A program made the translations under genes and the position numbers. The notes beneath the pieces were generated by a model. It did no database searches, was not told the origin of the DNA, and saw only the letters and a list, made by a program, of their open reading frames with translations. Shown here one piece after another: positions 1 through 64,000 of a stretch of DNA of 64,000 nt; positions within the stretch are counted from its first letter, which is position 1, and the number at the start of each line of letters is the position of its first letter. Source of the DNA: Hexactinellida sp. DTS-2022. Its lineage: Eukaryota; Porifera; Hexactinellida. The DNA lies in contig JAPNXP010000003.1 in the NCBI GenBank assembly GCA_028753945.1, positions 1,240,001-1,304,000 on the forward strand. Reading direction: 5' to 3'.

Positions 1-266
1 ACAGTAAGTATATACTAAATATATATTGGAATTGATTTGAAATATATCATATAGTCAATCAATCTGTTGATAATGCATTTTGAAAATAAAAATATATGCA
101 GAAAAGGGATTCGAAACCATAATTAAGTGATTGTTGGCCATATATGCTAACCACTGAAATATATGTGCTTAGTAATATTAGTTTAAACGATAGAATTATT
201 TAAAAGAGGGATACATAATTTTTCGTAACTGACTATATTTCATATTCTAGGTAATATATCAAGCAC
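1..266. repeat. Dispersed repeat, copy 1
   Basis: This stretch aligns in the same orientation with about 4265-4510. Both share the landmarks 'GTTGATRATGCAT', 'ATATGCA', 'ATGCTAAYCACTGA' and 'TTAGTTTA' in the same order. No coding potential is seen. It directly precedes a TTAA insertion at 271, so it is probably the remains of the older element that received that insertion. Confidence 0.6.
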
Positions 267-340
267 TTAAGGTTAAATTACGGCAAATTCTTGCAAAAAA
301 ACACACAAATTTCGTTTTGAAGTTAGATATTCAATTTTCA

Positions 341-1026
341 GGATCTCCAGCCCCACTGAGCAAACTCGTTTTTAACTGTTATTTATGACTACATCATATA
401 ATGAATCTATAAATATTCTCAACTCAACATGCGATTGCATACCTTTCCCATAGCATCAATTAAAAAATAGCACTATATGGAATCAATACAAATCTCCATA
501 TAGTAATTTATACAGGTTACTTGACGATTATTCTGCTATGGTTATATATTAAGTTAATATGCCTATTAATCAAATGTATAATGTATCCAGGTAGGGAGCT
601 ATGCTTATAACTTCCTTTATAACACATCATCCCTTCGGAATTTTCGCAAATTTGGCTATCAAACATATATCATAGGCCTATTTTATTAGTGTTACATATA
701 TTTATGTTTTATTTTTGGAAAAAGCTCTCCATAGCTCCCTACCTAATACATTTACCAATTGATTCTACTACAGTTCATAGCTCTACTATGGACACTGTTC
801 TTACAAACTTTTATGAATTGGGGTCAGGTTTTGCTGATCCCCGGGATTTTTCTAATGAGATTTCATCATTATGTATACTTTGGCTGCTCATAATTTGTTT
901 TTTATCGAATAGAATTTGCTAAAACTTTGCAGAAGCATTTTGCCATAAATTATATGCAACATTCTGGAAAGACCTTGATTTTTCATAAAATTGGGGGTTT
1001 TTTTGATTCAGTAGGGCTGGAGAACC
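341..1026. mobile_element. Element nested inside the 720-bp family copy
   Basis: The inverted ends are GGATCTCCAGCCCCACTGA on the left and the complement of GGTTCTCCAGCCCTACTGA on the right. They are flanked by TTCA (337-340) and TTGA (1027-1030), best read as decayed TTAA duplications. The uninterrupted relative at 5967-6686 lacks this 686-bp block, which supports it as a discrete insertion. No coding sequence is recognised. Confidence 0.7.
589..744. repeat. Short palindromic MITE-like insertion
   Basis: AGGTAGGGAGCTATG at the left is inverted as CATAGCTCCCTACCT at the right, with about 130 bp between. The match may extend outward as GTATYCAGG. No convincing target duplication is visible. 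It lies within the nested element at 341-1026 and is therefore a third level of nesting, or a hairpin belonging to that element. Confidence 0.5.
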
Positions 1027-1684
1027 TTGACATATATAATAGAAGAAATTATAGCAATATCGAAACTGAAAACGAAATCGAATTATATTCTATAAATTCG
1101 ATTTTATGGGGCGTGCAGTTATATGGTAATACAAAAGTACCATAGGGGGATTTCTTCAGACTCCAACTGATAAGTGTGTTGTTTGCAAGATCATTATTTG
1201 CTAAAGACCTGTACTGTGTGATCTATCAGATAGATCATCGTTAGGGGCGGTTGGTGGGCGGTTTAGAATTTTGATAAGATCTAAATAAAAAATATTGCGA
1301 CATTTTGAAACCAAAAAATGAATAAAAAGGTCATCTTTTTATGCGAAATTTGATTAAATGCTTGATAAACAAAATTCCAAGTCATAATTCAAAAATGTAA
1401 ACCGTCTACCAACTCCTTACGCTTATAAACTTTAAATATTGATTCTGATAACAAACATTGATGGCCGCATTGCCAAATTACCACATAATATCTACCAACA
1501 CTTTTGGAAATCGCCCTATGGGAGATTTGTATTAGCCAAATTTTGAAACCGACAAAAAATACAAAGTATAATAGATAGGGACATTTTCTTTTTGTTTTAT
1601 TGATTTGTATCGTATAGGCATATATTTCTCACAATTACAGATTAATACAAGAACTTTCATTCACGTGGGGTAATTTAACCTTAA

Positions 1685-2198
1685 CTCTATAATATTGAAT
1701 TAAAGTTGACAATCGACACGGCGAAATTTTAACAACTACTGATGAGGATCATTTTTGCGGATTAGTTTTTTTCCCTCCGACTTATACTTTATGAGAAAGC
1801 CGAGTATTACAAAGGTCACTTTCAGGAAAATACCGCGGAATCAATTTGTACAAAATTACGGTGATTCTGCCCTTTAGTGACGTCCAAAAGGTCAAAAAAA
1901 TGTCCGGATCCAATTTTTCTTTCGGATTTGGATAGATGGCATTTCAAAGTATAGCTAGGAGTTGCTAAACTAAAATTTATCCTTTTTCATGAATTTACAA
2001 TTATTCACCACTCTATGGCCATATTATTTTATAAGACGATGATTTTGACATTTGGATGATGTCAAAAAGGTTAAAAAAAGTCCGAATCCAATTTTTCTTT
2101 CGGAATTGGATAGATAGTTTATTAAAGTATAGATGGAATGCTTAAACAATAATTATGCATGATTTAATAATATACCTTAAATTTGAAATTCTATCTCC
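1685..2198 (-). mobile_element. Truncated relative of the 869-bp TTAA element at 43674-44542
   Basis: Read on the minus strand this follows the first 517 bp of the element at 43674-44542. Shared blocks include 'TTTTTGACGTCACTAAAGG'-like and 'TATGGCCATA' segments and a segment ending near the CGACACGGC motif. It ends with the same terminus GGAGATAG (as CTATCTCC, 2191-2198) next to TTAA at 2199-2202. The other end is missing: the stretch abuts the TTAA element at 271-1680, and nothing left of 266 matches the missing 350 bp. Confidence 0.7.
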
Positions 2199-2202
2199 TT
2201 AA

Positions 2203-2873
2203 ATTGACTAATGTTTATGTAACATTTTCAAACCAACCTTTAAAACCTTCCCATAAATATTATATTAGCCCTGCGGCTATATAAACTTCAATGAATCGGA
2301 CAACCATTTTTTGTTAAGTTAAATACAGACGTAGTGATGAAATTAATAGTGGGCCGTCGTGGGCTGCTGTTTTTATAGTTTTAGGACGCAGGAAATATAT
2401 TACTCTTCAAAATAAACTGGCATTTAAAGGCGCACAGAGGCGCACAGAATCTGACCAATTTCAAACTATTTGATGTCAATTTAAGGATGCTGAACGCGAA
2501 ATCCTAGTAGGTACTATGGGTAGTTTCTACAGATTTATTAAATTATTGTTTAATCACTATAAACATAAGATCTTAGACCCTAAATAGGATATTTAGTACT
2601 TGAGAGTATTTCTGAGAATTCTATTTTTGGCATGCTATAAGAAAATGTGTGCATTGTCTTCCCATTGACGTATACAGTAGAATCAAAACTTTGCGAGCAA
2701 TTCCTGCACAAACTGTAAGGGCGCAAGTTCTAAAAATTATACTGTATATTCATCAATACTAGGAATGCAAAATTGACCCTGACTGGAACTGTAGTGCACT
2801 TACTTTCTATTCTGGAATTATTTATACCTTGTTATGTCTAAATAGGGTCAAATTTTGACAATTTACCTTTAGA
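2203..2873. other. Unassigned AT-rich non-coding stretch
   Basis: I see no open reading frame of note, no inverted termini and no tandem repeat here. A short direct duplication of GGCGCACAGA occurs near 2430. Confidence 0.5.
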
Positions 2874-3549
2874 GGGGCAGCGTAAGTGAATTTTCAACAT
2901 TCGAAATTGAGAAAGTTGAAATTGCCATTAATTTGCTCTATAACTATCTAGTAAATATCCATAATATTAGAAGTTGCGAATGCATATATCCTCGGTTATA
3001 GCTTAATCAAATTTCTATACTATACTGATCCATACTAGCCAGGAAAAGTAAATTCACTATCTAAAATTATTTTTTCGAATAGTAACCTCAATTATAAAAT
3101 ATTCTTTACTCTATTTAGCTGTGTTTGTGTCGTAGGGAATTTTGATTTTAGGATTAAAATTTTCTAAAAATCATTTTTGGAAATTATATTCAAAAATATT
3201 AACTTTTTAGATGCGAAAATATGAAGATTTTTGAATATAATTTCCAAAAATGATTTTTAGAAAATTTTAATCCTAAATCAAAATTCCCTACGACACAAAC
3301 ACAGCTAAATAGAGTAAAGAATATTTTATAATTGAGGTTACTATTCGAAAAAATAATTTTAGATAGTGAATTCACTTTTCCTGGCTAGTATGGATCAGTA
3401 TAGTATAGAAATTTGATTAAGCTATAACCGAGGATATATGCATTCGCAACTTCTAATATTATGGATATTTACTAGATAGTTATAGAGCAAATTAATGACT
3501 ATTTCAACTTTCTCAATTTCGAATGTTGAAAATTCACTTACGCTTGCCC
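2874..3549. repeat. Near-perfect 676-bp hairpin (foldback MITE)
   Basis: Arms 2874-3197 and 3227-3549 are inverted copies of each other, with about five differences in 324 positions and a 29-nt loop. The termini are GGGGCAGCGTAAGTG and the complement of GGGCAAGCGTAAGTG. The right flank is TTAA (3550-3553); the left flank is TTAGA, a possible decayed TTAA. The interior shares landmarks with the elements at 14755-15456 and 34680-36719 (for example 'TAGTATGGAT'). It encodes no protein; a transcript would form a long double strand. Confidence 0.9.
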
Positions 3550-3553
3550 TTAA

Positions 3554-4264
3554 ATGAGTTAAACTTTAAAAAAATTCAAATGGATAATATTTTGTGTTTC
3601 CCAATGAATTATGTTGTGTAATTGCCGCCGTCATCCCAGTGGTACGTGACCAATATCTCATGACTTTTAACTAAAAAAATATACCACCGAATACTCCCAA
3701 AATTGGAGTACTTATTCATTGTAACTAGACTTAAAAAAGGAAGCATTATATGGATATGTGAGATTTGTACTATTACCATGGTGTTATGACAACTGGTAAG
3801 AGGTGTAAAACACCCCAAATCTTGATTTTTTGACACCTCAACAGGTCTAAGGGTTTGATATTTTCATTATTTTGTACCTTACATAGGTTGCGTTTGTTGG
3901 TTCTAGTATAAATTAAGGCCTCTGAAAGTTTAAAGTACTCAGGATAAATATTTTTTAAGATAAAAGTCTGAGAGTGACAAGAAACCATGTTCTTGGAAAA
4001 TGATGTAGAAAATCTACACATATAAAATAGCATAATCTTCCAGTATATTAATTAAATATAGCAATTTGGCATTGAATTATGTTAGTATTGCATTGCGTGG
4101 ACTGCCTTTAACCAATAAATATATAATTAGCTTCAATTAATCGAATTCGATGCAAGTTTCTGTCATATCAATGGAGTCCGCTTTATTTTGGGACATCTTT
4201 AAATTCGATTCAATCGTAGCTAACGTAGTCATTTTTGTTCTAATATGTAAATCTGTCTACACTA
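3554..4264. other. Unassigned AT-rich stretch
   Basis: Two short minus-strand ORFs (3609-3836 and 3773-4033) overlap in different frames, have no recognisable motif and look like chance. No repeat relationship to the rest of the window was noticed. Confidence 0.45.
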
Positions 4265-4510
4265 GTTGGATTACATTATGAATATACTAATATATAAGAC
4301 AATTTAGTTCAATTATATAATATAGTCGATTAATTTGTTGATGATGCATAAAAAAATACAAAAAATATGCAAATCAGAATTTCATAGCCCATTATCAACT
4401 GGTTTTGGCAATAAATGCTAATCACTGAGATATTTGTGCATATTTATGTTAGTTTATATACATAAAGTTTATAACTCACATAATTTTATGATACATTAGC
4501 TTCATTTCAC
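4265..4510. repeat. Dispersed repeat, copy 2
   Basis: Diverged same-orientation copy of 1-266. As in copy 1, a TTAA element end (4917) follows downstream, but here about 400 bp of other sequence intervenes. Confidence 0.6.
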
Positions 4511-4579
4511 AGTATAAACTTTGATTTCAATTTTGTAACAAAAAACCCTAAAATTTCATCCTAAGCATCCTTAAACGGC

Positions 4580-4800
4580 ATGTTTGAAAGATTTGGTCCG
4601 TGTTGTTTTTGGACCGACGAGACCAAGTATTTTAGTTATATTTGCCTGGTCGACCAAATAGTAACCCGGGCTAAATATTTCAGACATCTTTGTCCGGCTA
4701 TACATTTTGGATTCCCCCTGACCAAATTTTTCGTTACTTTTTGTTCTTGCTATACTTTATGGCCCGGGGGACCAAGTATTTAGTGATATATTTGGTCTGA
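4580..4800. repeat. Cluster of GACCAAATAT/GGTCCG motifs
   Basis: The motif GACCAARTATTT and its complement recur about every 30-50 bp, mixed with GGTCCG and CCCGGG-type GC steps. The same vocabulary occurs at 31825-32245 and, in simpler form, in the 18-bp arrays at 7253-7400 and 12344-12416. Repeated transposase-binding sites near the ends of a DNA transposon are one explanation. The 67-aa plus-strand ORF here is not credible as a gene. Confidence 0.5.
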
Positions 4801-4916
4801 GTATATATTACTGTCAAAAATAGGGTGTTGGAGATGAAGAGAGCAATATTTGGCATAAATACGCACATTCTTCTCATCCTGACAAGCCAACAACAGGATC
4901 AGCAATATATATTTAA

Positions 4917-5392
4917 GGTTAAATTACGTCAGATTCTGGCAAAAAACACATAAATTTCGTTTTGAAATTAGGTGTTTGATTTTTCATTTTTCATGAGAAT
5001 TTTCAGAAGACATTATATCTAGATCCAAACTAAAAACCAAATCCAATTTTCTTCTATAACCTCGATTTATGGGGCGTGCGGTTTTAATCTAATACAAGAA
5101 TCCCATGTGGGAATTTCTTCAGACTCCACCTGATATGTGTGTGAATTTCAAGATGATTATTTGCTAAAGAGATATTATCTATAATATATCACATAGATCA
5201 TCGTGATGGGCGGTGGTAGCCGGTTTATAATATTAATTTGACTTAGATAAAATAATTGCTACTTTTTGATCGCAAAAATGAATATAAAGGTCATCTTTTT
5301 ATGCGATCTTTGATAAAATATTAGAAAAGAATATTCTGAGTAATAATTCTAAAAATTAAACCATCTACGAACTGCGTACGCTTATAATTTTT
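4917..5392. mobile_element. 720-bp TTAA family, truncated diverged copy
   Basis: It starts GGTTAAATTACGTCAG directly after TTAA (4913-4916) and tracks the other two copies through 'TTATGGGGCGTGC', 'TTCTTCAGACTCCACCTGAT', 'TAGATCATCGT' and 'AAAGGTCATCTTTTTATGCG'. Similarity stops near 5392, about two-thirds of the way along. It is more diverged than the other two copies, so probably older. Confidence 0.75.
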
Positions 5393-5649
5393 AAGAATAG
5401 GAAACCTCTTTTACAGAAGCATTACAAGACTGTTTGAAGCCAGCTGCGTACTTTATTTGATGGTGCGTATACAATGTTGTATAATTGACACCTTACATGC
5501 ATAGTCTAACTTAATATTTGTTACAAAGTAATCTTTCTAGCATTTCTTATAAGCTGCTAAAATTATATTTCGTATAAATGAACTCATATTATTATTATTG
5601 CATCATAATTTATTGTTTATGTGATTTCGTATTCTGTAAATAGAGAAAC

Positions 5650-5880
5650 ATGGTCTGTCCAACTGGTGGGAATATCCGTAAGAGAGATCGACAAATATCC
5701 CTTGGAGAGATGTGCAAGATTCCGAAGGCAATTCAATTTCAATGTGAATCCACTAATAATGCGGATCAAGATCAAGAACCACATCTTGATCTTGAACAAC
5801 AACCAATAGAAGTAGACGTTGAATCTGTGGATTTTGATGAGCATGGAATCGTGATTGGAGAAGCTGATTTAGTAAATTAA
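5650..5880 (+). CDS. Unrecognised 76-residue ORF, possibly a terminal exon fragment
   Basis: The ORF starts with a basic segment (KRDR near residue 11) and has an acidic second half (EVDVESVDFDEHG). It contains no domain that I recognise. It lies in the only stretch between two copies of the 720-bp TTAA family (4917-5392 and 5967-6686), so it could be the last exon of an element protein or of a host gene. It could equally be chance: a second ORF overlaps it in another frame (5621-5809). No upstream coding exon was found. Confidence 0.2.
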   Translation: MVCPTGGNIRKRDRQISLGEMCKIPKAIQFQCESTNNADQDQEPHLDLEQQPIEVDVESVDFDEHGIVIGEADLVN

Positions 5881-5966
5881 TCATGTCTCGCAGAACGCTA
5901 TGACCCTATAGACTGCAGCCGTTTACCTTTTAGAACTTTTGGGGAAAATAATCCAATCAATCTTAA

Positions 5967-6686
5967 GGTTAAATTACCCCACGTGAATGAAAGTTCTTGT
6001 ATTAATCTGTAATTGTGTGAAATATATACCTATACGATACAAATCAATAAACCAAAAAGAAAATGTCCCTCTCTATTATACTTTTTATTTTTTGTCGGTT
6101 TCAAAATTTGGCTAATACAAATCTCCCATAGGGCGATTTCCAAAAGTGGTGGTAGATATTATGCGGTAATTTGGCAATGCGGCCATCAATGTTTGTTATC
6201 AGAATCAATATTTAAAGATTATAAGCGTAAGGAGTTGGTAGACGGTTTACATTTTTGAATTATGACTTGGAATTTTTTAAATTAAGCATTTAATCAAATT
6301 TCGCTTAAAAAGATGACCTTTTTATTCATTTTTTGGTTTCAAAATGTCGCAATATTTTTTATTTAGATCTTATCAAAATTCTAAACCGCCCACCAACCGC
6401 CCATAACGATGATCTATCTGATAGATCACACAGTACAGGTCTTTAGCAAATAATGATCTTGCAAACCACACTCTTATCAGGTGGAGTCTGAAAAAATCCC
6501 CCTATGGGACTTTTGTATTAACATAGCACTGCAAGCCCAATAATTTCGAATTTATAGAAGATAATTAGATTTCGTTTTCAGTTTCGATATAGCTATAATG
6601 TCTTTCATCATATATGTGAAATTCAAACTCCCACCTTCAAAACTAAATTCATGTGTTTTTTTGGGTGAATCTGCCGTAATTTGACC
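5967..6686. mobile_element. TTAA-flanked non-autonomous element (720-bp family, uninterrupted copy)
   Basis: The ends are GGTTAAATTACCCCACG and the complement of GGTCAAATTACGGCAG. The flanks are TTAA (5963-5966) and TCAA (6687-6690, one change). The length is 720 bp. It is inverted relative to 271-1680. The plus-strand ORF at 6013-6258 is broken in the other copies and is not treated as a gene. Confidence 0.85.
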
Positions 6687-6690
6687 TCAA

Positions 6691-7074
6691 GTCAACTAAA
6701 TGCATTAATTTTGGCCTATACATACATATATAGCTTCTCCTTTATCCAAGGGAACAGTGTGTTTTCAGGAAAATTCACCACCCAGGAAAACTTTATGTAT
6801 CATACCCAGATTATGATTTCGAATAGTAAGCTCAATTATGAAATGTTCCTTACTCTATTTACTCAAATCATCCGTTTTAAAATTTTGATTTTAGAATTAT
6901 TATTTTTTTCTAATTTTTTTTTTTATAAATTTGCTACCAAAAAGTGACCTTAACCTCAAAGGTGATTTTTGGATTTTTTTTTTTTTTGAAATCTTGGTAT
7001 ATTTTCGCACATTATTTCACCATAGTGAAAAAGTTTCATGTCCAAACTTTTTCAAGCCCTGGGGCAATATTCAC
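6691..7074. other. AT-rich stretch with a hairpin-family fragment
   Basis: About 6815-6985 resembles the centre of the hairpin element at 2874-3549 (TTTCGAATAGTAASCTCAATTA followed by a TTACTCTATTTA block and a diverged TTTTGATTTTAG block). The rest is poly-T-rich with no feature. The 88-aa plus-strand ORF (6681-6947) is low complexity and not convincing. Confidence 0.4.
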
Positions 7075-7402
7075 TAAACTTCTTAATTAAACTTAGTTTG
7101 TGCTTAAACTAAGCATAAACTTAGTTTGTGCTTAGTTCAAACCAAGGTTGCAACCGAATAGTTCAATATTCGGTTTGACCAAATATATTCGCCAAATCGT
7201 TCAATATTTGGTTATATTCCAAATATCAGTATTTGGTATTCGGTTTGCAAACGAATATATATGGTCAAACGAATATATTTGGTCAACCGAATATATTTGG
7301 TCAACCGAATATATTTGGTCAACCGAATATATTTGGTCAACCGAATATATTTGGTCAATAAAATATATTTGGTCTACCGAATATATTTGGTCAACCGAAT
7401 AA
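7075..7402. repeat. Left inverted arm: CTTAGTTT repeats plus 18-bp array
   Basis: Repeated AAACTTAGTTTGTGCTTA units (7086-7135) are followed by about eight tandem copies of GAATATATTTGGTCAACC (7253-7400, period 18). The same two blocks occur inverted at 12344-12640, so the pair frames a 5.3-kb segment. The array is open in several frames only because 18 is divisible by three. The 84-aa (+) and 77-aa (-) ORFs over it are artefacts of that. Confidence 0.75.
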
Positions 7403-7562
7403 AATTGATAATTAGAAGAGATCAAGAAATACAAATTATAATTACGAATTTGTATAAAATAGATGATATACGTAGTAATATCTCTAATTGAGAAGTGAAA
7501 CTAATTATCTCCTATTGAGACAGTGAAACTAAACATTTCTTTACGACAGTCAAGAATTGATT

Positions 7563-9879
7563 TTAGTCTTGAAATTGGTTACTTGGAGTCCATTTATCGC
7601 TATTCTTTTGCTTCTGTTTGAGCAAACCAACTTGAGAAACCTTCCCCTTACTCAATTTTTGAAGATATGGCAGTCTGCATGAAAGAGTCTTTTTCGTTCG
7701 TTCCCACGAGTCTTCCATCCATAACTCAGAATTCTTATTAACTATTAAGATAGTTTCCACACGTCCAGGTTTAGTATTCGCTCGGTCTCTGGTAACTACT
7801 CTGCCTGTTGTACTAAACAACCTCTCAACAGAAGAACTAGATGCAACATTGGCATGCGCTATACTTGCCATGTAACCAAGTCGAAAAAGCTTATGGAATC
7901 CAACCCCTTTATCTCTCCACCACTCAAGTAAGTTAAAATTTGTATTAACATCCACTTGAGGTAAGCCTTTGTAATATTGAATTTCTTCATCAAGAGAAAA
8001 CAATATTCCTAGCCTTTGAGGAATTTGATCTTCTAAAACCTTGTCATTATCCGAGCATGTATCTTGTAAGAGCGAAATCATGAAATTTCCCAGATTTTCA
8101 TCCAGTCTTGGAATTTTCTCTGGTTGTAGTATTGGTGTTATATCCATATCTTGTACCAACTGTTTTAGATAGGTATCTCCATTCCACAAACACCGCATAT
8201 TTTGAATTTGCGAAAAACATATCTCTCTCTTTCATTATTTTCGAGAAAACTCAATGACTTCCTTCTGGGATCCAGGAAAGTAGAAACCCCCATTAATTCT
8301 TTCTGATCATCTGTAAACTTGGTATCTATATTGCTTTCTAAATCAAGTAATAAGTTCTTACGAACTTCCCTAGCAAGAGAATTCAAAGTTTTCTGATCTA
8401 GGATCAAACTTGAGTTATGCGTCACAATAAAGATAGGTTGTTCGGGATTAAGATATTTTGATAGAAGCTTGATGGACGGATAGTATATTGAAATTGTAGG
8501 ATAGTCGCCCTGCAATATTTTGGTCACCCATTTGAATGGGGATAAGATTCCATGACAATGAATCAAAAATTCCTCTTCGAATGAGTCAAATTCCTTGATT
8601 TTTTCAGGGTGTTGTAGTGAATATATTTTCAAGGATTTTAATTTTTGGATAACGCTACCAATTAAGTCGTGAGTAGAGTCCCATCTTGTATCATTATCTT
8701 AAATAAGATCAGTTTGAGGCTCGTCAATGTCGGAAGAAATTTTCATCAACTTATAATTTGCCTCCGAGCTATGGTGGAAATGTCCAACGATTTTTCTAGC
8801 TTTTTGTATAATATCGCTCGCACGTACTAAAAAGTTGATATGGGGATGTTTTGATATTCCTCGAGATAACACATGAGTTGGAGTCAATTGAATTGTATGG
8901 CAACCACACCGTGTAGATATGGCAAGAGTAAAGTCTCGAATTCCTTTCACTATCTTGGGGCAATTGTCGTGTGAAACTGCATAGAAAAGATTACTAACGT
9001 TTTGATAACCATGAATTCCTAAAGAAGATATTATATCGTTTATCTTCTTTACAATCAATCCTCCTGAGTGTGACTCTGTGCATTCTACAACTCCTATTGT
9101 AATCGTTGAATGGTGGAATGTAATTGGTTCTATATTCGAAACTATGATACCGATATAATTGTCGTTCCTTTCGAATGCCATAAATCAATAGAGCCTGCTA
9201 ATTTGAAAAAGCATGTTTTCAACAAGATAACGATCAACTTGTCTTTAATTATTTCACGCACCAAATCCGCAGTTTGATCTAAAATAGTTGCCACCCATGT
9301 ATGACTAGGTGCCACATACGCCGGATTCAAATCATCTATAAATTGACGCATTCCTTCTCCTTCAATCTGTGATTGTGCGTGAAGATCGCGTATGACCACA
9401 TTTATGACATAAGATACATTCAACCAACCTTGTTCAAATTCGGTTAGAGGTCTTACTGTATGATGAGTGAGAGAACTTTGCTTACTTCGCGGATCAATAT
9501 CAACATTCAATAAATCAAGGTTCACATCCTCGGTCGTTCTATTTCGGTTTGAATAATAATCAAGTTTTGAAATTCCATGTTTATTTTTCAAATGATTGAT
9601 AGCTACAGAAGTAGAATTCACTAAAATACCTCTAGTTGATGAAGTGGGTTCTTTAGTAGGATCAGGAACGTTTATAGGGTAGCAGAGACTACAAATGATC
9701 TTATCTTTAGCCCATTTTTCAGGTAGTAAACCAAAATAATGCCCAAGAAAAACCCATGAAGTAGACTTAGGAGGGATAGGACGTGAACTTCCAAGAGCAC
9801 GAGTGGGGTAGTTTTGAAAGTCAAGGTTGAGGACAGTGATGCTGGTAGAGGAAGTAGAAATTGATTCACAAACTGACAT
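7563..9879 (-). pseudogene. hAT transposase with BED zinc finger (decayed)
   Basis: Read on the minus strand this is one transposase of about 770 codons, now in four pieces. The N-terminal part (9142-9879) has a BED-type finger with the pattern C-x2-C ... H-x4-H (CSLC ... HLKNKH). The next part (8699-9181) continues the RNase-H-like core after a frameshift near 9160. An in-frame TAA at 8699-8701 precedes DNDTRWDST, the family's TRW signature. A second frameshift near 8190 leads to the C-terminal dimerisation region, which contains SSSSVERLFSTTGRVVT. The order and spacing match hAT transposases, which cut and paste DNA as dimers. Three lesions make it inactive. It lies between the inverted 18-bp arrays, but whether those are its own ends is not shown. 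Confidence 0.92.
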
Positions 9880-9937
9880 ATGGTTTTAAAAAAGTTCAAG
9901 AAACTAAAAATTTGAAAATATAAGTCAAATTAAAATA

Positions 9938-10084
9938 CAGTCTACTCCCGATATATCGAAATGCCAGTTTATATCGAAGTCTAAATCATGTAAAAATGGT
10001 CACAAATCGTCAAAGTATATCAAATTACATCGGTTATATCGAAGTAATTATCCTGATTGAGCTTCGATATAACTGGGGTGACTG
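9938..10084. mobile_element. pogo/Tigger-like MITE with TA duplication
   Basis: The left end CAGTCTACTCCCGATATATC and the right end, the complement of CAGTCACCCCAGTTATATCG, are flanked by TA (9936-9937 and 10085-10086). 'CAGTC...ATATCGAA' termini with a TA target are typical of pogo-like Tc1/mariner elements. It is 147 bp long with no coding sequence. Confidence 0.8.
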
Positions 10085-10247
10085 TAGTATGAGAAACTAG
10101 AATAATTAATGTGAATAAGTACCTATGGTTACTAGTAAATTCAATTATGCATAGTACTTGTAAATTATGCACATTCTAAAACATTCACACTGTGATTCAA
10201 GTCAATTAATTAACCACAGGCATAAATTAAACTAAAAAATAGTTTTA

Positions 10248-10390
10248 CAGTAGACTCCGCTTAATCGGGTCAACCAGGTTATTCGGGTCAACTCTCCAGA
10301 AACAGAAGCATACAACTAGTGTATATTACTCCGGTTAATCGGGTCAAAATGACATGATCCCGAAGTGACCCAATTAAGCGGAGTCGACTG
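10248..10390. mobile_element. Second pogo-like MITE
   Basis: The left end CAGTAGACTCCGCTTAATCG and the right end, the complement of CAGTCGACTCCGCTTAATTG, have TA on the left (10246-10247) and a decayed TT on the right. GGGTCA repeats lie inside. It is related in design to the MITE at 9938 but differs in sequence, so it is another family using the same type of end. Confidence 0.75.
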
Positions 10391-10403
10391 TTATAAATAT
10401 ACG

Positions 10404-10490
10404 AGCCCTTCGGTCTCGGTCGCTTTGCGACAGATCGGTGCTACGCATCTCAAGTTCACGGCCGCTACGCGGCCTTACTCCTCTCCTCAC
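10404..10490. other. GC-rich patch with small hairpins
   Basis: In otherwise AT-rich DNA this 87-bp block contains GTCGC-TTT-GCGAC and GGCCGC-TAC-GCGGCC stem-loops and other CG-rich words. It has no ORF and no match to a known RNA gene that I can recognise. It lies between a pogo MITE and a hAT element. Confidence 0.5.
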
Positions 10491-10689
10491 TAAACAATTG
10501 ATTACATAGTTAGGAATATTTGTCATAGTTATAGACTTTTAATACCCGTTGAAAGCAAACTTCTAGGTTGATTTTGAATTTTCATTAATTTGTTTACTTA
10601 TTTGTGTCAACAACAACAACAAATATTAATAATTTATTATTCATATTATAAATTTTAAAATTTATAAATGCGAAATTCGTGTTCAGCAT

Positions 10690-12178
10690 CAGTGGCGGCG
10701 CTAGCACATCAAAAGAGGGGGTGCAATTGGAGGTGCTGTTGCATTTAAGGGGGTGCAATCATTTGTCCAGTTACAACCTGCCAGAATGTTTGAATGATTA
10801 TTGTGTCATGTTATAACGGTGGTCTTTTATAGAAAGTAGCTATTACTTTAGGTTGATACTGAAATCTAAAATTCGGAAACTAACATATTAGCAATAAGTC
10901 GAACATACGTAGATCAATGGCGAATCCAAAGGGAGGGGGGGGGGGCATATGCCACCCACACTGCCCCCTTCCTCTATTGCCCAACGGCAGGATCTTAGTT
11001 CGGCGAGATACCAAAACAACGAATGCGGTAGGCTTATTTGCCTTTTCCTTTAGGAATTACAGCAGAAGCTCGTTAATACAAACACGGTAAATTAGAATTT
11101 CGGGATAAGAGGAACAAATAGCTTCACAAAATCAGGTTCCTAGATTTCCTATTCAATGGGTAATACTCCTGTTATGGAGATCTCTAAAACTGAGATATTA
11201 GACATCCAGAAGCTACTTATCTTTAGCTAGTTATGTAGTTATTGTATCGTGTTTAGTTGGTAACATCCGCATCACAAGATCCGTGCCCACCCAGACCTAA
11301 AGTTCAGTTTCGCATATGGCACCAATTATATACCTTTAGTATAATTACAGATAGATCTAACTCACTCACTATACATTATTGTATTTACATATTTGAGATT
11401 TGATTATTTGAGATTAATAAGAGATTAGCATATTGAATTTAGTTAAGAATTTGAAGATACAGAACCCCTTAAATAGTCACTGCCCACCCCTCAGATTTCT
11501 TTCTCGAACCTCCTATGACGTAGATATCAAAGTACAAAGTGCTAAATTTGACTAGACATTCATGCTAATTCTTATAAACTTATTGAAGTAGGCTAGTTCA
11601 TAACTGCCAACCGTACAGGGATTCCCTGTACAGTACAGGGATTTAACCATTTTGGCTGTTCTGTAAAACATACAGGGATATATTCCATTTGTATTGGGAT
11701 TTTTAATTTACTAATTATAAGTTAAATGATGCCTAAAACATCTACAGTGATGATAGTATATTCTGACATGCATTCTATATTGACGACATAAAGGTACAAC
11801 TTGGTTTATACTATATCTTTCAAGCGTTTAGGGAATCCCTATACAGTATGTATATTTAATTGAATATACCTTTTCAAAGTAATAATTTTGATATGTCTTT
11901 CGTAATTTCCTGAATAATATTTCCCGGAACGAGCGAGCGCAGCGAGCGAGAAATCTTTGGGAGATGTACACGGATTTTGGCCAATGTACAGGGGAAGATT
12001 TGAGCCCTATGAGGGATATGACTCAAATAGGTTGGCAGGTATGCTAGTTATGCTATTCAACTTTAATACAATAAATTCTAAACACACCTTGAATTATCTG
12101 AGCACCCCCACTGGGGGTGCTGACAGAGTTTCAGGAGGTGCAGTAGCACCCCCTAGCACCCCCTTGGCGCCGCCCCTG
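10690..12178. mobile_element. hAT-type non-autonomous element with perfect 8-bp duplication
   Basis: The target duplication TTCAGCAT is present at 10682-10689 and 12179-12186. The ends are CAGTGGCGGCGCTAGCA and the complement of CAGGGGCGGCGCCAAGG, followed on both sides by G-rich subterminal repeats (GGGGGTGC, GGAGGTGC). An 8-bp duplication with CAGNGGCGG ends is diagnostic of hAT. No transposase was found in its 1489 bp; the short ORF at 11957-12205 runs across the right end. Another hAT-like end (ATGGCGAATCCAAAGGGAGG, near 10917) suggests a further nested remnant inside. Confidence 0.9.
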
Positions 12179-12343
12179 TTCAGCATACTTGTTTACCTAT
12201 TATAACATTTGGAAGTTAGTTTCTATCTGATATATAAATGCGGTTTATATTCCCCCATCACTTTAATACAATTCGGACAAACACACACACACACAAACAA
12301 CAATCGAGATTTAATAATATAGATATAAATTAATATAACTCCG

Positions 12344-12640
12344 TTGACCAAATATATTCGGTTGACCAAATATATTCGGTTGACCAAATATATTTGGTTG
12401 ACCAAATATATTCGGTGAGGGAACTATTCACGAAAACTGATATCAGGTAAGACAGATATTCACGAATACTGATATCAGGTTGAGCATGTTTCAACCTTCG
12501 TTCTAACTAAGTTTAAGCACAAACTAAGCACTCACTAAGTCTGAAACTAAGTCTGTATTCACAAAGCAAAACTAAGCTCAAACTAAGTCTAAACTTAGTT
12601 TGAACTTAGTTTGTGCTTAGTTTTGAGATAAAACTTAGTT
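12344..12640. repeat. Right inverted arm: 18-bp array plus AAACTAAG repeats
   Basis: Four copies of GGTTGACCAAATATATTC (12344-12416) are followed by a GAT-ATCAGGT duplication and then by CACAAACTAAG/AAACTAAG units. In reverse complement this repeats the block order of 7075-7402. The match is imperfect outside the 18-bp units, so the exact element ends and target site remain undefined. Confidence 0.7.
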
Positions 12641-12959
12641 CTTGCTTAGTTTTCTGTTGAAAAGTAAACGAAAAGTTAAGTGTACTTCTTACCAGACTTA
12701 ACTGAATATTTCACGATAATATACTTGTATTTTACAAATATTTAATTTATTTACGAATTATTTATCGTAACTTATCGTGGTTGTGTCACTAATAGTGGTT
12801 GTATCACTCTGAGTTTAGTTTTGAGAAGTTAAGAAAACTTCACAAAAAGTAGTAATTACTTAGTTTAGACTAAGTTTAAGTTTAAGTTTAAGCAAAACTA
12901 AGTAAATACTTAGTTTAGACTAAGTTTAAGTTTAAGTTTAAACAGTTAGTGGTATAGAA
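12641..12959. repeat. CTTAGTTT-rich repeats and short tandem duplication
   Basis: A segment of about 50 bp containing TTAGTTTAGACTAAGTTTAA is repeated in tandem (about 12857-12902 and 12905-12950). TTAGTTTAGACTAA is itself palindromic. No coding sequence is present. Confidence 0.55.
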
Positions 12960-13622
12960 CTTGTAAAAGAAATTGGAGATGTTAACCTGTCTTGATTTGA
13001 TCACACTCCGTGACATTAGCCCCATAACACCGGTATTTATATTATATTGAGATAAACGCCATAAAGAATCCCCACACGTTTAACAATATTCCCCGCAGGA
13101 AAAATGGCATTATGTAATAAATTAACCAGCATTTTCTTTCTTATACCAAACAGTAGAGACGGACAATATAAATAGTTTGCACACAGTTTTTACTCTTTTC
13201 CATAGTTATTTTCAGAGGTATGACCTGTTTGTTTAACGATCTATTTTATTTCACCGTTTTCATCGAGTGTAGGTAATTATTCTCCAATATTCGAATTACC
13301 GGAGTCAACATAACTTTTTCCATGTTTTGTCTGACAAAAATAATCAACATTTGATCAAAAAAATTATTAAAAGTGAAAATTTGAAACTATATGGCCTATC
13401 ATCCCAATCGATGGTATGTTTTCTTGACAATATTTTCCTCCGACACCCGAGGTGCTAGAATCAAAATACTGGTCTCAAAATAGTCGCAATACTAGTTTTC
13501 CTATTCGTCGATAATACATTTCGTAACCCTAACACGCACCGTTTCCAAAATGATCCGTATATGTGCATGTAATGTGCCATTTTTGATGACGCAGCAAATT
13601 TACTCTCTCCTAAAGTCCAGAC
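12960..13622. mobile_element. Diverged relative of the 1.39-kb element at 54975-56362
   Basis: About 13310-13618 follows 55220-55530 in the same orientation (shared TTGATCAAAAAAA, GTACGTTTTCTTG-like, and 'CAATGTGCC' before a TTTTGATGAC block). About 12960-13060 matches 55795-55925 in reverse complement (CACTCCGTGACATTAGCCCC). It stops where a hAT end begins at 13623, suggesting that the hAT element inserted into it. Confidence 0.65.
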
Positions 13623-14265
13623 CAGTGATTCTCAAATTCATTTCCCTGCGACCCCCTAACAATTGTCAAATAAATTCAAGAACCCTAATTCACTTGCAAA
13701 ATATATTATATTAGATAAACTCAATACTACCGAGTAATTGTTTACGAAAGTTTATTAATGAGATGGATGTAGTTGTTTTTCCTTAACTAAATCCTGAATC
13801 TTCGGCTCTGTGTTTGTGAGTGCACAACGAAGATCATCTTCTACCCTTACTTTGTTTCTACTGCTTGTTTTTCTTTGTAAGAAGTTGAAAAACCTGATTC
13901 ACAAAGGTAGGTGGTAGGAAATGGCAGCATATTTGGAATTATAGTTTTGGTTAGTGGAGGATAGGAATGCTCCATTGAGCACCAAAGAGTACTCAATACT
14001 TGTGTTTCAAAAGTTCTCTGGCAGATTCGTATGAATAAGATCTAGCAATTCTTCCTGTGCCCGATCATAGTTGTCTGAGATTGATTGAGGAGATGTAATA
14101 AAAGGATTTCTCAGTAATTTCAAATCTGTTGAGTTCATCCGCTCAGGATAATATTGAGAGATTCTTCTTCCAGTATCGTAAGGTGTTCTGAGATTATAGC
14201 TTTTGAATGAATATCCAACTCAGTATCGATCTTTTCCAAATATTATGATAGTCTTTCAAACATAC
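13623..14265 (-). pseudogene. hAT transposase C-terminal remnant (ZBED5/SCAND3-like)
   Basis: No long ORF survives, but conceptual minus-strand translation gives ordered family motifs. From about 14150 down to 14030 there is a stretch with NPF and QEELLDL. From about 13995 to 13870 there is MLPFPTTYLCESGFSTSYK. After a frameshift near 13860 comes NKVRVEDDLRCALTNTEPKI (about 13865-13805). LPFPTTYLCESGFS and the following LR-rich segment are the dimerisation region of ZBED5/SCAND3-type hAT transposases. The 3' side ends in CAGTGATTCTCAAATTC (13623 onward), a Charlie-like hAT terminus. Only the C-terminal 150-170 codons are visible. I am confident of the family, less so of the limits. Confidence 0.85.
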
Positions 14266-14585
14266 TTAATTTGCTTCTACAAATAAAAGAAACTAACAAG
14301 TTTTATGAATATCATTTATAAAGGTAGATATTTTGAAGTTGTAAACAATAGGATATATTATTCACTAATACCATGTAACAAACTATCAAAGTAATTTTGA
14401 ATTTTTCTTATTTTGAATTGTGATACTGTTTTAGATCAACGTGAAACAAACATTGCATGATAGTATTAGATTCACTAGAGAACTAGGCTCAAGTCCTGTT
14501 TAAAGATTTAATGTAAAATTTGTCAGTTGATTCTATCGCCCAAATCAAACATAATTTGAAGAGAAATAGTAATGAGTATTTTTTT
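14266..14585. repeat. 320-bp dispersed repeat shared with the hAT MITE at 23470
   Basis: It aligns along its whole length with 23583-23905 (TTGCTTCTACAAATA ... TAATGAGTATT), at roughly 85% similarity by eye. At the other site it lies inside a complete hAT MITE, so this is probably a truncated copy. No coding potential is seen. Confidence 0.8.
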
Positions 14586-14754
14586 CGCAGAAATCAGCAA
14601 TAATTCATGGAGATAATGCGCTAACAATGAAATTTCGATTATAATATATACTTTTTCGGACTCCGGAGACTTCATAATTATTTATTGCATCATAAAAGTA
14701 ATTAATCGCTAAGTGACTACCCGGGACGGTAATAATAGACCTATTAGAAGTTAA

Positions 14755-15456
14755 GGTGTTAGCCCCTTGATATTTCGACACCCGACGACCTAATGTTTAG
14801 ATTGCATATTTGGATACTAGTAAGTATTCTAAGATATCCCTGCAAATATTAGAGTTCTACTATCCATTAATCCATAGTTATGAACTATGTAAGTTTCAAT
14901 ACAGTACTAATCCATACTAGCCAAGAATTGAATTTTGAACTTTTTTTTCATTTTTTAGCCCCAAACATGTCAATTATAAATTATACCTGAGTCGATTCTC
15001 AATGTTTTCAACCGTATCAGAATTTCATTTTTCCTCCGTCTTCCCTAACTTATTTTCATTTTTGTGAAATTGGTACAAAAAATTGCCAAAAATCTCACTA
15101 AAAGTGTCCTAATTAAATAAATTTGTATTATAATGCCAAAACTGACGCGGTTGAAAACATGCATCTACATATCCTGATCATTTCAAAAAAAAGGTCGACC
15201 TTCCAATGTAAAAATTGAGATTTTTGGATTCATTTTCCGAGATTCACTTTTTTTTTTTTTAATTTAATTTTTTTATAAAAATGCCCATATATGGAAGTCG
15301 ACGTCATAAGATTGTAAAATATTCATCTTTAGATGTAAGTTTGAGGGAAAAAAACTCATGGGAGTCAATCAGTATATCACACAGAGTATTCCTGGTAAAA
15401 AATATAGTCATAAAATTTCTCAATTTTTAGAGGCGGGAAATCAAGGGGCAAACACC
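14755..15456. mobile_element. TTAA-flanked 702-bp element (E family, copy 1)
   Basis: Perfect TTAA duplications lie at 14751-14754 and 15457-15460. The ends are GGTGTTAGCCCCTTGAT and the complement of GGTGTTTGCCCCTTGAT. Its interior aligns in reverse complement with both ends of 34680-36719. The perfect CCATATATGG at 15285-15294 recurs in other elements of the window. It is non-coding. Confidence 0.85.
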
Positions 15457-15687
15457 TTAAGTATAGGATTAGAACATTATTGAACAAGTATGAATCAGTT
15501 TACTAATGCATATAAATTATGTTAAATAGGATAGACGCTCTTATCCTATTCGTAAAATAATCTATATTTAGACAAAATAATTTGTTCTAGAAGAGAATTG
15601 CATACTTGTAGGTTATGATTTTCCGAAGTTGTTTCAATTCTAACATTTAGGAAATGTTTGCGCAATTCTATAGGGCTATGTTAAATT

Positions 15688-16254
15688 ACAAATGTCTATG
15701 CACGGACACCGGTATATTCGATTCAGACATTTATTGATTCATACTCATCCTTTGATAAGAATAATCGCGATGAAATTGATGTCCAACTAGTCTGGGATGA
15801 AATTGATGATCTCACTTCCATTGAATGTAGTTTACAGACTCTTCACTCATTAGCTTTTATTGCTGGTTATGCAGTACATAAATATATTTTAAAAACTCAG
15901 CCATGTCATGTTTGCATTGATCTTTTGACCATTGACAAAGACTTTATCTTTGATGAAGATTCACAACACGAGTTCAGGCTTTTGCAATTAACTGACCGTG
16001 GTGGCCTAAAGTCTCCATCTGAGTCTATCCTAGAATATATAGTAAGTTTATGGAAGACGTTAATTGCAATTGAAAGCAAAGAACATGTTGGCGATATTGA
16101 GGGAAGGATCAACCAGAAAGATTATTTTGAAAGTAACCTTGATATTCTTAGAAGAGCTGATGCGATTGCTAAATTGAGTTGCATTTCTTGTGGTGTCTCT
16201 ATTTTGACTATCCTAAAATCATATTTTCACTGGCGCCAACTGTTTACTAGCTAA
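15688..16254 (+). pseudogene. P-element-type transposase, C-terminal fragment
   Basis: An open frame of about 188 codons runs to the stop at 16252-16254. It has no good ATG, so it is a fragment. The segment ALAFIAGYAVHKYIL-like (sequence SLAFIAGYAVHKYI), then CHVC, then LTDRGGLKSPSESILEYI fits the C-terminal part of P-element/THAP9-like transposases, whose conserved features there are a GY-x-RK helix, a CxxC pair and a DRGGL(I/V)-P-S motif. P transposases bind DNA through a THAP finger and use GTP; neither of those regions is present here. Another P-type fragment lies 1.6 kb downstream in the opposite orientation (17855-18445). Confidence 0.72.
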
Positions 16255-16555
16255 CAAGGTTAATAATTATAACTCCGCTGTTGCATCTAATGTATAGAAA
16301 AGCTAAAAATGAAGAAGTTCTCACTTTAACGAAATACACCAGAAGGCTACTCTTCTATTATTATCATTGTTATTTATGTATTCTTATCATTGTTGTTAAG
16401 TAAGCAATGAAGACTCAATAGAGAAAATTTATTAATTTACCTGAATTATTTATTCTAACAGATTAATTTCCAAAATTCATCTCGTCGTACTCTACTTCAT
16501 CCATGGTACATTTGATGGTAGGCCTTATATAGAGTAGGCTATGGAGTAATAATAT
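16255..16555. other. Unassigned stretch after the P fragment
   Basis: AT-rich, with no recognised gene, terminal repeat or tandem array. A terminal inverted repeat for the P fragment was looked for and not found. Confidence 0.4.
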
Positions 16556-16681
16556 ACTTTTCATTAATTTTGTTAGACTTTCCATTAATTTTGTCAGACT
16601 TTTCAGTAATTTTGTTAGACTTCTGAATGATATTGTTAGACTTTTCATTGGTTCTGATAAACTTGCAAGTAATTTTGGTAA
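16556..16681. repeat. 21-bp minisatellite, six units
   Basis: ACTTTTCATTAATTTTGTTAG-type units start at 16556, 16577, 16598, 16619, 16640 and 16661, with growing divergence to the right. Because the unit is seven codons, a minus-strand ORF (16463-16738) runs through it with an LTKLMES-like heptad. It has no other coding support. Confidence 0.85.
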
Positions 16682-16983
16682 TGGCAAACCTGTCAGACAT
16701 TTCAAAGAATTGGCTAGAGGTATAACTAATTTTGGCATACTTTTAAATAAATTTGTTCGACCAAAATTATGACACCTTAAAGAGTTAATGAGTTAAGGAA
16801 AGTTATGATAATTTTATCCTTGTTTTTAGTATAGTTGTATGGGAAGTTTGAACAAATGTCTTCAAAAAGATCCAAACAGACTTTTCTAAGGAACTTATTT
16901 CATAATTAGTCGTTTAGAATTTACTCTGCAATCTTCCATGGTAAACCTTTGTCAGGACAACACAAAATGTCTTTAAGGAGATA

Positions 16984-17606
16984 CCGTAGACTGGGGCGAC
17001 TTTGTCCCATTATTCCACGTTTATCAATGTATTTCTTTAAATAATATCTGGGAATATTTTACTTGTCAATTAATTTTATTGGTAGCACATAACATGTTCA
17101 AATAATGAGATAGCTAAACTTTGGGGTACTTCTAACCAATTATTCTAAAAGTTTATCTTGGACCAAAGCTACCTATATCATGGAGTTGAAATTGTCCCAT
17201 TCTGTTAAACACCTGAAATAAAAGCATTTCATAAGAAAACGATAATGACAAATCTTACAGTATGCACTTATTTGACTGGTTTAGAAAAGGATTACTTTAT
17301 ACTGGAATCCATGGAAGACTTGGTGAACTATATGCATATTTGATTTATTTCCTCGAAAATTCCAAAGAAGTTCTAAAAATAATATCTTTGTTGAAATATA
17401 CTCTAAAACTCAAATGAATAAAACAACAATAACATATTTCACCAAATAATGAATAAATGTGATCATATTGATAATATGTTGAATGAAACTCACAATATAA
17501 TCAAAGGTATTTAAACCGCAATATTTCTTATTTAAAATATATTTAATTAAAATTGCTATTGTGGGACAAAGTAACCTCCTAGGGTCAAAGTCGCCCCAGT
17601 TTACGG
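16984..17606. mobile_element. Tc1/mariner-type MITE with TA duplication
   Basis: The ends are CCGTAGACTGGGGCGACTTT and the complement of CCGTAAACTGGGGCGACTTT. They are flanked by TA at 16982-16983 and 17607-17608. Subterminal 'GGGACAAAGT' words are also inverted. It is 623 bp with no transposase; the 76-aa minus-strand ORF covering the right end is not a gene. Confidence 0.85.
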
Positions 17607-17854
17607 TAGATCGATCGATTTTCGAAATGATATAGTCCAAGATGATGTTCCAATGGATCAGTCTGCAAGAAAGATGTCAAGAGGTATGAAAACCCACAGT
17701 CCTGAGTTAGAAAATTTGCTATTTGTGGCAACACGTGGCATGCATGTTTGAAGCTTGTGAACTTCTGCTTCCTTAATTTTCCACCTTTCCCAGACAGTGA
17801 TTCCCAAGCTTCTATCCAATAGAAAATCCTAGTCAGTAAGAGAAAACGCTCATC

Positions 17855-18445
17855 TTAAAATCTTATTGGAATAGACAATGGGTCGTTCAACCTGATATGT
17901 TTATAAGGCATATTGATATTGAAAATTTCCCAGAGAGATACGAGATTCTCAACGAAATCAGAGGTGTTGCATTTGAATGCAGGAGAACGCTGCTCATCCT
18001 GGGCAGCTAGAGCAGCAATTGTAGATTCGTGTACTACTTTTAGGACCATCTTAACATTTTGACGTTCTAAATTGGATGGATAACAAGCATTAGAAGACAA
18101 ACGAGGAGCAAGTTTAGTAAGGCTATCTCTCTCAGAATTATATAGTACACGGATATCACTGAAAGAAGCATGACAGATTTTCAATGTATAAGCGGATCGG
18201 TCAATAGAAAAACAGTTCAAATCAGGATGAGAAAAGACCATATTATCAGTTTGTTGATTCAACCAATTATTTCGAATAGTTTTCAGAATATGTAGGAAAT
18301 AAAATGTAAGGAAAAGAAATCTGCGTATATCACAAGGGTGTGGTACTCGAGTCACCAGCTTTCTATTAGGGGAAAACAATTTGAAAAGTTTCACATAAAT
18401 TAAGGGGATTGTTGTCAGTGGAGATGATTTCAACGAACAAGCCAC
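17855..18445 (-). pseudogene. P-element-type transposase, central fragment
   Basis: This 196-codon minus-strand frame contains ILKTIRNNWLNQ, then LTKLAPRLSSNACYPSNLER, then VKMVLKVVHESTIAAL, then FVENLVSLWEIFN. In P/THAP9-like transposases the same order occurs: a 'PHLLK-x-RN' segment, 'KLAPKLT..H..P', 'KM.V..A.QV.S..VA.AL' and 'T..F....D.LFD..N'. The first 60 codons look out of frame before ILKTIRNN, so a frameshift is likely. It should precede the C-terminal piece at 15688-16254, yet the two point in opposite directions. Confidence 0.72.
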
Positions 18446-18577
18446 TATTTCATACAGTTTTCGCTATCATGGTGTTGAGTCTGTATAAAAAATGGTCTTG
18501 TATTGTTCGTCTACTCCCATGTGCTTCTGTAATAGCTGTAAAGTTATTCGAAGTTATCAAATCTTGTATTCATGATG
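18446..18577. other. Unassigned spacer
   Basis: Short AT-rich spacer between the P fragment and an element fragment; nothing is recognised in it. Confidence 0.4.
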
Positions 18578-18757
18578 TTTAACATCCGATGACCCCAAAT
18601 TATTATTGCATTTTTGAACAGTGATAATTATTCTAAGAATGACGTGGATACTCAGAATTTCAAAAATCGAAAATTTTGAATTAAACATTCAAAGTCAAAG
18701 TTTAGCTTAATAGTGAATCCATATAGATAATGTAAAACATTGCAATTTATTCTATTA
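18578..18757. mobile_element. End fragment of the family seen at 43674-44542
   Basis: It matches the last 180 bp of the 869-bp element in reverse complement: ATCCGATGACCCCAAAT, then TTTTTGAACAGT, then CTCAGAATTTCAAAAATCGA, then TTTAGCYTAATAGTGAATCC. It is cut off at 18757 where a GGCTCGACCC element end begins. Confidence 0.75.
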
Positions 18758-18855
18758 GGCTCGACCCACACCTTTAAAAATTCAATCGTATTCTGATCCA
18801 TAGTTATATCAATGAAAGCTTTATCTATAATGATCACAATTAAGGCCGTCTTTAC
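18758..18855 (+). mobile_element. Left end of a GGCTCGACCC element
   Basis: GGCTCGACCCACACCTT (18758 onward) is the same terminus as in the complete element at 53964-54852, and similarity continues for about 100 bp (CTGATCC-, TTATATCA-). No matching right end with this variant terminus was found downstream, so it is either truncated or interrupted by the nest that starts at 19023. Confidence 0.65.
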
Positions 18856-19079
18856 TCAAGATGGAAATCGACATTAGAGTGTTTTTGGATAGGTCCCATT
18901 ATGGTTTATATACACTGAAGATTTCAGGTTAATCTGACCGAAATCTATTTCAGTTGAGACAATTTTAAAGTTTAGGAATGTGTGCATCATCACCCAAAGG
19001 TCACTTTTCAAATGAAATATAATTTCCGGGCGCGCGCCCGGTCACTGTTTTGCTCCAAATTTGTTGAAACCAAGTTTAA

Positions 19080-20850
19080 GAACCGACCCCCAAGTTCAAA
19101 ATAAAGTTCCATTTTTAATGTGCTAAAAGATAGATTTTAGTTTAATTGCATATTTACCATGCTCCATATAGTATTCACTAAAGTATAGTATTCACTAAAG
19201 TCTATAGTATTCACTAAAGTTTCATTCAGAAATTCCAAATACTTTGGAATATATCGACACCTGAAGTACATTCTTCTCCATATTTATGTAAAGATTAAAA
19301 AAATAATTTTTTAGTTAACTGTAGACTGCCTAACTGATACACGTTGTGTCAGGAGTGAAACATGTCGATCTAATCATTCAAATTTTTAGAAAATCGGATT
19401 TAGACATGGTTTTGTATTCTCAATCGATTTCAATCAAAAAATAAAAAATTCCAGAATTTGTTATGATGACGTAGCATAAAAGTGAACTGCTCCACTTGCC
19501 ACCCTCTTACTTTTGTAGATAAGAAATGTGAAAATCTCACCGTGGGAATACCCATAAGAAGATATTAGACTATTCTTATCTGTTTTAGGATATTTGGGTG
19601 GACTAATATAGAGTTGTGACAGATATAACTCAAATATATGTCTATTTTCGTAATCCATGGTTCATCAAATACAGATTTATCATTTTTATGAAAATTACGT
19701 TACTTTAGTTTCCTGATGCAGAATTGTTCAAATTTTGAGATCTGATAACTAATAAGATAGTCGTATTTGTTCCTGTATAGAAACAAAGGTTTACTTAAAT
19801 ATTAACGGCGTTATATCGATTTAAAGAGTTTGTATGTGTCATCACTTTTTGTCTAAATCTTGGAATAAAACTTTTCAAAAATTTCGTAATATTAATATAT
19901 TATTGTGCTCTTGTTTGATTTCTAATTTATAGGTTCTACATAGTATATACAAAGAACTACAGGTTCAGTTATTTTCCTGAAAATCACACCGGGAGTCTAC
20001 GGTTAAAGTGATGGCAACATGCGCAAGCCTAGAAATAAATTCCATTAAGTATTACGTTTTCTGGATTTAGCATTATTCAGTATATACTTGTAGTCAACCT
20101 AAGCCTGTAAACAACGTTTCAAAACATTTAAAGAATTCATTATATAAGAATTTGAATCAAATAAATGCAAAATAACCATGAGTCATGACTAGATATCACT
20201 TTCAAGACTAATAATTCACAGTTTATGCATCAACTTGAGAGTATTAGAGGTTTAGATTATACACTAGCATATCTATGGAATAAATATTGCTTGATCAGCG
20301 CTTAAGGCCTCTGACCTTCTGGAATATGGCCATAGGACCCCAAATCTTTTATGTTAAAATCCATTAGATTATTGTATTTTGCTATATATCAAAACAAAGT
20401 TTGACTCTCTAGCTCATATAGTTTCCAAGTTACAGCAAGTTATGTGAATTTGGAACTAACTGACGAATCATTGTATTTAACATTAATTGATTCACTTTCA
20501 TTTCCTGGAAAATTGGGTAGTTATCAATGCGATGTTAGTGCCTATATAGTTAGTACTAACTAGCTACCTGAAGGTAATAGAGCGTTTTAATTGATATCGT
20601 GTTTACTTTCAACACTGTCGGAATGATAAGTTTGAATTTCTCACCTCTGAAAAAAATTCCACAAAGTCATTGGTATTTCAGTCAGGTATAGGAATTTAAT
20701 ATTACTCAATATGGAACTATAATCAATCACTCGAGCGAGTATTATTCGAATTCACTTCTGATGGTGGATTTGTTATCAATATAGTGTAGGCTTATACTGA
20801 TATAACTATGGATTCGAATGGAACAAAAATCTCAACTTGGGGGTCGAGCC
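19080..20850. mobile_element. TTAA-type element (GGCTCGACCC family), nested
   Basis: The ends are GAACCGACCCCCAAGTT and the complement of GGCTCGACCCCCAAGTT. The flanks are TTAA (19076-19079) and TTAT (20851-20854). The right 160 bp (ACTCGAGCGAGTATTATTCGAATTC region, about 20730-20755) is the reverse complement of the subterminal part of the 53964-54852 element. About 19330-19510 is shared with 37186-37420. No coding sequence is recognised; ORFs here are short and unsupported. Confidence 0.8.
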
Positions 20851-21020
20851 TTATAATATAGAAAACATATGTTCTGAGGTAAGGAACCTTGATTATTTCT
20901 CTACAATCTAAACTTAGAAAGTTATAGACCTTTGAAATTCGACTTTGACTGCCATTTTTCATAATTTTGACTTATTTTGAAGAATTTATTGACTTGGCAG
21001 ATAAAGTCTGACTTCAAAAG

Positions 21021-21847
21021 TAGAGGTGCACCGGATCCTGGATCCGGTTCCGGATCCGGCCGGATTTCCTCATTTGTGGTGGATCCGGGATCCGGCTGGA
21101 TCCGAGATGAGGTTACCGGATCCACCGGATCCGAATCTTAATGCGTATCAACTATTTAATTGATTCTATTAATTAATAAGTAACCTCTAATTACTTACAA
21201 AACTATTCAATAGTGATCTACTTACGCCATTTCAAATTTATTTTAATTTTAGGAAGTAATGGGAGACATAAACTATTTAAATGTCTTTGATTGACAGATT
21301 GAGGAAAATATGGATAAGAAGTTTGATCTGGATTGCTTAAAAACAGATTATTTTGAATAGACAATTACTTACAGTGGAACTCGCTTAGCTACTACTCGGC
21401 TTAAGACGTACTCTCGGATAATACACACTATTCTCTAATATCGATTTTCCCCCTATAAAGTGCATTATAGATAATTCGGTTCAACCGTTAATACCTAATC
21501 GGATAAGAAGTTCCTCGGATACGACCTACCGATTTTTATACCCTAGTAAATATATCTATTATATTTCGGTTGGTACGTACTTAAAAACTGTCAGCTGGAC
21601 TCAGTTAGTATTTTGATTAAGTGTGTTCGTTACAACTATAATACTTTAATCTAATCTTAAGATATGTTAGAGTCTTGTATTCCCTACATTGTGTTCATAT
21701 CATCTAACAAGTCCGTGTTAGACTGTTGGAATATGCATAAGCGGATCCGGATCCGGTAAAATCCGGTTCCGGCCGGATCCATAGATCCAGTTCCGGCGAG
21801 ATCCGGATCCGGCCGGAACCAAAAAAAGTGGATCCGGTGCACCTCTA
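21021..21847. mobile_element. hAT MITE with GGATCC-iterated subterminal arms
   Basis: The 8-bp target duplication TTCAAAAG is perfect (21013-21020 and 21848-21855). The ends are TAGAGGTGCACCGGATCC and its exact complement. GGATCC and GGATCCGG words are packed into about 21030-21135 and 21740-21838 and are almost absent between. The minus-strand ORF 20922-21125 over the left arm is an artefact of this repeat. It is 827 bp and inserted into one arm of the 353-bp palindromic MITE. Confidence 0.93.
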
Positions 21848-21985
21848 TTCAAAAGGCTGGGAATTTGAAAGTTTGATTGTAGAGGTTAAATCAAGGTTCC
21901 TTACCTCAGAACATATGTATTCATCAGTTTAGATTTGGTTTCAACCAATTTGGACCAAAACTGTGACCGGGCGCGCTTCCGGAAA

Positions 21986-23469
21986 CTTTTTTAAATTTAC
22001 TTTTCGCACTATTTGAAGATGATTAGAATGAATTTGTATTGTTGCAATCATTAGGATAATGGTTCAATTTGTTCTTCCAGGATGTTTGCAATACTATATG
22101 GATGATTTAGAAAATTTTTTCTAAAATCTAGAGTATATTTATCAGGAGTGTAAAATTTGTAAAATCATCAAAAATTGTCACATTTCTATGCCCATATATG
22201 GTAATTTTGAAAACGAAGTTAGTTAGGGTCACAAAATGTATTATGGACGGATAGGAAGTCGGGTAGTGCGAACATTTTGCACACAAAATTGTTATTATAG
22301 GTCCACGGGTTTGTGAGAAACAATAATATATAATCATAGGATCCACCCAATGAGATTTTCAAAAAATAGCATTTGGAAAAGTTTATTTGGTGTCAGGGTC
22401 ATATATTTGGTCAAAATTTAATGAAATCAAGTGTAAAATAAGGAATACATATCTATTTAGGGAATGATCCTATATCGAAACTTCACAATGCAAATTTTTA
22501 AAGTAAAGCCCTTCGAAGTTAGATTTGTCACTTGGCAGTTGAGATCGAAGTTCAATTGGCTATAACTCAGAAAATTTGCTTTGGAATGGTATAAATTTTT
22601 GTTTACACCCAAATTACATATCCAATTATGCTAATGTTTGAATAACAACGTAAATGAGTGCAAATTGAGACTTGCGAGCCTACAAACCTATTAAAACATT
22701 ATAAAATATTCCTTTCATAATGACCTTCACATTCCTGGCACTTATAATGGTCACTACTGCAAAACTAGAATTCAGATTTATCTGAAATTTGCAATTTAGC
22801 TCTACTTTATAGTGTGCTATCCAAAACAACCAAATCTCAATTTCTCTGACGAGCATTGTAGGGCCGGAAAAATACTAACACTGAATTTGGCAAGATAACA
22901 GAAATTTATCGCTTTCACAATGCCATAACGTGGTAAAATCTTCTCAGAATTGAAAAAATAATTTCCAGCTGCTCTCCCCAATAATATTACATTTAATAAT
23001 GAAATAAACTCAAAAATAATTATTTTGCAATCTTGAGTAATGATAGGGATAAACTATGAAAGCTGAATTCGAATAACATTGACTCGAGTGATTTAGTATA
23101 ATTAAATTGCGTGATATTAAATTCCTATACCTGATGATTTTATCTGCGCGTAATTTGAAAAAGAAATTGATGATAAAGACTTGTTTTGTATTTTGTTATT
23201 ATCTATGTAAACAAACAAAGAGCCCCTGGCACTTGGATGTGAATTCACATTCACAATATTGTTCAGTAAAGCTTAAAAGTGAAACTATTCAAATTTCAAT
23301 GATTATTCTGCATTTTTCTGATTCAAACACTTATAACAATTTATTCCATCTATTATGAATATCGTAACTGCCAGGGGTCCTTGATCTATATATGATTTTA
23401 TGCCTGAAGTCTAAAATTACTATATACATTGAAGTATATTTCTCAAAATGCGCGCATGTGGGTGTAACT
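21986..23469. other. Non-coding stretch with element fragments
   Basis: CCATATATGG at 22192-22201 sits in a fragment resembling parts of 35790-36210. About 23040-23140 (GAATTCGAATAACATT ... TTAAATTCCTATACCTGA) matches a segment about 100-180 bp inside the 53964-54852 element. No gene is supported; the ORFs at 22128-22346 and 23107-23358 lack motifs, and the second overlaps the element fragment. Confidence 0.5.
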
Positions 23470-24115
23470 CAGTGCTGCCAAGTGAGTTCCGATAAATTCT
23501 TGGAGATTGAACATACAATTTACGGAGAAAATTTTCTTTTACGGAGCATTCTAAAATTCCCTGTATGAGCCAAAAGGTCCTAATTTGCTTCTACAAATAG
23601 CAGAAATTAACAATTTTTATGAATATCACTTATAAAGGTAGATATTCTGACGTTGTAAACAATAAGATATACTCACTGATAGCATGTAACAAACTATCAA
23701 TGTAATTTTTAATTTTTCTAATTTTGAATTGTGAAACTGTTTTAAATCAACTAGAAACAAACATTGTATGTTACTATTAGATTCACTAGAGATTATGGCT
23801 TAAGTCCTGTTTAAAGATTGGATGTGAAATTTGTCAGTTGAGTCTATCCCCCAAATCAAACATAATTTGAAGAGAAATAGTAATGAGTATTCTGTGATTT
23901 GCAATTACCCATCACTAAGCTATAATTTAACACATTATAAAACATAAATAATGATTAGATAGTTCACTATTAATAAGAAAACGCAGCTAAATGTTACACA
24001 TAAAGTCTTAAATTTTTATCTAGAAATGCGTAGAAATAAGTCTTCATACGTAGACACGTAGATAGGGGTCATATTTACGTAGTCTACGTAAATTTACGGA
24101 GACTTGGCAGCACTG
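23470..24115. mobile_element. hAT MITE with CAGTGCTGCCAAGT ends
   Basis: The target duplication is GTGTAACT (23462-23469) against GTGCAACT (24116-24123), 7 of 8 matching. The ends are CAGTGCTGCCAAGT and its complement ACTTGGCAGCACTG. TTACGGAG words are repeated near both ends. The interior 23583-23905 is the 320-bp repeat also present at 14266-14585. It is 646 bp and non-coding. Confidence 0.9.
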
Positions 24116-24123
24116 GTGCAACT

Positions 24124-24595
24124 CCACTGTCGAAAGAAAAAAATAATAAAAATTAAACAGATCTAATAATTGTATTGTTGTATAAATTAATTCTGTTGAT
24201 AAATATATGTAGTTTATGATTGTTTAAAAGTGATATTATGAAATCTTCTAGGTTTCGACTCTCCATAAGTCTCATCAGTAGTTCGGATAAGAACTATACC
24301 TAGAAGAATACAAGACATACGCACACACATACAAACACGAAAACAATTGAATTTTAATATATTTGAATGAAATATAGTATACTGAATAGTAAAAACACTA
24401 AATATGAACGAATATATAGAGGCTAAATATAAATATTTTTATAGTTTCAATTTTTTAACTTTTTTGTTAATTTTTGTGTTTTATTATAGTTTTTCTTTCT
24501 CGTTTTTGTTTTATTATATTTTTTCTGAGTTTTCTTTTACAATATTACATTAAAAAACATAAAAAAATACTGAACTATACCACATCTCCAGTCAC
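24124..24595. other. AT-rich, T-rich downstream flank
   Basis: A short CA-rich run lies near 24320 and long T-rich runs near 24440-24560. No terminal inverted repeat for the adjacent transposase remnant could be found by eye. Confidence 0.4.
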
Positions 24596-27067
24596 CTACT
24601 GGCAGGTCTCCTTTTCCATTCCCATGCACAGGAGGTGATACCACTTCGCACAGTCATCGCATTGTATCCATAGTAGATCTTCGGCTGGCAAAGGTATACC
24701 GAGTCCGATACCTACAAGACCTACTTCCTCGGTATAACCACAGATCTCACTGATGTCAGATTCTTCTTCAGCTAATGTTGTTGTTGGAGATAGAGGGTTT
24801 TCTTCTTCATCGTCACTCTCCACATCAGTATGGGGTGCTATGCTTGATGTCGGGGCAGGTGTTACTCTCAGCGTCGCTCTCTACTTCTCGTTGGGCTGAT
24901 GTTTATTTTCCGGAATCATATCCAAGCCCATGTTATCGAATCTGGCTCTTTACCTTCCTTCCCATCCGCTGTTTTTTGGCAAACTTTCGCTGTTGACTGC
25001 GCATAATATCTGTACCAGGAACAATTCTCTCCTCATCCAGCTTACTGAAGGTCTCCGATAAATAGTTCCCAGGTCTTATTCCAATCGACTTCGGATATCT
25101 CCTTGATTCCTTCATATCCGTAATTGAATTGTGCTACAGCTAAGGCATATCCCAATCTCATCAATTCGTGGCCGATATTTTCTTTCTAGGGGACGATGTC
25201 AAAAAGTTACGCTGTGGATTGCTTCATTATTGCTAGATGTCAGGGATGTTTTTATCTTATCTATGAAACCAGGGGTGGCTAACTTCAATTCTTCATAGAT
25301 TTCCAATATGATGTTGACAGCCTCCTCAGATTGATAATTAGGATGGTGGGGAGAAGGATTCTTTTTATATTCAACTGCTTGATATTGACATCAGATGTCT
25401 GTTTCAAAGGGGCAGAAACGGTGGTATTGCTCTGAGTTGTCGTCATTAGCCCCGATGTGGTCTGGTATAGTCATGACTGCTTTTATGATGGCGTCGGTAT
25501 CTCCTATATTTCTATGGACTGCGAGACAGTAGTAGCTCGCTATCTGTCCGCACATGTCTTCTGAGAGGTGTTTTATTTCAACCGAAGTGGCGGAACTCTC
25601 CCAACTTTCCCTAGTCTTAGAGATCTTCCTAAGAGTTCCTGCATACTTCGGTGCTATTAATTTAGTGGCTTCCTTCTTACTCTTCCCTTTCTTTGTGACT
25701 TCCTTAGTATGTACCTTTTTAGAAGTTCTTGCATCTTTCAGGACCAATTCTTGCTTCTTACAAAGGTTGGTCTTCATCCTTTTCAGGACATGGCTGAGAC
25801 ATTCTAACCTCCCGATTTCTAAGTCAAAGCCCAAGGTCTTGTAAATATCCGCGCCTTTAGGGCTGCATCAGTCTTGTTATCCCCGTCGGAAATTACACCA
25901 GTGAATATTATTCCTCGGTCATACGCCTGTCGTACTACTAGAGGAGCTACTAGGGATTCTAAGTGTACAGAGGCGTACTCGGAATATTTCGCAGGACAAG
26001 TGGTCTTGTTTCGAGAAACCAGTTATGATGTTCCTCTTCAGTTATCTCATTTTCTCTCAACTTGCTGGCATACATGTTGCACTGTCTGCAGGTGTTATAC
26101 GCGACATCATAAGCAATAACCTTCCCGGTTTCTACTGAAATGGTTGCTGTGAAGCAGTACGGGCTGTAGTCTCCTCCGCCTTTCTTCGACCTGATCTGGT
26201 AGGCGCCGTCGTAGGAGACCACTGTATGCACACAGTTGGTTAGAGGTTGGTACCAAATATAGTTTCTAACCCGATCTTCGCTTTAATCATGGAATTGTTG
26301 GCTACGTACTCACTAAAAATCAGGAGATCTTTTTGAATTCGATGGAAGGAGGGACCTGTTGGTGGCGGTGGTATATTCATGCAGGCGTGATACAATCTTA
26401 GGTTAGGTTCTCCCAATCAGACAAGTCGACCTCCCAGGACACTTGCTGTACACAATGTCATTGCGTTTGGAATTCTTCTTCTCTCCGAGATGGATACTTG
26501 ATCTGAAGTAGCCACTCACTCTCCAGAAAATACGGTTGGTAAGACATTTATTACAGTGTAACATCAGCTGTGTGGCACAGGACAGGTGGTAAGCTTTGTG
26601 GAATAACTCAAATGTACCAAGTTACAATTCCTGCCACTGGAATAACTTCTACTTACTCAGCTTTTCCTTCGGGACTCAGGACAGTGATACTTTGCTTGGG
26701 TGGCAGAGTTGTGGGATACTGGAAGTCCAACTTTTGTAACGCGGCGGTCTTTTTCGAGTTAGATGGGAATCGTACGGGCTCAGGTGTTGTTGTTCCGACT
26801 TTCACGAAATTCTTTCCCGCGATATCTTTTATGTTCGTGGCGTATTGGTTGACTCGGAATAGTCTTCTGGTCCTTTCTAATCCGCGGCGACGGAGATGGT
26901 ACTGCTGTTGGCGTCGCGAAAGTGAAGTCTCCTATGGAATGGCTAAGGGACGGTGTTATCGGAGACCCCATACTCGACAGGCTCATTTGTGAACAGCTGG
27001 TAGCTGGTGGCGTATGGTCGCTGTCACTGATGGAAGGCGGTCGATACGGAATATCTCGACTGGACAT
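24596..27067 (-). pseudogene. Mutator/Kolobok-like DDE transposase with C-terminal PHD finger (decayed)
   Basis: Minus-strand pieces in order: a Ser/Pro-rich N-terminus beginning MSSRDIPYRPPS (26780-27067); a CNKC zinc-knuckle-like pair near 26540; an MNIPPPPTGPSFHRI segment near 26380; MHTVVSYDGAYQIRSKKGG (from 26231) with the first likely catalytic D; then VISDGDNKTDAAL near 25890 with the second; then GFDLEIGRLECLSHVLKRM (from 25834); and finally WIQCDDCAKWYHLLCMGM (near 24650), the second half of a PHD finger. The PPP segment, SYDG and (S/G)DGD-x-K are hallmarks I associate with the animal Mutator-like transposase domain. Frameshifts near 26540, 26450, 26005 and 25845 and several stops disrupt it. 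A Kolobok assignment would fit the many TTAA elements here but is inference. Confidence 0.78.
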
Positions 27068-27530
27068 TCAATTGCAATAGAAGTTCTAACTAGTTGTTGG
27101 CAAGTAATAAAATGAAAAAAAGGTCAAGTGGTCCATTAGTTTTGGTGGTTTTTAGACAAAACACAAATTATTATAACCAGTGGATTCTCTTGGTCGGTCC
27201 AGCAACAGGACAACTGGTGGGCAAAGCAAGAGCACTATTTTCAATAGGAAACAGCACATATATATAGATTATACTTGAATAATTTTAAATATTATATTGT
27301 GGTTCCATAAGAATAAGGTTATATTATGCTATGGGTTGCAAATGTATTGTTAATAATATATTACTACGAAATCAATATTAAATTCATAATTACTCTATAA
27401 AATGGGAAAGATAAAAAAACTTTTTGGGATTCTAAATCTAGAATGGAGTGGATGTCATTCAGGGAGACATATTTCAATAAATATTGGGAGTCTTTTGTTG
27501 AAATTTGGAGGGAATTAAGGGAACATATAG
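27068..27530. other. Unassigned upstream flank
   Basis: AT-rich with no gene. No terminal repeat for the transposase to its left could be recognised. Confidence 0.4.
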
Positions 27531-27550
27531 CAGGCACGTAGCTAGAGAGT
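27531..27550 (-). other. Probable hAT terminal inverted repeat
   Basis: CAGGCACGTAGCTAGAGAG matches the usual hAT start pattern CAGG-x-CGTAGCTAG. It lies 350 bp beyond the stop codon of the TTF-type hAT transposase at 27882-30984. The opposite end and the 8-bp duplication (the left flank would be ACATATAG) were not found. Confidence 0.55.
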
Positions 27551-27881
27551 ATGTAATTCAGGGTGGCAAGTTTTTTGTCTGGGGGGCAAGTGCAGGGAAA
27601 AATATCTTTGAAATGTTAATTTTTGCGTAGAACAAGTACGATCTCGTCCCCGTTCCTTGTTACATAAAATGTAATAATCAAACGCACATTCAAATGCACT
27701 TTCCACTAACTAGATCTTATATTTTATGAGACTACTACTTTGTATTTCATAACTTTATTACCAGCTTACCAAGCTTTGGAACCCTATGCTGGCTTACAGT
27801 AAATACAAAGTATATTAAAGAAAAAGCAGTTATAAACTATAAGCTATCACAATAATCTGAATTCAGGATCAACAACTGTCA

Positions 27882-30800
27882 TTAAAGAAGAAAGCGTCTT
27901 TGCTTCATCCTCTTAAAGTGCTCAATTACATCACTGTAGCAAAGCGTGTCCGTAATATCTTTTTCAATAGATAAGAGTGCAAGATTACTGAGACGCACAG
28001 TGGTCATTTGTGAGCGCAAACGAGTTTTTATTCTCTTAACAGATGAGAACATTCGCTCAACCTTGCACGACGTCTGAGGGATAGTCACAATAATATGATA
28101 TAAGTTATAAATATCAGGGAAAATATCTTTGTCAATGATATCCAGTATATCGATTATACTTTCTAGCTGAGATTTATCTTGCCGAGCAATAAACGAACGG
28201 AAAACTTCTATTTCACAATCTTTGATATTAATTGCATACAATCCAGATAGTGTATTCAGGTCCTGTTTGTTAAGAAAGTTTTGAGAGTTTGGTAAGGAAC
28301 ATGCAGCAGCCCTCATGATTCTAGATTGATCTGCACCAAAACGGGCATCCAATTCTGCTAAGATCTCGCATACATTTTGGCGCATCAAAATTGAAAGCTC
28401 CTCAAAGTTGGATGCCTTTTGGTGTCCAACAGAGCTAGTTAGATACGCGTCTCTCAACTTTTTTGGAATACGCCGTTGCCTGGTTGTACCTCTTACATCG
28501 AAATTTTCGAATGCATATTTCTCGAACAACTCTTTGGCATATTCGATAACCTTGTCAAACTCGAAATTGAACAACCTTTCCCTCAGGTCGGCAAGCAATA
28601 TGAGACAAGAAGATACAGTTATTGTCGACTTTTGAAAAGCTTTAGTGCAAAGATCAGAGTAATCATACATCCTGCCAAAAAAACTAGGAGGGTCACAAAT
28701 TTCTTAGTTTGTAGAGTACCTAGCAAAGATCTAGCTTTTAGACTTGTCTCTGCATCATTATCGTTTTCAAATATGCTTACAGTGTCTAGAATGCAATCAA
28801 ACCGACGCAGGAATCTCTCTACCTCCAAAGAACGGGAAGACCAACGAGTACTACATGAACGTGCAAGTTCAAGAGCTTGCATGTTGGGATAGTGCTCTTG
28901 CTGGATGTCTAAGAAAGCTGCATGGCGCTTTGTGACATTCATGAACGAATACGTCAAATCCAATGTATCAAAGAAAGATTTGATTAGAGGATGTCGTTCA
29001 GCAGCTGCAGCTAACACTAAGTTAAGCCTATGTGAAGCACAATGAACATATGTAGCATTGCGATAACCTGCTCTTTTCACCCTTGCTTGGACACCTCCAT
29101 GTATTCCTGACATAACACCAGCCCCGTCGTACCCTGCCCTACACATTTCAAAGGATCGAGCTCAAAAGGCTGAAGTAGATTTATCAGTTTTTCTGAGATA
29201 GTGCCAGCATCCATGTTCTTCAATTCAATAAAGCCAATAGCTCTTTCTCTGACCTTACCTTTATGGATATATCGCAAAGAAGCACCTAACAACTCCTTCT
29301 TAGATGTATCTTTCACTTCGTCAGCCAGAATAGTATAACAAGACGCGTTGTCTACTTAATGTTTCACATGCTCAAGAAGCACCGAAGCAAGTGATGCAAG
29401 TAAATCATTTTGAATATCTGGACTCAGCATTTTAGAGTTTACTTTAAGATTTTCTATCGTCTTTGTTACATTACTATCACATTTTCCAAAAAATTCTAGC
29501 ATTTCAAGAAAGTTCCCTTTATTAAGGGACTGATTTGATTCATCATCTCCTCGAATAGGAATTTCTTGCTTTACACAAAAAATGATAACGTCATGAACCG
29601 TCATTAAGGAGTCAGGAAGTTAAATATGGCCAGTTTCTATAGAACATCTCTACAAAGTTACTCAGAACACTCCAATTTATATATCAGCATGACTGGAAGC
29701 ACATAAGAAGTCATCAAAAAAATTTCTAGAAGATTCAAATGTATATTCTTGTCAGGAAAGTACAAAACTTCCCAAAATTCGCCTGAAATTCGGACAAAAG
29801 GACACTAAACCACGTGGTACCCGTCAGTTATATCGGGTCTAAATACCATTCTTAAATAATTATAATCCTGGTAAATAAGTCAAAAATCTGCCGCTAATAG
29901 TGTCCGGAAGTTAGAACTAAGCTCTAACGAAGATTATATTTTTGCTTACGTCATCAAATTGTGCCACATGACACATCCATATATGGTAAACAAAATCATA
30001 GAATGTAAACTACATGTTATGTAGTCCTAATTTGTTGCCCAGTGAATTTGTATTGATTAATTGACATCGTTACATGGTTAGAGCTAGTCGCAACGACTTC
30101 TCATTCGTGAGATAATTTATTGCTCCGTCATCAAAAGTGGCGCATCCATATGACCATATATGGTCAAAGAAATTAAAATTTGCTGAAATGTGAATTTTAT
30201 TTTCTCAACTGTTTAGTGCCATTCTAATATGTCAAAATCCAAATTTGCTAAGCAATACGATTGAATTTGACGGACTTATAGCTGATGGTCCATTTTCTGC
30301 CCCCTGCTGGCCCTGCAGGTATTGGTTTTATGACGTTTTGATCCATCCTAAAAAGAATATACTTCATAATCTTCTAGAAATTTTTATGATGACTTTTTAT
30401 GTGCTTCCAGTCATGCTGATAAAAAAATTGGAGTGTTCTGAATAACTTTGTGGAGACGTTCTATAGAAACTGCCCATAATTAACTTTGTGACTCCTTCAA
30501 TGTTTCCGATTGTCATCGAAGAATTTCTCACTTAGAAAATTGGGATCCAGTTATTTATCAATCGTGCCTATTTTCTGATGCATTGCCCAAATTTTCTGCG
30601 TTTCAACAGCGACCCCATGGCACACAGAACCATCGAGCTTTCTGCACTTGCCTCCAAGTTTTTTCCATTCACAAAATCTTTTGTTGTAAATGTCGCTTCA
30701 GTTTTTGTTCCTCCAAAAAGCCGACACGATTGGCAGAATATAGCATTGAGCTCTTTGCTGTACTCTATCCAGGAGAATTGAATATACCAATGAGCCCCAA

Positions 30801-30984
30801 AATGTCTACGATCCTGGTCTTTTGGGAATATAATAGAATGCTGCCTCGGTTTCTCACTTTTTTCGGACAAATCATTCACAGTGAAAAATAGTGATTGTGT
30901 ATAATTCCTGTTAGGAGTGGAACTAGAGGTACAAGAATCAGAAGGTGCGTGCGTTTCAACTTGAAGACTCTTAAGGATACTCAA
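27882..30984 (-). pseudogene. hAT transposase with TTF zinc finger and DUF4371 core (decayed, split by an insertion)
   Basis: The N-terminal piece (30568-30984) carries the TTF finger: FGAHWYIQFSWIEYSKELNA, FCQSCRLF, then FVNGKN. After an 888-bp insertion (29608-30495) the frame resumes with VIIFCVKQEIPIRGDDES (29356-29604). A TAA at 29356-29358 precedes CYTILADEVKDTSKKE (29077-29340 region). A frameshift near 29135 leads to YDGAGVMSGIHGGVQARVKR and YVHCASHRLNLVL (28619-29146). Another near 28670 leads to the C-terminus, which has TIPQTSCKVERMFSSVKRIK (27882-28670), the hAT dimerisation motif. The order matches DUF4371-type hAT transposases of animals. Between the insertion and the finger, the bridging segment (about 30500-30600) carries a further stop. 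It cannot make a functional enzyme. Confidence 0.93.
29608..30495. mobile_element. 888-bp TTAA element inserted in the hAT coding region
   Basis: The ends are GGAGTCAGGAAGTTAAATAT and the complement of GGAGTCACAAAGTTAATTAT, with inverted arms of about 150 bp that include CAGTTTCTATAGAAC. The flanks are TTAA (29604-29607) and TTCA (30496-30499). Removing the element and one target copy restores the reading AAACATTTAATGACG in frame across the junction, direct evidence of the pre-insertion site. CCATATATGG occurs inside at 29977-29986 and 30154-30163. The 66-aa ORF at 30245-30445 lies in the right arm and is not a gene. Confidence 0.9.
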
Positions 30985-31228
30985 TTTTCAATACTGATAA
31001 ATAGTTAATAATATTTATGGATGCTCCATGAATGTCTATGATTCTAACATGTTCACATTTAGTCGCTTATCTGCCACTTCTTAACTGAGGAATATTTCAA
31101 TAAGCAGAGCTATTTGGTTTGTCTCTTTGTTGAATATTTAATTCCTGGAGCATATTCTGGATCTCCATATGAGAGCTACTGCATTTTATTCAGTATCTAG
31201 TAATTTGGCTTCTCATTTAAACTCGTTC
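30985..31228. other. Unassigned spacer upstream of the hAT gene
   Basis: Nothing is recognised. In the transposase orientation this would be its promoter and leader, but no TATA box or terminal repeat could be assigned. Confidence 0.35.
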
Positions 31229-31725
31229 TGTATTTGTTCAACAGTACTAATTCTGTCACTTGTTCCAACAGTGCTACTCATCATGTCACTTGTTTGAACA
31301 CTTTCTCTAATTCAGTCACTTGTTCCCACAGTGCTACTCATTATGTCACTTGTTTGAACAGTACTACTAATTATGTCACTTGTTTGAATAGTACTACTAA
31401 TTCTGTCACTTGTCCCAACAGTGCTACTCATTATGTCACTTGTTTGAATAGTACTACTAATTATGTCACTTGTTTGAATAGTACTACTAATTCTGTCACT
31501 TGTCCCAACAGTGCTTCTCATTATTTCACTTGTTTGAACCGTACTACTAATTATGTCACTTGTTTGAATAGTACTACTAATTCTGTCACTTGTCCCAACA
31601 GTGCTACTCATTATGTCACTTATTCGATCAGTACTACTAATTCTGTCACTTGTCCCAACAGTGCTACTCATTATGTCACTTGTTTGAACAGTGCTACTAA
31701 TTCTGTCACTTGTTCCAACTGTTTT
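31229..31725. repeat. 30-bp minisatellite, about 16 units
   Basis: Units of the form AATTCTGTCACTTGTCCCAA-CAGTGCTACT repeat with period 30. Two alternating variants (CCAACAGTGCTACT and TTGAATAGTACTACT) give a visible 60-bp and longer order. As 30 is ten codons, both strands stay open: plus 31234-31779 encodes a (T-N-S-V-T-C-x-N-S-A) repeat and minus 31312-31749 encodes a (T-S-D-R-I-S-S-T-V-x) repeat. Neither looks like a real protein. Confidence 0.9.
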
Positions 31726-31824
31726 AACTCGTTCTATCAATGGATTCAACAGTGCTACTCATCTGTAAGAATTAAATGAAAATGTGAGTTTTTATCCTAT
31801 TAATGGAATATAATATACCTGTCA

Positions 31825-32245
31825 CGAAATATTCGGTCCGGGCTGCTTTTGGTCCGATCGGACCAAATATTTCAACATAGTTGTTCCGGGTTTTCATTTA
31901 GCTTCACTGAATCTCTTCCTTCGAGACTAATTGGTAAACTATTGGCACGACGGTCACCACCAATAATGCCAAATCTCAATGTTGAAAAATGTAAACCCGT
32001 ACCAAAAACATCTGAAATTTTTAGTGCTGGGAGACCAAAATATATAGCCGGACGAAAGACGTCTGCATTGACTCTGCAATATTTAGTCCGGTGAGACCAA
32101 AATATATAGCCGGACGAAAGACGTCTGCATTGACTCTGCAATATTTAGTGCGGGGAGACCAAAATATATAGCCGGACAAAAATATCATAAATATTTGAAC
32201 CTGGGGACGAAAGTGTAACCCCAGGATCCAAAAATGTCTGAAATA
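31825..32245. repeat. GACCAAATAT/CCGGAC motif cluster with 62-bp tandem duplication
   Basis: The block beginning GAGACCAAAATATATAGCCG starts at 32031, 32093 and 32155 (period 62; the third unit is partial). To the left, GGTCCGATCGGACCAAATAT forms a small palindrome near 31850. The motif set is the one at 4580-4800. The overlapping ORFs on the two strands (31849-32094 and 31872-32141) are not credible genes. Confidence 0.75.
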
Positions 32246-34165
32246 TTTTGTGACATACCTACTTGGTGTTCTCTATTTCATTTTGTTTTGTTTAACAGGG
32301 AAAGATTGTTTCATATGAGCATTCACCTTTTCGAATTTATTGAGAAGAAGTTCAACCAAAACTTTGAACAATGTTATTTGGACGGTGTAATGATTCATTT
32401 CATTCCTGAATAGAATATCATGAAGATTTGTTCAGATATCGCTTGGATATTCCACAAAATGGAGAAAGAAGTTATTTCCCAGGTTAGCTTCTATTATCAC
32501 GAGTTTAGAATTGTTTCCGGGACCATTATTAATTTTTGGCAATTTTGGGCTATTTCTTTTGTGAATTTTCGGGAAAATAAATATTTTGACGAAATATTTA
32601 TTCTAATCAGCTGAGTATCTCAGGGGTCCTCAAACTGTGGCTGGCGGTTATGTTCTGCGTAGCTCTTGACATCCATCAATCCAATGTTTAAATTTGTAAA
32701 GATCACATTGGTTGACTTTTATGTATACTAATTTCCATTGTTACAAATTCATACCCAGGGTAATTCTAAAAATGCATACGTAATTTGGCGAAAAACAATT
32801 ATTCTAGGTGGTTACTATGAACTTTTATTTATTACTACATTTGGGGTGGGGGAGCAATTGTTCGCCTGTCAGTTACTACTCGAGTCCGTATTGCTTTGAG
32901 CGCTTATTGTTTTCGTGTGCCAAATTAATCGTGAAATTTCTTAACAATTCCAGAATATCTTTATTTAGGTTGGTTCCAATGGTTATCACTCCGACAGTAT
33001 ACATACCGAAGTTGCCAAAATTAATGGAATTTAACCCCAGTGATCAGCTAATGTGTTAAGGTTTTTTATCATACCAATGTCATTTTTATTGACCCAGCGC
33101 TTATTAGGTGAAATTCGGTATATGATTACGAAAACACTTTCCTTGAACTTGAAAATTTTCCCTATTTATCTCGATCTCCTCTAAAGCAGTTCCTCCTTTA
33201 TTAAAAAACTTATCTGACATCTCTCTCAGCTACACATTGGAATATTTTACAACATGTTCAGGATGGTAGACCGCAATTATTGAATATTCGTATTTTCGAC
33301 ACAAAAGAATTCTGCACTGTATTGCTATACTATGTAGAATACAAGTACGCTTTGCTTGCTTAGACTGCACGACTGCGGGCATTTCGTGTTTCCAGAATGC
33401 GCCCTTAGTCCGCTCGTATATTCCATTAAACTTGTGACGGTATTTATCTACCCATTGAATTCCTCTCCCCCTAGTTGTCTCAAACCTTGAATTAATCGTT
33501 GTAACTCAATATTATATATTCTGTTATCGTTTTGTCCAAACATGCCATGAACTTCCAGACATAGGGTGGAGTATTTTTTCTTAAATGAGAGCTGATACGT
33601 ATACGTTAATTGAACTCCCATCTACGGATTAACGTGTGTCTACTGTAATAGCTATTATAAGGGCCGTATGGAGAAATTATGAAGCCCTGTGTAACTTTTT
33701 ATGAGGTTTCGCTTCAATATATTACTTAGCTGCTGTCATGCCACTCAGGGAAACAGCAAGCCAGGTGGTATATCATAACAGTAAAAGTTCAATAGCTAAA
33801 ACAATGGTAAACCTTAATGTGGGGAGCTGCATTGTCCTAATCTTTAAGTCCACATTTGTCCGAAATTCAAAGTTTAGAATATTGTCATCTTCCCGAATTT
33901 ATTATATCTTTGCTATATGCAATATCCTAGAAAAAGAATTGTGAATTCAAAATTGATTCAAATATTTTCAAAATTGAACTATCATAAGTATAATGAGTGT
34001 GTATTAATGCATGTGTAAGATATTGCATGTAGACGGATGTGATGTAAGGAGATTATTAAAGAAATAATCAATCGGCCTGGGCCAATACTGTATAGAGACC
34101 CGATTCGTAATATTTACCGATTAATATTTTCCATCTCACTGGGGTTCATTTTGTTTCTATTATAG
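32246..34165. other. Low-repeat stretch with a hAT-like end and possible intron sequence
   Basis: CAGGGGTCCTCAAACTGTGG at 32621 is a good match to a Charlie-type hAT terminus, but no partner end was found. Short plus-strand ORFs (32420-32614, 32808-33059, 33738-33944) have no recognisable domain. This is one of the least repetitive parts of the window and would be intron or intergenic DNA if the exon at 34166 is real. Confidence 0.4.
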
Positions 34166-34386
34166 ATCAACGAAGGGACTTTTATGTTGCCTGGTGTCGT
34201 CTATTCCGAGTTTAAGAAAAATATTAACATTGTTGATGATATCTGCTCTTCATTTTATACAAACAATGATCTTGGATTTGTATTTGATGACGAAACAGAA
34301 TGCCTTGTACTATTTGGTATCAATAACGCTGTATCTGCAACCATGCCAATGATAGAACGGACATTTTACCAATTCACTATGAGCAG
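34166..34386 (+). CDS. Candidate internal exon of an unknown host gene
   Basis: A frame open through 221 bp is bounded by a good acceptor (pyrimidine-rich TTTTGTTTCTATTATAG ending at 34165) and a good donor (CAG then GTATGT at 34387). The peptide begins INEGTFMLPGVVYSEFKKN and ends FYQFTMSR. It is non-repetitive, with balanced composition and no similarity to the transposons around it. I do not recognise the family. No partner exon could be supported on either side, so the call rests on splice signals and composition only. Confidence 0.35.
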
Positions 34387-34679
34387 GTATGTAGCTATTT
34401 TATCATGAGGTCCGTGACTCTAGATATCAGTGCTCGACAATTTAAGTAGTTTAGTGGCTAAGGCAAGCAAAATTCTACATTTAGCACCAAGATTCTGCAT
34501 TGAGGCCTAGTTGGACTAACAACATGATTTGTGTATAGATTGCGATTGGAGAGATCGTAAATATAGATTCCTACCTAAACTACCTGATTAATAGCTAACT
34601 GTATCTGCGAGAAATAAATCCCTATATTATACAAAGCTGTAAACCAAAAAGAAGATGTTTCTATTAATTATATTTTGTA

Positions 34680-36719
34680 TTTATCCTGTATTGATATTCG
34701 GGCGTTCACGGTGAATCTCAGAATTGCATAATTTACAACTAGGAATACTCTAGATGAGATAGAGATTGACTTCTATGATTTTTTTTTCTTAATTTTCAAT
34801 CAAGATGGTGTTTTTTAATAAAATAAGACGTCGACTTCCTTATATGGGCATGACATTTTTTCAAAATTGTTGAATCTTTTTGAATTTTTGAACATATTAT
34901 TATGAGACTATTTCCTCTCAGTAATAATTTTTATTTTATTTATTTTTGCAGAAGAAACGATGCTAAAGGGCATTTTTTCAAAATAATCATAAAACGCAGT
35001 CGTGCACTAAACTATCGTTACAAAATGTTAGAAGAAAAATTTTTCAATTCTAGTTCAAGGGTCTGAGGATGTATCATGTGTTACCCCAGAGAATTTTTTG
35101 ACTTTCTGATAATTATTTTTGGTTTTATAAGCATTCTAAGGCTGCGGCCCACGAATTTTTCCGAATTTCAACATCAAAAGAGGTGATAAAATTCTACACT
35201 GCCATATATTGTTCCCAAAATTAAAAAATTCGGAATCTACAGGTCAAAAAATACAGGTTCACGTCAAAAGGTTCAGGAATATGTCAAAAATTAGGAAATT
35301 CGGGGCATAAAAGAATATGAAGGGTATGCAAGTGCCCGGTGATCATATATTACTGTGGGAAATTGGACAGCAGAATAATTCTGTTATTCTTCATAAAAAT
35401 GCGCCAGCTTCTTATCTATGCTTTAGCATTTGTTTTCAACACTTTTACAATAATATATCATGAGTTATGATCAATTTATGACTATGGTTTTGTCTGTTTT
35501 GTCATATTTTCACACCTCAAGGCCCTCAAATATACAATAATGTATTATATAAAACACCAATTTGGTAATACAAATATGGAAATAGCATTTGCGCACAAAA
35601 TGAGACGTTAGACAACACGATCCAATCATTATTCGATAAGTTATGGACTTTTGGGCCACAGAAGGGGGCAAAAAATCTGACATTTCGCACCTGTTGATAT
35701 TTCAGAAACGCTTTGAGATAAAATGATCATAGGCATTAGAAAATACTGTAAATACCTGACTTTCTAAACGTTTATAATACATTTTAGGACTCTAGGTGTT
35801 ACACTTTTTAACATGACCATATATGGTAATTTGATGTGCCCAATTTTGATGACGAAGCAAATTTTGTAACTCTTGATCTCTGGACAGCAGAGACTAGCTC
35901 TAAAATTCTAGTCACATCATGATACTATTTCTTACTCATTGGATAAACTTTTGGGATTATATTATAATTCGAATGATGTGTTCTGATTTCAAATGCCCAA
36001 ATATGGTGGTGTCAAAGTGGCAATATGTTAAAAAGGTGACAAAAATCCAACTTCTGATCCAAATGAGTTAGAGCTTAGCTCTAAATTGCTAAAAATAGTA
36101 TAATTCAATTTCAAATGACATTATCTATTTTATGCAGTTTAGGAACTCCTTTTCTTCGCACTTTCATATTCTGGACTCAGACACTTAGACACAAATTAAT
36201 TAAATGCTAATTATGAAGGTGTAAAAAAAGACCATTTGGGCATATGGATGTAAAAAAGAGAATTTTTATTCTAGAAAGTCAAACTTTATTTTAAAATGCT
36301 CAGTATATGTAGCGCATGTTTTAAAAGCGGGCAGTTTTGGCAATATAATAAAAAAAAATTGAATTAGTATACTTTTAATGGAAAATAGTGGGTTTTTTTT
36401 CACCAATTTCACAAAAATGACAATAACATAGAGTAGATTAACGAAAAAGCATATTTCGGTTCGGTTTAAAACATTGAGTATTGACTCAGGTATATTTTAT
36501 AATTGACATGTTTCGCGCTAAAAACTAACATAAATTTTTTTTTTAAATATTTGGCTAGTATGGATTAGGCCTATATTGACATTGTCTAGTTCATAACTAA
36601 GGATATATACATAGTAGAACTCTAATATTTTCAGGGATATCTTAGATATATTAGTACTATCCAAAAACGCAATAAAAACATTAGGTCGTCGGGTGTCAAA
36701 ATATCTTTACAGGGCACCC
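34680..36719 (-). mobile_element. E-family TTAA element, diverged copy with internal insertion
   Basis: About 34680-34890 and 36330-36719 follow 14755-15456 in reverse complement (GGAATACTC, GACGTCGACTTCC, then CACCAATTTCACAAAAATGA, ACATTGAGTATTGACTCAGG, TTTATAATTGACATGTTT, GGCTAGTATGGATTAG, GTCGTCGGGTGTC). The right end is at TTAA (36720-36723). About 1.4 kb in the middle has no counterpart in the other copy and includes a different element fragment (35790-36210). The left terminus is not well defined. Confidence 0.7.
35790..36210. mobile_element. Fragment related to the 54975-56362 element
   Basis: Shared words in the same order as 55480-55720: GTGCCCAATTTTGATGAC, then an AGAGACTAGCTCTAAMATTCTA-like block, CACATCA, ATGGTGGTGTCA and TTAGCTCTAA. 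CCATATATGG is at 35817-35826. It lies inside the E-family copy. Confidence 0.6.
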
Positions 36720-37169
36720 TTAAGTATATTGTTTGACGGTGTCCAGTTTGGTTTGACTAAATTTATGATATATACTATAGTCCCGCACTTCAACAGGACT
36801 AACTCCTAGGTGGAGAGGTCGACTGTCCACTTAGTATATTGTTTGACGGTGTCGACTTTGGTTTGGCACAAATTATGTATATTTATCTAATATAGACCCA
36901 CACTTCAACAGGCACTACCCGCCAAGGGGAGGGCAGACTGTGCACTTAAGTATATAGTTTGACGGGATCCAGTTTGGTTTGACAAAAATTATGTTATATA
37001 CTATAGACCGACAGTTCAACAGACACTTTCGGCCATGGGGGGAGGAGATTGTCTTCTTAATTTTATTGTTTGACAGGTCCACTTTGGTTGACTCTAATTA
37101 AGTATATTTCTAAAATATAGAGGCACACTTCAACAGGTGGTACTCGCCAAGGGGAGGGGAGACAGTCCA
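36719..37169. repeat. About 113-bp tandem repeat, four units
   Basis: Units start at CTTAAGTATAT-like sites 36719, 36830, 36945 and 37056 and end at 37169. Shared blocks are TTTGACGGTGTCCAGTTTGG, CACTTCAACAGG and CCAAGGGGAGGG. The array begins at the TTAA used by the neighbouring E-family element. It is unrelated in sequence to the 180-bp satellite that starts 600 bp later. Confidence 0.85.
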
Positions 37170-37185
37170 CTTAACCGTACACGGC

Positions 37186-37420
37186 CCAGCTGTTACACGT
37201 TGTAACAGTGCCATATTGGTGGATATAATTATCCAATTTGCAAAATATCTCGGATTCAGACATGGTTTTTCATTCTCTATCGATTACAATCAAAAAATAA
37301 AATTTTCAAATTTTATGATGATGACGTATCATAAAAGGGACTTCCGCCCCTTGATTGCCACCTTCTTTTGAAAAATGGAAATTAAAAATTTGACAGTGGA
37401 AGTTCAGTGCAGCTGATTGT
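37186..37420. repeat. Fragment shared with 19330-19510
   Basis: CACGTTGTRWCAG, TCAGACATGGTTTT-TATTCTC, TCAATCAAAAAATAAAA and ATGATGACGTA-CATAAAA occur in the same order at both places. At the other site it is part of the nested GGCTCGACCC element, so this is probably a remnant of that family. Confidence 0.65.
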
Positions 37421-37754
37421 TTGACTATATAATGGCTTGATAAATGATAACCATATTTCGTGATCAAATTATAAGGTTGTGTAGCTTATAGGGAATTCAT
37501 TTTAATTATTGCATTATCCATTGTTCGAAGAAAACAGATTTGATGATTTTTCAAATTGTTCAATCATGAGAACTATAATTCAGAATCTTTTGAATTTTTG
37601 TATATGAGAACTAATAATACGGTTGTATCTAATGATGTTTTAAAGTACATATATTTGTACATTATTTCAGACATTATTTCGAATTTTAGAGAAATGCTTT
37701 GTCATCACTTCATTTCAACATCCTTGAGCAAAATTTTTAAAAATTTTTGAAACT
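37421..37754. other. AT-rich transition to the satellite
   Basis: No repeat or gene is recognised; the 64-aa ORF at 37556-37750 is AT-driven. The left edge of the satellite is gradual here: the first monomer (about 37755) is partial and diverged. Confidence 0.45.
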
Positions 37755-39438
37755 GAAGAGCTAATAACAAGAAAAAACAATTTTTATTTGCAATGACTGT
37801 CAAAAACTCCCAAATTGATAAATTAATGGTTTAAGGACGTTTCCTGTTGTTTCTTTTGATGATATGTAGTATTTATCATCACAAGTGTCCCAACAGTGCC
37901 ACTAAACACCACTCACTTAATTTAGATTCATTTAAGAGCCAATATCTGGAAAAACCAATTTTTGAGTGCAATGACTGTCAAAAACTCCCAAATTGATAAA
38001 TTATTGGTTTAAGGACGTTTCCTGTTGTTTCTTTTGATGATATGAAGTATTTATCATCAAAGGTATACTGATAGTGCCACTGAAACACCACTCACTCAAT
38101 TTAAATTCATTTTTGAGCCTAGTATCTGGAAAAACAAATTTTGTGAAATAGGACTGTCAAAAACTACCAAAATGATAATTGAATGGTTACCGTCGTTCCC
38201 AGTTGTTTCTTTTGATGATAAGAAGTATTATCATCAAAAGTGTCCAAACAGTGCCACTGAAACACCATTCACTGAAGTAACATTCATTTAAGAGCCTAAT
38301 AACGTGAAAAACCAATTTTTATTTGCAATGACTGTCAAAAACTCCCAAATTGATAAATTAATGGTATAAGCACGTTTCCTGTTGAATATTTTTATTATAT
38401 GTAATATTTATCATCAAAAGTGTGCTAACAGTGCCACTGAAACACCACTCACTCAAGTAACATTCACTTGATAGCCTAATATCGTGAAAAATCCAATTTT
38501 TGAGTGCAATGACTGTCAAAAACTACCAAAATGATAAATGAATGTTTACCGACGTTTCCAGTTGTTTCTTTTGATGATATGAATTATTTATAACCAAAAG
38601 TCTCTTATTTTGCCACTGAAACACCATTCACTCAAGGAACTTTCATTTAAGAGCCTAATAACGAGAAAAACCACTTTTTATTTGCAATGACTGTCAAAAA
38701 CTCCCAAATTGATAAATTAATGGTATAAGCACGTTTCCTGTTAAATCTTTTTATTATATGTAATATTTATCATCAAAAGTGTGCTAACAGTGCCACTGAA
38801 ACACCACTCACTCAAGTAACATTCACTAGATAGCCTAATATCGTGAAAAATCCAATTTTTGAGTGCAATAACTGTCAAAAACTACCAAAATGATAAATGA
38901 ATGTTTACCGACGTTTCCAGTTGTTTCTTTTGATGATATGAATTATTTATAACCAAAAGTGTCTTAATAGTGTTCTGAAACACCATTCACTCAAGGAACT
39001 TTCATTTAAGACCCTAATAACGAGAAAAACCACTTTTTATTTGCAATGACTGTCAAAAACTCCCAAATTGATAAATTATTGGTTTAAGGACGTTTCCTGT
39101 TGTTTCTTGAGATGATATGTAGTATTTATCATCAAAGGTGTCCAAACAGTGCCACTGAAACAGCATTCACTCAATTTACATTCATTTAAGTGCCTAATAA
39201 CGAGAAAATCCAATTTTATGTGCTATGACTGTCCAAGAATCCCAACTTGATAAATTATTGGTTTAAGGACGTTTCCTGTTGTTTCTTTTGATGATATGTA
39301 GTGTTTATCATCAAAAGTGTCCCTACAGTGCCACTGAAACACCACTCACTCAATTTACAATTAATTAAGAGCCAGATATCGAGAAAAACCAATTTTTGTG
39401 ACCTATGACTGTCAAAAACTACCAAAATGATAAATGAA

Positions 39439-42128
39439 TGGTTTACCGACGTTTCCAGTTGTTTCTTTTGATGATATGAAGTATTTATCACCAAAGGTGT
39501 TTTAATAGTGCCACTGAAACACCATTCACTCAAGTAACATTCATTTAAGAGCTAATAACGAGAAAAACCAATTTTTATTTGCAATGACTGTCAAAAACTC
39601 CCAATTGATAAATTAATGGTTTAAGGACGTTTCCTGTTGTTTCTTTTTATTATATGTTGTGTTTATCATCAAAGGTGTCCCTACAGTGCCACTGAAACAC
39701 CATTCACTCAATTTACAATCATTTAAGAGCCAGATATCGAGAAAAACCAATTTTTGTGACCTATGACTGTCAAAAACTACCAAAATGATAAATGAATGGT
39801 TTACCGACGTTTCCAGTTGTTTCTTTTGATGATATGAAGTATTTATCACCAAAGGTGTTTTAATAGTGCCACTGAAACACCATTCACTCAAGTAACATTC
39901 ATTTAAGAGCCTAATAACGAGAATAACCAATTTTTATTTGCAATGACTGTCAAAAACTCCCAATTGATAAATTAATGGTATAAGCACGTTTCCAGGTAAA
40001 TCTTTTTATTATATGTAATATTTATCATCAAAAGTGTGCTAACAGTGCCACTGAAACACCACTCCCTCAAGTAACATTCACTAGATAGCCTAATATCGTG
40101 AAAAATCCAATTTTTGAGTGCAATAACTGTCAAAAACTACCAAAATGATAAATGAATGTTTACCGACGTTTCCAGTTGTTTCTTTTGATTATATGAATTA
40201 TTTATAACCAAAAGTGTCTTAATAGTGCCACTGAAACACCATTCACTCAAGGAACTTTCATTTAAGAGCCTAATAACGAGAAAAACCACTTTTTATTTGC
40301 AATGACTGTCAAAAACTCCCAAATTGATAAATTATTGGTTTAAGGACGTTTCCTGTTGTTTCTTTTGATGATATGTAGTATTTATCATCGAAGGTGTCCA
40401 AACAGTGCCACTGAAACAGCATTCACTCAATTTACATTCATTTAAGTGCCTAATAACGAGAAAATCCAATTTTATGTGCTATGACTGTCCAAGAATCCCA
40501 ACTTGATAAATTAATGGTTTAAGGACGTTTCCTGTTGTTTCTTTTGATGATATGTAGTGTTTATCATCAAAAGTGTCCCTATAGTGCCACTGAAACACCA
40601 CTCACTCAATTTACAATCAATTAAGAGCCAGATATCGAGAAAAACCAATTTTTGTGACCTATGACTGTCAAAAACTAACAAAATGATAAATGAATGGTTA
40701 CCGATGTTTCCAGTAGTTTCTTTTGATGATAAGAAGTATTTATCATCAAAGGTGTCCACACAGTGCCACTGAAACACCATTCACTGAAGTAACATTCATT
40801 TAAGAGCCTAATAACGTGAAAAACCAATTTTTATTCTCAATGACTGTCAAAAACTCCCAAATTGATAAATTATAGGTTTCTGGACGTTTCCTATTGTTTC
40901 TTTTGGTGATATGTAGTATTTATGATCACAAGTGTCCAAACAGTGCCACAGAAACTCCATTCACTCAATTTACATTCATTTAAGAGACTAATAACGAGAA
41001 AAATAAATCTTTATGTCCAATGACTTACAAAAACGCCCAAATTGATAAATTATTTTTTTAAGCACGTTTCCTGTTGTTTCTTTTGATGATATGAAGTATT
41101 TATCATCAAAGGTGTCCTGATAGTGCCACTGAAACACCTCTCACTCAATTTACATTCATTTTTGAGCCTAGTTTCAGGAAAAACCAATTTTTGTGTGCAT
41201 TGACTGTCAAAAACTCCAAAATTGCTAAATTAATGGTTTACCGACGTTTCCAGTTTTTTCTTTTGATGATATGAATTATTTATCACCAAAAGTGTCTTAA
41301 TAGTGCCACTGAAACACCATTCACTCAATTTACATTCATTTAAGAGCCCAATAACGAGAAAAATAAATTTCTATATGCAATGACTGTCAAAAACTACCAA
41401 ATTGATAAATGAATGGTTTACCGACGTTTCCAGTTGTTTCTTTTGATGATATGAAGTATTTATCATCAAATGTATACTGATAGTGCCACTGAAACACCAC
41501 TCACTCAATTTACATTCATTTTTGAGCCTAGTGTCTGCAAAAACAAATTTTGTGAAATAGGACTGTCAAAAACTACCAAAATGATAAATGAATGGTTACC
41601 GATGTTTCCAGTTGTTTCTTTTGATGATAAGAAGTATTTATCATCAAAGGTGTCCAAACAGTTCCACTGAAACTCCATACACTGAAGTAGCATTCATTTA
41701 AGAGCCTAATAACGAGAAAAACCAATTTTTATTTGCAATGACTGTAAAAAACTCCCAAATTGATAAATTAATGGTATAAGCACGTTTCTGTTGAATCTTT
41801 TTATTAAATGTAATATTTATCATAAAAAGTGTGCTAACAGTGCCACTGAAACACCAATCACTCAAGTAACATACACTTGAGAGTCAAATTTCGTGAAAAA
41901 CCAATTTTTGTGTGCAATGACTGTCAAAAACTACCAAATTGATTAATTATTGGTTTAAGGACGTTTCCTGTAGTTTCTTGTGATGATATGTAGTATTTAT
42001 CATCAAAGGTGTCCCAACAGTGCCACTAAACACCACTCACTCAATTTACATTCATTTAAGAGCCAATATCTGGAAAAACCAATTTTTGAGTGCAATGACT
42101 GTCAAAAACTCCCAAATTGATAAATTAT
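39439..42128. repeat. 2690-bp higher-order unit, copy 1
   Basis: This 15-monomer block is repeated immediately downstream with almost no differences by eye. The offset is 2690 at many landmarks (for example 39613 and 42303, 40511 and 43201). The junction lies near 42128, in GGTTTACCGAC, inside a monomer. Confidence 0.9.
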
Positions 42129-45100
42129 TGGTTTACCGACGTTTCCAGTTGTTTCTTTTGATGATATGAAGTATTTATCACCAAAGGTGTTTTAATAGTG
42201 CCACTGAAACACCATTCACTCAAGTAACATTCATTTAAGAGCTAATAACGAGAAAAACCAATTTTTATTTGCAATGACTGTCAAAAACTCCCAATTGATA
42301 AATTAATGGTTTAAGGACGTTTCCTGTTGTTTCTTTTTATTATATGTTGTGTTTATCATCAAAGGTGTCCCTACAGTGCCACTGAAACACCATTCACTCA
42401 ATTTACAATCATTTAAGAGCCAGATATCGAGAAAAACCAATTTTTGTGACCTATGACTGTCAAAAACTACCAAAATGATAAATGAATGGTTTACCGACGT
42501 TTCCAGTTGTTTCTTTTGATGATATGAAGTATTTATCACCAAAGGTGTTTTAATAGTGCCACTGAAACACCATTCACTCAAGTAACATTCATTTAAGAGC
42601 CTAATAACGAGAATAACCAATTTTTATTTGCAATGACTGTCAAAAACTCCCAATTGATAAATTAATGGTATAAGCACGTTTCCAGGTAAATCTTTTTATT
42701 ATATGTAATATTTATCATCAAAAGTGTGCTAACAGTGCCACTGAAACACCACTCCCTCAAGTAACATTCACTAGATAGCCTAATATCGTGAAAAATCCAA
42801 TTTTTGAGTGCAATAACTGTCAAAAACTACCAAAATGATAAATGAATGTTTACCGACGTTTCCAGTTGTTTCTTTTGATTATATGAATTATTTATAACCA
42901 AAAGTGTCTTAATAGTGCCACTGAAACACCATTCACTCAAGGAACTTTCATTTAAGAGCCTAATAACGAGAAAAACCACTTTTTATTTGCAATGACTGTC
43001 AAAAACTCCCAAATTGATAAATTATTGGTTTAAGGACGTTTCCTGTTGTTTCTTTTGATGATATGTAGTATTTATCATCGAAGGTGTCCAAACAGTGCCA
43101 CTGAAACAGCATTCACTCAATTTACATTCATTTAAGTGCCTAATAACGAGAAAATCCAATTTTATGTGCTATGACTGTCCAAGAATCCCAACTTGATAAA
43201 TTAATGGTTTAAGGACGTTTCCTGTTGTTTCTTTTGATGATATGTAGTGTTTATCATCAAAAGTGTCCCTATAGTGCCACTGAAACACCACTCACTCAAT
43301 TTACAATCAATTAAGAGCCAGATATCGAGAAAAACCAATTTTTGTGACCTATGACTGTCAAAAACTAACAAAATGATAAATGAATGGTTACCGATGTTTC
43401 CAGTAGTTTCTTTTGATGATAAGAAGTATTTATCATCAAAGGTGTCCACACAGTGCCACTGAAACACCATTCACTGAAGTAACATTCATTTAAGAGCCTA
43501 ATAACGTGAAAAACCAATTTTTATTCTCAATGACTGTCAAAAACTCCCAAATTGATAAATTATAGGTTTCTGGACGTTTCCTATTGTTTCTTTTGGTGAT
43601 ATGTAGTATTTATGATCACAAGTGTCCAAACAGTGCCACAGAAACTCCATTCACTCAATTTACATTCATTTAAGGAGATAGGCCCGCCGATTTGTCAATC
43701 GAACGCTGGATCCAAATAATCTATGATAAATACTTCTCGCTGTACCTTGACATGCTTTCTAACCAAATCCGAAAGAAAAATTCGATTCGGACATTCTTTT
43801 CACCTTTTTGACGTCACTAAAGGTCAAAATCATCTTCTTATAGAATAATATGGCCATAGAGGGGTAAATAATTGTGAATTCATGAAAAACGATAAATTTA
43901 GTTTAACCCTTCCTAGCTATACTTTGACATGCTATCTATCCAAATCCAAAAGATAAATTTGATTCGGACATTTTTTTAACCTTTTTGACGTCACTAAAGG
44001 TCAAAATCACCGTCATTTTGCACAAATACATTCCGTTCGAATTTCCTGAGAGTGACCTTTGTATTCTTATGTTTATCTCAAGAAGTATAAGTCGTAGAGA
44101 AAAAAACTATCCCTCAAAAATGATCCTTGTCAGTTGTTCTTGGGATTATGCCGTGTCGATTTTCAACTTTAATACAAAACTATAGAGTTAATAATTATAT
44201 AATGCCAAATTTCTGATAAAATCGAGTGAATATTTGAAAATCTATAGAAAAAAAGAATCAAATCGATATCGCAAATTCTGTGTGGCATAATCCCTTGTAC
44301 TAATGTAGTAGAGTTAAACTTGCACTGTATAGAACTTGCGCCAAATAGAGTAAATAGCTAGAATTTAGAATGACTAGTATGGATTCACTATTAGGCTAAA
44401 CTTTGACTATGAATATCTAATTCAAATTTTTCGATTTTTGAAATTCTGAGCATCTACGTCCTTCTTAGAATTACTAGTACTGTTCAAAAATACAATAATA
44501 TTTGGGGGTCATCGGGTGTCAAAAATCGGCGGGTCTATCTCCTTAAGAGACTAATAACGAGAAAAATAAATCTTTATGTCCAATGACTTACAAAAACGCC
44601 CAAATTGATAAATTATTTTTTTAAGCACGTTTCCTGTTGTTTCTTTTGATGATATGAAGTATTTATCATCAAAGGTGTCCTGATAGTGCCACTGAAACAC
44701 CTCTCACTCAATTTACATTCATTTTTGAGCCTAGTTTCAGGAAAAACCAATTTTTGTGTGCATTGACTGTCAAAAACTCCAAAATTGCTAAATTAATGGT
44801 TTACCGACGTTTCCAGTTTTTTCTTTTGATGATATGAATTATTTATCACCAAAAGTGTCTTAATAGTGCCACTGAAACACCATTCACTCAATTTACATTC
44901 ATTTAAGAGCCCAATAACGAGAAAAATAAATTTCTATATGCAATGACTGTCAAAAACTACCAAATTGATAAATGAATGGTTTACCGACGTTTCCAGTTGT
45001 TTCTTTTGATGATATGAAGTATTTATCATCAAATGTATACTGATAGTGCCACTGAAACACCACTCACTCAATTTACATTCATTTTTGAGCCTAGTGTCTG

Positions 45101-45691
45101 CAAAAACAAATTTTGTGAAATAGGACTGTCAAAAACTACCAAAATGATAAATGAATGGTTACCGATGTTTCCAGTTGTTTCTTTTGATGATAAGAAGTAT
45201 TTATCATCAAAGGTGTCCAAACAGTTCCACTGAAACTCCATACACTGAAGTAGCATTCATTTAAGAGCCTAATAACGAGAAAAACCAATTTTTATTTGCA
45301 ATGACTGTAAAAAACTCCCAAATTGATAAATTAATGGTATAAGCACGTTTCTGTTGAATCTTTTTATTAAATGTAATATTTATCATAAAAAGTGTGCTAA
45401 CAGTGCCACTGAAACACCAATCACTCAAGTAACATACACTTGAGAGTCAAATTTCGTGAAAAACCAATTTTTGTGTGCAATGACTGTCAAAAACTACCAA
45501 ATTGATTAATTATTGGTTTAAGGACGTTTCCTGTAGTTTCTTGTGATGATATGTAGTATTTATCATCAAAGGTGTCCCAACAGTGCCACTAAACACCACT
45601 CACTCAATTTACATTCATTTAAGAGCCAATATCTGGAAAAACCAATTTTTGAGTGCAATGACTGTCAAAAACTCCCAAATTGATAAATTAT
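42129..45691. repeat. 2690-bp higher-order unit, copy 2, carrying an insertion
   Basis: Identical layout to 39439-42128 up to 43669, then an 869-bp transposon plus 4 bp of target duplication, then the same sequence with the offset raised to 3563 (41470 corresponds to 45033). The match ends near 45691, where TTGGTTTA is followed by AGGACG rather than CCGACG. Confidence 0.9.
43674..44542. mobile_element. 869-bp TTAA element inserted in the satellite (F family, complete)
   Basis: TTAA duplications are perfect (43670-43673 and 44543-44546). The ends are GGAGATAGGCCCGCCGATTT and the complement of GGAGATAGACCCGCCGATTT. The empty site exists at about 40979 in the first copy of the 2690-bp duplication, reading CATTTAAGAGAC. 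Relatives are 1685-2198 and 18578-18757. No transposase; the 66-aa ORF at 43985-44185 is unsupported. Confidence 0.95.
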
Positions 45692-48600
45692 TGGTTTAAG
45701 GACGTTTTCTGTTGTTTCTTTTGATGATATTTGTGTTTATCATCAAAGGTGTCCAAACAGTGCCACTGAAACAGCATTCACTCAATTTACATTCATTTAA
45801 GTGCCCAAAAACGAGAAAAACCAATTTTTGTGACCTATGACTGTCAAAAACTACCAAAATGATAAATGAATGGCTTACCGACGTTTCCAGTTGTTTCTTT
45901 TGATGATATGAATTATTTTTGACCAAAAGTGTCTTAATAGTGCCACTGAAACACCATTCACTCAATTTACATTCATTTAAGAGCCTAATAACGAGAAAAA
46001 TATATTTTTATGTGCAATGACTGTCAAAAACTCCCAAATTGATAAATTAATGGTTTAAGGACGTTTCATGTTGTTTCTTAATATTATATGTAATATTTTT
46101 CATCAAAAGTGTGCTAACGGTGCCACTGAAACACCACTCACTCAAGTAACATTCATTTGAGAGCCTAATATCGTGAAAAACCAATTTTTGTGTGCAATGA
46201 CTGTCAAAAACTAACAAAATGATAAAAGAATGGTTTACCGACGTTTCCAGTTGTTTCTTTTGATGATATGAAGAATTTATCATCAAAGGTATACTGATAG
46301 TGCCACTGAAACACCACTCACTCAATTTTAATTCATTTGAGACCCTAATATCGTGAAAAACCAATTTTTGTGACCTATGACTGTCAAAAACTACCAAAAT
46401 GATAAATGAATGGTTTACCGACGTTTCCAGTTGTTTCTTTTGATGATATGAATTATTTATCATCAAAGGTGTCCAAACAGTGCCACTGAAACACCATTCA
46501 CTGAAGTAAAATTCATTTAAGAGCCTATTATCTGGAAAAACCAATTATTATGTGCAATGACTGTCAAAAACTCCCAAATTGATAAATTAATGGTTAAGGC
46601 ACGTTTCCTATTGTTTTATCTGATGATATGTAGTATTTATCATCAAAAGTGTGCTAACAGTGCCACTGAAACACCATTCACTCAATTTACATTCATTTAA
46701 GAGCCTAATATCGAGAAAAACCAATTTTTCAGTCCAATGACTATCAAAAACTGCCAAAATGATAAATGAATGGTTTACCTACGTTTCCAGTTGTTTCTTT
46801 TGATGATATGAAGTATTTATCATCAAAGGTTTCCTGACAGTGCCACAGAAACACCACCTTCTCAATTTACATTCATTTAAGAGCATAATATCTGGAAAAA
46901 CCATTTTTTGAGTGCAATGACTGTCAAAAACTCCCAAATTGATAAATCTTTGGTTTAAGGACGTTTTCATATGTATCTTTTGATGATATGGAGTATTTAA
47001 CATCAAATATGTCCCAACAGTGCCACTGAAACACCATTCACTCAATTTACATTCATTTAAGAGCCAAATAACGAGAAAAACCAATTTTTATGTGCAATAA
47101 CTGTCAAAAACTCCCAAATTGATAAATGAATGGTTTAAGCACGTTTCTAGTTGTTTCTTTTTATTATATGTAATATTTATCATCAAAAGTGTGCTAACAC
47201 TGCCACTGCAACACCACTCACTCAATTTACAATCATTTAAGAGCGAGATATCGAGAAAAACCAATTTTTGTGACCTAGGACTGTCAAAAACTACCAAAAT
47301 GATAAATGAATGGTTTACCGACGTTTCCAGTTGTTTCTTTTGATGATATGAATTATTTATCACCAAAAGTGTCTTAATAGTGCCACTGAAACACTATTCA
47401 CTCAAGGAACTTTCATTTAAGAGCCTAATAACGAGAAAAATCCAATTTTTGAGTGCAATGACTGTCAAAAACTACCAAAATGATAAATGAATGTTTACCG
47501 ACGTTTCCAGTTGTTTCTTTTGATGATATGAAGAATTTATCATCAAAGGTATACTGATAGTGCAACTGAAACACCACTCACTCAATTTTAATTCATTTAA
47601 GAGCCAAATAACGAGAAAAACCAATTTTTATGTGCAATGACTGACAAAAACTCACAAATTGATAAATGAATGGCTTAAGTACGTTTCCAGTTGTTTCTTT
47701 TTATTATATGTATTATTTATCATCAAAAGTGTGCTAACAGGGCCACTGAAACACCACTCACTCAAGTAACATTCATTTGAGAGCCTAATATCGTGAAAAA
47801 TCCAATTTTTGAGTGCAATGACTGTCAAAAACTACCAAAATGATAAATGAATGTTTACCGACGTTTCCAGTTGTTTCTTTTGATGATATGAATTATTTAT
47901 CTCCAAAAGTGTCTTAATAGTGCCACTGAAACACCATTCACTCAAGGAACTTTCATTTAAGAGCCTAATAATGATAAAAACCAATTTTTATTTGCAATGA
48001 CTGTCAAAAACTCCCAAATTGATAAATTATTGGTTTAAGGACGTTTCCTGTTGTTTCTCATTATTATATGTCATATTTTTCATCAAAAGTGTGCTAACAG
48101 TGCCACTGCAACACCACTCACTCAATTTACAATCATTTAAGAGCGATATATCGAGAAAAACCAATTTTTGTGACCTATGACTGTCAAAAACTACCAAAAT
48201 GATAAATGAATGGTTTACCGACGTTTCCAGTTGTTTCTTTTGATGATATGAATTATTTATCACCAAAAGTGCATTAATAGTGCCACTGAAACACTATTCA
48301 CTCAAGAAACTTTCATTTAAGAGCCTAATAACGAGAAAAATCCAATTTTTGAGTGCAATGACTGTCAAAAAACCAAAATGATAAATGAATGTTTACCGAC
48401 GTTTCCAGTTGTTTCTTTTGATGATATGAATTATTTATCATCAAAGGTGTCCAAACAGTGCCACTGAAACACCATTCACTGAAGTAACATTCATTTAAGA
48501 GCCTATTATCTGGAAAAACCAATTATTATGTGCAATGACTGTCAAAAACTCCCAAATTGATAAATTAATGGTTAAGGCACGTTTCCTGTTGTTTTATCTG

Positions 48601-49289
48601 ATGATATGTAGTATTTATCATCAAAAGTGTGCTAACAGTGCCACTGAAACACCATTCACTCATTTTACATTCATTTAAGAGCCTAATATCGAGAAAAACC
48701 TATTTTTCCGTCCAATGACTATCAAAAACTACCAAAATGATAAATGAATGGTTTACCTACGTTTCCAGTTGTTTCTTTTGATGATATGAAGTATTTATCA
48801 TCAAAGGTTTCCTGACAGTGCCACAGAAACACGACTCACTCAATTTACATTCATTTAATAGCATAATATCTGGAAAAACCATTTTTTTAGTGCAATGACT
48901 GTCAAAAACTCCCAAATTGATAAATTATTGGTTTAAGGACGTTATCATTTGTATATTTTGATGATATGGAGTATTTATCTTCAAATAGTCCCAACAGTTC
49001 CACTGAAACACCATTCACTCAATTTACATTCATTTAAGAGCCTAATAACGAGAAAAACCAATTTTTATGTGCAATAACTGTCAAAAACTCCCAAATTGAT
49101 AAATGAATGGTTTAAGCACGTTTCCAGTTGTTTCATTTTATTATATGTAATATTTATCATCAAAAGTGTGCTAACAGTGCCACTGAAACACCACTCACTC
49201 AAGTAACATACATTTGAGAGCCTAATATCGTGAAAAACCAATTTTTATGTGCAATGACCGTCAAAAACTGCCAAATTGATAAATTAATG

Positions 49290-51806
49290 GTTTAAGCCCG
49301 TTTCCTATTGTTTCTTTTTATTATATGTAATATTTATCATCCAAAGTGTGCTAACAGGGCCACTGAAACACCACTCACTCAAGTAACATTCATTTGAGAG
49401 CCTAATATCGGTAAAAATCCAATTTTTGAGTGCAATGACTGTCAAAAACTACCAAAATGATAAATGAATGTTTACCGACGTTTCCAGTTGTTTCTTTTGA
49501 TGATATGAATTAATTATCTCCAAAAGTGTCTTAATAGTGCCACTGAAACACCATTCACTCAAAGAACTTTCATTTAAGAGCCTAATAACGATAAAAACCA
49601 AATTTTTTTGCAATAACTGTCAAAAACTCCCAAATTGATAAATTATTGGTTTATGGACGTTTCCTGTTGTTTCTTTTGATGATATGTAGTATTTATCATC
49701 AAAAGTGTCCAAACAGTGCCACTGAAACTCCATTCACTCAATTTACATTCATTTCAGAGCCTAATAACGAGAAAAAACAATTTTTATGTGCAATGACTGT
49801 CAAAAACTCCCAAATTGATAAATTAATGGTTGAAGGACGTTTCCTGTTGTTTCTCATTATTATATGTAATATTTTTCATCAAAAGTGTGATAACAGTGCC
49901 ACTGCAACACCAATCACTCAATTTACAATCATTTAAGAGCGAGATATCGAGAAAAACCAATTTTTGTGACCTATGACGGTCAAAAACTACCAAAATGATA
50001 AATGAATGGTTTACCGACGTTTCCAGTTGTTTCTTTTGATGATATGAATTATTTATCACCAAAAGTGTCTTTATAGTGCCACTGAAACACTATTCACTCA
50101 AGGAACTTTCATTTAAGAGCCTAATAACGAGAAAAATCCAATTTTTGAGTGCAATGACTGTCAAAAAAAACCAAAATGATAAATGAATGTTTACCGACGT
50201 TTCCAGTTGTTTCTTTTGATGATATGAATTATTTATCATCAAAGGTGTCCAAACAGTGCCACTGAAACACCATTCACTGAAGTAACATTCATTTAAGAGC
50301 CTATTATCTGTAAAAACCAATTTTTATGTGCAATGACTGTCAAAAACTCCCAAATTGATAAATTAATGGTCAAGGCACGTTTCCTTTTGTTTTATCTGAT
50401 GATATGTAGTATTTATCATCAAAAGTGTGCTAACAGTGCCACTGAAACACCATTCACTCAATTTACATTCATTTAAGAGCCAAATAACGAGAAAAACCAA
50501 TTTTTATGTGCAATAACTGTCAAAAACTCCCAATTTGATAAATTAATGGTTTAAGCCCGTTTCCTATTGTTTCTTTTTATTATATGTAATATTTATCATC
50601 AAAAGTGTGCTAACAGGGCCACTGAAACACCACTCACTCAAGTAACATTCATTTGAGAGCCTAATATCGGTAAAAATCCAATTTTTGAGTGCAATGACTG
50701 TCAAAAACTACCAAAATGATAAATGAATGTTTACCGACGTTTCCAGTTGTTTCTTTTGATGATATGAATTATTTATCTCCAAAAGTGTCTTAATAGTGCC
50801 ACTGAAACACCATTCACTCAAGGAACTTTCATTTAAGAGCCTAATAACGATAAAAACCAATTTTTTTTGCAATAACTGTCAAAAACTCCCAAATTGATAA
50901 ATTATTGGTTTATGGACGTTTCCTGTTGTTTCTTTTGATGATATGTAGTATTTATCATCAAAAGTGTCCAAACAGTGCCACTGAAACTCCATTCACTCAA
51001 TTTACATTCATTTCAGAGCCTAATAACGAGAAAAAACAATTTTTATGTGCAATGACTGTCAAAAACTCCCAAATTGATAAATTAATGGTTGAAGGACGTT
51101 TCCTGTTGTTTCTCATTATTATATGTAATATTTTTCATCAAAAGTGTGATAACAGTGCAACTGCAACACCACTCACTCAATTTAAATCATTTAAGAGCGA
51201 GATATCGAGAAAAACCAATTTTTGTGACCTATGACGGTCAAAAACTACCAAAATGATAAATGAATGGTTTACCGACGTTTCCAGTTGTTTCTTTTGATGA
51301 TATGAATTATTTATCACCAAAAGTGTCTTTATAGTGCCACTGAAACACTATTCACTCAAGGAACTTTCATTTAAGAGCCTAATAACGAGAAAAATCCAAT
51401 TTTTGAGTGCAATGACTGTCAAAAAAAACCAAAATGATAAATGAATGTTTACCGACGTTTCCAGTTGTTTCTTTTGATGATATGAATTATTTATCATCAA
51501 AGGTGTCCAAACAGTGCCACTGAAACACCATTCACTGAAGTAACATTCATTTAAGAGCCTATTATCTGTAAAAACCAATTTTTATATGCAATGACTGTCA
51601 AAAACTCCCAAATTGATAAATTAATGGTCAAGGCACGTTTCCTTTTGTTTTATCTGATGATATGTAGTATTTATCATCAAAAGTGTGCTAACAGTGCCAC
51701 TGAAACACCATTCACTCAATTTACATTCATTTAAGAGCCAAATAACGAGAAAAACCAATTTTTATGTGCAATAACTGTCAAAAACTCCCAATTTGATAAA
51801 TTAATG
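49290..51806. repeat. Tandem pair of a 1259-bp higher-order unit
   Basis: Seven-monomer blocks 49290-50548 and 50549-51806 match with offset 1258-1259, including private variants such as ATCGGTAAAAATCC and a run of eight A in CTGTCAAAAAAAACC. Parts of the same block recur at offset 3417 (49823 and 53240). Confidence 0.85.
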
Positions 51807-53963
51807 GTTTAAGCCCGTTTCCTATTGTTTCTTTTTATTATATGTAATATTTATCATCAAAAGTGTGCTAACAGGGCCACTGAAACACCACTCACTCAAG
51901 TAACATTCATTTGAGAGCCTAATATCGTGAAAAATCCAATTTTTGAGTGCAATGACTGTCAAAAACTCCCAAATTGATAAATTAATGGTCAAGGCACGTT
52001 TCCTTTTGTTTTATCTGATGATATGTAGTATTTATCATCAAAAGTGTGCTAACAGTGCCACTGAAACACCATTCACTCAATTTACATTCATTTAAGAGCC
52101 AAATAACGAGAAAAACCAATTTTTATGTGCAATAACTGTCAAAAACTCCCAATTTGATAAATTAATGGTTTAAGCCCGTTTCCTATTGTTTCTTTTTATT
52201 ATATGTAATATTTATCATCAAAAGTGTGCTAACAGGGCCACTGAAACACCACTCACTCAAGTAACATTCATTTGAGAGCCTAATATCGTGAAAAATCCAA
52301 TTTTTGAGTGCAATCACTGTCAAAAACTACCAAAATGATAAAAGAATGTTTACCGACGTTTCCAGTTGTTTCTTTTGATGATATGAATTATTTATCTCCA
52401 AAAGTGTCTTAATAGTGCCACTGAAACACCATTCACTCAAGGAACTTTCATTTAAGAGCCTAATAACGATAAAAACCAATTTTTATTTGCAATGACTGTC
52501 AAAAACTCCCAAATTGATAAATTATTGGTTTAAGGACGTTTCCTGTTGTTTCTTTTGATGATATGTAGTATTTATCATCAAAAGTGTCCAAACAGTGCCA
52601 CTGAAACTCCATTCACTCAATTTACATTCATTTCAGAGCCTAATAACGAGAAAAAACAATTTTTATGTGCAATGACTGTCAAAAACTCCAAAATTGATAA
52701 ATTAATGGTTGAAGGACGTTTCCTGTTGTTTCTCATTATTATATGTAATATTTTTCATCAAAAGTGTGCTAACAGTGCCACTGCAACACCACTCACTCAA
52801 TTTACACTCATTTAAGAGCGAGATATCGAGAAAAACCAATTTTTGTACCTATGACTGTCAAAAACAACCAAAATGATAAATGAATGGTTTACCGACGTTT
52901 CCAGTTGTTTCTTTTGATGATTTGAATTATTTATCACCAAAAGTGTCTTAATAGTGCCACTGAAACACTATTCACTCAAGAACTTTCATTTAAGAGCCTA
53001 ATAACGAGAAAAACCAATTTATATTTGCAATGACAGTCAAAAACTCCCAAATTGATAAATTATAGGATTAAGGACGTTTCCTGTTGTTTCTTTTGATGAT
53101 ATGTAGTATTTATCATCAAAAGTGTCCAAACAGTGCCACTGCAACACCATTCACTCAATTTACATTCATTTCAGAGCCTAATAACGAGAAAAAACAATTT
53201 TTATGTGCAATGACTGTCAAAAACTCCCAAATTGATAAATTAATGGTTGAAGGACGTTTCCTGTTGTTTCTCATTATTATATGTAATATTTTTCATCAAA
53301 AGTGTGATAACAGTGCCACTGCAACACCACTCACTCAATTTACAATCATTTAAGAGCGAGATATCGAGAAAAACCAATTTTTGTGACCTATGACGGTCAA
53401 AAACTACCAAAATGATAAATGAATGGTTTACCGACGTTTCCAGTTGTTTCTTTTGATGATATGAATTATTTATCACCAAAAGTGTCTTTATAGTGCCACT
53501 GAAACACTATTCACTCAAGGAACTTTCATTTAAGAGCCTAATAACGAGAAAAATCCAATTTTTGAGTGCAATGACTGTCAAAAAAAACCAAAATGATAAA
53601 TGAATGTTTACCGACGTTTCCAGTTGTTTCTTTTGATGATATGAATTATTTATCATCAAAGGTGTCCAAACAGTGCCACTGAAACACCATTCACTGAAGT
53701 AACATTCATTTAAGAGCCTATTATCTGTAAAAACCAATTTTTATGTGCAATGACTGTCAAAAACTCCCAAATTGATAAATTAAAGGTCAAGGCACGTTTC
53801 CTTTTGTTTTATCTGATGATATGTAGTATTTATCATCAAAAGTGTGCTAACAGTGCCACTGAAACACCATTCACTCAATTTACATTCATTTAAGAGCCAA
53901 ATAACGAGAAAAACCAATTTTTATGTGCAATAACTGTCAAAAACTCCCAATTTGATAAATTAA

Positions 53964-54852
53964 GGCTCGACCCACACCTTCAGAACTATTAGTCCCTTCA
54001 GATCCAAACTTATATCAGATTTAGCCATATCTATGCTGATAATAAATCCGCAATCGAAATTGAATTCGAACAATATTCGCTCGAATGATTGTGTATAGTT
54101 CCATATTACGTAATATTAAATTCCTATACCTGACCTAAAATATGTGCGCCGTACTAAAAAAAAATTCACAGAAGTTTAAGTGTTGATTATTCCTTGTTTA
54201 TTCAATACATATACATAGCTAAGCTGCAGACTAAAAGTTGATCGTTTCATAAGCTTACTAATATTTTTCAATGTGTCAAAGTCAAAACAAGCTATTTGAA
54301 TGATGATTATTGCATTTTTCTGATTTAAAGAATTACAACAATTTGAAAAAGTATCATAATCGTCTAATTATAGCTTACAGCTTAGCTATGCATATGTATT
54401 GAATAAACAAGGAATAATCAACACTTAAACTTTTGTGAATTTTTTATTATTACGGCGCATGTTGGGCTGGGTTGGTACTTTGTTGAAGAATATCTGTTTA
54501 TTTATATTGTAATACTATTTTCCTATATATATACACTTCATTCAGTAGGAATCTTATATAGTGGTTATATAACAATGTTAACTAAGTATTATGCATTCGT
54601 TTTATCTTAAGTTATGTAGTATTCAGCAATACAAATTAGATATTTCCGCTATAAATTATGACGAAATCCCCCCCAATTTTTGTACTACGTCAGTGGCGCA
54701 AAGTGGCGCAAGTTGGTATATTTCCTAAAGTATTTGGAATTTCTTGATGAAAATTTCTGTGAATATACCCCATCTATAGAGCATGCGGAATATGCAATAA
54801 TATACATTTAATCAATGGACTGGGCCTCCGTCCTGAAGGTGTGGGTCGAGCC
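53964..54852. mobile_element. 889-bp TTAA element inserted in the satellite (GGCTCGACCC family, complete)
   Basis: TTAA duplications are perfect (53960-53963 and 54853-54856). The terminal inverted repeat GGCTCGACCCACACCTTCAG is perfect over 20 bp. The flanks join to a normal monomer (TTTGATAAATTAATGG). Inside is a strong inverted repeat (54144-54229 and 54372-54459). Relatives are at 18758, 19080-20850 and about 23040. It is non-coding. Confidence 0.95.
54144..54459. repeat. Internal hairpin of the 889-bp element
   Basis: Arms 54144-54229 and 54372-54459 are inverted copies (TTGATTATTCCTTGTTTATT against AATAAACAAGGAATAATCAA) with a loop of about 140 bp. The left copy near 54155 has a run of nine A. 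Confidence 0.85.
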
Positions 54853-54974
54853 TTAATGGTTTAAGCCCGTTTCCTATTGTTTCTTTTTATTATATGTAAT
54901 ATTTATCATCAAAAGTGTGCTAACAGGGCCACTGAAACACCACTCACTCAAGTAACATTCATTTGAGAGCCTAA

Positions 54975-56362
54975 GGGTATCCCATTATGGAGAAAAACCG
55001 GAAATTTCGCTCCAAAAAACAACATAAATTAATTTTTTTTTTTTACCAAACACTACCGAAGGACCATAACTAACGTTTGTATATGGTTTTGAGCCAGGTC
55101 CAAGCGTATTTTCTGAGTTATGAGCTATTTTGTACAGCGTATCACGGGGTTCTCCACTTTGAACTATTATCAGTACTGTATTCCTCAACAATGGTAAGAT
55201 TGGTGGTATCATTACTCTATCCTAGCAATCAATGACGAAAATAAACAACAATTGATCAAAAAAAATTCGCAAAAAGTGAAAATCTAAACATTTATGGTCT
55301 ATAATCTCATTCGAGGGTACGTTTTCTTGTCCATTTTCTATCTCAGGCACCCGAGCAGCTAGCATCAACACTTACGTCTCAAAATGCTCGCAATACACAA
55401 CTTCCTATACGTACATAATACATTTTGGGACCCTAACACCCTCTGTTTTCAAAATGATCCCTATATGGGCATGCAATGTGCCCAATTTTGATGACACAGC
55501 AAAATCTATATCAACGAAAGTATAAACTCTAGAGTTTAGCTCTAACATTCTATTCACATCAATATCCTACCACAAAGTCATTGAAAGTACAAATGAGACT
55601 CATAATCCAATGGTCACTCTTCTATAAATTTACATACCCATATATGGTGGTGTCATTTCAGAAATGAAACCATGAACTTTGAAATTAAATAATGTGCTAG
55701 AGTTAAGTTCCAACTTCCTAGTAACATCAATAATCCTTTTTAAGTTAGATGGTATAGTTATCGAATACTACTTCGTAAATTTAATCGTGTTGGGATTCTT
55801 TGCGGCCTTTTTCTCAAAATAATATAAATGCCGGTGTTTGGGGGCTAATGTCACGGAGTGTGACGAAATCAAGATAGGTTAAGAGCTCAAAAAATTTCTA
55901 CAAGTTCTAGACCACTAACATTTAGCTACGAGTGATTGAATAAGCAAAAAACACCATAATTCTACTAATAAGAGAGAAACAATCTCATAACTAAATACAT
56001 ATTCAAATATCCCTACCTCAGACTTTGTCCCCTCCATATTCGTTGAAGAAATTTCGAAATCTCATTTTATTCGAAATAGCTTCGAAAGATATTGCTTTTA
56101 TATAGTTGAATTGAGCTAGAGAACATTCTAGAACAATTCAGAAACTATATACAAGCTTGACACTATCTATGTTATATTGAATAGACGCACATAACTGTAT
56201 ATTAAAAGAATCCATACCTAGACAAAACAATTCAATATGCACTTGAATGAATAAATTCTTGGCTATTTTTAAGCTGATCAACTTGTGTTATTACTTAGAA
56301 GTATTCAGAGAATCTATAGACATGTTCTACAGTGATTTATCAGTTTCCTATAAGGGATACCG
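54975..56362. mobile_element. 1.39-kb element with CTAA duplication inserted in the satellite
   Basis: The ends are GGGTATCCCATTAT and the complement of CGGTATCCCTTAT. The target repeat is CTAA (54971-54974 and 56363-56366); a 3-bp TAA reading is also possible. The satellite without the insertion reads GAGCCTAATATCG at 52275. CCATATATGG is at 55638-55647. Relatives are at 12960-13622 and 35790-36210. A 3-bp TAA target would suggest PIF/Harbinger, but no transposase is present to decide. Confidence 0.88.
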
Positions 56363-59300
56363 CTAATATCGTGAAAGATCCAATTTTTGAGTGCAATCAC
56401 TGTCAAAAACTACCAAAATGATAAAAGAATGTTTACCGACGTTTCCAGTTGTTTCTTTTGATGATATGAATTATTTATCTCCAAAAGTGTCTTAATAGTG
56501 CCACTGAAACACCATTCACTCAAGGAACCTTCATTTAAGAGCCTAATACGATAAAAACCAATTTTTATTTGCAATGACTGTCAAAAACTCCCAAATTGAT
56601 AAATTATTGGTTTAAGGACGTTTCCTGTTGTTTCTTTTGATGATATGTAGTATTTATCATCAAAAGTGTCCAAACAGTGCCACTGAAACTTCATTCACTC
56701 AATTTACATTCATTTCAGAGCCTAATAACGAGAAAAAACAATTTTTATGTGCAATGACTGTCAAAAACTCCAAAATTGATAAATTAATGGTTGAAGGACG
56801 TTTCCTGTTGTTTCTCATTATTATATGTAATATTTTTCATCAAAAGTGTGCTAACAGTGCCAATGCAACACCACTCACTCAATTTACACTCATTTAAGAG
56901 CGAGATATCGAGAAAAACCAATTTTTGTACCTATGACTGTCAAAAACAACCAAAATGATAAATGAATGGTTTACCGACGTTTCCAGTTGTTTCTTTTGAT
57001 GATATGAATTATTTATCACCAAAAGTGTCTTAATAGTGCCACTGAAACACTATTCACTCAAGAACTTTCATTTAAGAGCCTAATAACGAGAAAAACCAAT
57101 TTATATTTGCAATGACAGTCAAAAACTCCCAAATTGATAAATTATAGGATTAAGGACGTTTCCTGTTGTTTCTTTTGATGATATGTAGTATTTATCATCA
57201 AAAGTGTCCAAACAGTGCCACTGCAACACCACTCACTCAATTTACAATCATTTAAGAGCCTAATAACGAGAAAAACCATTTTTCTATGTGCAATGACTGT
57301 CAAAAACTACCAAAATGATAAATAAATGGTTTACCGACTTTTCCAGTTGTTTCTTTTGGTGATATGAAGTATTTATCATCAAAGGTCTACTGATAGTGCC
57401 ACTGAAACACAACTCACTCAATTTAAATTCATTTTTAAGCATAGTTTCTGGATAAACAAATTTTGTGAAATAGGACTGTTAAAAACTACCAAAATGATAA
57501 ATGAATGGTTTCCGACGTATCCAGTTGTTTCTTTTGATGATAAGAAGTATTTATCATCAAAGGTGTCCAAACAGTGCCACTAAAACACCATTCACTGAAG
57601 TAACATTCATTTATGAGCCAAATAACGTGAAAAACCAATTTTTATTTGCAATGACTGTCAAAAACTTTCAAATTGATAAATTAATGTTATAAGCACGTTT
57701 CCTGTTGAATCTTTTTATTATATGTAATATTTATCATCAAAAGTGTGCTAACAGTGCCACTGAAACACCACTCACTCAAGTAACATTCATTTGAGACCCT
57801 AATATCGTGAAAAACCAATTTTTGTGTGCAATGACTGTCAAAAATATCAAAATGATAAATGAATGTTTACCGACGTTTCCAGTTGTTTCTTTCGATGATA
57901 TGAATTATTTATCTCCAAAAGTGTCTTAATAGTGCCACTGAAACACCATTCACTCAAGGAACCTTCATTTAAGAGCCTAATACGATAAAAACCAATTTTT
58001 ATTTGCAATGACTGTCAAAAACTCCCAAATTGATAAATTAATGGTTTAAGGACGTTTACTGTTGTTTCTTTTGATGATATGTAGTGTTTATCATCAAAAG
58101 TGTCCAAACAGTGCCACTGCAACACCACTCACTCAATTTACAATCATTTAAGAGCCTAATAACGAGAAAAACCATTTTTCTATGTGCAATGACTGTCAAA
58201 AACTACCAAAATGATAAATGAATGGTTTACCGACTTTTCCAGTTGTTTCTTTTGGTGATATGAAGTATTTATCATCAAAGGTATACTGATAGTGCCACTG
58301 AAACACAACTCACTCAATTTAAATTCATTTTTAAGCCTAGTATCTGGAAAAACAAACTTTGTGAAATAGGACTGTCAAAAACTACCAAAATGATAAATGA
58401 ATGGTTTCCGACGTTTCCAGTTGTTACTTTTGATTATAAGAAGTATTTATCATCAAAGGTGTCCAAACAGTGCCACTGAAACACCATTCACTGAAGTAAC
58501 ATTCATTTAAGAGACAAATATCGTGAAAAACAAATTTTTATTTGCAATGACTGTCAAAAACTTTCAAATTGGTAAATTAATGTTATAAGCACGTTTCCTG
58601 TTGAATCTTTTTATTATATGTAATATTTATCATCAAAAGTGTGGTAACAGTGCCACTGAAACACCACTCACTCAAGTAACATTCACTTGATAGCCTAATA
58701 TCGTGAAAAACCAATTTTTGTGTGCAATGGCTGTCAAAAACTACCAAATTGATAAATTAATGGTTAAAGGACGTTTCCTGTTGTTTCTTTTCATGATATG
58801 TCGTCTTTATCATCAAAAGTGTCCAAACAGTGCCACTGCAACACCACTCACTCAATTTACAATCATTTAAGAGCCTAATAACGAGAAAAACCATTTTTCT
58901 ATGTGCAATGACTGTCAAAAACTACCAAAATGATAAATGAATGGTTTACCGACTTTTCCAGTTGTTTCTTTTGGTGATATGATGTATTTATCATCAAAGG
59001 TCTACTGATAGTGCCACTGAAACACAACTCACTCAATTTAAATTCATTTTTAAGCCGAGTATCTGGAAAAACAAATTTGTGAAATAGGACTGTCAAAAAC
59101 TACCAAAATGATAAATGAATGGTTTCCGACGTTTCCAGTTGTTTCTTTTGATGATAAGAAGTATTTATCATCAAAGGTGTCCAAACAGTGCCACTGAAGT
59201 AACATTCATTTAAGAGCCAAATAACGTGAAAAACCAATTTATATTTGCAATGACTGTCAAAAACTTTCAAATTGATAAATTAATGTTATAAGCACGTTTC

Positions 59301-60715
59301 CTGTTGAATTTTTTTATTATATGTCGTGTTTATCATCAAAAGTGTCCCTACAGTGCCACTGAAACACCACTCACTCAAGTAACATTCACTTGATAGCCTA
59401 ATATCGTGAAAAACCAATTTTTGTGTGCAATGGAAGTCAAAAACTACCAAATTGATAAATTAATGGTTAAAGGACGTTTCCTGTTGTTTCTTTTCATGAT
59501 ATGTCGTGTTTATCATCAAAAGTGTCCCTACAGTGCCACTGAAACACCACTCACTCAATTTACAATCATTTAAGATCCAGACATCGAGAAAAACCAATTT
59601 TTGTGACCTATGTCTGTCAAAAACTACCAAAATGATAAATGAATGGTTTACCGACGTTTCCAGTTGTTTCTTTTGATGATATGAATTATTTATCACCAAA
59701 AGTGTATTAATAGTGCCACTGAAACACCATTCACTCAAGTAACATTCATTTGAGAGCCTAATATCGTGAAAAACCAATTTTTGTCTGCAATGACTGTCAA
59801 AAACTACCAATTTGATAACTTATTAGTTTAAGGACGTTTCCTCCAGTTTTATCTGTTGATGATATATAGAATTTATCATCAAATGTGTCCTAAAAGTGCC
59901 ACTGAAACACCATTCACTCAATTTACATTCATTTTTGAGCCTAGTATCTGGAAAAACCAATTTCTGTGTGCAATGAATGTCAAAAACTCCCAAATTGATA
60001 AATTAATGGTTTAAGGACGTTTCTGTTGTTTCTTTTGATGATACGTTATATTTATCATCAAAGTGTGCTAACAGGGCCACTGAAACACCACTCACTCAAG
60101 TAACATTCATTTGAGAGCCTAATTTCGTGAAAAATCCAATTTTTGAGTGCAATGACTGTAAAAAAAACTACCAAAATGAAAAATGAATGGTTTACCGATG
60201 TTTCCAGTTGTTTCTTTTGATGATGTGAAGTAATTTATCATCAAGGGTGTTCTAACAGTGCCACAGAAACACCACTCACTCAATTTCCATTCATTTGAGA
60301 GCTTATTATCTGGAAAATCCAATTTTTATGTGCAATGACTGTCAAAAACTCCCAAATTGATAAATTAATGGTTAAAGCACGTTTCCTGTTGTTTTATCTG
60401 ATGATATGTAGTATTTATCATCAAAAGTGTGCTAACAGTGCCACTGAAACACCATTCACTCAATTTACATTCATTCAAGAGCCTAATATCGAGAAAAACC
60501 AATTTTTCCGTCCAATGACTGTCAAAAACTACCAAAATGATAAATGAATGGTTTACCGACGTTTCCAGTTGTTTCTTTTGATGATATGAATTATTTATCA
60601 CCAAAAGTGTATTTTTAGTGCCACTGAAACACCATTCACTCAAGTAACATTGATTTGAGAGCCTAATATCGTGAAAAACCAATTTTTGTCTGCAATGACT
60701 GTCAAAAACTACCAA

Positions 60716-62080
60716 ATTGATAACTTATTAGTTTAAGGACGTTACCTCCAGTTGTATCTGTTGATGATATATATAATTTATCATCAAATGTGTCCTAACA
60801 GTGCCACTGAAACACCATTCACTCAATTTACATTCATTTTTGAGCCTAGTATCTGGAAAAACCAATTTCTGTGTGCAATGAATGTCAAAAACTCCCAAAT
60901 TGATAAATTAATGGTTTAAGGACGTTTCCTGTTGTTTCTTTTGATGATATGTTATATTTATCATCAAAATTCTGCTAACAGGGCCACTGAAACACCACTC
61001 ACTCAATTTACATTCATTTAAGAGCTTATTATCTGGAGAATCCAATTTTTATGTGCAATGACTGTCAAAAACTCCCAAATTGATAAATTAATGGTTTAAG
61101 GACGTTTCCTGTTGTTTCTTTTCATGATATTTCGTGTTTATCATCAAAAGTGTCCCTACAGTGCCACTGAAACACCACTCACTCAATTTACAATCATTTA
61201 AGATCCAGATATCGAGAAAAACCAATTTTTGTGACCTATGACTGTCAAAAACTACCAAAATGATAAATGAATGGTTTACCGACTTTTCCAGTTGTTTCTT
61301 TTGGTGATATGAAGTATTTACCATCAAAGGTCTACTGATAGTGCCACTGAAACACCATTCACTCAAGTAACATTGATTTGAGAGCCTAATATCGTGAAAA
61401 AACAATTTTTGTCTGCAATGACTGTCAAAAACTACCAAATTGATAACTTATTAGTTTAAGGACGTTACCTCCAGTTGTATCTGTTGATGATATATATAAT
61501 TTATCATCAAATGTGTCCTAACAGTGCCACTGAAACACCATTCACTCAATTTACATTCATTTTTGAGCCTAGTATCTGGAAAAACCAATTTCTGTGTGCA
61601 ATGAATGTCAAAAACTCCCAAATTGATAAATTAATGGTTTAAGGACGTTTCCTGTTGTTTCTTTTGATGATATGTTATATTTATCATCAAAATTCTGCTA
61701 ACAGGGCCACTGAAACACCACTCACTCAATTTACATTCATTTAAGAGCTTATTATCTGGAAAATCCAATTTTTATGTGCAATGACTGTCAAAAACTCCCA
61801 AATTGATAAATTAATGGTTTAAGGACGTTTCCTGTTGTTTCTTTTCATGATATTTCGTGTTTATCATCAAAAGTGTCCCTACAGTGCCACTGAAACACCA
61901 CTCACTCAATTTACAATCATTTAAGATCCAGATATCGAGAAAAACCAATTTTTGTGACCTATGACTGTCAAAAACTACCAAAATGATAAATGAATGGTTT
62001 ACCGACTTTTCCAGTTGTTTCTTTTGGTGATATGAAGTATTTACCATCAAAGGTCTACTGATAGTGCCACTGAAACACAA
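60716..62080. repeat. Tandem pair of a 723-bp higher-order unit
   Basis: Four-monomer blocks match at offset 723 (60901 and 61624; 61088 and 61811), sharing private variants TTGATAACTTATTAGTTT and AAAATTCTGCTAACAGGG. Longer-range similarity at about 4675 bp links 57840-58700 with 62515-63400. Confidence 0.85.
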
Positions 62081-64000
62081 CTCACTCAATTTAAATTCAT
62101 TTTTAAGCCTAGTTTCTGGATAAACAAATTTTGTGAAATAGGACTGTTAAAAACTACCAAAATGATAAATGAATGGTTTCCGACGTTTCCAGTTGTTTCT
62201 TTTGATGATAAGAAGTATTTATCATCAAAGGTGTCCAAACAGTGCCACTAAAACACCATTCACTGAAGTAACATTCATTTAAGAGCCAAATAACGTGAAA
62301 AAGCAATTTTTATTTGCAATGACTGTCAAAAACTTTCAAATTGATAAATTAATGTTATAAGCCCGTTTCCTATTGTTTCTTTTTATTATATGTAATATTA
62401 TTCATCAAAAGTGTGCTAACAGTGCCACTGAAACACCACTCACTCAAGTAACATTCATTTGAGACCCTAATATCGTGAAAAATTAATTTTTGTGTGCAAT
62501 GACTGTCAAAAATATCAAAATGATAAATGAATGTTTACCGACGTTTCCAGTTGTTTCTTTTGATGATATGAATTATTTATCTCCAAAAGTGTCTTAATAG
62601 TGCCACTGAAACACCATTCACTCAAGGAACCTTCATTTAAGAGCCTAATACGATAAAAACCAATTTTTATTTGCAATGACTGTCAAAAACTCCCAAATTG
62701 ATAAATTAATGGTTTAAGGACGTTTACTGTTGTTTCTTTTGATGACATGTAGTGTTTATCATCAAAAGTGTCCCTACAGTGCCACTGCAACACCACTCAC
62801 TCAATTTACAATCATTTAAGAGCCTAATAACGAGAAAAACCATTTTTCTATGTGCAATGACTGTCAAAAACTACCAAAATGATAAATGAATGGTTTACCG
62901 ACTTTTCCAGTTGTTTCTTTTGGTGATATGAAGTATTTATCATCAAAGGTATACTGATAGTGCCACTGAAACACAACTCACTCAATTTAAATTCATTTTT
63001 AAGCCTAGTATCTGGAAAAACAAACTTTGTGAAATAGGACTGTCAAAAACTACCAAAATGATAAATGAATGGTTTCCGACGTTTCCAGTTGTTACTTTTG
63101 ATTATAAGAAGTATTTATCATCAAAGGTGTCCAAACAGTGCCACTGAAACACCATTCACTGAAGTAACATTCATTTAAGAGACAAATATCGTGAAAAACC
63201 AATTTTTATTTGCAATGACTGTCAAAAACTTTCAAATTGATAAATTAATGTTATAAGCACGTTTCCTGTTGAATCTTTTTATTATATGTAATATTTATCA
63301 TCAAAAGTGTGCTAACAGTGCCACTGAAACACCACTCACTCAAGTAACATTCACTTGATAGCCTAATATCGTGAAAAACCAATTTTTGTGTGCAATGGCT
63401 GTCAAAAACTACCAAATTGATAAATTAATGGTTAAAGGACGTTTCCAGTTGTTTCTTTTGATGATATGAATTATTTATCACCAAAAGTGTATTTTTAGTG
63501 CCACTGAAACACCATTCACTCAAGTAACATTGATTTGAGAGCCTAATATCGTGAAAAAACAATTTTTGTCTGCAATGACTGTCAAAAACTACCAAATTGA
63601 TAACTTATTAGTTTAAGGACGTTACCTCCAGTTGTATCTGTTGATGATATATATAATTTATCATCAAATGTGTCCTAACAGTGCCACTGAAACACCATTC
63701 ACTCAATTTACATTCATTTTTGAGCCTAGTATCTGGAAAAACCAATTTCTGTGTGCAATGAATGTCAAAAACTCCCAAATTGATAAATTAATGGTTTAGG
63801 GACGTTTCCTGTTGTTTCTTTTGATGATATGTTATATTTATCATCAAAATTCTGCTAACAGGGCCACTGAAACACCACTCACTCAATTTACATTCATTTA
63901 AGAGCTTATTATCTGGAAAATCCAATTTTTCCGTCCAATGATTGTCAAAAACTACCAAAATGATAAATGAATGGTTTACCGACGTTTCCAGTTGTTTCTT

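Follow-up and report, generated by a model that had tools for sequence, protein, structure and literature searches.

Introduction

Kolobok transposons (Kapitonov and Jurka), in the excerpts of PMC9587614 used here, have a 4-bp TTAA target, 5'-RR...YY-3' ends and a DDE transposase with a CxxH motif, in which a zinc finger with a conserved third C lies between CxxH and E. In lineages P, E, D and 5 a CCHC finger is placed downstream of the first D, and the same excerpts name DnaQ, lambda-exonuclease-like, His-Me, RecQ and KolX proteins as partners. KolobokP has long terminal direct repeats, a His-Me nuclease and target duplications of 3-4 or 4-5 bp, depending on the family, that are not strictly TTAA. 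In Xenopus, the portion of PMC6004289 consulted credits Kolobok transposases (XKol), usually with a THAP domain, with several short TTAA subfamilies that have purine ends (T2-MITE; AG or AGGRR). piggyBac and its MITEs duplicate TTAA as well, but piggyBac carries CC[C/T]T at its ends, as given in PMC2872659, and encodes a DDE_Tnp_1_7 transposase.

The short elements in the window, by which we mean the whole 64-kb stretch of DNA analysed, are very probably non-autonomous cut-and-paste DNA transposons of the Kolobok superfamily. They resemble Kolobok in the TTAA target, GG...CC ends, a DDE transposase with CxxH and both fingers, and differ from it in a C-terminal PHD finger (the term PHD has no occurrence in PMC9587614), in a family, B, that targets TTCA, and in two PF20700 elements with CG ends. 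The CCHC finger after the first D and the departure from strict TTAA recall KolobokP, but the PF20700 proteins L156-L160 gave no Pfam match to a His-Me nuclease. The coexistence of several short TTAA subfamilies with purine ends recalls T2-MITE and XKol, but the ends differ from those of T2 and the Pfam scan found no THAP match in L156-L160. A swarm of TTAA repeats that might otherwise be filed as piggyBac or unknown would thus acquire a name and an enzyme.

Short elements with GG ends in the window and the genome

A sequence-only reading had placed seven elements with GG-starting ends between TTAA or one-change copies of TTAA. Every claimed boundary was read in the window and the GG-starting inverted ends are present, while the flanks bear out the claim in part. 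Exact TTAA lies on both sides of four: family A at 271..1680 (+; ends GGTTAAATTACGGC and GGTTAAATTACCCC), which hosts a nested family B element, family C at 14755..15456 (+; GGTGTTAGCCCC and GGTGTTTGCCCC), family E at 43674..44542 (+; GGAGATAGRCCCGCCGATTT end) and family F at 53964..54852 (+; GGCTCGACCCACACCTTCAG end). TTAA stands on one side of a second A element without the nested insert (5967..6686, -; flanks TTAA/TCAA) and of the family D element (29608..30495, +; GGAGTCA ends, inverted arms of about 170 bases, flanks TTAA/TTCA). The nested B element (341..1026, +; ends GGATCTCCAGCCCC and GGTTCTCCAGCCCT) has a TTCA target duplication whose right copy reads TTGA today. A hairpin element, G (about 2873..3550; GGGGCA and GGGCAA ends, 310-base arms), had been judged a probable member of the same TTAA set; on the right its end at 3549 (GGGCAA) is followed by TTAA, but on the left TTTAGA precedes GGGGCA. 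The ends of family D lack the CCC found in the other families, and D was also considered as an insertion breaking a hAT frame, which was rejected when the joined flanks gave no longer frame.

Partial and related copies accompany these elements. An E-related fragment (1681..2117, -; 84% to E 82-518) adjoins the right TTAA of the first A element, and a half copy of A (4917..5394, +; 78%) retains one TTAA|GGTTAAATTACGTC end. A longer F-related element at 19077..20853 has GGCTCGACCCCCAAGTT at one end and AACCGACCCCCAAGTT at the other and is 79% identical to F along one arm, and a C-related copy lies at 36223..36705 (-; 77%).

Across the 112-Mb genome, a first look returned 667 candidates for A, 46 for B, 374 for C, 252 for D, 506 for E and 271 for F, at most 40 of which were scored per family. 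TTAA lies on both sides of 27 of 33 full A copies. Among ten copies per family, picked from the scored lists and chiefly the best full-length ones, the same holds for 7 of C, 5 of D, 9 of E and 7 of F (28 of the 40 together). Family B, with mainly TTCA as its target, is the exception. All named families start with GG, in keeping with RR...YY ends, although individual A copies deviate; CC[C/T]T starts were found neither in the families of the window nor in the genome copies.

That the combination of TTAA flanks and GG ends arose by chance in AT-rich DNA deserves almost no credence. TTAA is missing on one or both sides of three of the seven claimed window elements, and at the genome loci read, with the family A rows removed, seven of 33 TTAA-flanked pairs begin with GG and six with AA. 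The controls point the other way. When inverted pairs with 12-base ends and at most two mismatches were counted in the window for TTAA and nine control 4-mers, four GG-starting pairs lay beside TTAA, one beside TATA and none beside the eight others; in the genome TTAAGGCTCGACCC occurs 105 times and its reversed pattern 0 times, the B-end search gave 35 against 3 and the E-end pattern 32 against 0. An empty site was found for a B insertion, and the chance reading is refuted because copies with identical ends recur in unrelated outer flanks.

The suggestion that this machinery has been very active in the genome was upheld, with 116 PF20700 matches in a genome profile search and 34 A copies lying a median of 1.4% from their own consensus. 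Four contig ends were also read by eye for telomere repeats, and the usual arrays were not seen there.

Families F and B and the PF20700 transposase

The GGCTCGACCC family (F), including the window copy, is an internal-deletion derivative of a transposon encoding a PF20700 transposase. On contig C11, three exact TTAAGGCTCGACCC F ends, at 9804977 (-), 5456717 (+) and 6801236 (+), are located 3' of a PF20700 domain at a distance of 2.2-2.6 kb, and another, at C11:7791382 (+), lies 2.0 kb 5' of such a domain. The left arm of F is matched by the 3' arms L160 and L165 and its right arm by the 5' arm L163; the two arms were traced in different copies. Similar arms in the same order flank a single transposase inside the window, where a degraded F-type transposon occupies about 23.06-27.53 kb: a 3' arm (23056..23342) with pieces like F and like L160, a degraded PF20700-type transposase (24608..27067, -; 48-88% amino acid identity by piece to that of L160, and 82% at the DNA level across 2191 bases) and a 5' arm (27385..27530) that is 85% identical to L163, which has an exact TTAA|GGCTCGACCC end. 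On C11, a PF20700 domain lies on the inner side of six F ends at a distance of 1.0-4.5 kb, where 0.84 such ends would be expected, and six is reached in 1 of 5000 shifts; one of the six (8418504) adjoins the separate element L159 and another (8466762) is counted by position alone. L159 was tried as an autonomous F element and rejected: it is a distinct PF20700 element, bounded by CGGTGTCCC ends of its own and neighbouring an F end.

Since piggyBac also duplicates TTAA, the elements might be piggyBac derivatives, a reading we consider very improbable. The genome holds 57 piggyBac (PF13843) matches, of which several cover the full domain within a long open frame; C11 is rich in these too, but no piggyBac gene could be tied to any of the families. 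Two piggyBac matches lie inside F ends within 4.5 kb against 0.31 expected; one of them lies outside, past the distal end of a short F element that is complete (5887461-5888343), whereas the pair C11:8873110 with 8875130 is unexplained. However, piggyBac ends are CC[C/T]T in the excerpt of PMC2872659, against GG starts here, and the arms of F and B surround PF20700 and not piggyBac. Four piggyBac loci (L141-L144) were read with 0.9-2.2 kb of flank, and these flanks contained neither any of the six family ends nor a convincing pair of inverted ends bordered by TTAA. A single TTAAGG stands beside the piggyBac gene of L143, with no partner.

The GGCTCTCCAGCCC family (B) is likewise an internal-deletion derivative of a PF20700 transposon. 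At C3:964864 and C3:968868, two facing B ends delimit a 4005-bp element that is flanked by TTCA on either side and contains a PF20700 match with an open frame of 616 aa; positions 1-511 of the short B element correspond to the 3' arm (87%) and 534-686 to the 5' arm (71%). L052, a transposase with a B arm, was retained because this partner end was found. L056 was rejected as a transposase copy of B, as it is a B element inserted into an L156-type transposon, and the longer B copies L149-L151 hold no long frame. The long B copy at C18:3765618-3769853 (L148), also set aside, contains an insert with a THAP domain; judged by eye, the frames of this insert resemble those of P elements. THAP (PF05485) proteins were examined as a separate transposase source (1052 candidates, 150 scored); the three scanned, L145-L147, are P-element-like.

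The B flanks had been taken for one-change TTAA, and this did not hold: they are real TTCA targets. The empty site for a B insertion reads TTCA, and six of eight matched B target duplications are TTCA/TGAA. Among 46 B ends, 20 adjoin TTCA or TGAA and 10 adjoin TTAA; among 17 copies, six have TTCA/TGAA and one has TTAA on both sides, and the flanks are unequal in nine (one base off in seven, more in two).

Signature of the PF20700 transposases

Pfam labels PF20700 a Mutator-like transposase. Its possible assignment to Kolobok was tested by target, ends and motifs. MuDR elements duplicate 8-9 bp of target; the duplications at L158, L159 and C3:964864-968868 are 4 bp. All four uninterrupted proteins, L156-L159, carry the motif order SFDxSW, CCHC finger, GDGD, ECLxH, H-x4-H-x2-C-P-x6-C finger and NxNESLH, which matches the Kolobok signature in the excerpts of PMC9587614. 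In each of the four, C/DxxH lies between the second D and E of the DDE triad and the H-x4-H-x2-C-P-x6-C zinc finger between CxxH and E, and the CCHC finger is downstream of the first D in all five aligned proteins. The first and second D and CxxH are present in L160, in whose broken frames the E motif and the H-x4-H-x2-C-P-x6-C finger were not found. The transposases end in a C-terminal PHD finger, although its score is below the Pfam cut-off in three of five genes; when the transposase profile was run against the PDB, 52 rows were returned, 50 within the PHD region and two elsewhere with E values of 0.22 and 0.87.

The ends are less uniform. L158, a PF20700 element 3588 bp long whose ends match exactly over 17 bp and which is flanked by TTAA on either side, starts CGCTACC, and L159 starts CG with TTAT flanks, so these two depart from an RR start and end sequence varies within the PF20700 class. 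For L156 and L157, no ends were found within the stretch read. These observations connect PF20700 with the use of TTAA targets and with hallmarks of Kolobok, and the annotation of such genes would change accordingly.

Kinship among the families

The sequence-only reading had described the families as unrelated, which fails for C, E and G. These share the 11-mer ATCCATACTAG in the same orientation, 155-158 bp from an end (at 36555 in the C-related copy), and none of 2000 shuffles gave an 11-mer so shared by three families. Families A and B have 13 bases in common, which begin 147 bp from an end in A and 144 bp from an end in B, but this is weak evidence because some shared 11-mer arises in 227 of 2000 shuffles.

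The proposal that GG ends beside TTAA indicate Kolobok and not piggyBac is upheld to different degrees. For B and F the sequence evidence supports a Kolobok origin because longer copies whose ends match encode a PF20700 transposase, a class in which four uninterrupted proteins show the signature; this origin is likely for the families without a linked transposase, A, C, D and E. A longer copy was sought for E with a pattern that fits two of the three types of E end; by eye, no pair among the 32 hits enclosed a listed PF20700 match. A mixed origin, with B and F from Kolobok and A, C, D and E from another, undescribed TTAA group, would accommodate these missing links and the D ends without CCC; the CG-ended elements, by which end sequence is seen to vary within the PF20700 class, also count in its favour. 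Such an origin seems unlikely, as A, C, D and E share GG...CC ends and the TTAA target with F, and the subterminal 11-mer and, weakly, the 13 bases of A and B tie families together.

A model for the short elements

Under a Kolobok origin, a larger transposon, 4.0 kb long in the case of B, would encode a DDE transposase of PF20700 type with a C-terminal PHD finger, its gene flanked by 3' and 5' arms that terminate as 5'-GG...CC-3'. Loss of the middle would leave short elements retaining both arms, on which the transposase would act in trans, and insertion would duplicate a 4-bp target, TTAA for A, C, D, E and F and mainly TTCA for B. The DNA itself shows the ends, the duplications, the derivation of the short F and B elements from longer ones by deletion, and the signature residues that mark the transposase class; A, C, D, E and G presumably use enzymes of the PF20700 class.

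The PHD finger may read histone H3. The motif C-x2-C-x2-W-[YFIM]-H marks PHD fingers that read H3K4-methylated histone, and chromatin-guided insertion becomes a testable idea. Tentatively, and with rather less than even confidence, we propose a Kolobok lineage in which a PHD finger of the H3K4me-reading type may steer integration to marked chromatin, and in which B switched from the palindromic TTAA to the asymmetric TTCA while its GG ends were kept. Related families that use TTAA or TTCA and have traceable transposases offer a natural comparison for target choice by DDE enzymes; if the proposal is true, comparing the B and F transposases would show the residues that set the target. These two are 54-57% identical across two aligned stretches and 33-43% across two others.

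Target sites and ends of the short elements

At every boundary named in the sequence-only reading, the inverted ends begin with GG. Exact TTAA stands on both sides of the elements at 271-1680 (family A), 14755-15456 (C), 43674-44542 (E) and 53964-54852 (F), on one side of those at 5967-6686 (A) and 29608-30495 (D), and on the right only of hairpin element G (2873..3550, the hairpin at 2874). GG-starting inverted pairs adjoin TTAA four times in the window, against one at TATA and none at the remaining eight of nine control 4-mers. The proposal that these elements have GG ends between TTAA or one-change copies of it holds, save for family B (341-1026), whose flanks, TTCA and TTGA, point to a TTCA target. 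Repeats with the palindromic unit CTTTTGATGATATGTAGTATTTATCATCAAAAG occupy window 40000-64000, where GC skew is steadily negative up to 60 kb and beyond; the E and F elements sit among them.

All six families searched (A-F; G was left out) are repetitive in the 112.4-Mb genome (18 contigs), in which the window lies on contig C12 at 1240001-1304000. For C, D, E and F, both ends were read in ten copies per family, which were taken from scored lists and are mostly the top full-length matches: TTAA flanks both sides in 7, 5, 9 and 7, respectively, and the DNA outside is unrelated between copies. Among 33 full copies of family A in fetched loci (partial ones left out), TTAA flanks 27 on both sides and six on one side. 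Inverted pairs flanked by TTAA number 62 in 357 kb of fetched loci; 36 start with GG, 29 of these being copies of family A, for which loci had been fetched, and with family A removed GG starts 7/33 pairs and AA 6/33. The same scan gave two further GG elements, GGCCAGGG (locus L146) and GGTTCAGG (L007). Because F copies are ~98-100% identical to that of the window and 34 A copies diverge from their consensus by a median of 1.4% (range 0.4-12.5%), amplification was recent. At C11:9802379-9802402 (L160), two F ends lie back to back and have a single TTAA between them in common.

The families, earlier described as unrelated, are not fully so: C, E and G have the exact 11-mer ATCCATACTAG in common, in the same orientation and 155 bp, 158 bp and 155/157 bp from an element end, respectively. 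Among 2000 dinucleotide shuffles, an 11-mer at matched distance occurred in three families 0 times and in some pair 227 times. In subfamilies of C and E, the inner end bases have changed on both sides together and the outer GGTGTT or GGAGATAG is largely kept, as would follow from one enzyme binding the two ends.

A TTCA target in family B

Flanks are identical in 8 of the 17 B copies with both ends readable (six TTCA/TGAA, one TTAA, one TCAA), differ by one base in 7 and by more in 2. TTCA or TGAA adjoins 20/46 B ends vs 1/66 A ends, and TTAA 10/46 vs 60/66 (Fisher p = 1.3e-8; ends within one copy are not independent). The window's B copy lies inside an A element, and in most alignments printed the B-free A copies have TTCA at the insertion point, so the flanks of this B copy are a TTCA target that later changed at one base rather than the decayed TTAA previously supposed. 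One of the ten C copies also has TGAA/TGAA flanks. A literature search for TTCA together with Kolobok, the superfamily proposed for these families, returned no match.

A PF20700 transposase at loci of F and B

PF20700 (Pfam 'Mutator-like transposase') was tried because this domain occurs beside lambda-exonuclease domains. A profile search scored 114 of 213 candidates and gave at least 116 matches, many of them inside open frames that span 780-910 codons. The search for longer copies with a transposase, suggested earlier, bore fruit for two families, with PF20700 at loci with F arms and between facing B ends. Three PF20700 domains have an exact F end 2.2-2.6 kb away on their 3' side, and a fourth has one 2.0 kb away on its 5' side; L160 and L165 contain the F left arm and L163 the right, and L160 and L164 are identical over 241 bases. 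The window shows the same order: DNA similar to the L160 arm at 23056-23342, a degraded minus-strand transposase at 24608-27067, then DNA similar to L163 at 27385-27530. A 4005-bp element with TTCA on both sides is bounded by facing B ends (C3:964864 and C3:968868) and contains a PF20700 match (C3:966227-967168, 616-aa frame); short B is the 3' arm of this element joined to its 5' arm.

On contig C11, a PF20700 domain lies 1.0-4.5 kb inward of 6/55 F ends, vs 0.84 expected, and 1/5000 shifts reached six. These six include four with the end read (F arms in L160, L163 and L165, and L164, which equals L160's end), one whose sequence was not read and one that neighbours a separate element with its own ends (L159). 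The same count for piggyBac, the rival TTAA superfamily, gives 2 vs 0.31 expected: one match lies past the opposite end of a short F element that is complete, and the sequence of the other (C11:8873110 with 8875130) was not read.

Probable Kolobok membership and the PHD finger

According to PMC9587614, Kolobok elements duplicate TTAA and have RR...YY ends. Their transposases have C/DxxH between the second D and E, a finger that lies between this motif and E and whose third C is very constant and, in some lineages, a CCHC finger downstream of the first D. These protein features are present, in order, in the PF20700 loci L156-L159. Flanked by TTAA on both sides, the L158 element is 3588 bp long and its ends match exactly over 17 bp; however, L158 and L159 start with CG, unlike the RR...YY ends described for Kolobok, and L159 is flanked by TTAT rather than TTAA. 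A TTAA-flanked 1605-bp element (L048:966-2570) has ends, CGGTATCC/CGGTGTCC, close to those of the L159 element. From their ends and target, and for C and E also the shared 11-mer, we infer that A, C, D and E belong to Kolobok. A pattern for two of E's three end types found no longer copy of E.

A PHD finger matches at the C-terminus in 5/5 PF20700 genes scanned, over the Pfam cut-off in two (L158, L160) and under it in three, and 50/52 PDB rows for the transposase profile fall on the PHD region. PHD has 0 occurrences in PMC9587614, and in PMC10799480 it is part of host SHREC fusions, not of a transposase. A literature search on PF20700 returned no paper concerning this transposase family.

Other transposons and side observations

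C11 (15.6 Mb, 13.8% of the genome) holds 63/116 PF20700 matches, 37/57 piggyBac matches and, among the matches listed, 55/100 F ends, piled up mainly at 2-12.5 Mb; THAP matches show no such pile-up (14/150 scored; all counts by hand). Some C11 piggyBac matches form close inverted pairs of equal score (10780310/10785053, 4928457/4938567, 5004528/5008793). THAP has 1052 candidates in the genome, and the three proteins scanned (L145, L146, L147) are P-element-like transposases; the inverted ends of L145 are perfect over 214 bp. Inspection by eye of four contig ends (L152-L155) showed no arrays of TTAGG or TTAGGG; the ends of C13 and C18 have one longer repeat unit in common, and the C12 end has another. 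The window also contains a degraded P-element-like transposase (15685-16254 and 17606-18579) and minus-strand hAT remnants (7563-9885 and 27882-29161), in which stretches within 7563-8231 and 27882-28703 match the dimerisation domain.
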